The notes under the pieces: generated by a model | Told to the model about the DNA's origin: nothing | The model's database searches: none | What the model saw: the letters and a program-made list of their open reading frames with translations, nothing else | Source: Neoscytalidium dimidiatum | Taxonomy: Eukaryota > Ascomycota > Dothideomycetes > Botryosphaeriales > Botryosphaeriaceae | Assembly (NCBI GenBank): GCA_037367355.1 | Contig: CM074702.1 | Coordinates: forward strand, 1,550,001-1,614,000 | Length of the DNA stretch: 64,000 nt | Reading direction: 5' to 3' | Program-made: the position numbers and the translations under genes | Shown: positions 1-64,000 of the stretch, piece after piece | How the letters are laid out: each line of letters starts with the position of its first letter | How positions within the stretch are numbered: position 1 is the stretch's first letter

Positions 1-604
1 TCAAAAGCTTCGGGCCCTTGCTTGTCGAGGCGGGCGAGCGAATGGGGAAGACGTTCGAGATCGCTGAGCATATGCGCGAGCTTATTGCAAAAGCAGGTAC
101 GGATCACAGGCTTGCCTTTGCGGCTTTGCGAAACCTTCAGGGAGCCACCGAATGCGCAATGGGCGACCTATATTGGGAAGCATCGCAATCTATTTTGCTC
201 TGCGCTAACCGGGAGGCAGGCTTCGTGGACATCGTGGAGAAACGCTTTATTTGGCCCATTGGGCCCTGGTCCGACGATGAGCACCTTAAAGAGCTTGGCC
301 GCTGGAATTTGAAGCACTGGGAAGACGGGATGGAAGGCTGGGTAATGGCGTTGCTGACAAGGATTCACGGGGTGAGTCTTCGTGATGCGAATGAGCCACG
401 CGCGGGGCCAAGGAGACGGACCCTGATTGAGGTTGATTGGCTGACCAGATTGGGATTTCCCTGCGACAGTGGTCCTATGAAGAGGTCCAGAACTATCAAG
501 CGCAGCTACTGCGAGGCGTCAAGTCCAAGGAGGTGAAAGCTTGGCACGACGTGTCCGTCGTCCCTCTGTCTCTTCCATACAAGCTTAAGCTGACCGCAGT
601 TTAG
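1..604 (+). CDS. LaeA-like SAM-dependent methyltransferase, C-terminal part (5' end outside window)
   Basis: Only the C-terminal part of the gene lies in the window. The frame is open from base 3, with no start codon. The likely model is exons <1-96, 220-371 and 449-604. The first intron (97-219) starts GTACGG and ends GGCAG; the second (372-448) starts GTGAGT and ends CCAG. Splicing brings together the motifs FGPLLVEAGERMGKT, AGFVDIVEKRFIWPIGPW, LKELGRWNLKHWEDGMEG and QWSYEEVQ. These are the usual C-terminal landmarks of the fungal LaeA/UMTA-like (TAM domain) class I methyltransferases. The SAM-binding Rossmann half must lie upstream of base 1. Members of this family are either regulators of secondary metabolism or small-molecule methyltransferases, and the fragment cannot tell which. 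Read without splicing, the frame runs to 536 with a wrong C-terminus. The last exon ends at TAG 602-604. The family call is good; the biological role is unknown. Confidence 0.75.
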
Positions 605-3600
605 TTTTGTCGTATATGCGAGGAAACCCGAGTAGGTACAAAAGATAAGTTGAAACGACTGGAACGAACACAAGAGATGCATAAAGTACATATAGGCATA
701 CCGGGAGCCTTTTGGATTTGATACCCTTCTGCATAACCAGTCATTGTAACAACCATCCTCCGCTCAGCCAGGTAGATCCATCAGATGAGAACCATCTTCT
801 TTCGAAGCTTTAATCGATTCCAAGAAACCTCACTACATATATTGCTTCCAATATTTACGCAATCTATGTTGACCTTATAGCAGCTGCCAAGAAGTTCGGG
901 CGGTTTTCGCTTTATTGCTTTGGGGGGCGCGACGCGTCGTCAGAAACTCTAAATGGGAGTGCGCGGGATCGCGTGATCTACGGCGTTGCGAAAGATACTC
1001 CCGACAACCAGGTTCACATTCACATCCCACATTTGGGCAAAAGTCAACACGCGCCGTGGCGATCCGTACCTATCACCCCGAAAACCGCTCTGCCGTCCTT
1101 TCTAATATCGTTTGACCCTACCACGAACCAACTTTGGAGGCGCTTCCACGAATGCTCGCGTCGGCATTCTGCAGTCCTCGGCCTACTTGGCGTCCAGCCG
1201 GCTTCTTGTGTCAAAACCACACTGCTGGAGAGCAAAAAGCAAATAAATTCAAGTGTCAGTTAGCGGGGAAGGCGCCACGACGACTTTCATGCGAAAGAAT
1301 AAAACATGGGGGGGTGAGTTCGTATTGCCTTGTCTGTTTAGCCAATGGGATCCCTCACGATGCACGCTTGCGTCTGCATGCGCGGGTTCTTCGACTGCTT
1401 CCGCATCCTCCGCCGGCCGGGATGAGCCACGCAGCACCAAGCTCCCCTCCCCTCTCCTCCCCTCCTCCGGATCGCTTCCGCGGGTACAGTCGTCACGATC
1501 CGCAACGCGTCGGTGGTCGCCGATTCAGCCCCCTTCCCCATCTGCAGTCAAAATGCATCAGCAGAAAAAGTATCACATCCAGATTGGGATAATCGCGATC
1601 TTTTTAGTGCCTTCTGCCCTATCACGGAGCCGCGTCAACCGCTGCCCCGTCTCCACACACAAAACAAAAAAAAAGGAAACAACTGCTGCATCAGCAGCAG
1701 CTCTTATCCAGATTATTCTCTCTTGTGTTTTTTTTTTTTTTTTTGCATGCCCACTCGTCTTATCCCGACGGAAGAAGACACCATCTCCGTGCATTGTGCA
1801 TGCTTGCCACTCCTACCGGATGCACGAAGCCTGCTTCCGAAGTGCGAGGTTGCAAAACTCCCATTGATTACTTCGCGATATATCATCCCACTCTTCGCAC
1901 ACCCAGCCTTTCGGTATACCAACCAGTGACTCGACTCAAACGCCCTTCGCAAATCTCATTCCTGATATGAATCAAGGGGGGGGAAAAGCAATTACAGATA
2001 ATGAAAAAGGAAAAAAAAAAACAGAAGTAGGAAGAGGCAAGGCCAACTCATACTTCGGCAACGATCCGGTTGGTACGCGGAAGTAACGGGGCTGCATATC
2101 CGCCAAAGGACGTGCTTCGACGGTAGAAGCCCTGTCGAGCAGAGCGACCCGGTTCCGCGCGACCAGCTCGTCGGGAAGCGGTGGATGGTAGGACTTTTCC
2201 GGTCCCGTGGGGGCCGCTGCCACGTGTGTGTGTACATACATGCAGCATGACGACGTCTTGGAATCTTTTCGCCTACTCCTGTAAAGACCTGCCGTGGCAG
2301 ATGCAGATCCCTCCCTATTAATTTCGGTATCGAGGGACGGCACTACGTGGGATGCGCCTCAGTCGTAATCTTGCCCAGCCCCACTGGGTCTGGCCGGCTC
2401 TGTGCCAGCAACGAGTCGGAGAGATGTATGTCGATGTCGCTCAGGCTGAGCAAGCGAGCCGCCGTCGAGACGAGAACGGACTCCTTGTACCTTCCAGTGG
2501 TATCCTTTGCGCTGCGTTACGTCGGCCCGGTGGAGTCTGGTATCATTCGCGAGAAGTGATGTGCCAAGGATGCTCTGCTCAAGTCAGCACAACCGCTACG
2601 TTCGGTGGTCATGGGCAAGCAATACATAAGCAAAGCCGCCGCAGAGGCTAGTCAAGGGTCCCTCCTCCGCTTTTGGAAATTCGATCGCCCTCAGCAGATC
2701 GCTGTCCATATCAGACTCAGATGATCCCGTGCACCGTGCCTCAAAATACGTGCGAATACGAACATCATATCAGAACGGCTCGGTTTCGCACCTGTATGCC
2801 CTTAAATGAGCGCTTAACTTTCGAGAGATCTTTCTGCGAGGCGGTGAGCATACAGTTCTTGGCCTGCTCATGGTGAGCTGTAGCACTTCGACGAGAACGC
2901 TGAGGCCATTGAAGTATGGGCTTCGATCTGCTCCTCTCGTATATATCAACGTACTTCTGACTGGAATCCAACTCATTATACGCACTCAACACTGAGCCAT
3001 TTGTTCAACCTGAGTATGTTTTTTTTTTCAGGTCTGAAGTCAACTCAAGCGTCCTCTTCGAAGGTCTGTGATTACTGGTCGACGCATATGGTGAATGCAG
3101 CTCACATCAACTGCTGTAATCCGGCCCAGAGCATTTCCTCTGAATTGTAGAGACTCCTGGTGCCACGCATGACCGCAAAGGTGGTAACTTGCCGTCTATC
3201 CGTCCTATGTGATATTCGACCGCTGAGAGGCATCAGAGACTGATTCGGAAGGACATGTTGTTCTGATGTCCCTTATAAAATATCTCGCTCGTCCAACAAG
3301 GTGGCATCGATCGACTCTCTCGTTGCGGATGCTATAGGTCCTCGGGGATGATGGTGCCTTGCGTTCCATTAGAGACTGCTTCCGGTCCCGGGTTGCCGGC
3401 CTCGGGTAATGCATCAAGTCAAGTTACACGCTTCTTTTCCTGGGATCCAGCTAACAGTATGTCTCATCCTCCGAAGAATGTGACGTAAAGTGTGTTCCGC
3501 GAATGCATAACAGGATGTTGGTGCGCATGAGTTACAGATCACACCTGCGCGTTAGCGGTTCAACTCTGCGAAGGTACGGAAAGCTCCGATTCAAGGCCTG

Positions 3601-4294
3601 CGGGATATTAGAAGTAAGAGGAAAGGCTGAACATGCCAGCAGTGCGGATCTTCGTTTTCACCGCCTCCGCGACGGCGGGGTCCTGGAATAGTGGGTGAGA
3701 AGCGCCGCGGGACCACGGTGCACGGAAGAGGAAGCTGCTGAGTTCGAAGGAACCGGCTGGTGCGGTATTTATGAGTCGGATCAGCTCTGTGGCATGGGAT
3801 CAAGTTCCATTCCTTTGTCAGATCCTGCGGCGTCGAGGTTGTCGGTACCGCTCCTGCGGCAGCAGGACAGATGTGAGCTATCGCAAAGCGATATGCAGAC
3901 TAAACCAAGCCCGAAAGGGAGAGTCAACGATCGCTGTGGCAGAGGACCAAGTAATGGATGACAATAATTTCGTGGATGGTGTCCGTAATATTAATCCCAT
4001 CACTGGAAACTTATCGGATGTTCCTATACCACACTGTAAAGTAAAAATGAACTTGTGTGAGTGAAAAGTCATCTTTCTCTACTGTCCCTTCTCTCACACC
4101 GAGACACATCCGGAACAGACTAAGCCCTCGTTTGGAAAAAGAAAAAAAAAAAAGAGAAACGAAAATATTCAGCAGCTGGAAGACGGGCAGAGCGCAGAAC
4201 GAACTCTGGCTCTTGCTACATCCAACCTTTTGGCAACCGGGACCGTTGAACTCCACACTCGGTACATAAATCATTATAGCATAAAATATTCAAA
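605..4294. other. Gene-poor stretch, no recognisable gene
   Basis: About 3.7 kb between the methyltransferase and the lipase. The open frames here are short, overlap on both strands and show no family motif. The stretch holds homopolymers (a long T run near 1727-1744, A/G-rich runs near 4137-4160). I see no terminal repeats or transposase motifs. It may be old transposon debris, but I cannot show that by eye. Confidence 0.5.
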
Positions 4295-5757
4295 TTATTC
4301 GCATGCCGAGATATCGTTGAAGTACCACAGATGAGCAGCGACGTCAACATTTAAACCCCACTGGGCATTTCCAGAGAGGTTGGAGTTGCCGACGTAGGTG
4401 TTGATATCATTAGTCGTGACCGCAACGTCATTCGCACTTGAGATGTAGTACTCAGGCGAAATGTGGACGTATCCCATGTTCAGAGTCGGCAGGCGGGGTA
4501 CCTTAAAGGTCGTTAATCGTCAATTCCGGGGAGGGAGAAAATATTTTGACAGAGTTGACTCACGGGGTCGTTTAGATGGGTCACACGGTAGTTTCCGCCC
4601 GCTTGGTTGGTGATATAGTCAGACAGAGCGGCCGGTCCAATACGAGGTGCTCCAAAGGTGTACTACGTAATGGTCAGTATGTCTGAGCGTTGTGATGGAC
4701 CGAGCAAAGACGTACAAGAGCCACATTGCTGTATCCACTGTTCCGCAAATCGGCGGCAGCGAAATCGGCGACTGCACCTCCACTGATTGTTTGTTAGCCA
4801 CAAGGCTGGCTCCAATCCTCCGACAGAGCGCAAACTTACAGACTATGACCAGTGACCCATATCTGGAAGCTTGGGTGCGCCGTCCGAGCTGCTTGCACGG
4901 CGGGAACGACGAGACTTCTTGCCTCCTGCCATGAGTTCCAGAATCCGGAGTGGCCGGGGCAACCAGAACAAATAGTCGTCGCTAATGCACGTCCCGTTAG
5001 TCTTTAAACCCATCATCATACTCAAGAGGGAGGCGTGCCTGTTGTGGCAAAATCAAAATTGGCAATCCAATTCTGGATGGATCTCGACCCCCGGAATGAC
5101 ACAACGATAAGGGAGTTCGTCGTGTCCACAGCCACAAAACCGGTCGTATCAGTCACAGTCGTGCTGCAAGAAACGTTAGCTGGGAAGACTCGGGACTTTC
5201 TCCGAGTGGTGCTCATGGAAAATTTGCTATGATACAAAGAAAGCAGGAGGTCGTCGTCTAAGATAACCGAATAGAGTGCAAGCCCGACGGCAAGATACGG
5301 ACATACTTCGGACAACCCCACTGAAGAAGAAAGAGGTGCGGAGAAATTCAACAACGACCATGAAGGTTGACGAAACAGAAAAGAGTATGGCAAGAGTTTG
5401 ATCGGTGGATGAGATGCACGAATCCGTTGGGGATTTAAAGGGCGTGGATGAACTCACTCTTCGAACTCAATCGTGGTATTTGTTGATGCAGCGTCTACCA
5501 GAGGGCAATTTCCCGAGGAACAGGAAACCTCCGTTCCCGGACTGTCATTATTGGTCCCGCAGTAAGCAGCTGCTGCATACTGTTCTGCCAGGTTGAATCG
5601 AGCAAGCACGTCCGCACTCACGGCTGTTGTGTTGTGAGACGGAGTTGCTAGAATATGCAGGGTCGGAGATAGTACCTCTGTTTTCAAGCGGTGCCGGCGC
5701 CGCCACCGCCCATGCGGAAAGGATGGAGAGAACGACGGACAGAGACAGACGGGCCAT
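4295..5757 (-). CDS. Secreted class 3 lipase / feruloyl-esterase-type alpha/beta hydrolase
   Basis: Predicted extracellular triacylglycerol lipase (Lipase_3 / FaeA-type fold) of 303 aa. Exons on the minus strand: 5757-5676, 5647-5458, 5163-5039, 4981-4840, 4782-4716, 4662-4564 and 4501-4295. All phases agree. Residues 1-20 are a signal peptide ([20 protein letters not shown]). [17 protein letters not shown] (113-129) is the conserved strand-loop of the family. The nucleophile elbow GHSLGG places Ser179; Asp234 lies in THLNDPVPR and His292 in VAAHLWYF, which completes the Ser-Asp-His triad. Cysteines 57, 68, 74, 137 and 140 match the disulphide-rich pattern of Penicillium and Aspergillus lipases. 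The intron 4982-5038 begins with GC instead of GT, has a CTAAC branch site and ends TTAG. It is the only junction found that keeps the frame. The true substrate (lipid or feruloyl ester) cannot be decided by eye. Confidence 0.92.
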
Positions 5758-7303
5758 GGCTGACGGAAGAAGAGCACGAGTTGGAGAAGGAGCTGCTCGT
5801 TGGCCGGTCCATGGCGGAAAGCAGCGGGCTTTTAAGCGCTGTCATTCTCGCGAGGCTGGAGAGAACCCGAGTAGGCAAGAGCAATGAATTGGAACATTTC
5901 CTCGGCGGTCTCGCAGAAGCGAAGGCCAACACCGGCTGGGCACCGATGATGCTAGCTAGCCCGGCAGGCCAAGTGCCGGAGCACATAACTACTCGCAGTA
6001 GGACCTGCCTTTCTTTGTAAGGTGGTCTTAATCAGCTCGTGGTGAGAGCCGCCACGCTAGGAATGGACGCGTTGCTGATCCCGCCAACGTGCGGTTGCGA
6101 TAGGCTGGGCGAGGTGACTTGAATAGCAGCCCGACATGGGTTGTAGGAGGCCGGCGGCAGCGGGCGTAAGCGTGGCGGGCAGCGGCACGAATTGGGGAGC
6201 ATGGGCCGCGATCGCCTCCATCTCTCCGCACAAAAGTCGATTGCGGGGAATGGCATCGGGTGTGGGCGTTTTCTGTAGGGCTTTGCGAATGGCCATTGCG
6301 CCGGCGGCTTTTTTGCAGGCACCTGACCTCGACGGAGCAGGAAAGGGGGAAACAATATGCGATAATCCGGCTCAGGCCGCCAGGGCGCGGGCAAGTCGGC
6401 CAGGAACGGCGTCATGTGGTTCGCTGACGGCTGCATGGACGGAGGTCGAGGATGCCCGTTCAGGTGTTCCTGGCCGAGACTCGATGGCGGCAGAATCGCA
6501 CGTGGAGGGCGAAATCGGGGGTAAGGTGCAGTGTGGATCGAGTTCGGACTATTGAAAGGAGGGGCTCGAGAGGGAGGAAGTATAGGGGACTCGTCATTGC
6601 CATCCGCGCACTTCCTCCAAGCGACTCCTTCTGAAACAACGAGGTTCAGCCAACCGACGGATGCGCCGTCCTGTCAATTGAGATGGGAAACGGCGGAACA
6701 AGCCATGGTGAGTCCGTCCTGGGTCCTGACAGATGCTCCGAGGGCGCACGGCGCGCATGCACGGTTCCGGTGGTGAAGAAAGTGCAGGGGCACTGCCGCA
6801 TCGAACCTTAACCCGCAACCTGGGACCGCCCGGTGCTCAACTGCGACGTCATCGCTAGTCCACAGAGCCGAAGCGAAGAATACTCATCGTGTTGGCTGTC
6901 TGTGGGGGAAATAAGAGCTTGGGAGGACAGGAGATGGGAGAGAGACCGAACACTAACTAATCCCCGAAAGGAATGGCGCCGCCGAACCGCAACGCCAAAC
7001 ATGTGCGTTCGCGTCAGGAGCGCGATGTTCCGACGCGCATTCCTAGTCCGCCCCGCCGCAGCTGACACCATCTGATGTAAACACTCTTCCCACCAATTCT
7101 CATCAATACCGACATCCACCCTAGCACCGCTCCTGAACGACTGCTTGATAATAGTTGGACACATGGTCTGGACAAATCCGCCATCAACCTTCACAGCGCC
7201 CTCGCTATGAGCTCGACAGTACGCCGCTCATCCCTGCTCTTGCGACTTTCCACCCCACCATAACACCACTCACTCGCCACGATCCCCTTTCCACTCAGAC
7301 GCG
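5758..7303. other. Intergenic region, no supported gene
   Basis: The region lies between two divergent genes and so holds the lipase promoter and the 5' region of the gene at 7304. Several GC-rich open frames occur on both strands (for example 6032-6436 minus, 6136-6555 plus and 6808-7194 minus). They overlap one another, have no homology that I recognise and show no consistent splice structure. Confidence 0.5.
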
Positions 7304-8692
7304 ATGCCCACCGTCATCAAACAGACCGCCAAGCAGGTCAAGGCCGCCTACCGCAAGAGCGATGGCCGCCCCTCAGAAAGTGAGGCCCAGCGTCTGGAAA
7401 AACTCGCTGCCGACGATCGCCGCGCCGAAGAGGCCCGAGAGAAGGAAAAGAAGAGGAAAGAGAATAAGAGGAAGAGGGAGCAGAAGGAGCAAAGGGAGAG
7501 AGAGGCTCGTCGGAAGAATGGTATCGGCGATGCAACCCAGGCTTGCGGCTGGAACTTCACTCAGCGCCGTCAGAAGAATTGGTTCCGCTCCTATCTTCAG
7601 AAGACAAACCCGCCGCCCAAGCCTGAGAATCCTTACCGGTCCAGTCCACCTGAGCAGTCTGAGGGCTCGGGTGATGAGCACGACAGACCCGATAGCACTC
7701 GCTTGGACAACGAGGAGCTCCGCAAGGCTTGTCCCAACACACTTGGCGCTGTCGATCATAACAGCAGTTCTTGTGTCACCAAAAGTATCGCCACCGACGC
7801 TTTTAAGATCGCTGAGGAGCTTCTGGTCCCGGGTGCCGAGTCCGCTTTTGACCATGAGTCTGCTGACCAGTCCTGCTTGGGGGAAGGTGTAAGCATAAGC
7901 CACGATGGGTTGCACCAGGCCCACGATGAGCTCATTGAAGAGCCCATAGAACAGCCAGATGTGGGCGTTTCCCTCAATTCCAGTCCCTGGGATGCGGATG
8001 ATGCGGATGACGATGCCCTTCTCGAGGCTTATAATCAGGCTGTGGAAGGAGTTAAGTCCGCATCGGATGCGATACCTGGTGAGGACAATGAGCCCTGGGA
8101 GTTAGAGGATCTCGACGAAGAGTCACTGCTCAAGGCCGTTCAGGGCAAGACTCCAGTCTCGAGGGCGGCGAGCCAGCCCCGGCCATTTGATGATAATGAT
8201 CTCCCGTCCATGGATGCTGCTTTGAACGTGGAATCGCCTAGCGAAGAGCTTGCATCCTGCAACCTTCGCGCTCCTGCATCCCTCTCGGGACGCTTCTCGG
8301 ACTCGCTGCTTTCATCTTCCTCCGATTTTGACATATGCGCTGAAGATCTGCTTGAGGCTGATGTCCTACGTCACTGTGCGCCCGATACTCCAAGCAAGTC
8401 GGTTGCGATGAACGATGCTGCAAGCATTGCACATTCTAACCCATGGGAACTGATGCCCCCACCTCCTAAGCCGATAGGGAAGCGATTAATAGAACATTCG
8501 GCTGAAAAAGCTATGCCTACTGTTAAGCAACGAAAGACACTCACACGCAAATGTGTCTCTACAGAAAATAATATGCTACCACCCCTATTGCCGAATCCAG
8601 AACGAAGTCCTTCTCGACATTCCCGTTTTGCGCATTTTGGTCTCTCGACACAGCTTCTCGCTGACGCGGCTTTTGAGGATATTGATCTCTGA
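7304..8692 (+). CDS. Conserved fungal hypothetical protein with basic coiled-coil N-terminus and acidic middle
   Basis: Single-exon gene of 462 aa with ATG at 7304 and TGA at 8690-8692. Residues 1-75 are highly charged and helical, rich in Lys, Arg and Glu, with runs such as EKEKKRKENKRKREQKEQRE. They are followed by a short conserved-looking block, GDATQACGWNFTQRRQKNWF. I recall similar basic N-termini followed by such a block in uncharacterised Pezizomycotina proteins. The middle is acidic, with repeated Trp-acidic patches (SSPWDADDADDDALLEAYNQ, EPWELEDLDEESLLKAVQ, SNPWELMPPPPKP) that resemble short linear docking motifs. The C-terminus is Ser/Pro-rich and ends GLSTQLLADAAFEDIDL. No enzymatic domain is visible. 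A nuclear role would fit the composition, but that is inference. The long uninterrupted frame and fungal codon use make the coding call safe. Confidence 0.85.
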   Translation: MPTVIKQTAKQVKAAYRKSDGRPSESEAQRLEKLAADDRRAEEAREKEKKRKENKRKREQKEQREREARRKNGIGDATQACGWNFTQRRQKNWFRSYLQKTNPPPKPENPYRSSPPEQSEGSGDEHDRPDSTRLDNEELRKACPNTLGAVDHNSSSCVTKSIATDAFKIAEELLVPGAESAFDHESADQSCLGEGVSISHDGLHQAHDELIEEPIEQPDVGVSLNSSPWDADDADDDALLEAYNQAVEGVKSASDAIPGEDNEPWELEDLDEESLLKAVQGKTPVSRAASQPRPFDDNDLPSMDAALNVESPSEELASCNLRAPASLSGRFSDSLLSSSSDFDICAEDLLEADVLRHCAPDTPSKSVAMNDAASIAHSNPWELMPPPPKPIGKRLIEHSAEKAMPTVKQRKTLTRKCVSTENNMLPPLLPNPERSPSRHSRFAHFGLSTQLLADAAFEDIDL

Positions 8693-10800
8693 GCTTCACC
8701 TTCTCAAACGGCTGAAAATGGGTTCGGGATAATCATAGCAATCTATCCAATCGCGATGCCCCCACCGAGTGTCCTGTTGTAAATACAAGTTGATCGCCTG
8801 CATCTTCCTCAGTATGGCGGACGCCTGGTTCACAGGGATGCATGTCACTTTACATGAAGTCAGACCACTGACCATTGAGGTATTTCCGATCTAGAGCCTG
8901 CTTTTATTGTGTTCCATACCTCCTCTGCTACCGTACCTGACCTGTGTTTCCTTTCCCTGTACTTGTCTTTGTGGAATGCTTGGTTGTTCCTGAATAGCAC
9001 GGAGTTTTCCCTCCTTCATATCTCTGGGTATGCATTCGATGACTTGTATAGTATTGGAAGACAGCATCCGGTTCGGCGCTTCTAGTCAGTATTTGTAAGA
9101 TTGTGGTATACTTTTGGGTCCGTGTGTTTGTTTGTATTAATCAGTAGATACCCATGCTCTCCACGTGAGGTGGAATTCGATTTAAGAATTTTCGACACTA
9201 GTGATAAGAGTGCTGTTCGACGGCCAGTAATGTTCTATGGTAGCTATAATTGACCTCCATCTGTTTAAGTTTGACTATCAGTCTTCAGTATTTATCGAGT
9301 TACAAGAGGGTTTGTTCTCTAGTATTTTTTGACAATGCACGTACTCTTTCGCCATCCGTACCTTCTTCCCAGTGTACGGGCTCTGGGGACCACGAAAGAA
9401 CTCCATATTGAACCCCGAGCGGAGACTATGATGGCATTGTTTTACTCGCTAATTTATGGATAGCAGTCCGCCAAACTTTTTTTTCTTGCTTCTGTTGACC
9501 TCTCCGCTCCGCGACGCGGGAGAAAGCTCGGCAATGGCGGAAATCCTCACACAAACTGACGTTACCTCGTGTGCAGCCACGAAGTCTGAAGATCTTGAAA
9601 AATTAGCGTCTCAATCTAACGATCGAGTATGCATAGAAGCGATCAGTGCGGGTTTGAGTCTAGGAAGATGCATTGGAAGGTAGTCACATTATCGAAGAAG
9701 TTGACAGCAGAATAATATCATATGTACTTCATTGAGATTGTATCAATCGAGAAGTGCGAAATATTTCCGAGAAATCATTGAAATGCTTCTGCGCCTGGAT
9801 GATCTCTATGTGGCATGATCCAGATGGGACCGAAGCTGTACAGGAAAAAACGACGTATCGGAGATGCCTATTTGATGATCATAAGCGTACAGCCGAGGAA
9901 ATTTCAGAGGCTGCTTACCGGCTGGAAATATGCCCGCGTACAATTGTACTCTTCTCTTAAACTCATTCAGATAGCTCTTCCCCAGTAGTGAATCAATATC
10001 GATGCATCTAAAGATGGGATACGTAAAGAAGCTGAGAGGATAAAAAATTCAGATTCGTCAATTGCCGATAACATGAAATGTACAGGTGGAATGATGAACC
10101 CTTAGAGTCCACTTAGTACCAGGATTCTGCCGTTTGGTATAGTGTTTTTATTTTTATATTTCCCTCGACAGTTTATGCCTGGTACACACAATTATTTCGA
10201 GCTCTACGTGCGCTCCCAATGACATTCGGTACTGGGGGTGAGCTCCTCAAGTTCCCCTCAGCTGTATAAATATCTTTAACAGCATCCTTGTCTACAAAGC
10301 TGAGTGGTGCACAGAGAAGAGGCCAGATACAGGCCGTGTAGGCATTACTTGCAATGAATAGTATTGCGTTTGTATATGTTGCGAAGGAAAAGGTACATTG
10401 GGTCTTACCCAAGCCTGAATACCGGTAGCTATCCCCATCTTCTTATGTCGAATCCTTCCTCCATAAACAACGGTATGGAAAACAAATCTCCAAGCCTGTG
10501 AGCCCCTCCTCTGCCCCGCAATCCGCAAGAAGGCTCATGAGAGCGGCCAACACTAGGTAGTCTTCGGGGGGTAGGCCGATACAAACACTTGCTTGCCTGT
10601 TCGCCACAGATGTGCGGGCAGAGGGCGTCTTGCGCGTACCGGTTTCCTACACCGACCCTCTGATGATATTGCTGCTGTCATGAACCTATCACTGGCGCCA
10701 CCTGTTCCATGTCAACACCTCCACACCAAATGGACTCGCTTCAGACGTGCAACAACACACTGCAGAGAAATGATCTGCCTTCCGACACAATGATTCCATT
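8693..10800. other. Intergenic region, AT-richer, no gene recognised
   Basis: About 2.1 kb between two convergent genes (the hypothetical protein on plus and Pelota on minus), so it holds two 3' ends. Base composition is visibly more AT-rich than the flanking coding sequence. The only open frames are short (for example 9456-9683 and 9754-9960) and have no recognisable motif. Confidence 0.5.
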
Positions 10801-12087
10801 TCATATCGATTGCTCACCGTCCGCACCAGCGCCCTCCCCTTCATCCTCCCCTTCCTCATCCAAATCCTCAATTGGGAACGTTAAAATCGCAGCAATATTC
10901 CCGAGCCCCTCCAACCTCTTCCCGCTCTCATGTGCCGAGCTCAGCACCCTCACTTCCCCGCCTTCCTGCTCCCTGACCCTATCCACCAGCCTGACCCACC
11001 TGCGCCGAGTCGCGACGTCCTGGCTGCGGAACAGCGCGTTCGAGATCAGCAGGACGCCGCCGCCGCGGCCGACCGCGCCCTTTTCCACGGCCCTCTCGAC
11101 CTCGCGGGGCCCGTACCACGCGCGCCCGTCGTCCTGGCGCAGCAGCTCCAGAAACCGGTCCATCAGCGCCGTCTCGCGCGCGTACTTGGTGTCGCTCAGC
11201 TTGGCGAGCACGGTCGGCGACTTGAGGACCTCGTGCAGGGCGTGCACGTGGCCGGAGGACGAGTGCGCGACGAGGATGGAATTGGCTTGTGCCTGCAGCG
11301 GCTTGTTGCCCGTCGAGATGGCCTGCTGCTTGATGTAGTTTTGGAAGGACGACGCGACGAAGCCCGGGGAGGCGAGGAGGAGCGGGCGCGGGTTCGAGAG
11401 GTCGATCTGGCGAAGGAGAGTGCTGAGGACCGTCGAGAAGAACTTGTCCATCCCCTGCAGGAGAGAGAAAGAAAGAAAGAAGAAGCGTTAGTTGCAATTG
11501 ATCTCTGCCGCACGAAGGAAGAGATGTGCTTGCTCTCGTACCTTCTCATGATCGCTGGTCCCGCCCCTCCGCTTCCTGGGGATGGGGCTCTCGACGCGCT
11601 GGCGCAAGATGGTCTGATGCTCGGTGATGAGGCAGATGTTCGCCAGTCCCTCCTGCATCACGACCGCCCACACCTCGGCGCGCTTGGTCGGGTCCGTGGC
11701 CTCGCGCAGGGCCTCGAGCGCAACGCTGTCCCAGCCGTCGGCCTTCTCGAGCACGAACTGGCGCTGCAGCTCCAGGTCCAGCGTGTGGCTCTGGCCCAGC
11801 CCGACGAACTCGTTCTCGGCCGCGACCTGGCCGGCCACGTGCAGCTGGCTGTTGCCGGCGTCGAAGTCGGTCGACGTGACGCGGATCGTCAGCGTCGTGT
11901 GCACGCGCTTCGACGACGTCGCGCCCGTCGCCGTCGCCGTCGTCACCTTGCGCACCGCTGCCGCCCGCAGCGTGTCAAGCGGCCGAATCAGGTTGTATGC
12001 ATGCCACATGTCCTCGGGCTCCTCCGGCAGCAGCGTCGCCGTGCCCGCTCCCGTGCGGCGGTCGATGCTTTGCTTGATGAGGCGCAT
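10801..12087 (-). CDS. dom34: Pelota / Dom34, ribosome-rescue factor
   Basis: Protein of 399 aa, an eRF1-like factor. With Hbs1 it recognises stalled 80S ribosomes in no-go and nonstop decay and promotes subunit splitting. Exons are 12087-11542 and 11454-10801, with a phase-0 intron that starts GTACGA, has a pyrimidine-rich tract and ends CTGCAG. I chose the ATG at 12087 because the family begins MRLIKQ; an ATG eight codons upstream (12111) is not needed. The N-terminal Sm-like domain shows LLPEEPEDMWHAYNLI and SSKRVHTTLTIRV. The central domain shows AVVMQEGLANICLIT and IPRKRRG. The C-terminal domain shows LLLASPGFVASSFQNY, then NSILVAHSSSGHVHAL and the TKYARETALMDRF segment. As in orthologues there is no GGQ motif. 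The tail is acidic (DLDEEGEDEGEG). This is a housekeeping gene and the large plus-strand frame over it is antisense shadow. Confidence 0.95.
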
Positions 12088-12770
12088 GGTGGTGGTCGTG
12101 GCCGCGATCACGAGATGCGATCGAGATCGGTACGATTATCGTGTCGGATTGGTGGTGCGACAGCGTTCCGAACGAAGTCGTGAGTGTATAATTGTGAGCT
12201 TGTTGGTGGTTCGAAAGTTTGGGCCCGCGCTGGCGGTGACGTTTGAAAGCCTGCCCCGCAGCCCACTTTGCCTATCGATAACCAGTGCCCACAAAAGTTC
12301 CCTTTTCGTTTCGGCTATGATGAGATTCGGGTCCTGGAGCAAATATATGCTAATAACATGAGGGGTTGAATCTGGTAAAATGTGAGCTGAAAAAGAAAAC
12401 ATTCATATTCGTGAGGATCACCAAAATTTCAGTCACAATAGGTGTTTTTCAATTTGCTGGACTCTGGGAGCAGTCGAAATTTCTATCCAAGCAAAGATCT
12501 ATTGTGATACCCATGAGGAAGCTTTACGGATCAGTGCTAGCTTCGGAATTCGACACCCAGCTCAGACCCCGTCTCTTCTTTTGACTTTCTCCCAATTCCT
12601 TTTTTTTTTGGGCATGCCATCCGTTACAACGAGAACGACTCATGGTACAAACGAGAGAAAGAACAGGAATGTTGAATTCATGGCTAGCACGAGGCCGCAG
12701 GCAAAAGCACTAGATCTCCCCAGACTTCGTTGAATGGTGCTCTGAAAGTAGATATCCAGAGCCCGCATGT
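12088..12770. other. Intergenic region: Pelota 5' region and permease 3' region
   Basis: About 0.7 kb between two minus-strand genes. It includes a short T run near 12600 and the presumed 3' untranslated region of the permease. No coding sequence is supported. Confidence 0.45.
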
Positions 12771-14372
12771 TTAACGTCCGAATGCCTTGATCTCCCACCA
12801 CCTCAATGGAGGGAAGATCAGCGAGGCCCAAGCGAAGCCAACATAGTTTCCCATATCAGCTCCATAATCTCCAACGGTCTTGGCGATTGGTCCGATGTAC
12901 CAGACTTGGGCCATGCACAATATTGCACCTACCCATCCGACTAGGAAGGTAATGAGTGCCGCAATGCCTAGTGGGAGGTGCTTCTTATCATTCCATCGCT
13001 CCCAGTCCCACTTCAGTGCAGTGTTCCTCCGGAAGAGGAGGTGTTCCTCGAGGGTGATGGCAAGCCAAATACACACCCAATAACCCATCAGCGCGAGGAA
13101 GTTGGTGAAGATCTCTGCAAGATGTGCGCGTCCAGCAGCGGCGCATGCAGTGTAAATGACTACGCCAACGGTATTCCAGACGACGCGTGGTATTTCAGCG
13201 CACCAGCGACCTAGGATCTGGAAATCCACGCCGGAAGAGTACGTCGGAGGTATGAGATTGGCCACAAGCCCAAGCGCTACCACAACGCCGCAGAACTGGC
13301 CAAATACACCCAACGGGGCATATCCTTCCACGATGAGAGCACCCTGTGATATCTCATAGGCTGCAGCCCAGCTAGAATTACTCGTCATCCCAGAGGCAAG
13401 ACCGATGCCTAAGACGAAGGCGAACGTAAAGCTGGCGGACAAGCCAACCATTGTCACCGTGAAGACTTTCCAAGCAGGCGTGGAGGACGGGTAGTACACA
13501 AAGTAGTCCGCTGCGCCTCCTCCATAAGTGATGGCCGCTGCAAGACAGAGCGAGAAGAACGAGAGCCTGTTTCCTGCAAGGGTGCGGGGATCTCCAGCGG
13601 AAGAGGGGGCCGTGATGTCGAAGTTCGGACCGGCGACGCCAGCCAGGATGCACAAGACTATCAGCTGCGGGAGCCAAGCGTAGCGCTCGTAGTAATGAAA
13701 AACAGCATATCCGAAAGTTGTAATACCCCAGGTGATTATCGCAACGATGATAATGCCCACGACGATGGATAGGCTATTCGTGGAAACTGCTGATAGGATT
13801 TGTCCGGCGATGACGCAGTCAATCAGAGCGTAGCCAAGCAGAACGATGACGTTCAGTAGCACAACGAGCTTGGAAGGATACCAGCCCATAGTATAGCGTG
13901 CGAAGATCATTGTTCTGTTCCCGGAACGCGGCCCGAAAGTTGCGGCGTACGCAACACCCATGCAGCCCACTAGCATCCCGAAAACTGCACACAGGCAGCT
14001 GTCAGTAAAGCTGAGGTAGTACACAGCGGGTCCGAGCATCCCAAGGGCGACGTTATTGGCAGCCAGGTTGATTGAAAACCACAAAATCGCGATTTGGGTG
14101 TAGCCTAGTGAGCGGAGGTCGTGACGTTCATTTGGCTCCACCCGTTGAATGCCACGTGCCTCCAAATTGTACTCCACGAGGGTTTGCTCGAAATATTTGT
14201 ACCAGCTCTTGGCAAAATCCAGGACAGTGGACGGGAAGCGGGTTGAGTCCGCAGAACGATCTTGCAGGGCCAGAGGTTCCTGTTTCCCAGGTGCTCGGGT
14301 CTCATCCTGCGAAACAGGAATGTCGCCTTTCTCAACGTCGCCATTCGTGGCGGCCTGCTGTTCGTCGGGCAT
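12771..14372 (-). CDS. Purine-cytosine permease, NCS1 family (FCY2-like)
   Basis: Intronless gene of 533 aa, a normal length for the FCY2-type branch of the NCS1 nucleobase:cation symporters. It should import cytosine and purines (adenine, guanine, hypoxanthine) across the plasma membrane. The first 80 residues are hydrophilic and cytosolic. About 12 hydrophobic segments follow, starting at LGYTQIAILWFSINLAANNV. The GPRSGNRTMIFARYTMGWYP block is the family signature around TM3. GGGAADYFVYYPSSTPAWKVF and IPPTYSSGVDFQILGRW are also typical. The ATG at 14372 is the first in frame. The 200 bp upstream contain a G-rich tract annotated separately. Substrate specificity within the FCY2 group cannot be read from sequence alone. 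Confidence 0.93.
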   Translation of the reverse strand: MPDEQQAATNGDVEKGDIPVSQDETRAPGKQEPLALQDRSADSTRFPSTVLDFAKSWYKYFEQTLVEYNLEARGIQRVEPNERHDLRSLGYTQIAILWFSINLAANNVALGMLGPAVYYLSFTDSCLCAVFGMLVGCMGVAYAATFGPRSGNRTMIFARYTMGWYPSKLVVLLNVIVLLGYALIDCVIAGQILSAVSTNSLSIVVGIIIVAIITWGITTFGYAVFHYYERYAWLPQLIVLCILAGVAGPNFDITAPSSAGDPRTLAGNRLSFFSLCLAAAITYGGGAADYFVYYPSSTPAWKVFTVTMVGLSASFTFAFVLGIGLASGMTSNSSWAAAYEISQGALIVEGYAPLGVFGQFCGVVVALGLVANLIPPTYSSGVDFQILGRWCAEIPRVVWNTVGVVIYTACAAAGRAHLAEIFTNFLALMGYWVCIWLAITLEEHLLFRRNTALKWDWERWNDKKHLPLGIAALITFLVGWVGAILCMAQVWYIGPIAKTVGDYGADMGNYVGFAWASLIFPPLRWWEIKAFGR

Positions 14373-16319
14373 GGCTCCCTAAATGCTTGTCAGAATTCCA
14401 CTGTCCATCAGGCGGGAGCGGGGTATGAGGCAAGCAGCATGCGTCCTTTCGCTAGAATTATCTAGATCAAGTTCAACCGTGTAATCTCAGCTCGTCGGGT
14501 TCCAGTTAACATCTCTATAGTCGCGCCAGAGGTCCAACAGCTCCCCCACACAATGCACGCTGATAGATACTGCATGGTCGGGCGTGGGGGAGGAGGGGAG
14601 CGGGGGGTGGCACAGAGAAACGCTACGGAAGTCCGACGAACACCGGTGTCATGCTGATGCTACCTAGATACCTTGATCCGAGAGTTTCTCCGCGCGATTG
14701 GCATGCATTTTGCTCTGATTCGTACTTTCAGAGGTCTTGGGGTGCGATGAAGGGGCGACAAGAGATAGACAAGACGAAGATAAGACGCAGCGGTTGAGGT
14801 GGGGTGGTGGTGTGTGGTGGTGTGGTGTTGAAAATCTGCAAAATGACTCGCAAGCGACTGGGGGCTGACTAGGCGGCGGTTCTAGAAAGCGCTGATCTCA
14901 CGGTTGCCCTCCGCACCTGCCGGTCTTGTGCTGGGCGCCGAGTATTTGGATGCTGGGGGGCGGGAAGATGGTGGAGTGGGGAGGCTGTGGCAGGCGTGGC
15001 AGGTACTGGCCAAGGAAAGAGCCCGCGCACCGGTGAGTGGGGAAGCTTTTCCCGACTCGCATCGCTGCTGGTTAAGTCGCACCCGCCGGCGGCCACAACA
15101 TTCGGTCCGCAAGTGTCATCTGTGATCTCCGAATAACGAAACTCTATCTGACAGGCTCTCCGCACACAACATCTGAGTCTGACGCCTTTCCTGACGCAGT
15201 TAAAGTGCTGCGCCCAGCTTAGACCAATAGGAGTATAGCACGGAACACGAAAACAAAGTTACAAGTCTGGGAATGGGATTGGCTGCGGGACGGGCTCCCG
15301 CGGAGGACAAGCACAGGGCTACTGTACTCCAGGACCAACCGGAACTCTCGACGAGAAACTCCGATGCATGCTGCACCCCAAGAATACACACCTTGAAATC
15401 GCTCTGGGCACCTTGCAATGGCTTTGACTAGTGATCTCAATCTGGGGAAACAAAGCTGAGGACACTGTCTCTACATTAAATACGTGTAAGCTATGTAATA
15501 CGATATGGCATGGGTATCCGCTTTTCCGGACGAAGAAATGCTAACCTACGCCGCAACATATGCCAAGGATACAGAGAAGAAAACCCACAAGATCTCCGTC
15601 ATCAACCGAAATTCCACAAAAGCAAGTTAGACATGGGCTCCTCAACCGGGCTATGATTTAAAAGTGTCGGATAAGTAGAGGTATTTTAATACTGGTCCAC
15701 TGCACAGCTTGATCGGTGCAATGAGACCGGAGGTGGTCCACGCTCTCCAGGTGTCCACTGCGGGGCTCCAGTTGAACGGTGCCGAGAGCTCGGGATAAGA
15801 AAAGCTGAACCACGTTGGTGGGTCTTCGTGATAGACCAGTGTTGGTGCAAGGAAAATGACGTCTAGAACGTCAGAAGATGCGACGATCCTTTACTCGAAA
15901 GCTGGGCGCCAAGCCATGAGCTCGACAGCTTGTCGGGGCTAAGGTCACCATCGGAGCTAGACGAGGAGCCGTGGAGTCTTTGCGCAAGACAGACGGCCAA
16001 GTCGGAGCTTGGCGGAAGCTGACTTTGCGTCTGGGCTTCTTTGATTTGCTGGGCACCGAGACTCTTCAGCCGCGCGAGGTGCGCGATTCCGTCCGAGTAC
16101 GAAGCTGGACGCCGTATCGAAACCCGACGTCAATGTGGAGTGTGAGATTCAAGTAGTGATCGTTGGCGGGGCAGCAACCTGGGGCTGGAATGATCTCAGA
16201 GTACTCCAGACAATCGTCCCCTGAATGCAGACAATGAGGATCGTGGGAGCAAGGGCCACGGTGCTCTTTGACGTCGAGCTGACCGGTGTTCCACGCTTGC
16301 TCCAGACTCAACGTGATGT
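14373..16319. other. Intergenic region with G-rich permease promoter
   Basis: Holds the permease upstream region, a G/T-rich purine-pyrimidine stretch near 14796-14830 and about 1.3 kb of sequence with no recognisable gene. Open frames on either strand (such as 16066-16311 minus, just downstream of the small protein) have no motif that I recognise. Confidence 0.45.
14580..14607 (+). promoter_or_regulatory. G-quadruplex-type G tract / CreA-like sites upstream of the permease
   Basis: Four runs of G (3, 5, 4 and 6 long) with loops of 3, 4 and 3 nt lie about 210 bp upstream of the permease ATG. They satisfy the classic four-run G-quadruplex pattern on the plus strand. The same tract contains GTGGGG- and GCGGGG-type words that match the CreA/Mig1 consensus (SYGGRG). 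Both readings come from sequence pattern only; no function is shown. Confidence 0.45.
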
Positions 16320-16541
16320 TTACTCCTGATCAGAGGGCTCGGCGGACGAGAGCCGAGACGAAGTCGACGAGGTGGACGAGACAGACGGGTTGCGAGGCGG
16401 GTAGAGCGGGCGAGTGGTAGCCTGGGGCTGCTCATCGTCATCATCATCCGGGAGGAAGATGTTGGGGTCGGCGCGAATGGCCTGACCACCGCGGAGGTTG
16501 GTGATGTAGATGTACTGCTGAGTGCTGTTGGCGGAAGGCAT
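16320..16541 (-). CDS. Small acidic Ser-rich hypothetical protein (73 aa)
   Basis: Open frame with ATG at 16541 and TAA at 16320-16322. The product begins MPSANSTQQYIYITNLRGGQ and continues AIRADPNIFLPDDDDDEQPQ. It then becomes a disordered Pro/Ser-rich tail (YPPRNPSVSSTSSTSSRLSS). The first half looks like a conserved short beta-rich segment and the acidic run is well formed, so the frame seems genuinely coding. No function is known to me. An intron leading to further exons downstream (toward 16066) is possible but I could not find a convincing donor. The upstream region to about 16740 is Ser/Pro-rich in other frames and is probably 5' untranslated. Confidence 0.5.
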   Translation of the reverse strand: MPSANSTQQYIYITNLRGGQAIRADPNIFLPDDDDDEQPQATTRPLYPPRNPSVSSTSSTSSRLSSAEPSDQE

Positions 16542-17675
16542 GGTGGAGGAGTACGTTCTTGTTCGTAGGTGGGAGTGGAAAGTGGACTGGCTGTCGGTTT
16601 CGCGTTTGGATCGAATGAGATAGATGGTGATAGATGCAGTTTGACGACCGGGAGTCGTTGTGGGGAGAGGCTCTACTTATAATGACAGCACCCTGGCGAT
16701 AGGCCCCAAGAGCTTGATTAACGCCGCTATACTCGGACATCTTTTGTGCTCTTGTGTAAGGCCAGTGAGTCAGCTTGGCGCCCGAATGGCCGCATTAGCT
16801 TTTAAGGTTCCGAGCCTAATGCGGGTCGAGTTCCCGCAAAAGCCGAGCCCCCGTTAAAAAACACCTTGCCGCCTAGCTACACGAGCGATGCGCCCGGAAG
16901 GTGGGGACATGATGAGCTGCTGGCTCCATCGCCGCGCGTTTCTCATGATGCTCGCTGCAGGCTGCAGTGCGTCCGCGGGCCCAGAACGCCGTCGCGCTGT
17001 GCTGGATGCTGCTGCCAACCTCGCGCGAGTCGTCGTCGTCGTCGTCGCCGCCGCCGCCACCTCCCGGCCATCATTTCTCCAGTGCACGGCCCAGTTGCGT
17101 GCTCGTACGTGGATGTGCTGTGACTGCCAGGGCTACAATACCTCCCTCCGTACCCACGCGGCGAGACGGCGCTTACCTAAATAAGCCCGCGACTCGCTCT
17201 GTCGCCCTTATCCCCGGCCACCCGTCTTGTCCGTGCCCGAGTCCGCAGCATTGTTCATCAGCGCTCAATCACCCACGGCTGCCTCGGACATGCGTCTTCT
17301 CAAGCCCGCTTCAATGTATGAGTCTGCCTTACAGAAGATGATGGCAGGAGCAGCCACGCGGCTTGGCCCATGACGACAGGAGTGATGGGTGAAATGCGTC
17401 GCAGCCATCCGCCCACGTCCACACGCGCCGCCCGCCAGCGTGCCGTTGTGACACACTCACCACCACGAGGCAAGCGAGCCCATTCGTCGCAGCTCTCCGC
17501 TCCAAAACGCACCTCAAACCTCAGTCGATCCGCCTGTCGGCTCCCAACCTTTTCTTGCGTCTGACGTGCCCTGCGATCGTCTGCCGTCTAGACCGGTCTC
17601 CGATTGACTTTACTGGGCCGTATCAACCCCCGTCTTTACCCGCCCCGACGCTCTGCGTGTACAGCAAGCACCACG
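16542..17675. other. Divergent intergenic region with trinucleotide repeat
   Basis: Separates the small protein (minus) from nicotinamidase (plus). It holds a GTC/GCC-type trinucleotide run at about 17029-17060 and several GC-rich open frames that overlap on both strands. None of them is supported as a gene. Confidence 0.45.
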
Positions 17676-18542
17676 ATGGCTTCAGCACCAAGCAAGGCTG
17701 ACTTCAAGCCCGCATTGATCATCGTCGACGTTCAGGAAGATTTCTGCCCTCCCGTAAGCCCCTCCCCCCCTCTTCGGCCGTTTCTCCGTCAAATAAAAGT
17801 GGTTCTGCGCCAGGTCGAGTTGCTGCTACTGCGCGCACACTTGCGACCCCGCGCACATCCCACCTTGGTGTACCTCAACCTCACCGCCTCGCACACTGAC
17901 CTGACTGCAACCCAGAAAGGCGCACTCGCCGTCCAGGATGGCCGCGCCATCGTCCCCACCGTGAACCGCCTCCTTGGCCTCCCCTTCGCGCTGAAAATCG
18001 CCACCAAGGACTTTCACCCACCTGACCACATCTCCTTCGCCTCGAACCACCCGGCGCCCGACAACGTGCCCTTCGCCACGACCATCACCATCGCCAACCC
18101 GCTCAACCCGTCCGAGACGCAGACCACGCGCCTCTGGCCCGACCACTGCGTGCAGGGCACGCCCGGCGCCGAGCTGATCCCAGAGCTGGCCCGCGACAGG
18201 ATCACACACGTGGTCGAGAAGGGCCAGGACAAGCGTGTTGAGATGTACAGCGCCTTCTACGACCCGTTCCGCAGCCCGACCGTCGCGCGGAGCGCGCTGG
18301 CCGGCCTGCTGAAGGCCGCCGGCGTGACCGACGTCTTCGTCGTGGGGCTGGCCATGGACTACTGCGTGAAGTTCACCGCGCTGGATGCAACCAAGGAGGG
18401 TTTCAAGACTATGGTCGTGAGCGAGGGGACGAAGGCAGTGGATCCTGCCGGGTGGGCCGGCGTGCAGAAGGAGATGGAAGAGGCTGGAGTGCGCTTTGTG
18501 AGCGTGGACGGGGAGGAGGTCAAGAAGGTGGGCCAGTCGTAG
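17676..18542 (+). CDS. pnc1: Nicotinamidase (PNC1-type isochorismatase-fold hydrolase)
   Basis: Deamidates nicotinamide to nicotinate for NAD+ salvage, and so relieves nicotinamide inhibition of sirtuins. Exons are 17676-17753 and 17916-18542, giving 234 aa. The 162-nt intron starts GTAAGC, has a CTGAC branch site and ends CCAG. It is a multiple of three long, so an unspliced reading stays open but inserts 54 foreign residues between CPP and KGALAVQDGR. I chose the ATG at 17676 because it puts the IIVDVQEDFCPP strand at the usual distance from Met; an upstream in-frame ATG at 17604 adds an unrelated 24 residues. Catalytic Asp18, Lys128 (VVEKGQDK) and Cys176 (GLAMDYCVKFTALDA) are present. So are the metal ligands Asp58, His60 and His103 (KDFHPPDH, WPDHCVQGT). 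Confidence 0.93.
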   Translation: MASAPSKADFKPALIIVDVQEDFCPPVSPSPPLRPFLRQIKVVLRQVELLLLRAHLRPRAHPTLVYLNLTASHTDLTATQKGALAVQDGRAIVPTVNRLLGLPFALKIATKDFHPPDHISFASNHPAPDNVPFATTITIANPLNPSETQTTRLWPDHCVQGTPGAELIPELARDRITHVVEKGQDKRVEMYSAFYDPFRSPTVARSALAGLLKAAGVTDVFVVGLAMDYCVKFTALDATKEGFKTMVVSEGTKAVDPAGWAGVQKEMEEAGVRFVSVDGEEVKKVGQS

Positions 18543-20088
18543 GCAGCACGCGTCTCGAGAATTAGTTCTTGTGTGGATACTCTGAAGTCAGTAAGTCCGA
18601 TGTGTGCGAGCGTGAGGCTACGCCGAGTGGAACGTTATGGCTCTGCAAATGCTGCTGCCTGTAGATGACCCATTGTACAGGTAGGCGACGACTTTCTGGC
18701 CCCTGCCGCAGCCTTTCCATATCTCAGATTCGAATTAAAGATTTCACAAGCACTATGATTGGATGATGGATGGTAGTGACCAGATGTCGGGTACCGAAGA
18801 ATCAATGCGGAATTGCGGACATGGACCAGACCTATGGCAATTCTCGATCGCATTGCCACCCCTCCCACTTTATTCTTCGGAGCCTATCAAGACTCAATCG
18901 GCGAGAGCATGATAAGGGACGGCATGAGACTTGCCGCCGTTGGTGTTGCGGAGGCGGAGGGAGACCAAATGAAGCTTAACTTACCGGATCTCCATCGTCG
19001 AGCCCGATCGAATTCCATTGCTCGCCAAGGCACGGATCAGTTTCGACGTCCCATTCAGAACAGGAGAGGAATCAGCAGCACATCAGCAAGGAGAAGCAGC
19101 GAACCGTAATAATCCCCTCTAAACTATTGCTTGCTCGTTGATGTCGGGTAGGACGTCGCGGCTCTGCTGGGGAGCTGGCGTGGATCAGGGCACACGCATC
19201 CGTAGCTACCCCACAAAGTAAGGTGCCCGCCGAACCGACGAGCCCGCTTGCAAGGGAGATGCTCGTCAAGGTGCGAGCATCTGTCTCAGAATAACATCAG
19301 AATGGAGCCGATTGACCTATCGACGTGCGAGTCGGTAATCGCCGGCATTGCGTGTCAAGCAAGCCCCTTTCAATCCTTATTTTCAGCAGGGACGCCTTGT
19401 ACCTGGAAGTAACCAAGTATGGTAGAAGAGGCCACCGTTACTCAGCGTAAATATAGCAACAGCGTGATGGTCAGCAAGGGAAAATGGCACAGACAAGAAG
19501 TGGGAAACAGAAGCTTCCTAAATGAACCTGTCCAGACCGGTGCGAAGAAGCATTCGGTCCGGAATGTACTGTCGGCATTCGTTGATGGGTATCTAGCTTT
19601 CGAACAAAGACCCAAGTGCTATGAAGATGCCAGGTAACGCGGTGAGACGAGCCCGCGGGGACGGCCACCTTCCTGTACTGCTCGCTATCCAAACCAAGAA
19701 GGACGGTGTCCAAGCTTGTTATATCTAAAAATGCCATTTCGCTCTTTTCGTCCAACATGTTCACCGCAGCGCCTTGCTACTATGCCAACATTTCTTTACG
19801 TTACCAATAAAGCAAATGGGGGAACCAATAAAACCGGAGAAAACGCCGGGCTATGCATAACCACGTGATGGTCGGTACCGTGTATTTTTTGTACAGGTTG
19901 ATGATGATCGAAGCCGCGCACCCGCCGATGGCGGGGAGTTGGGAGATGATCATGTTCGGGGTTGGAGTTGTAGGGGACCTAGGGCCGGTCCGAAGATGGA
20001 GAATTAAGGTTTTGGTTTCATGCACAAATGACTTCGTCGGGTGCCTGAATGTGCACTTTGACAAGAAATTTGCTGGACGAGAAGTGGC
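18543..20088. other. Intergenic region between convergent genes
   Basis: About 1.5 kb containing the 3' ends of nicotinamidase and of the LicD-like gene. The short open frames (18770-19109, 19419-19637) lack recognisable motifs. Confidence 0.45.
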
Positions 20089-21123
20089 TCACACGCCTCC
20101 TTGATGAGTTCCAGAGCGACACTCGTTCTTGTGAGTCGCGCAGTAGGAGCTGTGCGGAATCACGTCAGCGATACGAACATCAGAAATGTAATCAAGAGGC
20201 AGCGGCTTACTTGAGCGGGATCCATTCCATGGTTTCTTGGTCGAAGCGATGACCTTCGTAGCGCGTGTTCGACAAGCTCTTGGCACCGTACTCCTCCTGG
20301 AGCAACGAAGTGTAGGCGTACGGAATCTTGACCGGCATGTTCTCGAAGGTGCTGTCCCGGAGCGGGAAGATGTCGTCGTACTTGAACTTGTGCTTGTCCT
20401 TGCAGTACATCCATCCGGGGTTGCCGGCCTCCTCCTTTTCCTTATCGTGTCTCACCGTTGTGATATCGATGAACAATCCAGTGTCGGTATCAATCCAACG
20501 GGCGTCGATGACGTTGAGCCAGTCCTTGGTGGAGCCGTTCATGTAGTGCGGGTTGACTTCGATCATGTAGTCGCGGCTGATGTCGGTGCCCGGGATGTTG
20601 AAGTGATGCACCGTCATGTTGTAGTAACTGGCGAGATAATGCATGCTCTGCTCCGACATCTGCACGTCGATATCCGTGTCCCAAGGCATGATCTTGCGGT
20701 TCCACCACCAGCCAAGCAACGAGCCGTGCATGATCCACGTCTCGGCGCCAATGTCGTGCATCGTGGACAGGTATGTCTGGACGAGGGCTGTCAGGTTGGA
20801 CAGGCGGTCGTCGTAGGGAAGGGTGGTCTCTGCGAAGCGGCCGTCGTAGTGCGGGTGGAACTAAGCGACTGCATGTTAGGAGTGGCTGTGGGGTTCTACA
20901 CTGTGTGGCGGGCGCGGCTTCGTACAGTGGACTCGTGGAAGTACTTTTCAACAGGGTCGCCACCTTTTCCGCTGTGGTCCTGCTTGTTCTTGGTCTTGAC
21001 GCTCAGGAAGTCGGCGTCTCGTCTCCTTATGGCCGGATCGCGTGCCGGAGCCGGGACGGCGTGCACATGGCTGAGGAGGCTGAGGGCAGCAACGAGCGAG
21101 CATAACGAGAGGCGGGCGAACAT
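20089..21123 (-). CDS. LicD-family / Mnn4-like mannosylphosphorylation protein, secretory
   Basis: Protein of 302 aa from exons 21123-20926, 20860-20211 and 20149-20089. Introns begin GTACGA and GTAAGC; the second has a CTGAC branch site before CACAG. Residues 1-22 are a signal peptide (MFARLSLCSLVAALSLLSHVHA). EKYFHEST is joined by splicing to FHPHYDGRFAETTLPYDDRL, a block typical of fungal LicD proteins. The core shows the LicD signature WIMHGSLLGWWWNRKIMPWD followed by TDIDVQ, i.e. the D-x-D-x-D metal and nucleotide-binding element of the phosphocholine-transferase-like nucleotidyltransferase fold. In yeast, Mnn4 is required for mannosylphosphate transfer to N-glycans in the Golgi. The short last exon (ending CATHKNECRSGTHQGGV) is supported by splice signals rather than homology. 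Substrate is inferred from family only. Confidence 0.88.
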
Positions 21124-23151
21124 GGCGGGAATCCGGAGTAGCGAATGCGTCTAATGCCCGGGTCGCATGTTACGGAGGAGAGTGACGGGAGTTTAGGGGC
21201 CTCGCTGGAGGGATAGACAGGCTGAAGTAAGCCTGGTGTAAGAGCGTTGTCGCGTGAGGGATTACCGGGTGAAGCAACGCAGGGCTGGGGGCGGACGCTC
21301 ACATATTATGGACTCAGCGGCTGCGAGGCACTGCGCAGCGACTCGCGGCCGCGTGTGGAGATGCGACCGAGCACCGACCAGGATGCTGGCGGTGATGTCG
21401 CGGCCACAGGCGTCAGGGGTGGACCGGGCGCCGCCAGCAAAGCCTGCGGGCGCACAGCGAGAGCGCCACATCCAACGTGCAGCGGCTCGCAAACACGGGC
21501 TGGATGGGGCAGAGTGGGCACGGCGCTCTGCCGTCTGCCGTCGACCGCCTGCCTGCCTCTGCCTGCCTCTGCCCGCCTCTGCCGGCCTCGCGAGCACCGC
21601 CTGCGCCGCCCCCACAACTGCTGTGAGCCAAGGTACGACGGGAGACAAGCAGGATGCGGCGCTCGGCAAGGACGGCATTGGCATTGGGCAGACGGATGCT
21701 GCGTCCCGACCGAGCTGGCTGGGGTGACGCGATAGCATGCCTGGCGTGGTGCAATGTTCAGGCGTCGTCATCCATCTGTTGCTGCGCTCGTAAAGCATAA
21801 GTGGACATCAGGCCGCGCGACCGCCAGTCGGCGAGCAGCCCCCGTGCTGACACTGACACTGACACTGACTCTGCTATTCCACGAACATCCCGAATCACCT
21901 GGCGCGCCTGACCAGGCACGCTCCGCCCGCCTGCAGCCTCAACATCGGCCAGGCCATGCCATTGAATAACTGATAAAGACGGCGCTCCCGCCGGCGCTTC
22001 CTGCCGTCTTATCGTGCGTTGCCAGGCAAACACAGGGCTACCGGCCGCCAGACGACACCTCAGGCCGCGTCATCCAGGAGCCAAGCTTTTAACCAAGCTT
22101 TTCAGCCGGCATGTGGCTGGGTCTCGCTACGACAACCGGAGTCGACTGGCAGCCCCCCACCCCCCCCCTTCTCCCCAAGTCTGAGGCCGTTTGCTCTGCT
22201 TGACCCACGGCCCTGGTAAAGCAGAGGCATCTCTTGATGTCGTCCGGACGCACGAGAGGGGTCTGCCAACCCCAGATCAACTTCTCCGCACAGTCGACGC
22301 TCAGCTTAACCGGGCACGCGACACACCCTGCGCATGCTAATTTGGGCCGATACCGTTCATTTGCTGATCCTCTCCAGGAGCAGGTGGTAAGGCCGAAGGA
22401 ACTGCACGTAAGCCCCGAGGTCTAGCAAACTCCGCGACCAGGTGCTGCCGCGACGGCCAATGACAGCGACGGCGGCCGCGGCTGACAAGATTGCCCGACC
22501 GCGTCAACCATGGCTCAGCTCTAGCCGTTTTCACCGGCTGTTGTCAAATCCCTCACTGGCGTTCAGCGACCGGCACAACACATTCTCTTATCCGTACAAT
22601 CCGGGCCTGCAGCGCGAAGGGGGGATGGTAAAAAAAAAAAAAAAAGCTTCCACCAAATATTAGCCGTGATCTCTTCGCCCACGGCTGTTCCCGCCAGTCT
22701 ATCGCTAGTTTGGCTTCTGAGGATATAGGAACAAAGGGAATTTGAGACATGCAGCCGCGGTCCGGGGCGCAGGTGCATTCGCGTCCTGGATGTCGTACGC
22801 GTCCCTCTCTTCCACCCCGGGGTCTGCTGGTTCAATAAGCTCTATTCTGCAAGGAGCCAAATCCGAATGCTTGGAGTCATGCTTCCTTACCCATAAGGTA
22901 GGTCAAGGCCGCTATTGCGATTTGCGGATCATTTACATTCTCAGCTGGCAAGTACTCTGGCTAGCATCAGGCGGCCTGAAATTCCCCTGGCAGCCGGTCT
23001 TTCACACTGGGGAACGATATTCTTTTACATTTCCTGTCTAAGCAACCTTTCAGATCGAGATACCTAAATCGGCCTGGTCTGCTTCCAAAAGTCTCGGAGC
23101 AGCCGCAACTTTATGTCCTAAGCTTAAGCATGGAGTGACAGATTGTCTGCT
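21124..23151. other. GC-rich intergenic region, no gene recognised
   Basis: About 2 kb with low-complexity C/T-rich words (21540-21600), a short GACACT repeat (21847-21870) and an A run at 22630-22645. Long overlapping open frames on both strands around 21250-21800 reflect high GC content and have no motif support. Confidence 0.45.
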
Positions 23152-24588
23152 CTAGTCGCGGCTAACAGTGGGATCCCAAGCGCACGGTTCATACACACCG
23201 GTATCCAACGTCTTCATATCCTCAGCATCGAGTTCGAAGTCATAGATGTTCGCATTCTCCTCAATGCGAGACATGGTGACCGTCTTGGGTAGAATCACGA
23301 ATCCCTGGACGAGATCAGTCTTCAACTCCCCCACGCAAGATGAAGTACGTACCTTCTGCAGGCTCCACCTCAGCAAGACTTGCGCAGCAGTCTTTCCATG
23401 TTTCTTGGTCAGAGGGACCAAAAGTGGGTCATTGTTCTTCGTCGCGCGCACAAGCGGAGAGTAGGCCTACCAGAGATGTTAATCCAAGTCTTACGCACAT
23501 ACACCATATGTGCTTCATCACTTACTTCTAGCAAGACACCTCGCTGCCGGCACCACTGCACAATGTCCTCTCTCGCGCACCATGGGTGCAGCTCAACCTG
23601 GTTACACTCAGCACACCGCCTTTGCCCTTGCCCTCCTTCGCTTCCTGCTCCTTGATCCACGCCTCCAGTTCTTCCAGATGGTGCACGCCATAGTTGCTGA
23701 CCCCGATGTTCCTCACTTTTCCTGCCTCCACCGCCTCCACCAGCGCCTTCCAAGCGCCCAGACGAGCCTCGCGCCCGCCGTATGGAGCATGGAGCAAGTA
23801 CAAGTCGATGTACTCGAGACCGGTCTCGTCCAGGGTTGCGTCGACGGCCGCGCGCGCCGAGTCATACGACATGCTCCTGGGCGCTACTTTGGACGTGAAG
23901 AAGAGGGAGGAGCGCGGGACACCCGAGGCCAACAGGCCGGCGGCCGAAGCCTTCTCATTGCGGTATGCTCGGGCCGAGTCGACCTAATCGATGTCACTCC
24001 TCGTGCCCGACGTGCCTTGGGAGGAACGGGGGGGTTTTTACATGGCGGTAGCCAACGCTGATGGCGCGTTTGACAAGCTCGGTCGCTTCGGCGGCGGGTC
24101 TTGTGGTAGCTTAGTATCTGATATTAAGTTTCCTTTTGGGTGATGCGCGCAGGTTCTGCCTTACGTCTGATATACCTGCAAGATCGTTAATACTGAAGAT
24201 GGAAAGATATTACAACGTCGAGCTGTAACACAATGACTGTCGCACGGACGTAACGCAGAACCAACTAAAAGAAGAGGGGAAAGGGAGCATGCGTTGCGCA
24301 GTCACGCTGAATTGTGCGTGGACACAATGTGCCTGGCCTGGTGGTTCTTAATGATGAAGCTTTGGCCCCGATATGTAAAAATCCTGCAAATTTGCCCAAA
24401 TTCAAAGGGACTAGTCGACTTACACCAAATCCTAGAACTGGAATCTCGTATCCCGAGTTCATCCGCTGAGTTGTGTTGATATCGAGCTTCCCTTCGGTGG
24501 CCATTTTCACTGATGTCGTAATGAAGTTCCTCCTCGACGTAGTGCCTAGATGCCTCTGCAAGGTGAGCAACCTTCTCAGCGAGTTCAT
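23152..24588 (-). pseudogene. Aldo-keto reductase, interrupted by a 1-nt deletion (or assembly error)
   Basis: NADPH-dependent aldo-keto reductase. Exons are 24588-24424, 24175-24165 (11 nt), 24099-24042, 23983-23526, 23466-23353 and 23304-23152. Splicing across the micro-exon gives IPVLGFGVYQTPAAEATELV, the exact family N-terminus. The catalytic tetrad is visible: Asp and Tyr in HVDSARAYRNE, Lys in SLFFTSKV, His in LYLLHAPYG. NIGVSNYGVHHLEEL and NQVELHPW follow. Between GKGGVLS and NQVELHPW one base is missing at about 23604, so the frame changes inside the exon without any usable intron. Downstream the frame is again good (EAYSPLVR, AQVLLRWSLQK, ILPKTVTMSRIEENANIYDF). If real, the break truncates the protein after the catalytic core and removes the cofactor-binding C-terminus. 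The start at 24588 gives a basic, Ser/Thr-rich leader that could target mitochondria; 24504 is an alternative. If the base is a sequencing slip, the enzyme is about 319 aa and intact. Confidence 0.8.
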
Positions 24589-25071
24589 ACCGGAGGGCAA
24601 TGATGGACCTTGATTATTGAGCCGACAGCGCTGTGCTGGCTGTTGAATAATCCAATGGACGGAGATAGCGGGGGTTTTTTGATGATGGCTTACAGATGAC
24701 AAGGTCGAGGTGACGCAACAGCATTCGGCCAAACCCCGCTTATCCCCGGCGGGAGGGAGGGGAAACGGAGCCCCCCAAGCACCACCTGCAGACGGGAGAT
24801 CGGCTTTGCAGTCAACGGCGCTTAAACCGCTTGCTACCGACGGCATGTCGGCGGATTGCTCAAATATTCGGGTACTTCATTTAGCTACCATCACATGTAA
24901 TCATTTAATTGGTCTGGCCTTCTTTCTAGAGTTGCCAAGCGCAAGTTATCCGATCGCCAGACTGTAATCCTCAGAACCAAATCATTGACCGAGTACGCCA
25001 AGCCGAGCCCGAATCACCGAGTTACATACAGAAACTGCGGAACCAAAATGAAATGCCGTTAGTCGATCCGG
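24589..25071. other. Short intergenic region
   Basis: About 480 bp upstream of the aldo-keto reductase and downstream of the KDEL-receptor gene. An upstream in-frame extension of the reductase frame (to 24846) begins with an ATG but has no family support. Confidence 0.4.
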
Positions 25072-26227
25072 TTAATCCCGCTCCTCCCTCCATTCTGCGC
25101 CGTTGCTAACGCCGCTAGCGTGCTCGTCCGCAGGCTTTTGGCCAGGCTTTGTGCCAAGATCGCCCTCATCTTCACTGTCGTCCTCAAATGCTTCAGGTGC
25201 CGTGAGAGGCTGTGATGCCTGTCCGTTCTCACGACCCAACACACCATCATCTGCCGATACCGATATCCCACGAGCTCCCCACTTGTTGTTTCTTGGCCTG
25301 TTCTCCTGCGGCGAAGGCACGTCTCCATCTTCCACATCGTAATCGAAGTCGTCGCGGTCCGCATCTGTGCTCTTGCGCCCAAGCACGCGCCCGACAAACC
25401 AGCTCCTGCTCAGATCGTCGCTATCAACGACACCGCCACCCCGCAGCTTCACGCGCTGCCTCGTCCAGTATACCCATGCGAAGTCGATGTACAGAGCGGT
25501 CTGGAGGATGCCAAAGATGGTACGAATGGGATCGAAGTTGTGTTCGGGACCAAAGCCGCGGACGAGCCAGTTGAGAATGTAGAACCCGCGGTAGGAGCCA
25601 AGTGTGACGAGGTAGAAGGAATCGATTACGGTGGGCACGTTGGTCTGACGGAGCAGGAGCAGCTGTGGCAGAACGGCGACGGATTCAAGGATGATGGAGA
25701 AAGTCCACAAGTTCTGGACGGCGACTTCGTCAGCGAGTCCCATTGTCGAGACGGCTTGTCGGAGAGACTTACCTCACCAAAGGTGAAGGGGTGCCACTTG
25801 TGGAAGATTCCCGTCATGATCGGGGTCAAAACCAAGCTCCCGAGGGTGGCATACCCGCCCAGCTTCATGGCCTTTTCCTTCTCCCTTGTGCGCGCAAAAA
25901 CCCGAGTCATGATGAAGACGATGTATGCCGAAGTGGTGATGAAGTAGATCTTAAGGACGAAATTCCACCATCGGTGCCAGTCGCCAAACGGGGATGTGTA
26001 GAAGAGATCGATGTAGCGGGTACAAAAGACAACAACGTAGAGGACCTGGGTCAGAAGCGAAACACCTGCGGCGGAGCGCGATGTCAGCGAGCATGCGGCA
26101 AGCGGATGAAGAAAGGCGGCGTACCTTCAGCACTCCGGTTCGAGTGGATGACGGCGATGAGAATCATGTGCGAGATGGCATGGGACAAATCGCCCAGGAT
26201 GCGGAAGATGTTGAAGTTGAACGCCAT
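25072..26227 (-). CDS. erd2: ER lumen protein-retaining receptor (ERD2/KDEL receptor) with long acidic tail
   Basis: Seven-TM receptor that returns HDEL/KDEL proteins from Golgi to ER. Exons are 26227-26125, 26065-25773 and 25713-25072, giving 345 aa. It opens MAFNFNIFRILGDLSHAISH, the usual ERD2 start. Then come SLLTQVLYVVVFCTRYIDLF, NFVLKIYFITTSAYIVFIM, HPFTFGE joined to NLWTFSIILESVAVLPQLLL, and LGSYRGFYILNWLVR. The second junction uses an acceptor after GTCCAG; an earlier AG would break the frame. Typical ERD2 is about 215-220 aa. Here the last TM (about residue 226) is followed by about 120 hydrophilic residues rich in Asp, Glu, Arg and Ser, facing the cytosol by analogy. The extension may carry sorting information, but no classic COPI dilysine is at the very end (the tail ends EWREERD). 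Confidence 0.9.
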
Positions 26228-27149
26228 GATGGGAACGGCGCGAGGCCAGGGGAGACGGGAGGTGGATGGCGGAGCTTCAGTGGTAATAGGAGCAGCTCAT
26301 AACAGAGCTAAGAACAGAGATGGAGCGCCAGGCTGGATGTTCGATGGAGGTCGAGGTCATCTGCATGGCTGAGCTCGAGCTGCCGGCCAGCTTGCGTCAA
26401 CGCGCGGTCAGGGTCTGTGTTATGTCAGCAGCAGCGCCAAGCCACAATGCCCGGGCTGCGAGGCTGCGCTGCAGGTCCGCTGCGCACCACAAGGCAATTA
26501 GCCTCAGCCCTCCCGGCGCCCATCATGCCGGGCCTCTCCCCCTCTCCCACATCAGCACACCCTCCGTCTGTGCTGAAAGCATCCAATGTATCCAAACAGA
26601 TGCGGCTATGCGGCATCCACCGTATATACGAGCACGCCTGGCAGCCCCACAACTGCCGATCGACTCTTCAGCCTCCTGAACTCTGCCAAGCCGTCTGGTA
26701 TCCGCTGCTGCCGGTCGTCGGTCGTGCTCCAAGCCGCCTGCATCTGGCCGCTCACGCTCCTCCGCGCGCCAGCCTGGTTGCGACGCCATGTCCGTCATGT
26801 GTAGATGATTGTCGAGAGGCTCCCCGCCTGGCAGCAGGCTAGCCGTTGCTCCCGCTGCTGAAATAGATGAAGCCGAGTGCAGCCATTGTTTCACGACCCC
26901 GGCCTCACCAATCAACTCATGAAACAAATCTCCGGGGCCCACTCCCTCCCGCCTACTGAGCAGATCCTATAAGATGAGTCCGCTGTCGCAGGCCGACGCT
27001 TTTGACATGTTAGGAAGCCTTCCTTTGTTCTTGTACGTGAATTGTCTCTTCTTGGGAGTATTGTATACTCTTTTCGTTCATTAGCCTGGTTGCTTCTCCA
27101 CCTTCTCTATACTATCAAACGAAACAAATTTTGCTTCGCCACATTCGCT
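26228..27149. other. Divergent promoter region between ERD2-like and GH12 genes
   Basis: About 0.9 kb shared upstream region. No gene is supported. A TATAAG-like word lies near 26969-26974, some 180 bp before the GH12 ATG, followed by pyrimidine-rich leader sequence. Confidence 0.45.
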
Positions 27150-28638
27150 ATGCCTTCGTTCAGGTCTTCATCCATCCAGGCGATGCTCGCCCTTGCCGCA
27201 TCGACCTCTGCCCTTCCCACCTTCTCCTCGATGCAGAAACGTCAGAACTCTCAAGCTCCCACCAACCTGTGCGGCATGCCTGATGACTCGCTGATCCTTT
27301 CGGGAACGCCCTGGATTGTCTACAATATGATGTACAACTCAGGCCAGATCGAGGGAAGTGCCTGCACGGGATATGTCGGTACCACCACCGACAGCAGCGG
27401 CAACCAGGCCGTCAAGTGGAACAGCACCTGGAACATTGAATATGTCCAGGCCACCGACAACGTCCCCAAGGGTTACTCATTCGTCGGCCTTACCCAGAAT
27501 CTGGAGAACCGCATCAGCGACATTGGTTCCATCCCCACTACCTACGAGTGGACCAGGACGAACACCACCGCCTACAAAGGCAACGTCTGCTACGACTTCA
27601 TGACCTCCGACACCAAAGGTGATTCCACCAGCTCCAAGGCCCAGGAACTGATGCTCTGGCTGCAGTACGAAGGTGGTCAGTTGCCCATTGGCTGGACTGA
27701 CGGCGCTGTCGCTACCATTAGCGACCTGTACGGAACCTCTTGGAAGCTTTACCAGGGTGTCAACGAGGACACCGGCATCACTGTCAGCAGTTTGCTTCCT
27801 GACAAGCAGTTCACTGGCTCTTTCACCGGTGACATCAAGGACTGGCTTCTGGCCCTCGTCAAGCAGGGTCTCTTCACTGAGAGCACCTACGTGAATGTTG
27901 GCAACGCAGGAAGTAAAAGATACCACTTATCTCTACCCGCGGTTCTCTACTGACCACGCGATTGCAGCCGAGCCCTTCTACGGCGATGCCGTTCTTGACG
28001 CTACCCTCGCCCTCCAGGTCAACCTTGGATCCGATACCACCGCCGAGACTGCTAGCTCGTCTGTTGCCCCCATTTCTTCTGTGACCCCCACCAGCACTGC
28101 TTCCCCTTCCTCCACCGATGCCCTCGCCCCCGCCGAAGCACCCGCTTCTACTCAGGCGTCCGCGTCATCTGCCCCAGTTACAAGTCCCTCTTCCAGCGCC
28201 GTGACCTTCGTGCTCCCTTCTTCCAGTAGCACCATCACCGTAGAGTCCACCGAGCTGTCCACAACCCCGGCAGCCGTCTCCTCCGCTGCCGACGGTGCGG
28301 CCGCAGCCTCATCTTCCTCCTCATCCGCCGAGGCGCCCGCCTCCTACACCACCCTCACGGCCACTCCATCTCCGATCGCCTCTGAGCCAACCAATTCCGC
28401 GATAAGCACCCCAGCCATCCCTGCCACCCCCAGCGCTGCTGACACCCCCGCCTTCCCCACAGGTAATTACGGTTTCCCTACAACCCCAGGATTCACCGGC
28501 TTCGGCAACGGTCCCGCCCCCACTCCCAGCTTCGGCGCTGGGTTCTCTGGCGAACAGGGCCAAGGGCAAGGCCAGGGCCTCGCTCCCGGAGAGGGCGAAG
28601 AAGAGGGTCCTTGTGCGGTTGAGTACATTTACGTTTGA
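27150..28638 (+). CDS. Secreted GH12 endo-beta-1,4-glucanase / xyloglucanase with Ser/Thr-rich tail
   Basis: Hydrolyses beta-1,4-glucan or xyloglucan in plant cell walls. Exons are 27150-27912 and 27968-28638, giving 477 aa. The intron starts GTAAAA and ends TTGCAG, and joins GNAG to TEPFYGDAVLDATLALQVNL. A signal peptide (about residues 1-22) is followed by a KR Kex2-like site (MQKRQ). The GH12 fold shows NLCGMPDDSLILSGTPWIVY, WNIEYVQ, KAQELMLWLQYEGGQLPIGW (nucleophile Glu in QELM) and the acid/base Glu in GTEPFYG. The catalytic domain ends near residue 275. After it come about 200 residues of Ser/Thr/Ala/Pro-rich sequence, then a Gly/Gln repeat and a terminal EEGPCAVEYIYV. No CBM1 is visible. 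The tail is probably O-glycosylated and could tether the enzyme to the wall, which is inference. I chose the ATG at 27150 because an upstream ATG (27042) would precede the signal peptide with 36 unrelated residues. Confidence 0.93.
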
Positions 28639-29777
28639 GAGAGAGATTGAGAAAGCGAGAGGAAATAGGCGATTGTGGAGGGGTAACGAAAGAAATGGAG
28701 TGAGGAAAGGTGTGGAGCTCGAGCAGGCAGTAGCATGATGACGAAAGCATTTCACTTCCTTCGCCGAAATCTGAGCGGTCAGGACTGCTGTATTCTCGTT
28801 TTTCTGCTATTGATTCTTCGTCCCTTGTACGGATCTTATGAGAGTTTCATGAAGGGAGATACAAGTGGAGCACGAGAAGATCAGCGCTGCTCTTAGCTTT
28901 TTTGTGGTCATTCGATTCTTGTCTTAACACTATACTGTTAGTAACTTCCCCCGTAAATCTCTTCTACCTGAGTTCGCCAATACGCGAAATCCATCGTGTA
29001 TCATGTTCATCTCACTCCGAACTTCTGAGGCGGATCCACCAATAATGCGAAAAGAGATCGAAAATCGTCTTTACATGATTGAAGAAATGCTTACAACTAC
29101 CTAGCTTCTAATCCAACAATCTCGGCCCTGTCACGTTCACAACTGCATGGCCACCGCCGTTCTCACCCAGTCCAATCTTCTCCTGTCCTCACTCACGCGG
29201 CCCTCCGCCTCTTCCCCCTCTTCAACAAAAGTCCTTCCTCCACTAGACGCCAGGCCGTCAAAAACGCCAGGGTATCTCTTCGACCAAACAGAAAAAAAGA
29301 ACATACGTATAAAAAGAAAAAAGCCTACTTCCCCTCTATTTACAGTGCAAAAAATAGCAAGAGTCCAAAAACCCCGGTATTGATGAACGACAGTCATGAA
29401 TGCGTAAAAGTATGCTCCCAAAGGGAAAGGTGCCTCCAATGTGAAGAAGAAGGAAACGTAAACGCCTTCCTTCATGAGATCTAAGAAAAGTCGTGCTCGA
29501 AGACCGCTGACGACGGGAGGGGCAGAAGAACAAGCGAGTGCGGATGACGAAGATGACGGCCTGGCCCTGTTATCAACACAGATCAAGGAGAAGAAAAAAA
29601 AAGTAAAAGGGTCGTTTGAAAGAGTTCGAGATGAAGGGAAGAAGTGAAAGAAAAAGTGGGGGTAAGTCGGTTGGCCGACTTTCTGCTGCTTTCTTGCGCG
29701 GACCTGTCCTCTAACAGCCATTCGCGTCCAGAAGCTGTGGAAAAGGCCTGCAGAAAAAGCGAAGATCAAGCGTCTTC
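28639..29777. other. Convergent intergenic region
   Basis: Contains the 3' ends of the GH12 gene and of the beta-propeller gene. A minus-strand frame (29137-29793) is Phe- and Ser-rich and is read through poly-A/T runs. I regard it as 3' untranslated sequence. Confidence 0.45.
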
Positions 29778-32687
29778 TTACATGACCACGCATCTCAATC
29801 TCCTCATCCCCTCCCTCATTCGGTCTCGGTCCCGGACGTCTTTTTCCTTCTCGCGCGCATTGATCTCCGCTAGGTTCGGCGCGCTGCTGGCCCGTCGCCC
29901 GCTTGAACTCCCGGAATTTGTGCTTCTTATAGTAGCTAGCCGGGAGAGGTTCGCTCGATCACGCATGCTTCGGCGGCCTGCTGTATTGTTGCGAGTCCTA
30001 CGCACGTCATCTGCGCTTTGTGCAGCGCGTTGGTTGAGGCCAATAGCACCAAGAGCGGCGCGCGGAGGCCCAGGAGTAGGGACGCTATCGCGGCGACGCA
30101 GGGCCGCCATTTGAGTTTCGCTTGGGGAAGGCGGTTCCCGAGCGTTATTATGCTGCGGTGGTTGCAACCGTAACATACCTGCGTGGGCTTGATAGGCGGA
30201 CGGTTCAGAGTTTACGGAGAGATATTGTTGAGGCTGAGGATAAGAAAGGTTTGTAGAAGCCGAGACTTGCGTGAACTGAAAGTGCGCTTGAGTGGGAGGA
30301 GGTGAGGTTGATGGTCGGGTCGGACTAGTGTGATGACGTGAGGCTAAGGGCCGAGCCGAACGAGTCGAGGGATGAGAATAGCGGGAGGATGCGCTAGGTT
30401 GAGAGACTGGATGAGCTGAGTGTGGTTGAGTTTGAGAGCGAGGTAGGAAAGAAGATGAAAGTCCAGTGTCCTCTCTCTCTGGAGGAGCTGAGCGGTTGAA
30501 GGTATCTGCGACCGCGCTCTGTGAGATTGTAGGGATTTGGAGTCGAGGGAGTGATGTGTGCTGCGCTGGTGGAGATTGTGGTATTGGTGGGAGAGTAACG
30601 CCCATTGGATGGCTGAGACTGATACTCATCGCTCCCGGGCCAGGAGGGTCTGCATTTTCAGTGTATGGTGGTGGAGGAGGTACCCAGTTATCTGCATCGC
30701 TCTCATGGGGTATTTCACGAAGGCCATCAGCACGTCGGTACTCTAAAGGCTGCCCTGGAAGTGCACGTAGGTGCCTGCGATTCGCTGGAGCAACTGCTGC
30801 TACGGTCGCGGCTCTGTTTAGTGAGACTTGTGACCGAGGTTGACCATGGGAATAAGGCTCCTCGAATGCGGCCTGGGACTCCTCATCATGAACATGAGCA
30901 CTCAGCGGGCTGGGCACTCGATTGCGGGTGTTCGAAACCGGACTGCTGGTAGTCGACGAGCGGAGTAAGCTGTTCCTCGCTGCTGCTCGGGCTGCCTCCC
31001 CTCTCCTCTGCGCCACAGTTCGACTTCGTACAAGCTCGACTTCCCTTTCAAAATCGATGTCATCCTCTGGCAACTTCTCGCCTGGAAGAGTCTCATCCAG
31101 GTCAATCTCTATCTTCTCTGTCCTTTCGGGATGTCCGTAAAGGTCTGGGCTTTGGCTGAAGTCAAAATCCATCATGATCAAAATACCGGTTGTCTTTGCT
31201 GTTTCTCCAGGCATAATTGGGGTATCGGGAGTCGTGTTCCACACGACATTGCCAACGGCGAGTAGTCTCTCCGTGTTTTCCATTGCATGCCCTGAGAGCC
31301 AGCGCATGGCAGATATGTCCTGTGAAGATGTATCTTCAGGTCTTTGGACGGATATGCAAGCGCAGGGTGCAACGGGGGTGTGGTGCTCTGAATGTTGCCT
31401 TAGATCTCTGTACACCGCAGCATTAGATTCATAGCCGTCCGGTAACCTATACAGCCAGATGGAGTTTGAATCCTGCTGCTTGACGGCGACAGCAACATGA
31501 TCAGCACCTGGGGAAACAGTAGGGAGAGCGTCTTCCAGAGATTCGGCTCTCATGAATCGACCGACCTCTGGGGGAGGTTCCTTCGTTTCCACAAATTGCA
31601 CGCCAGCAAGATCATAGATACCCCACGAGTCTTCCTCGGCATCAAAAGCAAACAGTTCATTGACCTGGCCAGTGAGGGTATCCGGAAGCAACAGCGCCTG
31701 TTTCGCCGTGACGGCCTTTTCAGGAAAGAGGATTTGGCGGGTCCAAGCAACATGACATTCCTGCGAAATCAATTCGCCGTCCTCGGTGAAGGGACCGTCG
31801 AAGGCGCCGTGGACCGAGAAGACGGTAGTGGCACGTGGAAGCCTTGCAGATGTGGTGGCGAGCAATGTACGTCCATCATCCGAGAAAGAAAGGTAATCCA
31901 TAGGGTCGCAGTTCACAGATCGCCGGTCATTCTCGGAGGCCTTTTCGGCCAATGAAACGAGCTCGATTCCGTATTGGTAACCAGTAGCGAGGACCATACC
32001 GTCTGGAGAAAGGGCGATTGTGTTCGCATCGATGGTGAGGATCACGCTCTTTACCTTCTCAAGGCCGTGCGAGTCGCCGTCCTGCAGCCTGTAAAGGTCG
32101 ACCTTGTGCGGTGTCGAGAGCACGGCGAGCAAGCTCCCGTCATCCAGAACTTCGATAGCTATGGGCTTGCGGCGAACCTCCAATGTCCTCATGAAAGTGC
32201 GCGGCAGCTTGTCGGCCTGGACGAGCCAGATGTTCTTGGTGCTGTACACGGCGATGATGCGGCCCTTGCGCGATATGGAGAAGCCAAAGGGCTGGGGCAA
32301 GGCTGAAGAAGTTGCCGTGTCAGAGACGAGATTGAGCAGGGTGATGGTCGGTCGTGGGTGCTGGGCCTGACGGGCGCGCACGGTGGCAGCATCCTTGGAG
32401 TCGGCATGGCTCATGTTCGACGCGTGCGAAGAGGTAGCCAGGGTGGAGAGAGCAGTGGATGCCACGCTGCGGGCGGTGGTGGCCGTGTAGCTGGCCGACG
32501 AGCGAGCGGCAGTCGACAGCGGCGGCGAAGGGGGCGTGTCGCGGTCGTGCAAAGGCTGCTCCGTGGGGCGGGGTGTCTCTTCTGGGACATTGTCGGGGAT
32601 GGAGGGCGGCGGCGGCGGCGGCGGCGGCAGCGGGCTGCTGTAGAGATCGTCTTCGTCGGCGTCGTCGCCGCGGGTTACGCGTTCCAT
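29778..32687 (-). CDS. Large beta-propeller-like protein with disordered C-half and C-terminal CaaX box
   Basis: Intronless gene of 969 aa, ATG at 32687. It begins with an acidic/polyproline stretch (DEDDLYSSPLPPPPPPPPS). Residues about 110-510 contain WD/NHL-like strands such as FGFSISRKGRIIAVYSTKNI, ALSPDGMVLATGYQYGIELV and YLSFSDDGRTLLATTSARLP, which suggests a beta-propeller. The remainder is Ser/Pro/Gln-rich and disordered, with a basic helical end (AEINAREKEKDVRDRDRMRE). The last residues are RRLRCVVM: Cys, two aliphatic residues and Met, preceded by a basic patch. That is a textbook farnesylation CaaX motif. I know of similar uncharacterised Pezizomycotina proteins but not of a function. 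A GTAAG with a TTCTGCAG 34 nt further on overlaps the stop, but the gap is too short for a normal intron, so I keep the stop at 29778. Confidence 0.85.
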   Translation of the reverse strand: MERVTRGDDADEDDLYSSPLPPPPPPPPSIPDNVPEETPRPTEQPLHDRDTPPSPPLSTAARSSASYTATTARSVASTALSTLATSSHASNMSHADSKDAATVRARQAQHPRPTITLLNLVSDTATSSALPQPFGFSISRKGRIIAVYSTKNIWLVQADKLPRTFMRTLEVRRKPIAIEVLDDGSLLAVLSTPHKVDLYRLQDGDSHGLEKVKSVILTIDANTIALSPDGMVLATGYQYGIELVSLAEKASENDRRSVNCDPMDYLSFSDDGRTLLATTSARLPRATTVFSVHGAFDGPFTEDGELISQECHVAWTRQILFPEKAVTAKQALLLPDTLTGQVNELFAFDAEEDSWGIYDLAGVQFVETKEPPPEVGRFMRAESLEDALPTVSPGADHVAVAVKQQDSNSIWLYRLPDGYESNAAVYRDLRQHSEHHTPVAPCACISVQRPEDTSSQDISAMRWLSGHAMENTERLLAVGNVVWNTTPDTPIMPGETAKTTGILIMMDFDFSQSPDLYGHPERTEKIEIDLDETLPGEKLPEDDIDFEREVELVRSRTVAQRRGEAARAAARNSLLRSSTTSSPVSNTRNRVPSPLSAHVHDEESQAAFEEPYSHGQPRSQVSLNRAATVAAVAPANRRHLRALPGQPLEYRRADGLREIPHESDADNWVPPPPPYTENADPPGPGAMSISLSHPMGVTLPPIPQSPPAQHTSLPRLQIPTISQSAVADTFNRSAPPEREDTGLSSSFLPRSQTQPHSAHPVSQPSASSRYSHPSTRSARPLASRHHTSPTRPSTSPPPTQAHFQFTQVSASTNLSYPQPQQYLSVNSEPSAYQAHAGMLRLQPPQHNNAREPPSPSETQMAALRRRDSVPTPGPPRAALGAIGLNQRAAQSADDVRRTRNNTAGRRSMRDRANLSRLATIRSTNSGSSSGRRASSAPNLAEINAREKEKDVRDRDRMREGMRRLRCVVM

Positions 32688-33284
32688 TGCGCATCAGCAG
32701 GGCATGCTGGCGGAGGCGGCTACAGCATGAAGGCTGCTTCTTGGGCGGGCGCGCAGGAGGAGGAGAAGGAGGCTCGCTCAAGGAATAGCATTATAGGGTG
32801 CGTCGGGTGGGATTAGACTGGACGGGCATGCGGCCAAGGGCAGGCCTCACTCGTGCACCAGCAACTGTGCCAGTGCGACTGTGGAGTCGCGGGCAGCGTG
32901 TGGGCCACTGCCCTGGCACCCTGGTCCCTCCAGCCCTAGCGGCCGCCTAAAAATAGGCCCTGCACGTGCGCGATACGAGAGCCCAGCAAATAATGCGAGC
33001 CCCTCGCCGCGCCCGCCCTCTCTATTCCAGCACGCCCATTTATCTATCCTGCGTCTCGCTTGATATCCCGCCTGACCCGAAAAATGCCTCCCACACCTGC
33101 CGCTGCAACCTCATCCTGCACCCGTCTGCGTGCTCTGCTCGTCCGCTGCCAACCCGCCCGACATAAAACGAGTCCCAATATCGCCCGAACCTCGCCCCTC
33201 GGCGCCACTGCATGCCTGCACCACCCGCCTGCCTATTGTCACCCTCCGCCCCGTTTCCGCCTCAGCAAGCTCCATTCGGACCAT

Positions 33285-33312
33285 GCAGCTCGCAGCTCGC
33301 AGCTCGCAGCTT
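33285..33312 (+). repeat. Four-copy 7-bp tandem repeat (GCAGCTC)
   Basis: Four consecutive units of GCAGCTC, the last with one change. Simple-sequence repeat in intergenic DNA. Confidence 0.8.
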
Positions 33313-35931
33313 TTTGCCCGCCGTCTCCGAGTTGCTGGCAGTCGAGTTCCTGCTGAAGTTGCCGGAATTAGCTCTGTGCCGCTCCACTCATGCATGCAGC
33401 ATGAGACCCACAATGCCCATGACAATGCTTTCTTCGCGAATCATTTTCAGCCCCATACACCAGCCGAGCCGATCTGCATGCTCCGTCATGGCATCCACTA
33501 AAGCCGTTTCCACTTCTCGTTAGCATAATGTCGAGTAATGCCCTTTTTTGTTTTTTTTTTTCGTGAATGTTGCTCAGGACGTCCCACGGCCTCGGCCATG
33601 TTGTCCGGAGAGTCAGCACTTGCACAAGCTCTCCTCCTGGGCTGGGAAAATACCGCTCTACAAGGCGTCTCTGGAGAGCTTCGACTATGCAAGGTCCACC
33701 AATAGACGAAGTGGATTTCAGTTGACCCTTGCGCCAAGCCAATACGAACTTTCCGTGGTCCAGCCTTGGACCCGACTCTGAACATAGAGGTCAATAGTAC
33801 TGTTTTGCCCGGCTTGGCTAAGACGCCCAGCCTGATTGGCATTCCCAAGTCCTCAAAGAAGGTTTGCGAGCAGAGGAGAGCGGCCGACCCGAGGGACCAA
33901 GCTTGGTTAAGTATTACGGGCGGTTGGCGACGAGCGTTTTCATCGACATATGCTAGCGGTATCTTTTCTAAGGTTTCTGCATCGTGAAGGTGCGCCGCTA
34001 CTGCTGAACATCAGCTCATCTGAGCGTGTTGTTGATTTGAGTAAGCAAGCGGCAGAGAGATATTTGGAAGATACTTGGGCAGTAAAGTAGCCAGTGGTTA
34101 TCCTAAATGAGAGAATCAGGTTGAAACGAAACGTCGCTGGCCGTTTTGCTATTTTAGTAAACCCCGGCTGAAACAAACTCAAAGATCGTGAGTAGCGTAA
34201 GCAAACTATGTTCTAACATGACGTGAAACCATCGATAATTGAGTTTCTGAATGACGTGGGCGGCTGTTTAACGGTTGGCTTGGTTTAGTCAGTGGCCGAG
34301 GCATGTGCCAAAATGTATCTTCAGCCATGTGTCTTCTGGATGTATCTGTGTGAGCGTCCAGACCCGCAGCAGATGGTGCCTTTTGAGTAGCGAGCCGCTA
34401 TGAGTTTCCAAGCTACTCTGGCCTTGTCGGATAAATTAATGGGAGAATTTAACACGTTCGGGCAGTCCCGCGGAGTAGCAGCCAGGTGCGAAGGGCAGCT
34501 AAAGATAGACGTTAGTAGAAGAACAGCTGTTTCAACTAAGCCACGAACAGAGGCATCTGTAAATCTCTTTGCCGACCGCCTTGAGAACGGCCATCTCACA
34601 AACCGTAGCGGCTGCCTCCTACTATTGTCACGACAACCAATCGCGGTAACAAGCTATGGTCAGTCCAAGAGCTTCTTACACCTGTTCTCGTACAATAGTT
34701 GACGCACCGTGGTGCATATATTTAGCTAGGTGCACAACTCAGTACACAACAAGATAGACTTCAGGAATCCGGTAGAATCATACTACTGCACTGGGGATCG
34801 AGCATCAGGCTAAGTATTTAAAATCTTCGACCATAAAGCGCTAATGGCGTCGAGATTCCAGTGCGGTTTACTCTGTAGCCAAACTCCGAGATGACCGAAC
34901 GCCAAGAAGGCCGGTCCTCTTGATAAGCAGCTTTAGAACATCACATTGATCGAGGGAGCTGTCGGATGTACTTGCCTCCTGGAGTTAGAGGCGCGCTCAG
35001 AGTAATGCAATCTGCTCGCGCAAGTTCGCTCACGCCTTGCCTGATGAGGCAAAGCACTGCCTTTCTACCTCTTGCACGACATGAGCACGCATGGAATGGC
35101 CACGGGAATAGTTCGCAACGCCAGAGCAAGTAAACATGTCAGGAGCAATGTGGCGGATCCGATGGAAACCAAGATCAATCGGGAGAAGGTAAGAAAGCCT
35201 TCTCAAGAGAGTAGTACAACAAAAGAAATTAGTTATCTTGCCACTTGCTTTTTTTTTGCCTGTCCATCGCGCGCATCCCCGATTGCATTTGGTGTAGATT
35301 GCCCAGAAGGTCATCTGATACTTCACACTCCTCAAGATGCTATATTTACTGGCGAAGAAACCAAGCCGGTGGCTGGGTTTAAGGCCATTCCAGATTAATT
35401 AACGAGATGCTGATGGGTATTTGAGGGGCAGGAGAACTGCGGCGATATGGGCGCTCGGACTTTTTTCTCGGGCTGCTGGAAGAGTATCTGTTATCACTGG
35501 AATTGAGCAATCGGGCATATCTCAACGGAGTGGAGCGGGTGGAGAGTAAAGGCAGCCATGACTCTCTTTTGTGGTGCCGAGGCGGGCGTGTTTCGCGGAA
35601 GGGAGGCGCTCCCGAAACCCCGCGCGGGAGCCAGGCCTGATGACTCGGGAGGCCAAGCTGCATCCCGCTCTCTCAAGCTTTCATCGTCCGGATAGCACGC
35701 ATCCATCCCCACCTGTCTTCGCATGCGACTGCCGCTTTGAACCTGTTATCTCCGCACTGATGCAAGGTACCGCGCTCACCTCCGCCTACCTGGGCTGTCG
35801 GCCTCGAGCTGCTATCTTTCGCCTAGTCTCCGACGGCTATCGCAATAAGCCCCGCGAAAGCATGCGTATGCAGCCCAGTCCGCGCCTTATCGCTACTGCG
35901 TCTTCTGCGCCCTTGGCCTTTGTCTTAACGC

Positions 35932-35938
35932 TATAAAA
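35932..35938 (+). promoter_or_regulatory. TATA box of the amine oxidase gene
   Basis: A perfect TATAAAA lies 66 bp upstream of the amine oxidase ATG at 36004 and is followed by a short pyrimidine-rich leader. Position and match suggest the core promoter. Confidence 0.6.
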
Positions 35939-36003
35939 GCTCAATTCGTCAACGACTCCCCCCATGATAAGCTTTCTGCCTGTCTCACCGGGCGCCTTTC
36001 ACT

Positions 36004-37673
36004 ATGCGGCTTTCAACCTCTGCTATCGCTTCCTTATCTTGCGCTCTCTCGGCCTCTCAATTTGTTTCGGCCGCGGTGTCACACACGAGGGCCGACGATA
36101 AGCAATGCCGCAGGACAACTGTTGCTGTTCTCGGCGCTGGCGTAGCAGGCATTACAGCCGCCCAGGCTCTCTCCAATCAGTCAATATCTGACTTTTTGAT
36201 CATTGATCGGAACGATTATGTGGGAGGACGTGTCGCGCATACCACATTTGGCAAGAAACCTGACGGTTCGCCTTATGTCGTTGAGCTCGGGTAAACCCCT
36301 CGTGAGACAACAAGCCGTAGACTCTTGGCTGACAAAATAACAGTGCAAATTGGATCCAAGGACTTGTCTCTGAAGGTGGACCGGAGAACCCAATCTGGAC
36401 TCTTGGAAAGAAATACAATGTCACAAATACCTACTCCAACTACAGCTCCATCCTCACATTTAACGAGACGGGCGCTGCTGACTACACACACCTTTTGGAC
36501 GACTTCGAGGATGCCTACGCCACTGCGGAACAGAACGCCGGTTACATAGTGACGGAGAACCTGCAGGATATGAGTACCAGGGCAGGGTTCAGCCTCGCGG
36601 GATGGAAGCCGAAGAAGGATATGGCCGCGCAGGCAGTTGAATGGTGGGAGTGGGATTGGGAAACCTCCTATTCGCCTGAGCAAAGTGGCTTTGCGGCTGG
36701 AATCTGGGGATACAATGCCACTTTCTACCAATTCAGCGAGGAGAACAACTTCGTCATCGATCAGCGCGGCTTTAATGCGTTTGTCGTTGGAGAGGCCAGT
36801 ACTTACCTCAAAGCAAACGATTCACGTTTGCTGCTCAATACCACTGTCGAGAGCATTTCTTACTCTACGGACGGCGTCACCGTCCATAATTCGGATGGAA
36901 GCTGTATCTCTGCCGCTTACGCCATCTGTACCTTCTCCGTTGGAGTCCTCCAAAACGAAGTTGTTGCCTTTGATCCTCCACTGCCGGATTGGAAGCAAGA
37001 TGCGATCGAAAATTTCCAGATGGGCACCTACACCAAAATCTTCATGCAGTTCAACGACACTTTCTGGGATGAAGATACCCAATTCTTCCTCTACGCTGAC
37101 CCTGACACTCGAGGTTACTATCCGGTGTGGCAGTCACTTTCCACTGACGGTTTCATCCCCGGGAGCAACATATTCTTCGCAACGGTTGTTGGAGATGAGT
37201 CATACCGCATCGAGCAACAGACCGTTGAAGAAACAACTGCGGAGCTAATGGACGTTCTTCGTCTGATGTTCCCTGACAAGGACATTCCAGAACCCATCGA
37301 CGTCATGTATCCTCGCTGGAGCTTGGAACCCTGGGCCCACGGATCCTATTCGAATTGGCCTGTGGGTACTACTTTGGAGAAGCACCAAAACCTCCGCGCC
37401 AACGTGGATCGGCTCTGGTTTGCTGGAGAGGCAAATTCCGCGGAGTATTTCGGCTTTTTGCATGGAGCGTGGTTTGAGGGTCGGGATGTCGGCCAGCGGA
37501 TAGCAGGCCTGCTCGGGCAAGTGTGCACCAATGCGGATGCCACTGGTAACATGACCGGCGCTTGCGGTGCGATGCAAAGATACGAGATTCTTCATGGAAC
37601 GACCTCGTTTGAGGAGTACAACCTCGAGAATGGCATTATGGTCAGTCCGTTTGTAACATACGGCGATGAGTAA
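36004..37673 (+). CDS. Secreted flavin-containing polyamine/amine oxidase
   Basis: FAD-dependent oxidase of 538 aa that should oxidise polyamines or related amines with release of H2O2. Exons are 36004-36290 and 36344-37673. The 53-nt intron starts GTAAAC, contains GGCTGAC and ends AACAG. It joins VVELG to ANWIQGLVSEGGPENPIW, the conserved junction of the family. Residues 1-23 form a signal peptide, so the enzyme is predicted extracellular or vacuolar. FAD-binding elements are VAVLGAGVAGITAAQAL (Gly44-x-Gly46-x-x-Gly49), IIDRNDYVGGRV and the C-terminal LWFAGEANSAEYFGFLHGAW. Several N-glycosylation sequons (NVT, NYS, NET, NDS, NTT, NDT) fit secretion. It lies about 1.8 kb from the monooxygenase gene, so membership of the tryptophan-related block to the right is uncertain. 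Confidence 0.92.
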
Positions 37674-39455
37674 TCTGGAGATTTGCATGGCTTAATTAAA
37701 TATTGAACACTTTGAGAGAAACGAAGTTTCCTCTTGACTGGATATGATGAGCAGCAAAATTCTGTATTAGAATGCTGATGAACAGATGCCGTATAATCGT
37801 TGAAGTCTTCCGGTTGCGACTGTACAAGAGTAGCCACAGTTCTCAGCCCTAGCAACATATCAAATCCGCGTGGCCGGACTTCCATGTTCGTTTTATCGAA
37901 ATGCTGCGCGTAGCGATTCACAATCGGAATTTGAGGCAGACCGATCGAAACGTCAGCTTTTTGAGTTACGGAGAGCCCCAGCATCCGAACATCGTGTTTA
38001 TCTTGAGGGGACTAGTACCTCGGTTCCTGATCAGTGATCAAGTCTTGACAGCACACTTTCCAGGAAACTTTCACCTACTGGACGGCGCGATTCACAGATG
38101 CGATGTGAGCGGCAGGACGGACTTGAAGGTGCAAAAGGATCCAAGCCGAGATTCTTCAGGTCATGCCATGTTGTAGACAGAGATATCATGTACGTTGGCA
38201 AATCATTAAGGGCGTCTAACATGTTCTTGTAAGGGTGTTGACTATTCTTGTTTCATTACACTGTCGGGGATAGTCTTTCAACAAGCATGTCCTGATGGAG
38301 TACCAAAGCATCTCCCCATGATGTGTAGCCGATTGAGAACTTTAGCCGTCTGGTAGGGTCAGCACAACAAATGTTTCAACATACGAACTGTGCCATGCTG
38401 CAACGTGCCGGAAATGTCGGTAATAGGCTGCGCTCCATACCATCCTCGAAGTAGCTCCCTTCACATATTCCATGGATAAGTAAGCGCGTCCGTCAAGAGG
38501 CCAAAGCTAAAATTTAAAAGCTGGCTTGTCCCGCGTGGCATCGGGGTGATTCCGAGATCCCCTTTACCTGCCGAACTGATAACCCCGCGCAACCTGGCTT
38601 ATGGCGCCTGTACTCCAGACGCCACGTTGCGTCCTAGGCTAACTAAGAATTAACTAGGAGTCAGCCTCGACGCAAACGGAAGGGGAAGCAGCGGGAGTTT
38701 TGGTAGCGCTTCGGGGCAGCCCTTAGGTCCCGGTATCTATCGCCAGCGCCATACCTAATGGAGGCATGTTTATGAGTACGGATCGGGGAAGCAGTGCGAG
38801 GTGGGCAGTGGAGTAGCCGGGTCGAGCTGGCTTAGGAGCGGATGGCAAGTGTTGCGGTGGATCTAGACGGACTTCAGGCTCGCTACCAGCTCAAGCGCAC
38901 GCCAGAGCCGAAGGTCCGACGCCACGGAGCGCATCCCGCGGTGATGGTAGCAAGGGATGAATGCATGTAAGAAAATATAAGGATTGCGCCTCCGTCAATC
39001 ATAGTGCGGAATTCAACCAAGGATTAAGCGCGACACGTGTGTAGATGAACGTACCCTGTCTTGGCGTAATCGAGGCTCAGAAGCTCAAAACAGTCTGGAC
39101 TCAGCTTCACCGTCCAAAAAGTTGCCGAGTGACTTCGGACTGTGGCTATGTTCCGCTTGGAGGGCTACTTTTGGCAATAATAATCGATGATAAGTCGGCA
39201 GTCGGCTCCCCGCGTCATCCGCGTTTGTGGTCTCCGCTTCTTTCCGAGCGTAGTAAGCGCCAATTCTCCGACGTTCTTCGCAATCCAAGCCGATGGGCTC
39301 ATACATCGCGGAAAGTGTCATGGATCAAAACCTTCAGCAGCATTGTCCATGTGTCATGGGCGCGCTGCTCAACAATAAATGTCAGCCGGTGTCAGGATAG
39401 TTACAATGCTAAACCATCCGTTCTCCAGCGGCTTCAAACGACCCGCCCATTTGCA
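37674..39455. other. Intergenic region upstream of the monooxygenase
   Basis: About 1.8 kb. The monooxygenase frame stays open back to 39045, but the added residues share no family sequence and are read from what looks like promoter and leader. No other gene is supported. Confidence 0.45.
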
Positions 39456-40691
39456 ATGTCAAACAAATCCACAGTCCTCATTGTCGGCGCAGGCCCGGTA
39501 GGATTGATCCTCGCGCTGCGCCTGGCCCTTGCAAATATCGATGTCGTCGTCATCGAGGCTCAGAATGACCTCGACGACGCCCCAAAAGCGATGGCACACA
39601 TGCCGTCCGCCTTTCCAGAATTCAAAAAGGCAGGCATATTCGGAGACCTTATCGCCGAAGCTGGAGAGCTGGCTAACACGACTGTTGCATTCCGGAGGAC
39701 TTCCGACTCGTCCATCATTTTTGCGCCCCCACCGAATCCTGCCGGGCCGGGTGTACTAATCATACCTCAAGGAAAGCTCAACAGAATAGTATATGAGCAT
39801 GTCAAAAGGCACGATAACGCAACTGTACTGCTTGGCCATACGCTCCGGTCCGTGGACGACTCGTCGCATGATGTCATCAAGGCAACCGTGGCAACGCCTG
39901 ATGGATCCGAGAAGACTTTCGAAGCTTCCATTCTCGTGGGTGCGGATGGAGGAAAAAGCACCGTGAGGAAGCTGTCAGGGATCCAGTTTGAAGGAGAGAC
40001 GCTGCCCTGTCAGCTTGTTGCTTCAGACGTCTACTACGATTTTGCCAAGTACGGAGGGTTCAAGCATGCCAATTTCATGACAGACACGGAGCACTACGGC
40101 ATGATTGGTCAGATCACAAGTGATGGACTTTGGCGCGTGTCGTTCAGCGTCCCTCTGGGCTATGACTTGAATGACATTGAGGCTGTAGCTCCGGAAAAGT
40201 TTGAGGCCATGATGCCTGGGCCGAGGCCACTGGAGTACAAAATTCATCGTCTCGCACCGTACAAGGCGCAACAACTCTGCGCGACGACCTTCCGGAAAGG
40301 CCGCGTTCTCTTAGCTGGAGATGCGGCGCATCGTGAGTCAATCGGCCCCAGACGAGTAGATCAGTGCAAGCTAATGTTGAGCATAGTGACCAACCCGTAC
40401 GCAGGCTGGGGCATGGCTGCTGGCATTTTCGACGCTGGCAGCCTGGCAGAGGCTCTGGTATCTCATCTAAAACATGGAACTCCGGAGGGTATTCTGGATG
40501 CTTGGGCCAATGCGCGGCGCAGCACGTTCCTTGAAGTCATCGACCCAATCTCCCGGGATTGTTTTTGGGCGATGCAGGATCCTGATGTGGACTCGCTACA
40601 TATGAGGCATCCGCTCATCAAAGCTATGAGGGCTGGGAAGCCTCCGGTCATAGCTACTGACGTGACGCTGCTTGAAGGATTTGTGTCATAG
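39456..40691 (+). CDS. FAD-dependent aromatic monooxygenase (FAD_binding_3 family)
   Basis: Flavoprotein hydroxylase of 393 aa. Exons are 39456-40332 and 40387-40691. The 54-nt intron (GTGAGT...CATAG) is in frame, so an unspliced reading stays open but breaks GDAAHL-TNPYAGWGMAAGIF. I chose the ATG at 39456 because it gives MSNKSTVLIVGAGPVGLILA with the GxGxxG dinucleotide fold at residues 11-16. The central DG motif is LVGADGGKSTVRKLSG and the FAD ribose motif is VLLAGDAAHLTNP, so all three class A monooxygenase signatures are present. Family members hydroxylate salicylate-, anthranilate- and phenol-like substrates. In this neighbourhood a deaminating anthranilate 3-hydroxylase giving 2,3-dihydroxybenzoate is an attractive but unproven role. 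The alpha/beta hydrolase gene converges on it only 87 bp downstream. Confidence 0.92.
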   Translation: MSNKSTVLIVGAGPVGLILALRLALANIDVVVIEAQNDLDDAPKAMAHMPSAFPEFKKAGIFGDLIAEAGELANTTVAFRRTSDSSIIFAPPPNPAGPGVLIIPQGKLNRIVYEHVKRHDNATVLLGHTLRSVDDSSHDVIKATVATPDGSEKTFEASILVGADGGKSTVRKLSGIQFEGETLPCQLVASDVYYDFAKYGGFKHANFMTDTEHYGMIGQITSDGLWRVSFSVPLGYDLNDIEAVAPEKFEAMMPGPRPLEYKIHRLAPYKAQQLCATTFRKGRVLLAGDAAHRESIGPRRVDQCKLMLSIVTNPYAGWGMAAGIFDAGSLAEALVSHLKHGTPEGILDAWANARRSTFLEVIDPISRDCFWAMQDPDVDSLHMRHPLIKAMRAGKPPVIATDVTLLEGFVS

Positions 40692-40778
40692 GTTGGAAAC
40701 TTCTCTGGTCATTTGGCTGCGCAATTATCAATTTGATTCTGTACCGATATAAGCCTTGTTGGATGGTTTCGGCAATAT

Positions 40779-41638
40779 TTACGACTTAACCTTCTCGAGT
40801 CCCTCCTGAACTGCAGCCTCGATTCCGTCTAGTACTTGATCAGGCACAGAGAGAAAAGCCGAATGAGAGCCGGTGTTCCTTCGGATGGTGCCACCGAGAG
40901 ATTGGGCCATGGCCTCTTGAACAGGTGGGACAAGGATCGTGTCGCCGTCACTGATAAAGTACATGCAGGGGATTTCGTGCCATGGCTCGTAGGTGGATGT
41001 GCCAGCAAAGACCGCGCCAGCAGTGTGCGTGAGGCGAGCGGCCCATTTCTGCTGCTCAGACGGAGAGAGGTCTGGAAAAGCCGTCTCGGACGGCAGGTCG
41101 GCGAAAACTTTGGGTCCCTGCGATTCTAAGATGGCTGGGTTGCTTGCAGCAGCGGGCTAGGACGTACCTCAATTCTCATGAACGGCAAAGGCTGACCACC
41201 GAGCATGTCAAGCAAACTTTTTCCCTTAGGCAGGGCGAATGCGGAGAGATAGATAATTTCGAGGATTCCGCCCTTCTTCCCCTGGCTGGCGCGCTTCTTT
41301 GCGCCGAAGCCCTCGCTGGCGCAGGAGCCGACAACTCCGCCTGAGGACTGATGGTGAGTGAGTGGACGGTATGCTGACAGACGGAACGTACCGTAGGAGT
41401 GCAAGAGGACAACAACGTGTTTAAGCTCGTCGTCAATCAGACGTGCGAGAGTGCCCCTCAAAAAGGCAACATCGGTCTCCAGAGTTTGGTCTGCGGGCTC
41501 GCTGCCGACAGAAGGATGGTCGACAGCAACCGACTCGTAGCCCTTCTCGGTAAGCAGACGGCGCAGAGGACCGAAAGCGTCCGATGGCTGCCAGGCGCCA
41601 GGCACAAGCAAGATGGTTGGCTTGGATCCAGCAGTCAT
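40779..41638 (-). CDS. Alpha/beta hydrolase
   Basis: Cytosolic alpha/beta-hydrolase-fold enzyme of 252 aa. Exons are 41638-41392, 41340-41168 and 41117-40779. I chose the ATG at 41638 because it places TILLVPGAWQPSDAF at the usual distance from the N-terminus; the frame upstream has only GTG. The nucleophile motif VVLLHSYGGVVGS (Ser in HSYGG) is formed across the first intron (GTACGT...CCTCAG). The acid is in ISDGDTILVPP and the histidine in GSHSAFLS, so the triad is complete. The fold resembles methylesterase/hydroxynitrile-lyase-like members of the superfamily. It is not the HGGxW-type kynurenine formamidase. Still, no other formamidase is seen near the dioxygenase and kynureninase, so hydrolysis of a formyl or ester intermediate is a reasonable guess only. 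Confidence 0.9.
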
Positions 41639-42713
41639 GGCGGCGAGGGTTGCTATGGGAGACTTTGGCACCAGAGCGGGTAGCTGGAGGGCATCTTAAA
41701 TGGAGAGGAGACAACGGCCCGCGGCGGCATGGTGGGGCAGGAATGAAGTGAGACAGACAAGCTTGAGTCGTGGCACCGGGAGGTGTGGGCTGTTTGGGTG
41801 AGCAATACTGCCGTGGAAGTCATCCGAGGCCGTGCTGGGGTGCTGAGGAGGCCGAGTTTGGATGGGGATGAGCTGCCTTCCGCAGTGAGGGCTTAGTGGG
41901 CTTAGTGCCTCTACGCGCAGCAGCCCATCTTCCGACTTCCGCTGCCAACAACGCGCCCGAACTCACCGAGACGCAGCCGCTTGCTCTTTGACCCACTCAC
42001 CTCATCCACGCGTAGGACCTCACGAACTCTGCCGAACATACCGAGTCGCGCTCGGCATTTCTTGTCAATCGCGACCTCATTGCAGATACGCACCGAGGCC
42101 TACCGATCAAGACCTTGATCGTGATCTGCGAACCCTTCCGCCGCTCACCCCTCTTGAAAACTTAGCGCCCTTCCACTACCCGACGCTTCCACCTCCATGG
42201 CACGCCGCTTGTGGGTTTGCCGCGCGTTATCATATTCAACCTTCCGAACGACGCGCGCCCAGTGTGTGCGTGCGTTTTATGTCACCCCATTCGCCTGATG
42301 TTCCTCATTTGTCCGCTTGGTGAGTCAGTCATCGTCGCACCAACCCCCGCCCCGATCGTCTCGACCCTTAACTTTCCTGCGCATCACCCGCAGTTTTCCG
42401 CGTGGCAGAACCGTATTAGTCTCTTGCCCGCAACCTTCTCCCCGCATCCGATGGATATCTGGAGCCTCGTAAAATTGCCTATCATATTATTGGCTCACGG
42501 ATTACCAAGACAGGAAATTCATTCACAGCTGAGCACAATTACAACTATAAACCCAGTCCCACACTTTCTTCTCAAACCACGCCCGAATACCGAAGATCGC
42601 GCCTTCAGTTTTTTGTTTTCGTGCCCATTTACTTTCATGCGAAGCGTGCCAGGTCCTGCCTAGCTGAAAAGGACCAAAGAAAAACCGGGCCAGAAACCAG
42701 GTTTCCGAAATTG
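41639..42713. other. Intergenic region between hydrolase and Zn2Cys6 gene
   Basis: About 1.1 kb with no supported gene; holds the hydrolase upstream region and the 3' end of the regulator. Confidence 0.45.
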
Positions 42714-43509
42714 TCAGGAAAGAAGTTCGTCGATGGACAAACACCGCCCCTTCTTCGTGCTTGGAAGGGGAGCTTTTCTGATCTCGTCTCTGCGCACGTC
42801 TGGCCCGGAAGGCCCCTCCCCAATTATCCATTTGCTGCCCTCCGAAGCGAAGGGGTCCTTCCAAATGGGAAAGGACGGAGTATCGGGCGGAGTTCCTGCT
42901 CCTGGGAGCATCGAGCTCCGCAAATCCGCCCTTTGACAAGACGACATTTGCGAAGACGTCGAATCTCTCCTCAAGAACTGCGACGACGTCGAATCTCTCC
43001 TCGAGAACTGGGGCGAAGTGGCATCTCTCCCAGGAAGTGACCACGAGGAATCTCTTCTCAGCGGGAGAGGTAGTAGCGTTGGCCTGTCGAATCTTGGGAC
43101 AAGCTGTTGTTGAGAAAAGTGCGAATGCGACCCGTGCGCAGGCGTGGCATTTGCCTCGACTTTTGGAGCAATTTCAAATCTGGCGTTCATGAGTATTTGT
43201 GGAGAACTCTGGACTCGACAATACTCACGTAGGTTTGCTGATGTTGACATCGTAGATTCGTGGCCTGCCTCTCTTCTTGTGCTCCGGGTCGAAGCAGTCC
43301 GTCTGTGCCGGAGAAGGAGGTCAGTCAAGTCTCCAGTAGCACCGTTTGGATGGTGTGAGACTCACTCCTCTGCCAGATGCAACGCAACGCTTACAAGGGC
43401 GTTGGTCCTCGCACCGAGCATGAAGCCTGCGACAATGGTTGCAGGCAGAGTTCACGGGCACTGATGGCCTTCTCGTCTTGGGCTTATAATGCAGCGATGC
43501 ATCATCCAT
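42714..43509 (-). CDS. Small Zn2Cys6 transcription factor with RRDS repeats
   Basis: Protein of 227 aa. Exons are 43509-43366, 43302-43229 and 43179-42714. The cluster is C-x2-C-x6-C-x5-C-x2-C-x8-C in ACNHCRRLHARC...PCKRCVASGRGTDC. Its sixth Cys is supplied by exon 2, which confirms the first intron (GTGAGT...GCACAG). KKRGRPRIYDV follows and looks like an AT-hook or nuclear localisation signal. The ATG at 43509 is the first in frame; the frame extends upstream only through a TTG. The C-half is Ser-rich and holds three near-identical 10-aa units around RRDSTSSQF, then ends TKKGRCLSIDELLS. There is no fungal_trans middle-homology domain, so this is a short regulator, perhaps a partner or competitor. 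It sits between the hydrolase and the tryptophan synthase and could be pathway specific. Confidence 0.85.
42955..43044 (-). repeat. Three 30-bp tandem units inside the Zn2Cys6 coding sequence
   Basis: Units at 42955-42984, 42985-43014 and 43015-43044 keep the frame and encode 10-residue repeats centred on RRDS or the diverged GRDA. The first two units are almost identical at DNA level, which points to recent duplication. Confidence 0.75.
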
Positions 43510-46500
43510 CTGCGCCGTTGGCGGCAATTGGCCGACTGTTCCAAAGGTAAGCGCGCGCGGAGAGAGTGTTGTACGACGACAAGGAGTTGCTACACTTACC
43601 TGAATACATGAGCATTTGGGAGGAAGAAGACTTCAGGGGACTAGGCCGGAGAATGGTGAGTACCTGGTCTGAGAAAACTAGAGAAGGGTCTGTACTTGTT
43701 CTGGAGGTAAGATATTGTGTGGCGATTGGGTGCCCGGGCAAATATACAAGAGGCCGATACGCTGTTTTGGTAAGTATATGTACACAACACATCCACTGAC
43801 AACGCGTGGGCAAAATGCCTTAAGCCCGAGGGATTATGGTCGGCCACGGAATTGTGGCTCAGTACTCCGAAGAACAAGCAACGCCTAGAGATTGCGCAAG
43901 GGAAAGGGCGGGGGATGTCTGAGCGCATCATACACCAGGGCGTAAGGATCCGCGGATCAGGGATCAGTACTGACGCCAACCTCCAACGTTCGAAGGCACC
44001 GTCTCCACTTGAGTGGTAGATTCCGATCACTCCTTCGCACCGGACTTCCTGAACATTGCACCAGCCACCCGCTGAGCCCCGATTCCACGTCCTGCGGATG
44101 CTACAGCGCTCGAAGTGCACTACTACAGCGGTCGTCCGCACGCGAGACCGGACGAAACAGCTCTGGGCTTGCAGAGACGCTCCTGCCGCCACTAAGCGGT
44201 CGCAATGGGCACCAAGTGATGCGAAACAAGCACATCTGGTGAAGTCTTTTTTTTTTTTTTTTTTTTGAAAGAGGAAAGCGCCAAGGCTACGGCCCGTCGA
44301 ATACAAGCTACCGTACCGTGGTGCGAATTCGCGCAAAACTGCAAGGACGATGGGATCGGCACGCGCTGATTTGGAATCTCAAATGACACTGTGGCATACG
44401 CTGACTCCGGCCAGCAGCTTACGCCTTAGAACAGCAAAATGTGCCGAAATTTTGAGTAAAGGCAAGCGACATCGTTGGAACTACTCTAGCACGACCGCTG
44501 GCGTTACGAGCAGAGTGAAAATAGCTGTGTCACCTCATATCTTCCACACTAAATGCGCCTCCCAATGGGTGTGCTGATGCTTCAGGCAACTTCATGCCGC
44601 CGTGGAGCAGTGAAGGATTCAGCAGGCGTTGTCATTCTGCGCTACTTTGGGCCCCGCGAGGAAAGGTGGAAGCGATTCCGATAGGCGATTCGGTAAAGGG
44701 CGATCCATGTCAAGTCCCTGTAGAAGGACCGTTTATGCGGAGGTTGTAGACGAAGGAAGTTCCCGCTTGGGACCGAGCCAGGGGTGGCGCACCATCAGCT
44801 TCGCTCAGCGATGGCTAGTGGACTAATGAACCACACCAAATTGGAGAAGGCTCCGCGGCGCCCTCGTCTGACTCTCGCCATTCGTCAGCCTAGCTTCCTC
44901 GCGACCGCTGCTTGTTCTCAGCTTCTAATCAGCCGCTCAATTTTGCTTCGCTCCTTGTTGTTTTGTTGCTCTTTCTGGACCCAAGTCAGCCCTACCCTCT
45001 ATACTCAACCTCCACGAACCATCGCGATCAGCTAATTGTGTGCCAGAAGTAGAAAATGCTAAGCCCATCCTTGCTTTGGATTAGAGCTTCCGAGCCCATC
45101 CACGCCATGTGCTTTCCTCCTGGAATGATCCTCCCTTCACATCCAAGGTCCACCTGTCTCCGTGGCTGGCTTCCGGGGACCAGAACGAATTGTGCAAGGA
45201 GTCAATCCGGGAAGCATCATATCTACCAGAAGATCTGACAGGAGGCACATCGCGCATGCTGATTCTTTGGTCCTGCGGCATAATCCTCCAGGCAGGACTT
45301 CATACTGCAGCGGGAGTTAGCGACGCACGTCACATCCGATAACCTCATCACGCGTCCCCGCGCCCCGGCCCACCACAGGAAGACCTAGACTCCACTCTCA
45401 CAGGATCGCCTCCACAACAGGTACGCAGCCTAGCAACAGCACGCGTTGCCGTAGATTGGCACCCGATTCCCTATCGCCAGAGAACACAGATGTTTACATT
45501 GCCGCCCGCCATCCTCGACGCACGACCAGATTTCAATTTTGATCAAAGTTGCGGAGATGGCAGTCACCAGGCGTTGAATTGTGACATGGGTATCTGTCCC
45601 ACAGTTCGGTGCCGTGTGCATCCAGAGAGTTTGGTTCAGATGCCCCGTACGGTGCCGGTGCGATGGCCCAATATCACGTCAAGAAGTGCCCAAGCTATGT
45701 TATTTATCCCCGGGTCCTGATGGCGGGGAAGACAGATGTCAAGTCTACCCGTTGTTACTTGCTGATCATCAGGGATCAGAGTTTTCATCCATGCCGCTGC
45801 TAAAGCAGGATTGTCCAGAGCAAAGTTTGCAATGACGACGGCCTTGCGTCAGGGCTTCGCGTGTATCTCTCCGAAGATGCAGTTTTCCGTAGTTGGGCAG
45901 TCTTGGGAAAATTTCATGTGCCAGGCAATGCGCATGCATGGGGAGTCGAGGTGACGGTGTTCCAATCCTTTCCATCACGCTGGATGGACCAGCGACTGAT
46001 GTGAATGCCTTGCATGGATGCTTAATTGTTTCAAGACGAAGCGGAGCTGGGAGCTGTGCCCCGCCTTGGCGTTCAGCATTCAGCGACGGCTTCTCGGTGA
46101 GATGGACCGCAAGGAGGGCAGGGGTTAGCAAAATACAAAACGGTATCGTCAGAAAAGACTTACGCCTCAGTGCGTCGGATAAGAGAGGCGTGAAGCGATC
46201 GCCGCGCGTGCCGGGTCCCTGCGTATCACCAGATCAGCTTCCGACCCCGCGAACTTACCCAGTGCGGAGTAAAAACTGACTCGCATCTACCACCTGAACT
46301 CCTATCATCCCGGCGGCCCCTGATAACGGCCCTCCGCCCACACTGCCACCGTCCGTGAAACGAGCCCAAATACCTGACACGGTCCGCCTCCGTCTCCGCC
46401 TCCGCTGCGATCGGATCCGACACCTTCGCGTTCTCCACGAGGGCTGATAGGCTCTCCGGAGATGGCGTCGGGCCTGGCAAGATAGGCATTCGGCGACGCT

Positions 46501-46589
46501 CTAAGACTCTTCGTGAGTATTATTTATCTGTCTCTGTGCAGCCGCACTGGCAGCCGCCTTCAATCCCTTCAATTACTGATTCCGCAATC
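43510..46589. other. Long intergenic region upstream of tryptophan synthase
   Basis: About 3.1 kb containing the upstream regions of two divergent genes and a T run at 44248-44266. A minus-strand frame starting at ATG 46489 (first residues MPILPGPTPSPESLSALVEN) looks somewhat protein-like. I could not connect it to further exons and do not call it. Confidence 0.45.
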
Positions 46590-49252
46590 ATGAACCACAT
46601 TAGAAATGTCTTCCAGAGGTGCAGGGACGAGCAAAGGGTGAGACCAGCCTGCGTCTTTCACCTTCTGTACCCAATCAAGGAGCGCTGACGGCAAAACCAG
46701 TCCGCACTTATCGGCCATGTCACAGCCGGATACCCCGCTGTTGCAGGGACACCCGACGTCCTCCTCGCCCTAGAGGCGGGTGGAGTTGGTGAGCGCGCAC
46801 TCTACCCATAGATCCAAGCCGTCTTCTCCAAGTTGCTAAATCGCGCTGCAGATATCATTGAACTTGGCGTGCCATTTACGGACCCCATCGCAGACACTCC
46901 AGCCATCCAATCTGCCAACATGGTAAGCAGTCAAGACAAGTCTTCCTCCTCACCCACCCCAAGAGCAAAAAGTGCGCTAAGCGGGCGGTCCGGTATTTCT
47001 AAGAGCGTAGAGCTAACCGTCACTTCGCGCGAACATAGAAAGCGCTGTTGAACGGAGTCAAGATGAACACCTGTTTGGAAATGGTGCGGACAGCCCGGGA
47101 CAAGGGGCTACACGCTCCGGTGCTCCTGATGGGCTATCTGAACCCTTTCCTTAGCTACGGCGAAGAGAAGATGATCAAGGATGCACGAACCGCGGGCGTC
47201 GATGGCCTAGTCATCCTCGACGCCCCGCCCGAGGAGGCGGTTCGGCTCAGGAACTACTGCACGAAATATGGGTAAGGCTACGTACCGCGCGTCTGATCCG
47301 TAGAGGCGCGGATTAATCCCACATTCGGCGTGGCTAATGCAATTTGCAGAATTTCCTACGTCCCGCTCATTGCCCCCACCACGGACGAGGCTCGTCTTGC
47401 ACTTCTCGGGAGAATCGCGGATTCCCTCATTTACGTGGTTCCTGGTGGGACTCCGAAGTCGGAGCTGCCCAAGCTGCTCAGCAGGGTGCATCAGTTCGCG
47501 GACAAGATGCCAGTTGCCGTCAGATCAGAGCCGCAGACACAGCAAGAATTCTTGGAGGTGGCCACTGTGGCTGAGGGCATCGCTACCGCGGATCCTTTGG
47601 CTTATGTGCTGGGAGAGGCGCGGGCGGGCCAGGCTGCCGCCGATGTTAAGGAGCACTGCGCCCTCATCAGCGGGAGGCCGCTCAACCAATCAAAAGCCAA
47701 CTCCGGATATAAGAGGACGGACAGTGGCACTGCTCTGGTCGACCAACTGGAGGCGCTCCATGTCGACCAAGACGGGAGCGCGACGATCGACAGCGGAACG
47801 CGCATCGAAGGCTTTGGCGGCCAGTACGTGCCGGAGGCGTTGATGGGTTGTCTGGCGGAGCTCGAGTCGGGATTCAAGGCCTGCATGGACGACCCAGCGT
47901 TCTGGGACGATTTTCGATCTCACTACGCGTTTTTGGGACGTCCAGGCCAGTTGCACAAGGCGGACCGCCTCACGGAGCACGTTGGGGGAGCTAACATCTG
48001 GCTAAAGCGGGAGGATCTGAACCATACAGGAAGCCACAAGATCAACAATGCATTGGGCCAGGTAGGCAGCCTCGTGAAACCGCTTTGCAACAAGAGACGA
48101 AAAGCATCATAGCAGACCTGCTAACGCACCCCTCGCTTGGTGTGGCAGATCCTACTCGCACGGCGACTGGGCAAGAAGGAAATCATCGCGGAAACCGGCG
48201 CTGGCCAGCATGGTGTAGCGACGGCCACCGTATGCGCTAAGTTTGGCATGAAATGCACCATCTACATGGGCGCTGAAGATGCGCGACGCCAAGCTCTGAA
48301 CGTCTTCCGCATTAGGCTATTGGGTGCTGAGGTGGTGCCCGTCGAGGCTGGGTCGAAGACTCTGCGCAACGCCGTTAATGGTAAGTTCTCTTGCTTTTTC
48401 CGAAGACGCTGCTTTCCCAACATTTTAACTTTCCCCTATGATGGTTCGCTGATGAAGCTACTACAGAAGCGTTGCAAGCTTGGGTTGCGAACCTGTCCAC
48501 CACCCATTACCTCATCGGTTCCGCCATCGGACCCCACCCGTTCCCGCAAGTATGACCACCCGTCCTGTTCCCTTGGATGATCCTATAATACTCCTTCTGA
48601 TATTGAGCCCCACTAACCCCTTCGCGCCTTTACCCAGATCGTCCGCACTTTCCAGAGCGTCATCGGCCAGGAAACCCGGGCCGCGATGCTCGAAAAGGCC
48701 GGCAAGCTGCCTGATGCCGTCGTGGCCTGCGTGGGCGGCGGCAGCAACGCGGTTGGCATGTTCTACCCCTTCGCACAGGATGAAGGCGTTCACATGCTGG
48801 GCGTCGAGGCGGCGGGCGACGGCACCGACACGGCCCGGCACAGCGCGACGCTGACCAACGGCACGGTGGGCGTGCTGCACGGTGTGCGCACCTACCTGCT
48901 GCAGGACGCGGACGGCCAGATCCTCGACACCCATTCCATCTCTGCCGGCCTCGACTACCCGGGCGTCGGCCCCCAGATGTCCGCCTGGAAGGCTTCTGGC
49001 CGCGCCTCTTTCGTCGCCGCCACCGACGCGGAGGCCCTGCGCGGCTTCCGCATGCTGAGCCAGCTTGAGGGCATTATCCCGGCCCTCGAAACTTCGCATG
49101 CCGTCTTCGGCGGCATCGAGCTCGCGCGGAAGCTGGGCAAGGGCAATGATGTGGTTATCAACATCAGCGGCAGGGGCGACAAGGATGTCCAGACCGTGGC
49201 GGAGGAGCTGCCCAAGCTCGGTCCGCAGATTGGGTGGGATCTTCGGTTTTGA
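46590..49252 (+). CDS. Fused tryptophan synthase with degenerate alpha domain and intact beta domain
   Basis: Fungal-type alpha-beta fusion of 693 aa. Exons: 46590-46637, 46701-46788, 46852-46922, 47039-47271, 47350-48061, 48149-48380, 48467-48549 and 48638-49252, all in phase. In the alpha half Glu49 and Asp60 keep their places ([15 protein letters not shown]), but the mobile loop that normally reads like SRMGVTGATGTLN is shortened to PGGTPKSEL (about 178-186). The GFGxS phosphate loop is replaced by RSEPQTQ, and the second phosphate site (normally IGS) reads TAD. Binding of indole-glycerol phosphate therefore looks lost. The beta half is fully conserved: [21 protein letters not shown] Lys377 in [10 protein letters not shown], Glu399 in [38 protein letters not shown] and ISGRGDKD. 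It should make tryptophan from free indole and serine. The genome presumably has a normal copy elsewhere. Its setting beside kynureninase and a dioxygenase suggests a catabolic or specialised role. Confidence 0.93.
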
Positions 49253-49650
49253 TCTGTCTGTGTTTCTTCCTCTTTCTCGAATATGTATGCAGATGCTCCG
49301 TTATAGATATCAACCTTGATTCAAGTTGTAGTAGTTTCTGCCTTTGGCTGTAGTGATCAAAAACTGCCTCAGTCTATTTTAACAACGAACTCAAGCTCTC
49401 GTATACATACGTCAAGCCTTGACACTACAGTTTGGTCATGAGGCAGAGAATTCTTCTTCCCCAAAACAGCGCTATGCCCAAGATAGGACTGAGACGAGAG
49501 TTGCTGCACCAAACATGACCACTGACGTATTGGTCGTACCATTGAAGTTTCGGGTACTCCGATATGGGAGACAATGGGGTAGAAATGACCTGGACGCTAA
49601 TTCGGCTTCAGATACGCTTTACCATTTGCAAACCAGCAGCAGCTTGACGG

Positions 49651-49688
<38 letters not shown>

Positions 49689-50106
49689 TTTTTCCTTTCT
49701 ACCGATCAAGGTTTTAAAGTGGCGGCGGACCGCGGGCATCGCCCTCGGACACGGCAGGACGTGCCGCTAAGGTGGCGCGACGATCGTTGGACCATCCGTT
49801 TACCGGAACAGACCCCAATTACGGCCACTTTCGTGCCCAGGCACGTATAATGCCCGCTAGAAGACAGAACCATCAAAGTACAGGTGGTCAGTAGAGAATC
49901 TGTTGCGTTGTGAGACCTCGCTCATGCTGAACGCGCTTAATCCATGGTATGCTTCACGTCGTTACGAAATATTTATGTGCTCGCAAGGAGTCCAGAAAGA
50001 TATTCAACTCTCTTATAAACAGGCATAATGTACGTATTTAGGCAGCTGTACAAACATATACTCGTAATAATATGAATAATCATCACCATCCTAGCCGACG
50101 TTCTCC
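49253..50106. other. Convergent intergenic region with dinucleotide repeat
   Basis: About 0.85 kb with the 3' ends of tryptophan synthase and the Zn2Cys6 activator. It includes a CT microsatellite. No gene is supported. Confidence 0.5.
49651..49685 (+). repeat. (TC)n microsatellite
   Basis: About 35 bp of almost perfect TC dinucleotide repeat with one interruption near its left end. Confidence 0.9.
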
Positions 50107-52603
50107 TCACTGACCAAACGTCCACCAATCATCCACGCCTCTAACGAAATCCTGACCCTGCGCGAAGTAGCTCTGAGCTAGCACTGCTAGCTCATCGTTA
50201 TCCCCCATGCCTAAAGCCATCGAACCCATAACGTCCCCTCTGCCTCCTCTACCGCTGCCTCCCGTCAACGCCGTGCCAGGCGTAGAGACGCTGTTCCGCG
50301 AAGCACTATCGCCCCTGGGATAAGTAGGCTCTGGCAGAAGACGGGAACTGACAACTTCGCCCCTTGACGCGGTTGCCATGCTGCGGTGTGGTGGCCACAG
50401 CGACGATCCGAAGAGGGACCCTGCCGTGTCGGCGGTGTCGGAGGTGAAGACTGCTTCGAGGATCTCCCAGAAGGTGGTCAGGTCGATGAATACGGAGCTC
50501 TGGATGGTGTCTGGGGAAGGCGAGGCCGCAGAGTCATGGTACGAGGCGGAGACAGTGGCTTCGAAATTTTGGAGCTTGGAGGCCTGGATCGAGACGTGTC
50601 AGCGACCTCACGGTTGCGCAATGGACTGGCGATGCCTTACAATTTGAGCTACTTGCGGCCAGTATGTGCCCAACTTGCGTACGAAGTTCAAGCATTTCAA
50701 AAAATTGTTGCGTTTCTCGTTTCGTATGCCGGCGTCGTCCGCGAAGCTTTGTTGTAGGTAGATGGTTGCAACCACAGCCACACAATTACCAATGAATGGG
50801 TCGGTAACTCTAAATGACTTATCTTCAAGGATATCCAGGAAGTGAATAACCCAGTCCGTATGGGAGGCGATCAGATCCGCCGTATGCTGGAGGAAGATCT
50901 CCGGAATGCTGACTCTGAAGCTCCGTAGCCGTAGTGAGAGGATCAGCGGATGGTTCAAGAGGCACATGATTGTATGGTATATCATCTGAGAGAATAACCA
51001 GGGGCACCAGTAATCTCTCTGCTTCTCAAGCTCATCTGTTGGCCTTTCTGCAAATTTGGACGGCCGGAACCTGTGCTTGTAAGGCATATGTGATTCAAAC
51101 TCCATCATAGATACCATGATCCTGGAATATTCGGACTCGGCAGACCATGGTGCGTGAACACCGGGATTCGCACGTCGCCGCGCGTAACGGACCGTCTTAT
51201 GCCAGTATTCGCTCAATTGAATGACGTATGCAGTGATTCCTTCATCCCGTGGCCCATCTTGAAAGTTCCTCGAGTCTGAGCCGGGATCAGGGGACGGAGG
51301 TTTCTTCGCACTTGTCGGGTATTTTGGGAGATTCTCGTCTGCAGATATTGAGTAGACACCGCAGGTGCTGCCGTGGAGCTTCTTCAGGAAAAGAATGCTC
51401 CAGAAGCAGCGTCTCCTCTCTTCATGAGCGGAATCTTGTAACGCAGTATGGCATTCGGAGGAAAGTCCGGCACTTTCAGCGAGATCAATGGCCAAGGAGT
51501 TTAGCGAACTCGCTCTGTGAGTGTTTCCATCTACCCGTCTCGTTAGCAAGCTGTTTGTCCCCACATGGAAATAGACGCATACGTACTGCTAAAATCCACG
51601 AGGCTCAGAAGGCACAAAGCCTGTAGGGTGGAAAGTTCTACGGGTCCATGAGACAGCCGCCGCATGACCAGAGTGCGGGCAGCCTCTGCATATCCCCGTA
51701 CAGCTGGGCCGTGCCTATCTCGATACAAAGGATCATCTGAGAAACGTACGGCCGTAGCCAAAATAGCAAACAAAATCTCAGGATCCCTTGTTCCGAGAGT
51801 AGGTATGAAATTCTTAGAGTCGAATAGTGGGAGGGGCTGGCAGTTGCAATAAGCAAGATACAGCTCTGCTACGGAGACAATGGTGTCCCATGGCGGCAGC
51901 GTGCTCGTTCCAAGTCAGCTTAGAGGTAAGCACCGGTGTCGGGCAGACTGACGAACCTTGCAGTTACGGGCGGTGATTGGTGGTCCACCGCTGGTGGACA
52001 AGTGGTCAGACTAGCAGACGGAGTGGGAGTGGGCGGGCTCGCAGTCCATGGCATACGACTGACGCAGGGTCAGCAAATGGGCGGTTTCATTGAAGGCGGA
52101 AGCGGCACGAACTTGAGAGCACCGAGCACCTCGGCTACCTTCGTCTCCAAAACACTCAATCTATCGGCCTGCAGCGGAGAGGACGATCAGCGTTTGCACA
52201 TCAGAACAGGAAAAATGAAGCGGACACACCCAAGGGCCAGGCGGGCCGTAAGCGGAGGAGGCCGGAGGATCAGCAGCCTCGCTGACGCTTCCGTGTCGGT
52301 CCTGCGGCTCGCGGGAAGCATCGGTGCTGGAGACGCTGGCGGCGGTGGTGTGATAGCTTTGGTCACTCGCGGCCGGATGGTCAGTGGCGTAGTAACAGGT
52401 CTGACCAAGACGGGAGCAGTGAGAGCAATTGGGACGTTCTCCCGGACAACGTGATTTCTTGCGACTTTGGGGTTGGATGGCGAAAGTCAGTGCTCGCGCA
52501 AAGGCAGTTGTGCGGTTCCGTGAGGCTGGACTCACCGGCACGGCTCACAGGCCTGGCGAATGCGCTTGGCGGGGCGGTGCTCCGGCGGAGGTACGGAAGA
52601 CAT
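50107..52603 (-). CDS. Zn2Cys6 transcription activator with fungal_trans domain
   Basis: GAL4-type regulator. Supported exons are 52603-52536 (MSSVPPPEHRPAKRIRQACE...), 52464-52230, about 52168-52080, about 51903-51587, 51530-50641 and 50583-50107. The cluster is C-x2-C-x6-C-x6-C-x2-C-x6-C (ACEPCRRKKSRC, PNCSHCSRLGQTC) and is created by splicing exon 1 to exon 2. A short helix (DRLSVLETKVAEVLGAL) follows and probably dimerises. The middle-homology domain runs from LPPWDTIVSVAELYLAYCNC through ALCLLSLVDFSNGNTHRASS and ERRRCFWSILFLKKL to about residue 600. The C-terminal tail ends DWWTFGQ, Trp- and acid-rich as in activation domains. The junctions between 52080 and 51903 are unresolved: one frame there ends in TGA and no clean donor was found. 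It lies between tryptophan synthase and kynureninase and is the best candidate for the pathway regulator. Confidence 0.87.
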
Positions 52604-53123
52604 CTGGAGAAGGCAGTTTCTGTATGTCAAGGGCCCACAATATGCGAGCAGAAATTTGCAGAGTGATCTCGCGTGAGGAGTGTCCAGGCTAACATATGGG
52701 CTTCAAATGGCTGTTGCACTTGAGGCTGGTGGGACGGCAGCCGATAAGGCGAGTCGGAAGGGCGAGAGCGGACAGAGCGGCGGGCGGGACGGAGAGGCGG
52801 ATGTGCGAATAAGTGAATTTTCTTTTTTTTTTCCCCTTTCCTGCCCGCCGTCGCTTATCGCCTACCTGCATACCCCGCAGCCCGTGATTGGGCAAACCCC
52901 ACCGTCGGTTGCCCGAACAGTAGACACAAGTGAGATAGCCCTATCTTTACGGTTGAAATGCGTCGTTAATAATGCTGTAAACTGGACTGTAAATCCTACC
53001 CTACGCCAGCCCCCGGTCCCTAAACCTGTGACCTTGCCCCGCCCGAGCCTGCCGTGCAATGTCCGTGCTCTTCTCCAAATCCACTCAGCCGCCCGTCATT
53101 ACATGTCCTCTCTCCTCGCACGC
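52604..53123. other. Intergenic region between activator and kynureninase
   Basis: About 0.5 kb holding the activator promoter and the kynureninase 3' end. A T run lies at 52822-52831. No gene is supported. Confidence 0.45.
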
Positions 53124-54620
53124 TCAGATTCCGATCGCGCCCTTGAACGTCTTGACAAACGCGTACACGTCCGAGTACGTGTTGTATAGCGGCACAGGCG
53201 CCACCCTCACGACGTCCGGCTCGCGCTGGTCTGCAACAATGCCTGCCTCGTGCAGTGCCTTGGACACGTTCTTCAGCAATCCGGGCGCCAGCAACACGCT
53301 CAATTGCGCGCCACGCTGCTGAGGGTCAAGCGGGGTGATGATACGGTACGGCCGCTTCTCCTCCTCTGCCGGCAGGTCTTTCAGGAGGAGGTACTCGGCG
53401 TATGCCGTCAGCTGCAGCGACTTCGCCCGCAGCTCGTGTATCGACGTCTCCTCAAACACCGACAGCGCGCCGAGCAGGGAGGTCAAGTCGATCGCCGACG
53501 GGTTCGAGCACTGGAATCCACCCGCCCCGGGGATGGGCCGGAACTCTGCCATCCGTTAGTTCGCTGGCCCCCCGCCTCCTCACGAGGAGATACTTACTGT
53601 TGTCCATCTTGAACCGCACCGCCCGGTCTCCGCCATACCATCCAGTAAGACGCGGTCTGAAGATGGGCTGTCCGTCGGACCCGAACTCCACCTTTCCGTG
53701 CTTCTCGTGCACAAAGCACCCGGCGATCGCTCCTGGTCCGGCATTCTGGTACTTGTACGTGCACCAGGCTGCGAAGTCAACATCCCAGTCGTGCAGCTGC
53801 ACCGGCACGTTGCCCGCCGCGTGCGCAAGGTCCCAGCCAATGGTCAGGCCCTTGGACTTGGCATGCGCCGTGATGGTGGGAATGTCGAAGAACTGCCCGC
53901 TGTAGTACTGGATGCCCGGAAGAAGAATGAGCGCAATCTCGTCGGCATGCTCATCGATGGCCCGCAGGATCTTCTCGGTCGAGATGATGTGGTCGTTGTC
54001 AGGCTCGAGGAGAATCATGTTCTCCTTCGGGTCCAGCCCACGCACTTGGAGTTGGCTCTCGATTGCGTAGTGGTCACTGGGGAAAGCTTTCCACTCCAGC
54101 AGTATCTTGGTGCGCTGACCCTCTGGCTTGTAGAAGCTAGCCATCAACAGGTGCAGGTTGACCGTGAGCGTGTTCATGATGGCAACCTCCTCGGGCTTAG
54201 CGCCGACAATCTTGGCTGACTGCTCCGCCGCAGTCTCGGCCATCAGCTGCCATGGCTTTAGCGGAGACTCCTCGAGAGGCGTGAAGTGGCCATGGACGCC
54301 GATGCCTGACCAGGTGTCCAGCTGAGCTTCAATATACTTCGACACTGCTCTGGGCTGCAGACCCAGCGAGTTGCCGCAGAAGTAGATGCTGTCCTCCGGC
54401 GAAAGACCTGGACCTAATCAGCATTGGCTCAGCAAAGCGCTCGATTGGACTGCGTACCGGGCTTTGCCAAGACCTTAGACCTCAGATTGGCTTTGGAAGG
54501 GATGATGAACTTTTCCCGGAAAGAGCGCAGCGGATCTTGCGAGTCAAGCAGGCGCGCATAGCTCTCGCTATCCGCGTCCGCCGGGAACTGCGGCTTGGAC
54601 TCGACCTTGGAGGGAGACAT
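53124..54620 (-). CDS. kynU: Kynureninase
   Basis: PLP enzyme that cleaves kynurenine to anthranilate and alanine (or 3-hydroxykynurenine to 3-hydroxyanthranilate). 464 aa, normal length. Exons are 54620-54458, 54407-53598 and 53545-53124. The introns start GTACGC and GTAAGT; splicing gives [20 protein letters not shown] and [21 protein letters not shown] chose the ATG at 54620 ([13 protein letters not shown]); the frame stays open further upstream to 54827 only through a GAAGCGG-type repeat. Landmarks are [45 protein letters not shown] (Asp247) and the PLP lysine Lys273 in [13 protein letters not shown]. In many homologues the residue after KY is Leu; here it is Gln. It is divergently transcribed from the indoleamine dioxygenase with 400 bp between the two ATGs, which suggests co-regulation. 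Enzyme specificity (kynurenine against 3-hydroxykynurenine) cannot be read. Confidence 0.95.
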
Positions 54621-55020
54621 AGTTACCAGAAGGAGAAATAATTCGTTTGGTGCTTGGCCTTGGTAAGTCCCTGCCTGTGGTGTGATGCTCTTATCATTCA
54701 CCTGAATCCTGTCGTATGCCGCTGACGCGTGCTGCACTTTCGCAGCCACTTTGTAGATCGCCCGCCTGAGCTCCGCCTCCGCTTCCGTATCCGCTTCCGC
54801 TTCCGCTGCCTCCCGCCTTTTGCCCATTGCTCCGGAGAAGGCCCTATCACACCATCCCTCCTCATTGGCTCCTGAGCTACGGGATGATATTACTCTGCTG
54901 AATGCACGCTAGGTTTACACCTATGTCAGAACTGTCCAGCTTGGCGCATCGTTCTGTTCATTCATTCCTGTCCTGTTAGCCTTATCGTAGCGCACCACCG
55001 AGAACCTCGCCGCCTGCAAA
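54621..55020. promoter_or_regulatory. Bidirectional promoter of kynureninase and indoleamine dioxygenase
   Basis: The two start codons are 400 bp apart on opposite strands. A CCAAT word (read on the minus strand, 54864-54868) lies near the middle, and a pyrimidine-rich leader precedes each gene. The minus side also carries a GAAGCGG-type simple repeat (about 54757-54805). The arrangement itself is certain; use of the CCAAT word by a HAP-like complex is inference. Confidence 0.5.
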
Positions 55021-56433
55021 ATGCTCGACAATCTGGACTGCAACCTCTCTCACTATCAGGTCTCCCATGAAAATGGTTTCCTGCCAGACGAACTGCCGCT
55101 GCAACGCCTCTCAGATCCGTACTATGCCGAGTGGGAATCGGTGATTGAGGCTCTGCCCAGCCTTCTCCGCAGCGGCGAGCTCATTCCGGCCATCAACGAC
55201 CTCCCTATCCTCCAAACCTGCAAGCTCATATCTGAGGAGGAATGGCGGAGAGCATACGTCATCCTGGCCTTTTTTACACACGCATACGTTTGGGGTGGAG
55301 AGAAGCCGTCGGAGGTATGCTCCAAAAATGCTCCTCAAAAGTTCCGCTGACTGGTTGGAAGGTTCTTCCTCCGTGCGTCACTGTCCCATTTCTCGATGTT
55401 TCCGAACATCTTGGACTTCCGCCAACGGCCACTTACGCAGCCCTGAATCTCTGGAACTACAAGACCGTTGACCCCAATGTGCCGTTATCCGTACCCGAGA
55501 ATCTTCGTGTGCTCCACAGCTTCACTGGCACAGATGACGAGGCATGGTTCTACCTGATTTCCGTTGCCATCGAATCGCGAGGCGCTCACTCTCTCCCGCT
55601 AATGATCCAATGCATCGATGCCGCAAGGCGAGGCGACCACTGGAAAGTCGTCCAGGGCTTGGATGCTCTGAGAGTGTGCATCAACGAACTTGGCGTCATC
55701 CTGGAGCGTATGTACGAGAAGTTGGACCCGCAAGTGTTCTATTTCCACATCCGCCCTTTTCTGGCTGGAAGCAAGGGCATGGCCACTGCTGGTTTGCCCC
55801 GAGGAGTCTTCTACGACGAGGGCGACGGAAAGGGCGAATGGAGGCAGTACAGTGGAGGCAGCAACGCGCAAAGCTCGCTCATTCAATTCTTCGACATCAT
55901 TCTAGGCGTCCAGCACTACTCCGGTGGAGAGCTCATCAAGAATAGCTTCATCGAAGTGCGTTGTTTTCGGTTCTCTGCTCACTTGATGACATTGTCGAGC
56001 TGACACAAAATTAGGAGATGCGCTTGTACATGCCTGGCTCTCACAGGCGCTTCCTTCAGTATCTCGGTCATGCTTCGAATATCCGGGAATATGCACTGAA
56101 CCCTGCTACCGAAAACACGGTCCTTGAAGCCTACAATGCAGCCGTCGCGGCCCTTGCTGCGTTTAGAGATAAGCACATTCAGATTGTCACGAGGTACATC
56201 GTCATGCCTTCGCGCATGAAGGCGCCGAAGACTAGCACAGTCAACATTGCATCTGCATCATCCATTCAGGACGGCGAGGATAAGGCAGATAAGAAACTCT
56301 ATGGCACTGGTGGCACGGTAAGAGCATTGTTCACTACGAGTCTGGAACTATTACTGATCCTAAATATTAGGCCTTAATGCCCTTCCTAAAGCAGACAAGA
56401 GATGAGACGAAGAAGGCGGCAAACGCAGCATGA
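55021..56433 (+). CDS. Indoleamine 2,3-dioxygenase family protein
   Basis: Heme dioxygenase that opens the indole ring of tryptophan to N-formylkynurenine. Exons are 55021-55314, 55362-55955, 56015-56317 and 56371-56433, giving 417 aa. All introns are phase 0 and begin GTATGC, GTGCGT and GTAAGA. Comparison with human IDO1 from memory shows the key positions kept. Phe and Arg of FYFHIRPFL match Phe226 and Arg231. Ser in WFYLISVAIE matches Ser167. His350 in RDKHIQIVTRYI matches the proximal heme ligand His346. The GTGGT loop before LMPFLK is also present. EMRLYMPGSHRRFLQYL and GGSNAQSSLIQFFDIILG are further family blocks. Fungal genomes often carry several IDO paralogues (alpha, beta, gamma) with differing tryptophan affinity; I cannot place this one with certainty. 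It is divergent from kynureninase, consistent with a joint route to anthranilate. Confidence 0.95.
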
Positions 56434-57149
56434 TACCACCGGTTGCGATTTTTTCTTTCTCTCTTCTCTTCTTTCTTTTGGCATCAAGTATTCTGACGTG
56501 ACAAATAAAGGGGGGCTACGCACAGAGCGCTCCGGGAAAAGGCGTTTGTACGGGTCATTGGAATTCTTGATTTGACTGCGGCACAGCACAGTAGAGCAAA
56601 CGAGTAATAGATTGCGTCACAAGAACCTCAACTTCTGATTGCTTAATGGTTCGTGCCTGGGATTGTGATGTTCACGGGTTCGTGTGTGGTCCGGATGTCT
56701 TCCGCCGGCGGCCGGATGAAATTGAGCCGCCAATAGGCGAGGCAACGGGGCCGGCACTCACGGCATATGCGCCCCTCCAGCCATTTGAGGCTCACATACA
56801 TGAAGATTACGTCATTTTTTCTGGAGCAAGAAGGTGCTTGCATGTTTCTTTGCATAATCTAAAATAGAATGCAGCAAACGAACGCGATGGTAAAGCGTAA
56901 CGCACAAGCCGCTGCTCCCCAGAGACCGACACATCACTAAGACAACCACTTCTTTGCAGCAACTATCAATTTCTCGAGTGCAATAACGGTGCATGAGTTG
57001 TTTGTTCGCTTCTGCTATACCTGGTAAAGCGACAAAGATCTGCATGCGCGGTAGTCGCATTTGTCAAGGCGGGGAGCAACCCAGAGCACAGCTCGATATC
57101 GGATGTTGAGCAAGTATCAAATGGAATTGGTTTGGATATCTAGCTTTCG
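56434..57149. other. Convergent intergenic region
   Basis: About 0.7 kb between the dioxygenase and the decarboxylase 3' ends. A 73-codon plus-strand frame at 56646-56867 starts with ATG but has no recognisable motif and no splice partner. Confidence 0.45.
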
Positions 57150-59599
<2,450 letters not shown>

Positions 59600-61321
59600 T
59601 CAAAGCCGACGAGCTGACTCGGATCTTCGTTTGTGAGCCTCCTGGTCGACCTCTTCACCCCACTCGAACGTCTGCTTAACCATGATCCCATTCCTGTGTT
59701 CGCCATCGCCGGAGTGTCCCGTCTCTTGCGTTTGTATACTCGCGCCGCTGCTCGCTTGTGCCTTAGTCGTGAGCTGTATTTCATCGTCCTCACGAAGCTT
59801 GAGGTTTTCTCCATGACTACCGCTCAGTCGGCTGAGCACCCGATGTCTTGTACTGCTCTTATTCAGCTCCAATGCCTCGCCTTCCGCATCAATTTGTGTG
59901 CCGAGCTGCGTTCCAAACTGCGAGTCACCAAGGGTAGTGAGACCAGTGTGCTTCTTGATCGGGCGGGTGCGTTTCTTGGAGATCGTTTCGAGTGCTGATG
60001 GTTCTGAGTGTTGGGTCGGATCGGATTGGTTCGCACTGCCGATGTATTTGCCAAGGAATTTCATGAACATTGGGCGCAGTGTCGGCAAGCAACCCGAGAT
60101 GACTGCAACGCTTGGCTCGCATGATGACCAGATGAATACATCGCTCTTGGCCCAACTGATGTCCATGGTCTGTGTCAGTGCCCAGATGACCTTGATGCGG
60201 ATGATCGAAGCAATGCAGACACTGCGAAGAGAAGGACTGTTAGCCTCGCCTATATTCTGGTTCACGAACAATTCGAAACGTACAAGCCACCTAGTAAGAA
60301 GATGAGGTAGATGGCGGCCTTTTCTCTCCTCGTCAACTGTAGCTTCCAGATCTCCGGAATGGGAATCGAAAGAATGAATATGTCACCAAGGAGGTTCATG
60401 ATGCCAATACCAAGGTAGAAGTAAGCCTCATTAATTGGGCAGTTGCCGGTTCCTGGCGAGCTCCATTGCTCCCAGTAGTACTTCAGAGGATCGCAGTAAA
60501 GTGGAAGCACGACGTGGTTGATGATCAGATATGCGGCCGTGAGTCCCATACAAAAATATCCGAACCGGTTGGGGCCGAATATTCGACGGTAGAACATGAT
60601 GAATGAGAATTTGATGATGCAGACGCTGTAGGCATAGATGTATACGTATGCGAACGTGATCTACACCACTTCATCAGCTCAGCTTGATTGTCCGCATCAG
60701 ACAACAATTTACTTACCACCGTGATCTTCTCCATATAATAGGGGCTAAGGGACCATATGTGCTTGCCGAGGCCGTAGAAACCGCCTGTCAAAGACGGTTG
60801 TCAGTGAATGGTTGCTTGTGTGACACATGTCGTAGAGTGCGGTCTCGTCGCTATAGATGGCAATGTTGTAGAGGGCAGTCTTGTCGTTACGAATGGCAAC
60901 GACGCAGATTCTGCTAGAGAAAGCGTTGAAGGAGGAAGAGCATCCCAGTGGCCGACCGAAGCATCAGTACAGAGGTGCGTGTTCACATATGAGGCGTGCG
61001 GGAACGTAGGGCGATTCTACAACACGTACCGGCAATGCAACAGGCTAAGTTTCCTGCGCACAAAACCTGACTTGGGAGATTAGCCTCCCCGGACGATTTG
61101 GCAGGCGAGGAAAGTCTACTCACCCAGCCCATGCCCATGAGATAGTCATCCCAATCCATACCAACACGCTGGAAGAGAAAGCGTGCGATCAAGCGCAGAC
61201 CCATAGCTATAGTAGCTAGACTGAACAGCACGATTCCGATGGCATTGTTAGAAGTAGTCCGAGATTCGGTGAGATCGAGGCCCGGTGGAGGCTCGCCGAT
61301 CAGAGCGTTGGTCCACACCAT
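59600..61321 (-). CDS. PTH11/rhodopsin-like seven-transmembrane protein
   Basis: Integral membrane protein of 433 aa of the fungal rhodopsin-domain (PTH11-like, CFEM-less) group. These are thought to act as receptors or sensors at the plasma membrane. Exons are 61321-61124, 61066-61030 (37 nt), 60784-60717, 60660-60284 and 60221-59600. Seven hydrophobic stretches are visible, from AIGIVLFSLATIAMGLRLIA through ITFAYVYIYAYSVCIIKFSF, GYFCMGLTAAYLIINHVVLP and YFYLGIGIMNLLGDIFILSI to the last, in the SDVFIWSSCEPSVAVISGCL segment. Family hallmarks are DDYLMG, GLGKHIW, FYRRIFGP, LPLYC, REKAAIYLIFLLGGF and CEPSVAVISGCLPTLRPMF. A cytosolic tail of about 150 residues, rich in Ser, Thr, Gln and Lys, follows. 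Intron 2 (60785-61029) is long and carries a tandem repeat. Ligand unknown; the setting suggests it could sense a pathway metabolite, which is speculation. Confidence 0.9.
60829..60900 (-). repeat. Two-copy 36-bp imperfect tandem repeat inside an intron
   Basis: Units 60829-60864 and 60865-60900 align without gaps over all 36 positions and differ at about nine sites, mostly transitions. The repeat lies in the 245-nt second intron of the 7TM gene. Confidence 0.7.
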
Positions 61322-62299
61322 GATGGCGCTATGCAGACGCGAGCAAGGCGGCAGGGGAAGGGATGGTCCGGATCAGGGTCATGAGCGAAAAGTCATAGAG
61401 GTAATTGAGATTCTCTCGTCACTGCGGATGCCCGGTGGTAGGAGGATCTGGAAGGGAGGAGAAGCCAAAGTTCTCCCCACAAAAAGTCAAAGCACGAAAG
61501 GAGAGGCCAAAGAGAAAAGATTAAATGAGCGAGGGCGCGGCTGGCAACGAGCATCACAACGCCTCTTGCGGGCCGCACATCAGGCCGATCGGGGCGGGTG
61601 CAGAGTCATGGAATCGGTGATGAGAGGGGCAAGGTCAACCTCAGAATTCGAGCCGGGCAGGGCTCATCAGCGATGGAAACGGCACAGTGCTTGACACGAC
61701 GCTGGCGGAAGCGTATCCGGCGAGAGCAGATCGGGAAAAGGCTGGTGTCAGTGCGGCATGGGAAGCAACGACGAGCAGGCTCAGATTGTCATGCAACGAG
61801 GTCGGAGAAATGGCACGCAAGAGGAAGCGAAGCGAAGCGGCGCGGTTGGGCGCGGGCGTGGGCGCGGGCGGGTCGAAGGCTCAGGAACAGGCCGGATGGG
61901 GAAGGGATGGTCTCTGTTTGGCAACGGCACCAACAATGACACCAACGCGGCAGGCTCGAGCGTGTCCCGCCATTCGCGCAGCTAGTCAGTTGGCCGCGGC
62001 CGGGCCGACCCCTACGACGGTGCGCTGCCCCGAGGCCGCCGTGCCGCCCACTGACCCACTGCGCCACTACGCCAGGGAACTCCCCCGCTCGCTGCAGTCC
62101 TGCGAATTCGCTTCGCCTGCCATAAGAGCACGATCGCTCATGCAGAACCGCCCTCTTGGGCCCTGTCTCTCCTCATCCTCCCAGACCTTTTCTTCGCTCT
62201 CAAGGTACCCCAGCCGATACTTGCAAAGCCGCACCGCTCATCTGCCCGACCTGCTGTCCTCTGCCCCGCCGTAGTGCCCCGTTTTCCAGCGCTGCAGCC
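61322..62299. other. Divergent promoter region between 7TM and nitrilase genes
   Basis: About 1 kb shared upstream region of the two divergent genes. Purine-rich with long overlapping open frames (for example 61598-61939 and 61687-62274) that have no motif support. The nitrilase frame is open upstream to 62156 but without family sequence. Confidence 0.45.
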
Positions 62300-63457
62300 A
62301 TGGCGCCGTCTGCAGTTGGGGCTCCCAGGATCAAACTGAAGGCTGCAGCTGTTCATGCCGCCCCGGTTTTCATGGACAAGAAAGCCACCGCTACTAAGGT
62401 CGTGCGCATCATCGAGGATGCTGGCAGTCAAGGCATTAAGCTCCTTGCTTTCCCCGAGACCTTCATCCCGGGCTACCCTGTACGTGACATCGCCCGCGAC
62501 CCGGATCGCCCTCCGCACTTGATATATGCGCCTCCAGCTCAGATCGACTGCTGACCGGTGCCGGCGCTTGTCAAGTAGTATTTCAGCGAGGCCTACCCTC
62601 CACTGCACCAAGTCGGAGCTCTGGCAAAGTATGCCGAGGAGAGTGTTGTGTGCGATGAGAGCGATGAATGCATCCGCAGCATCCAGGCCGCATGCCGCTC
62701 CGCCGGCGTGGCCATCAACCTCGGTGTCTCGGAGCGCATGCCCAACGGGTATTCCCTGTTCAACTCCCAGATTGTTATCGACGAGGATGGCTCCATCTTG
62801 GGCGTCCACCGCAAGATCCAGCCAACCTATGTCGAGCGCTACGTCTGGGCCCAAGGCAGCGGCTGGAGCCTCAGGGTGTTCAAGCCAAAACTTGGCTATA
62901 ACATTGGCGGTCTCTGTTGCTGGGAGAATACCTTCAACGGCGCTCGCCAAGCACTCATCAATCAGAACCAACACGTCCACGTGGGTGCCTGGCCCGCTTT
63001 GTCGACCATGCAGGGATTTCAGCCAGTTGCTGACTCGCAGATCGAAGCTCTGATGAAGACGCACGCTCTGACCGCCCAGGTGTTTGTGTTGAGTGCGGCG
63101 AATTACATCGATAAGCAGTGCCTCGATTGGATGGAGGAGAACCTCGGCAAGCAGGACCTGATCAAGGAGGGCGGAGGCTGGAGCGCCGTCATTCATCCCT
63201 TCTGCTCCTTCTTGGCTGGCCCGCACACCGGCTCCGAGGAAAAGCTTGTGACGGCCGAGCTGGACTTCAATGACCTGGGCCCGGTCAAGGTTTGGATTGA
63301 CGGCAACGGTCACTACAAGCGTCCCGAAATCCTCGACTTCAAGCTTGACACGAAGCCATTGTGGCCCAACGAGGGTGTTGTGCCCAGATTTCCGGAATCG
63401 TCTTTGAACGAAGCACCAAAAGTGGTTGATAAGGACGAGAAAGACCAACGGTCTTGA
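62300..63457 (+). CDS. Nitrilase (carbon-nitrogen hydrolase superfamily)
   Basis: Hydrolyses organic nitriles to carboxylic acid and ammonia. 352 aa. Exons are 62300-62479 and 62579-63457. The 99-nt intron starts GTACGT and ends AAGTAG. The acceptor must follow GTAG at 62577-62578, since using the AG three bases earlier would put a TAG in frame. Splicing joins FPETFIPGYP to YFSEAYPPLHQ. The catalytic triad is Glu53 (FPETF), Lys139 (VHRKIQPTYVERYVW) and Cys174 (GGLCCWENTF). The ATG at 62300 gives MAPSAVGAPRIKLKAAAVHA with the first beta strand in place. Length and motifs fit the aliphatic/aryl nitrilase branch rather than amidase or beta-ureidopropionase. Indole-3-acetonitrile is a known substrate type for some relatives and would suit a tryptophan-centred locus, but that link is inference. 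A long minus-strand frame over it is antisense shadow. Confidence 0.94.
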
Positions 63458-64000
63458 AGAGTATCATGTCGAGATGGATTGACGAACAACTGAATGTGTG
63501 TTACGAAGATGTCTACTCCAGTATAGTTGATTCATACGATCTCCATTTGACGCCACTGTGACCCCGTTGCGAGTTTTGAACGACGCATGATGGCTTAGGA
63601 CCGCATAAGAACGGTGTTGTATACCGAATGAATCCTACGATAATATAATCGGTGCACGAATCTGAGAATCAGGTCGACAAAAAGTACTGCCGATTGATCG
63701 CTGAAGATGTCTTCCGAGAGCTGTGTCATCGGGGAACCGGATTGTGGATTTCTGTGCTTAAGTGGCAAATATACGTCGTATACCTCGAGTTGAGCATCAG
63801 AGCGGTGAGCCTTTCGTAGACCTCCAACAGCAAGTGACAAGAATTCCGAAACCGACCGTTGATAATACGTAGTCATCAGCCAACGGCACGATGGGGCCGG
63901 TGGATCCGCAATAATCGGAATCTTCCAAGGACGGATACGCGTTAGCGCCATACGAACGGGCCTTCTTTACGGAGCGACGATCATATCGAACATATTCGAA
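63458..64000. other. 3' flank of nitrilase to window end
   Basis: About 0.5 kb. A minus-strand frame (63595-63951) begins with ATG and stays open for 118 codons, but its sequence matches no family I know. It may be chance or part of a gene that continues beyond the window. Confidence 0.35.

What the first reader, a model, noticed from the sequence alone, without database searches (positions are those of the whole stretch)
39456..63457. Candidate tryptophan-kynurenine-anthranilate-catechol gene cluster
Kynureninase, an indoleamine 2,3-dioxygenase, 2,3-dihydroxybenzoate decarboxylase, a beta-competent tryptophan synthase, an FAD aromatic monooxygenase, an alpha/beta hydrolase, a nitrilase, two Zn2Cys6 regulators and a 7TM protein lie within 24 kb, with no unrelated housekeeping gene recognised between them. 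Known enzymology connects them: tryptophan to formylkynurenine (IDO), kynurenine to anthranilate (kynureninase), anthranilate to 2,3-dihydroxybenzoate (a flavin hydroxylase in A. niger), then to catechol (DHB decarboxylase). To my knowledge the kynurenine and DHB branches are usually described from scattered genes. A physically linked set with its own synthase would be new. The gene identities are seen; the pathway is inferred.
Basis: partly seen in the sequence, partly recalled or inferred. Interest (0 to 1): 0.88.

Follow-up and report, generated by a model that had tools for sequence, protein, structure and literature searches.

The report
Fungal tryptophan-to-catechol gene cluster
A plant-associated fungus carries, side by side, genes that look able to make tryptophan from free indole and then break it down toward catechol, including an odd tryptophan synthase whose first half has lost its usual phosphate-binding site; the pathway was known, but the grouping and the odd synthase appear to be a new variant.

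Summary
IDO and kynureninase are divergent neighbours 400 bp apart; their A. fumigatus counterparts have consecutive gene numbers, so that pair is old. The decarboxylase matches solved 2,3-DHB decarboxylases end to end. The only 3-hydroxyanthranilate dioxygenase hit in the genome has no recognised catabolic neighbours, so an anthranilate route is plausible. The new element is the tryptophan synthase-like protein (TrpS-like): a second gene beside a canonical one; its close orthologs (6 of 120 listed hits) are all Botryosphaeriaceae. Its alpha half lacks the loop 6, GFG and IGS phosphate motifs (absent in 6 of 6 orthologs, present in 25 of 25 canonical proteins compared), while four beta motifs are kept. 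Best reading: an indole/tryptophan catabolic cluster in which TrpS-like salvages indole. The anthranilate-to-2,3-DHB step is unproven: the flavoprotein is of PnpA/HspB type, and kynureninase residues do not favour anthranilate. Conserved linkage has only one weak support (Diplodia seriata). Verdict: new variant of a known kind.

The parts
39456..40691 (+). FAD-dependent aromatic monooxygenase, 393 aa, 2 exons, PnpA/HspB type
   Evidence: PF01494 2.4e-38; PDB sequence PnpA 1.5e-56, HspB 1.6e-42; model of the B. dothidea ortholog pLDDT 93.7, PnpA TM 0.87
40779..41638 (-). alpha/beta hydrolase (Abhydrolase_6); last intron uncertain; role (kynurenine formamidase?) not shown
   Evidence: PF12697 1.8e-18; model
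42714..43509 (-). small Zn2Cys6 protein, 3 exons placed by eye; possible regulator
   Evidence: PF00172 6.5e-06; sequence
46590..49252 (+). TrpS-like: fused tryptophan synthase, alpha half without phosphate motifs, beta half with its catalytic motifs; 693 aa, 8 exons
50107..52603 (-). Zn2Cys6 transcription factor with Fungal_trans domain; ends read by eye
   Evidence: PF00172 8.2e-06 and PF04082 2.7e-06; sequence
53124..54620 (-). kynureninase of the fungal kynureninase-2 group, 464 aa
   Evidence: TIGR01814 426.8 bits over cut-off 246.4; 92% to Diplodia intermedia
54621..55020 (.). 400-bp interval between the divergent kynureninase and IDO start codons
   Evidence: sequence; models
55021..56433 (+). 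indoleamine 2,3-dioxygenase, 417 aa, 4 exons
   Evidence: PF01231 exon hits; PDB IDO2 8e-63
57150..58291 (-). 2,3-dihydroxybenzoate decarboxylase, 341 aa, 3 exons
   Evidence: PF04909; 7wjr '2,3-dihydroxybenzoate decarboxylase' 8.3e-198, residues 1-337
59600..61321 (-). fungal rhodopsin-domain 7TM protein, 433 aa model; membership in the cluster uncertain
   Evidence: PF20684 2.9e-25; model
62300..63457 (+). nitrilase (CN_hydrolase), 352 aa; membership uncertain
   Evidence: PF00795 3e-28; PDB nitrilase 3wuy 4.5e-36

Best explanation
A dedicated catabolic cluster that takes indole/tryptophan toward catechol. TrpS-like, whose alpha half has lost the motifs that hold indole-glycerol phosphate, joins free indole (from the plant, other microbes or the fungus) to serine in its beta half (inferred). 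IDO oxidises tryptophan to N-formylkynurenine; a formamidase, perhaps the linked hydrolase, releases kynurenine; kynureninase gives anthranilate and alanine (inferred from families). A flavin hydroxylase, perhaps the linked one, makes 2,3-dihydroxybenzoate (least certain step); the linked decarboxylase makes catechol (family identity strong), which intradiol dioxygenases encoded elsewhere can open. The Zn2Cys6 factor(s) plausibly respond to tryptophan or anthranilate, as Rss1 does in Ustilago maydis (analogy only).
For: Linked genes with open models. Divergent IDO-kynureninase pair; A. fumigatus IdoB/Bna5 are Afu4g09830/Afu4g09840, and IdoB is suggested to be the more dominant IDO on tryptophan medium. 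A canonical TrpS (C4) and a second kynureninase (C2) lie elsewhere and can serve housekeeping. Decarboxylase matches solved 2,3-DHB decarboxylases over residues 1-337. The one 3-HAO hit (C10) has no recognised AMSDH/ACMSD neighbour in about 19 kb read by eye. TrpS-like: loop 6, GFG and IGS motifs absent in the window protein and 6 of 6 orthologs, present in 25 of 25 canonical proteins (25 of the 114 other listed hits were compared); beta motifs [30 protein letters not shown] kept in 6 of 6. Alpha half diverges faster (mean pairwise identity 85.4% against 93.9% in beta, 15 pairs; four canonical Botryosphaeriales proteins 95.4 and 95.2, 6 pairs). Intradiol dioxygenase-domain hits, best on C1 and C2. 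D. seriata TrpS-like (P0006) and FMO fragment (P0129) are both listed on a contig of 533,690 bases.
Against: No expression data or chemistry. FMO is PnpA/HspB type, and its relatives occur in fungi (Saccharata, Lophium, Rhizodiscina, Venturia) for which no TrpS-like appears in the capped list. Kynureninase keeps the residues of 3-hydroxykynurenine enzymes, as does the C2 copy. Hydrolase not assigned to formamidases. TrpS-like also has a fixed change in the beta half: LDYP(G/A)VGPQ in the window protein and 6 of 6 orthologs against LDYPGVGPE in 25 of 25 canonical, so normal beta activity is not certain. No promoter motif survives correction for 48 tests (best 0.008). Contig lengths do not show linkage of TrpS-like and FMO in N. 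parvum (1,173,371 against 814,420) or B. dothidea (627,487 against 1,837,091), though assemblies may differ. A tryptophan-making enzyme in a tryptophan-degrading set makes sense only if indole is supplied.
Confidence: 0.57

Rival explanations
1. A core tryptophan-catabolic set (IDO, kynureninase, decarboxylase, regulator) with TrpS-like as a regulatory or buffering paralog (for example re-making tryptophan from leaked indole), while FMO, hydrolase, 7TM protein and nitrilase are unrelated neighbours.
For: FMO, hydrolase, nitrilase and 7TM belong to large families; FMO is less conserved between Botryosphaeriaceae (74-80%) than kynureninase (92%) or TrpS-like (85-92%).
Against: TrpS-like and FMO share a contig in Diplodia seriata; no housekeeping gene was found within the set.
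Confidence: 0.25
2. A specialised-metabolite cluster that uses kynurenine, anthranilate or 2,3-DHB as building blocks, with these enzymes supplying precursor.
For: Extra copies of primary-metabolism genes, Zn2Cys6 regulators and tailoring-type enzymes are typical of such clusters (general knowledge, no call).
Against: No NRPS, PKS, terpene cyclase or prenyltransferase recognised among the models of the 84 kb (by inspection; only the proteins were run against Pfam); the decarboxylase destroys 2,3-DHB.
Confidence: 0.1
3. Salicylate or 2,3-DHB detoxification: FMO and decarboxylase act on plant salicylate/2,3-DHB, and the tryptophan genes are there because salicylate and anthranilate share a regulator.
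For: In A. nidulans dhbD and in A. [quoted passage not shown] U. maydis Rss1 responds to both salicylate and anthranilate (PMC5082525).
Against: FMO's nearest solved relatives are not salicylate hydroxylases; IDO, kynureninase and TrpS-like have no known role in salicylate breakdown.
Confidence: 0.12

Closest known systems
Fungal tryptophan-kynurenine-anthranilate-2,3-DHB-catechol route (A. niger, F. graminearum, Ustilago maydis)
   Same: Same enzyme families for tryptophan oxidation, kynurenine cleavage and 2,3-DHB decarboxylation; a Zn2Cys6 regulator (Rss1) senses anthranilate in U. maydis (PMC5082525 and PMC7842363, passages read).
   Different: In U. maydis rss1 and srg1 are divergent neighbours; whether the decarboxylase gene UMAG_12178 is near them was not stated in the passages I saw. 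Here IDO, kynureninase, decarboxylase and a TrpS-like gene are linked, and the FMO type differs from Srg1.
A. fumigatus idoB-bna5 pair (Afu4g09830, Afu4g09840)
   Same: IDO next to kynureninase, inferred from consecutive gene numbers in the gene table of PMC5786828 (passage read).
   Different: Orientation and further neighbours there were not examined; here the pair sits with decarboxylase, TrpS-like and regulators.
3-hydroxyanthranilate catabolic cluster of Ascomycota (PMC7842363)
   Same: A fungal gene cluster for catabolism of tryptophan-kynurenine intermediates.
   Different: It contains 3HAO, AMSDH and ACMSD; none was recognised in this window, and the genome's single 3HAO hit lies on C10 without recognised partners.
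Canonical fungal bifunctional tryptophan synthase
   Same: Same alpha-beta fusion, four beta motifs, and the Glu and Asp of the alpha stretch IELG...IAD.
   Different: Alpha half lost loop 6, GFG and IGS motifs and the Gly after the Asp; beta half has GPQ for GPE; separate clade (100/100 support, stem 0.9).

Membership tests
2,3-dihydroxybenzoate decarboxylase | End-to-end similarity to characterised 2,3-DHB decarboxylases, better than to sister decarboxylases | tested here: met
   7wjr, 7a19 and relatives, residues 1-337, E about 1e-197; salicylate decarboxylase 2e-122
Kynureninase | Over the curated equivalog cut-off with the PLP lysine region | tested here: met
   TIGR01814 426.8 against 246.4 bits; CTYKY aligned with human CSYKY
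Kynurenine-preferring (anthranilate-forming) kynureninase | Trp/Thr-type residues in place of human His102/Asn333 (numbering and rule recalled) | tested here: not met
   Window protein has His and Asn at these columns like human 3e9k; variant 7s3v has Trp and Thr. Fungal enzymes may follow another rule, so this lowers rather than excludes anthranilate formation
Indoleamine 2,3-dioxygenase | IDO family score, heme histidine and active-site Arg/Ser (roles recalled) | tested here: met
   PF01231 over cut-off; in the alignment with human IDO2 the His and Arg are identical and the window has Ser where IDO2 has Thr
Bifunctional tryptophan synthase, alpha fold | Score over the curated trpA cut-off | tested here: met
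   TIGR00262 145.4 against 102.35 bits, but only residues 8-177 match, ending where loop 6 should be
Bifunctional tryptophan synthase, alpha activity | Phosphate-binding loop 6, GFG and GS motifs | tested here: not met
   Absent in window protein and 6 of 6 orthologs; present in 25 of 25 canonical proteins
Tryptophan synthase beta | Motifs [30 protein letters not shown]; score over cut-off | tested here: met
   All four in window protein and 6 of 6 orthologs; TIGR00263 574 against 392 bits. Activity not tested
Anthranilate (or salicylate) hydroxylase | Closest relatives among characterised anthranilate/salicylate hydroxylases | tested here: inconclusive
   Nearest solved proteins are PnpA and HspB; no characterised fungal anthranilate hydroxylase sequence was at hand
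3-hydroxyanthranilate catabolic cluster | Linked 3HAO, AMSDH and ACMSD | tested here: not met
   The only 3HAO hit is C10:994040, not in the window; its neighbours read by eye from models not run against Pfam
Tryptophan-catabolic gene cluster | Conserved linkage in other species and co-induction | tested here: inconclusive
   Shared contig in D. seriata only; N. parvum and B. dothidea listings do not show it; expression not testable

The most novel reading that the evidence does not exclude
The alpha half of TrpS-like is not dead but repurposed: it keeps the acid/base Glu and Asp while the motifs lost are those of the phosphate pocket, so it could cleave a non-phosphorylated indole conjugate (for example a plant indole derivative) and pass indole through the tunnel to the beta half. 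The cluster would then be a complete funnel from plant indole compounds through tryptophan to catechol, special to Botryosphaeriaceae.
Probability: 0.12. Interest if true: 0.8.

Novelty: new variant of a known kind. Interest (0 to 1): 0.55.

Why it matters
It gives a compact, deletable gene set for testing how tree- and vine-associated fungi use indole and tryptophan, and offers a natural fused tryptophan synthase without the alpha phosphate motifs, shared by several genera of one fungal family, for studying alpha-beta communication without the normal alpha ligand. If confirmed it supplies a clustered counterpart, for the anthranilate branch, of the published 3-hydroxyanthranilate cluster.

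Tried and rejected
Rejected: chance co-location. Rejected: TrpS-like as the housekeeping synthase (a canonical gene is on C4). Rejected: TrpS-like as a decaying pseudogene (open coding models in six database species, 85-92% identity, though P0005 and P0006 lack the N-terminus and P0003 lacks a short stretch after GGGSNA). Not supported: FMO as a salicylate-hydroxylase-type anthranilate hydroxylase.

Led nowhere: a common promoter motif (best CGG-N4-CCG in 4 of 6 promoters, 0.008 before correction for 48 tests; three 9-mers and no 10-mer shared by 3 or more of 6, no control run for k-mers). The structure of the TrpS-like ortholog was of low confidence (pLDDT 72, pTM 0.56) and was not searched. 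Automatic gene models failed for the two regulators and for the C2 IDO. Direct synteny in other fungi could not be tested: the contig collections offered hold bacteria, archaea and viruses, and metagenome scans were capped at 0; I used listed contig lengths instead.

Literature: ten answered searches. I judged listed papers by title and start of abstract; two searches listed only 20 of 35 and 25 of 57 papers. None of the listed papers appeared to describe a fungal cluster joining IDO, kynureninase, 2,3-DHB decarboxylase and a tryptophan synthase; the library lacks most subscription journals. Passages were read in PMC5786828, PMC5082525, PMC6221969 and PMC7530617, passages and the Conclusions section in PMC7842363; no supplement was read.


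Full report
WHAT IS THERE. The window is C8:1550001-1614000 of an unnamed 43.76-Mb, 40-contig genome. The nearest listed relatives of its TrpS-like protein are from Botryosphaeria dothidea (92%), Neofusicoccum parvum (90%), Lasiodiplodia hormozganensis (90%, over 95% of the query), Macrophomina phaseolina (88%), Diplodia corticola (85%) and D. seriata (85%, over 90%), so the organism is very probably a member of Botryosphaeriaceae; I did not identify the species. I built spliced models with a small dynamic-programming script. In order: FMO (+), alpha/beta hydrolase (-), small Zn2Cys6 protein (-), TrpS-like (+), Zn2Cys6/Fungal_trans regulator (-), kynureninase (-), IDO (+), 2,3-DHB decarboxylase (-), rhodopsin-domain 7TM protein (-), nitrilase (+). 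Toward the low end the window holds ordinary genes: eRF1-domain protein at 10801-12087, a PF02133 permease at 12771-14372, an isochorismatase-fold protein at 17676-18542, LicD at 20089-21123, an ER-retention receptor at 25072-26227 and a flavin amine oxidase at about 35971-37673.

CORE PAIR. Kynureninase and IDO are transcribed away from each other with 400 bp between their start codons. Among 120 listed kynureninase hits (8000 scored) the best is one cluster of 23 sequences represented by Diplodia intermedia (92%); next is Aplosporella (74%), and many of the following carry the name kynureninase 2. So this belongs to a widespread second kynureninase rather than a local duplicate; the other locus of the genome is on C2. 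In A. fumigatus idoB is Afu4g09830 and Bna5 (KYNU ortholog) Afu4g09840 (gene table of PMC5786828, passage read); consecutive numbers suggest neighbours, so the pair looks ancient. Three IDO loci were found here; three ido genes are reported for A. fumigatus. The window IDO is 51.7% identical to the C12 copy (215 of 416). In the alignment with human IDO2 the presumed heme His and the active-site Arg are identical.

DECARBOXYLASE. The window protein aligns over residues 1-337 with solved 2,3-DHB decarboxylases and their close relatives (7wjr, 7wkm, 7a19; E about 1e-197), far better than with salicylate decarboxylase (2e-122). The next-best copy in this genome is 56% (C2:3568458), with no cluster gene among the two models of its 9.9-kb stretch.

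TRPS-LIKE. The genome has a canonical alpha-beta synthase on C4 and this second one. Against the canonical model, TrpS-like is 56.0% identical in the alpha half and 78.7% in the beta half. Six of 120 listed hits (7999 scored) are at 85-92%, all Botryosphaeriaceae; the other 114 are at 54-66%. I aligned the 6 with 25 of the 114. In the window protein and all 6 orthologs loop 6 (SRMGVTGAT) is reduced to PG, GFGVS reads RSEPQ or RSDPQ and VVIGS reads (I/V)ATAD; the loop 6, GFG and IGS motifs are present in 25 of 25 canonical proteins. The beta motifs [23 protein letters not shown] and SGRGDKD are kept in the window protein, 6 of 6 orthologs and 25 of 25 canonical. Against a wholly unchanged beta half: LDYPGVGPE (25 of 25 canonical) reads LDYPGVGPQ in the window protein and 5 orthologs and LDYPAVGPQ in P0006. 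The Glu and Asp of IELG...IAD are kept in the window protein and in 5 of 6 orthologs (P0006 begins later); the Gly after the Asp is Thr. Among the window protein and P0001-P0005 the alpha half averages 85.4% and the beta half 93.9% identity (15 pairs); four canonical Botryosphaeriales proteins give 95.4 and 95.2 (6 pairs). In a 19-row tree the seven TrpS-like proteins form one clade (100/100) on a stem of 0.9; its place among the canonical rows is unresolved. Curated models agree: trpB 574 bits (cut-off 392); trpA 145 bits, above its cut-off of 102, but matching only residues 8-177, stopping where loop 6 should be. The simplest reading is a synthase that lives on free indole.

WEAK LINKS. The FMO is closest to PnpA and HspB by sequence (1.5e-56, 1.6e-42) and by fold (model of the B. 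dothidea ortholog, pLDDT 93.7; PnpA TM 0.87, HspB 0.82). Its relatives run from Botryosphaeriaceae (74-80%) to Saccharata (57%), Lophium (53%), Rhizodiscina (51%) and Venturia (45-48%). In this genome its next-best match is 36-41%. PnpA and HspB oxidise ring carbons that carry a leaving group (recalled), so anthranilate is possible, but nothing here shows it. The hydrolase is a generic Abhydrolase_6 protein. The kynureninase has His and Asn at the two columns that in the human enzyme favour 3-hydroxykynurenine; the variant 7s3v has Trp and Thr there (numbering and rule recalled); the C2 copy has the same His and Asn.

ROUTE IN THIS GENOME. PMC7842363 (passages and Conclusions read) says that the 3-hydroxyanthranilate catabolic cluster is absent in A. 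niger and F. graminearum, where tryptophan is degraded through anthranilate, 2,3-DHB and catechol. Here one 3HAO hit was found, on C10; by inspection its neighbours in about 19 kb are a large helicase, a copper-transporter-like protein, a G-patch-like protein and others, not AMSDH or ACMSD (not run against Pfam). Intradiol dioxygenase-domain hits are strongest on C1 and C2. This fits a role of the window's set in the anthranilate branch. PMC5082525 (passages read) gives the regulatory precedent: the zinc-cluster protein Rss1 responds to anthranilate in a yeast assay, and rss1 deletion weakens growth on tryptophan in U. maydis.

CONSERVED LINKAGE. In the D. seriata listings the TrpS-like protein (P0006) and an FMO fragment (P0129) are both on a contig of 533,690 bases, which places them within 0.53 Mb. 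For N. parvum and B. dothidea the listed contigs differ in length; since a listing gives one longest contig per protein cluster and several assemblies may exist, this neither shows nor excludes linkage.

VERDICT. A real gene cluster whose core belongs to known fungal tryptophan catabolism. What is new is its combination with a 2,3-DHB decarboxylase and, above all, with a family-specific fused tryptophan synthase lacking the alpha phosphate motifs. No listed paper in ten literature searches (judged by title and start of abstract, lists capped) appeared to describe such a cluster; the library lacks most subscription journals. I rate it a new variant of a known kind, interest 0.55.

Noticed in passing
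window 35971-37673 +: Flavin-containing amine oxidase with a secretion-like N-terminus directly upstream of the FMO; could be the cluster's edge or an unrelated neighbour.
   Followed up: partly
window 17676-18542 +: Isochorismatase-fold, nicotinamidase-like protein 21 kb from the cluster; the N. parvum TrpS-like record (P0002) bears the name 'Isochorismatase-like protein', probably a database misnaming.
   Followed up: no
L001 (C12:558 kb) and L006/L007 (C2:1888 kb): Two further IDO loci; the C12 protein is modelled at 514 aa with a Ser/Pro-rich insertion, the C2 one is divergent and resisted modelling.
   Followed up: partly
database records P0001, P0030, P0054, P0055, P0063, P0092, P0100: Seven fungal tryptophan synthases are named 'anthranilate synthase / indole-3-glycerol phosphate synthase' in public records, a propagated misannotation.
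   Followed up: no
L053/L054 (C10:994040-994480): Only 3-hydroxyanthranilate dioxygenase hit in the genome, with neighbours that look unrelated.
   Followed up: yes
L055 (C2:3568458-3569525): Intronless 355-aa paralog (56%) of the 2,3-DHB decarboxylase, possibly a salicylate-type decarboxylase.
   Followed up: partly
L016, window coordinates 64977-65852 - (beyond the window): Alpha/beta hydrolase with a secretion-like N-terminus just downstream of the nitrilase.
   Followed up: no
TrpS-like beta half, window protein and P0001-P0006: Fixed GPE-to-GPQ change in the LDYPGVGPE stretch, unexplained; could touch beta specificity.
   Followed up: partly
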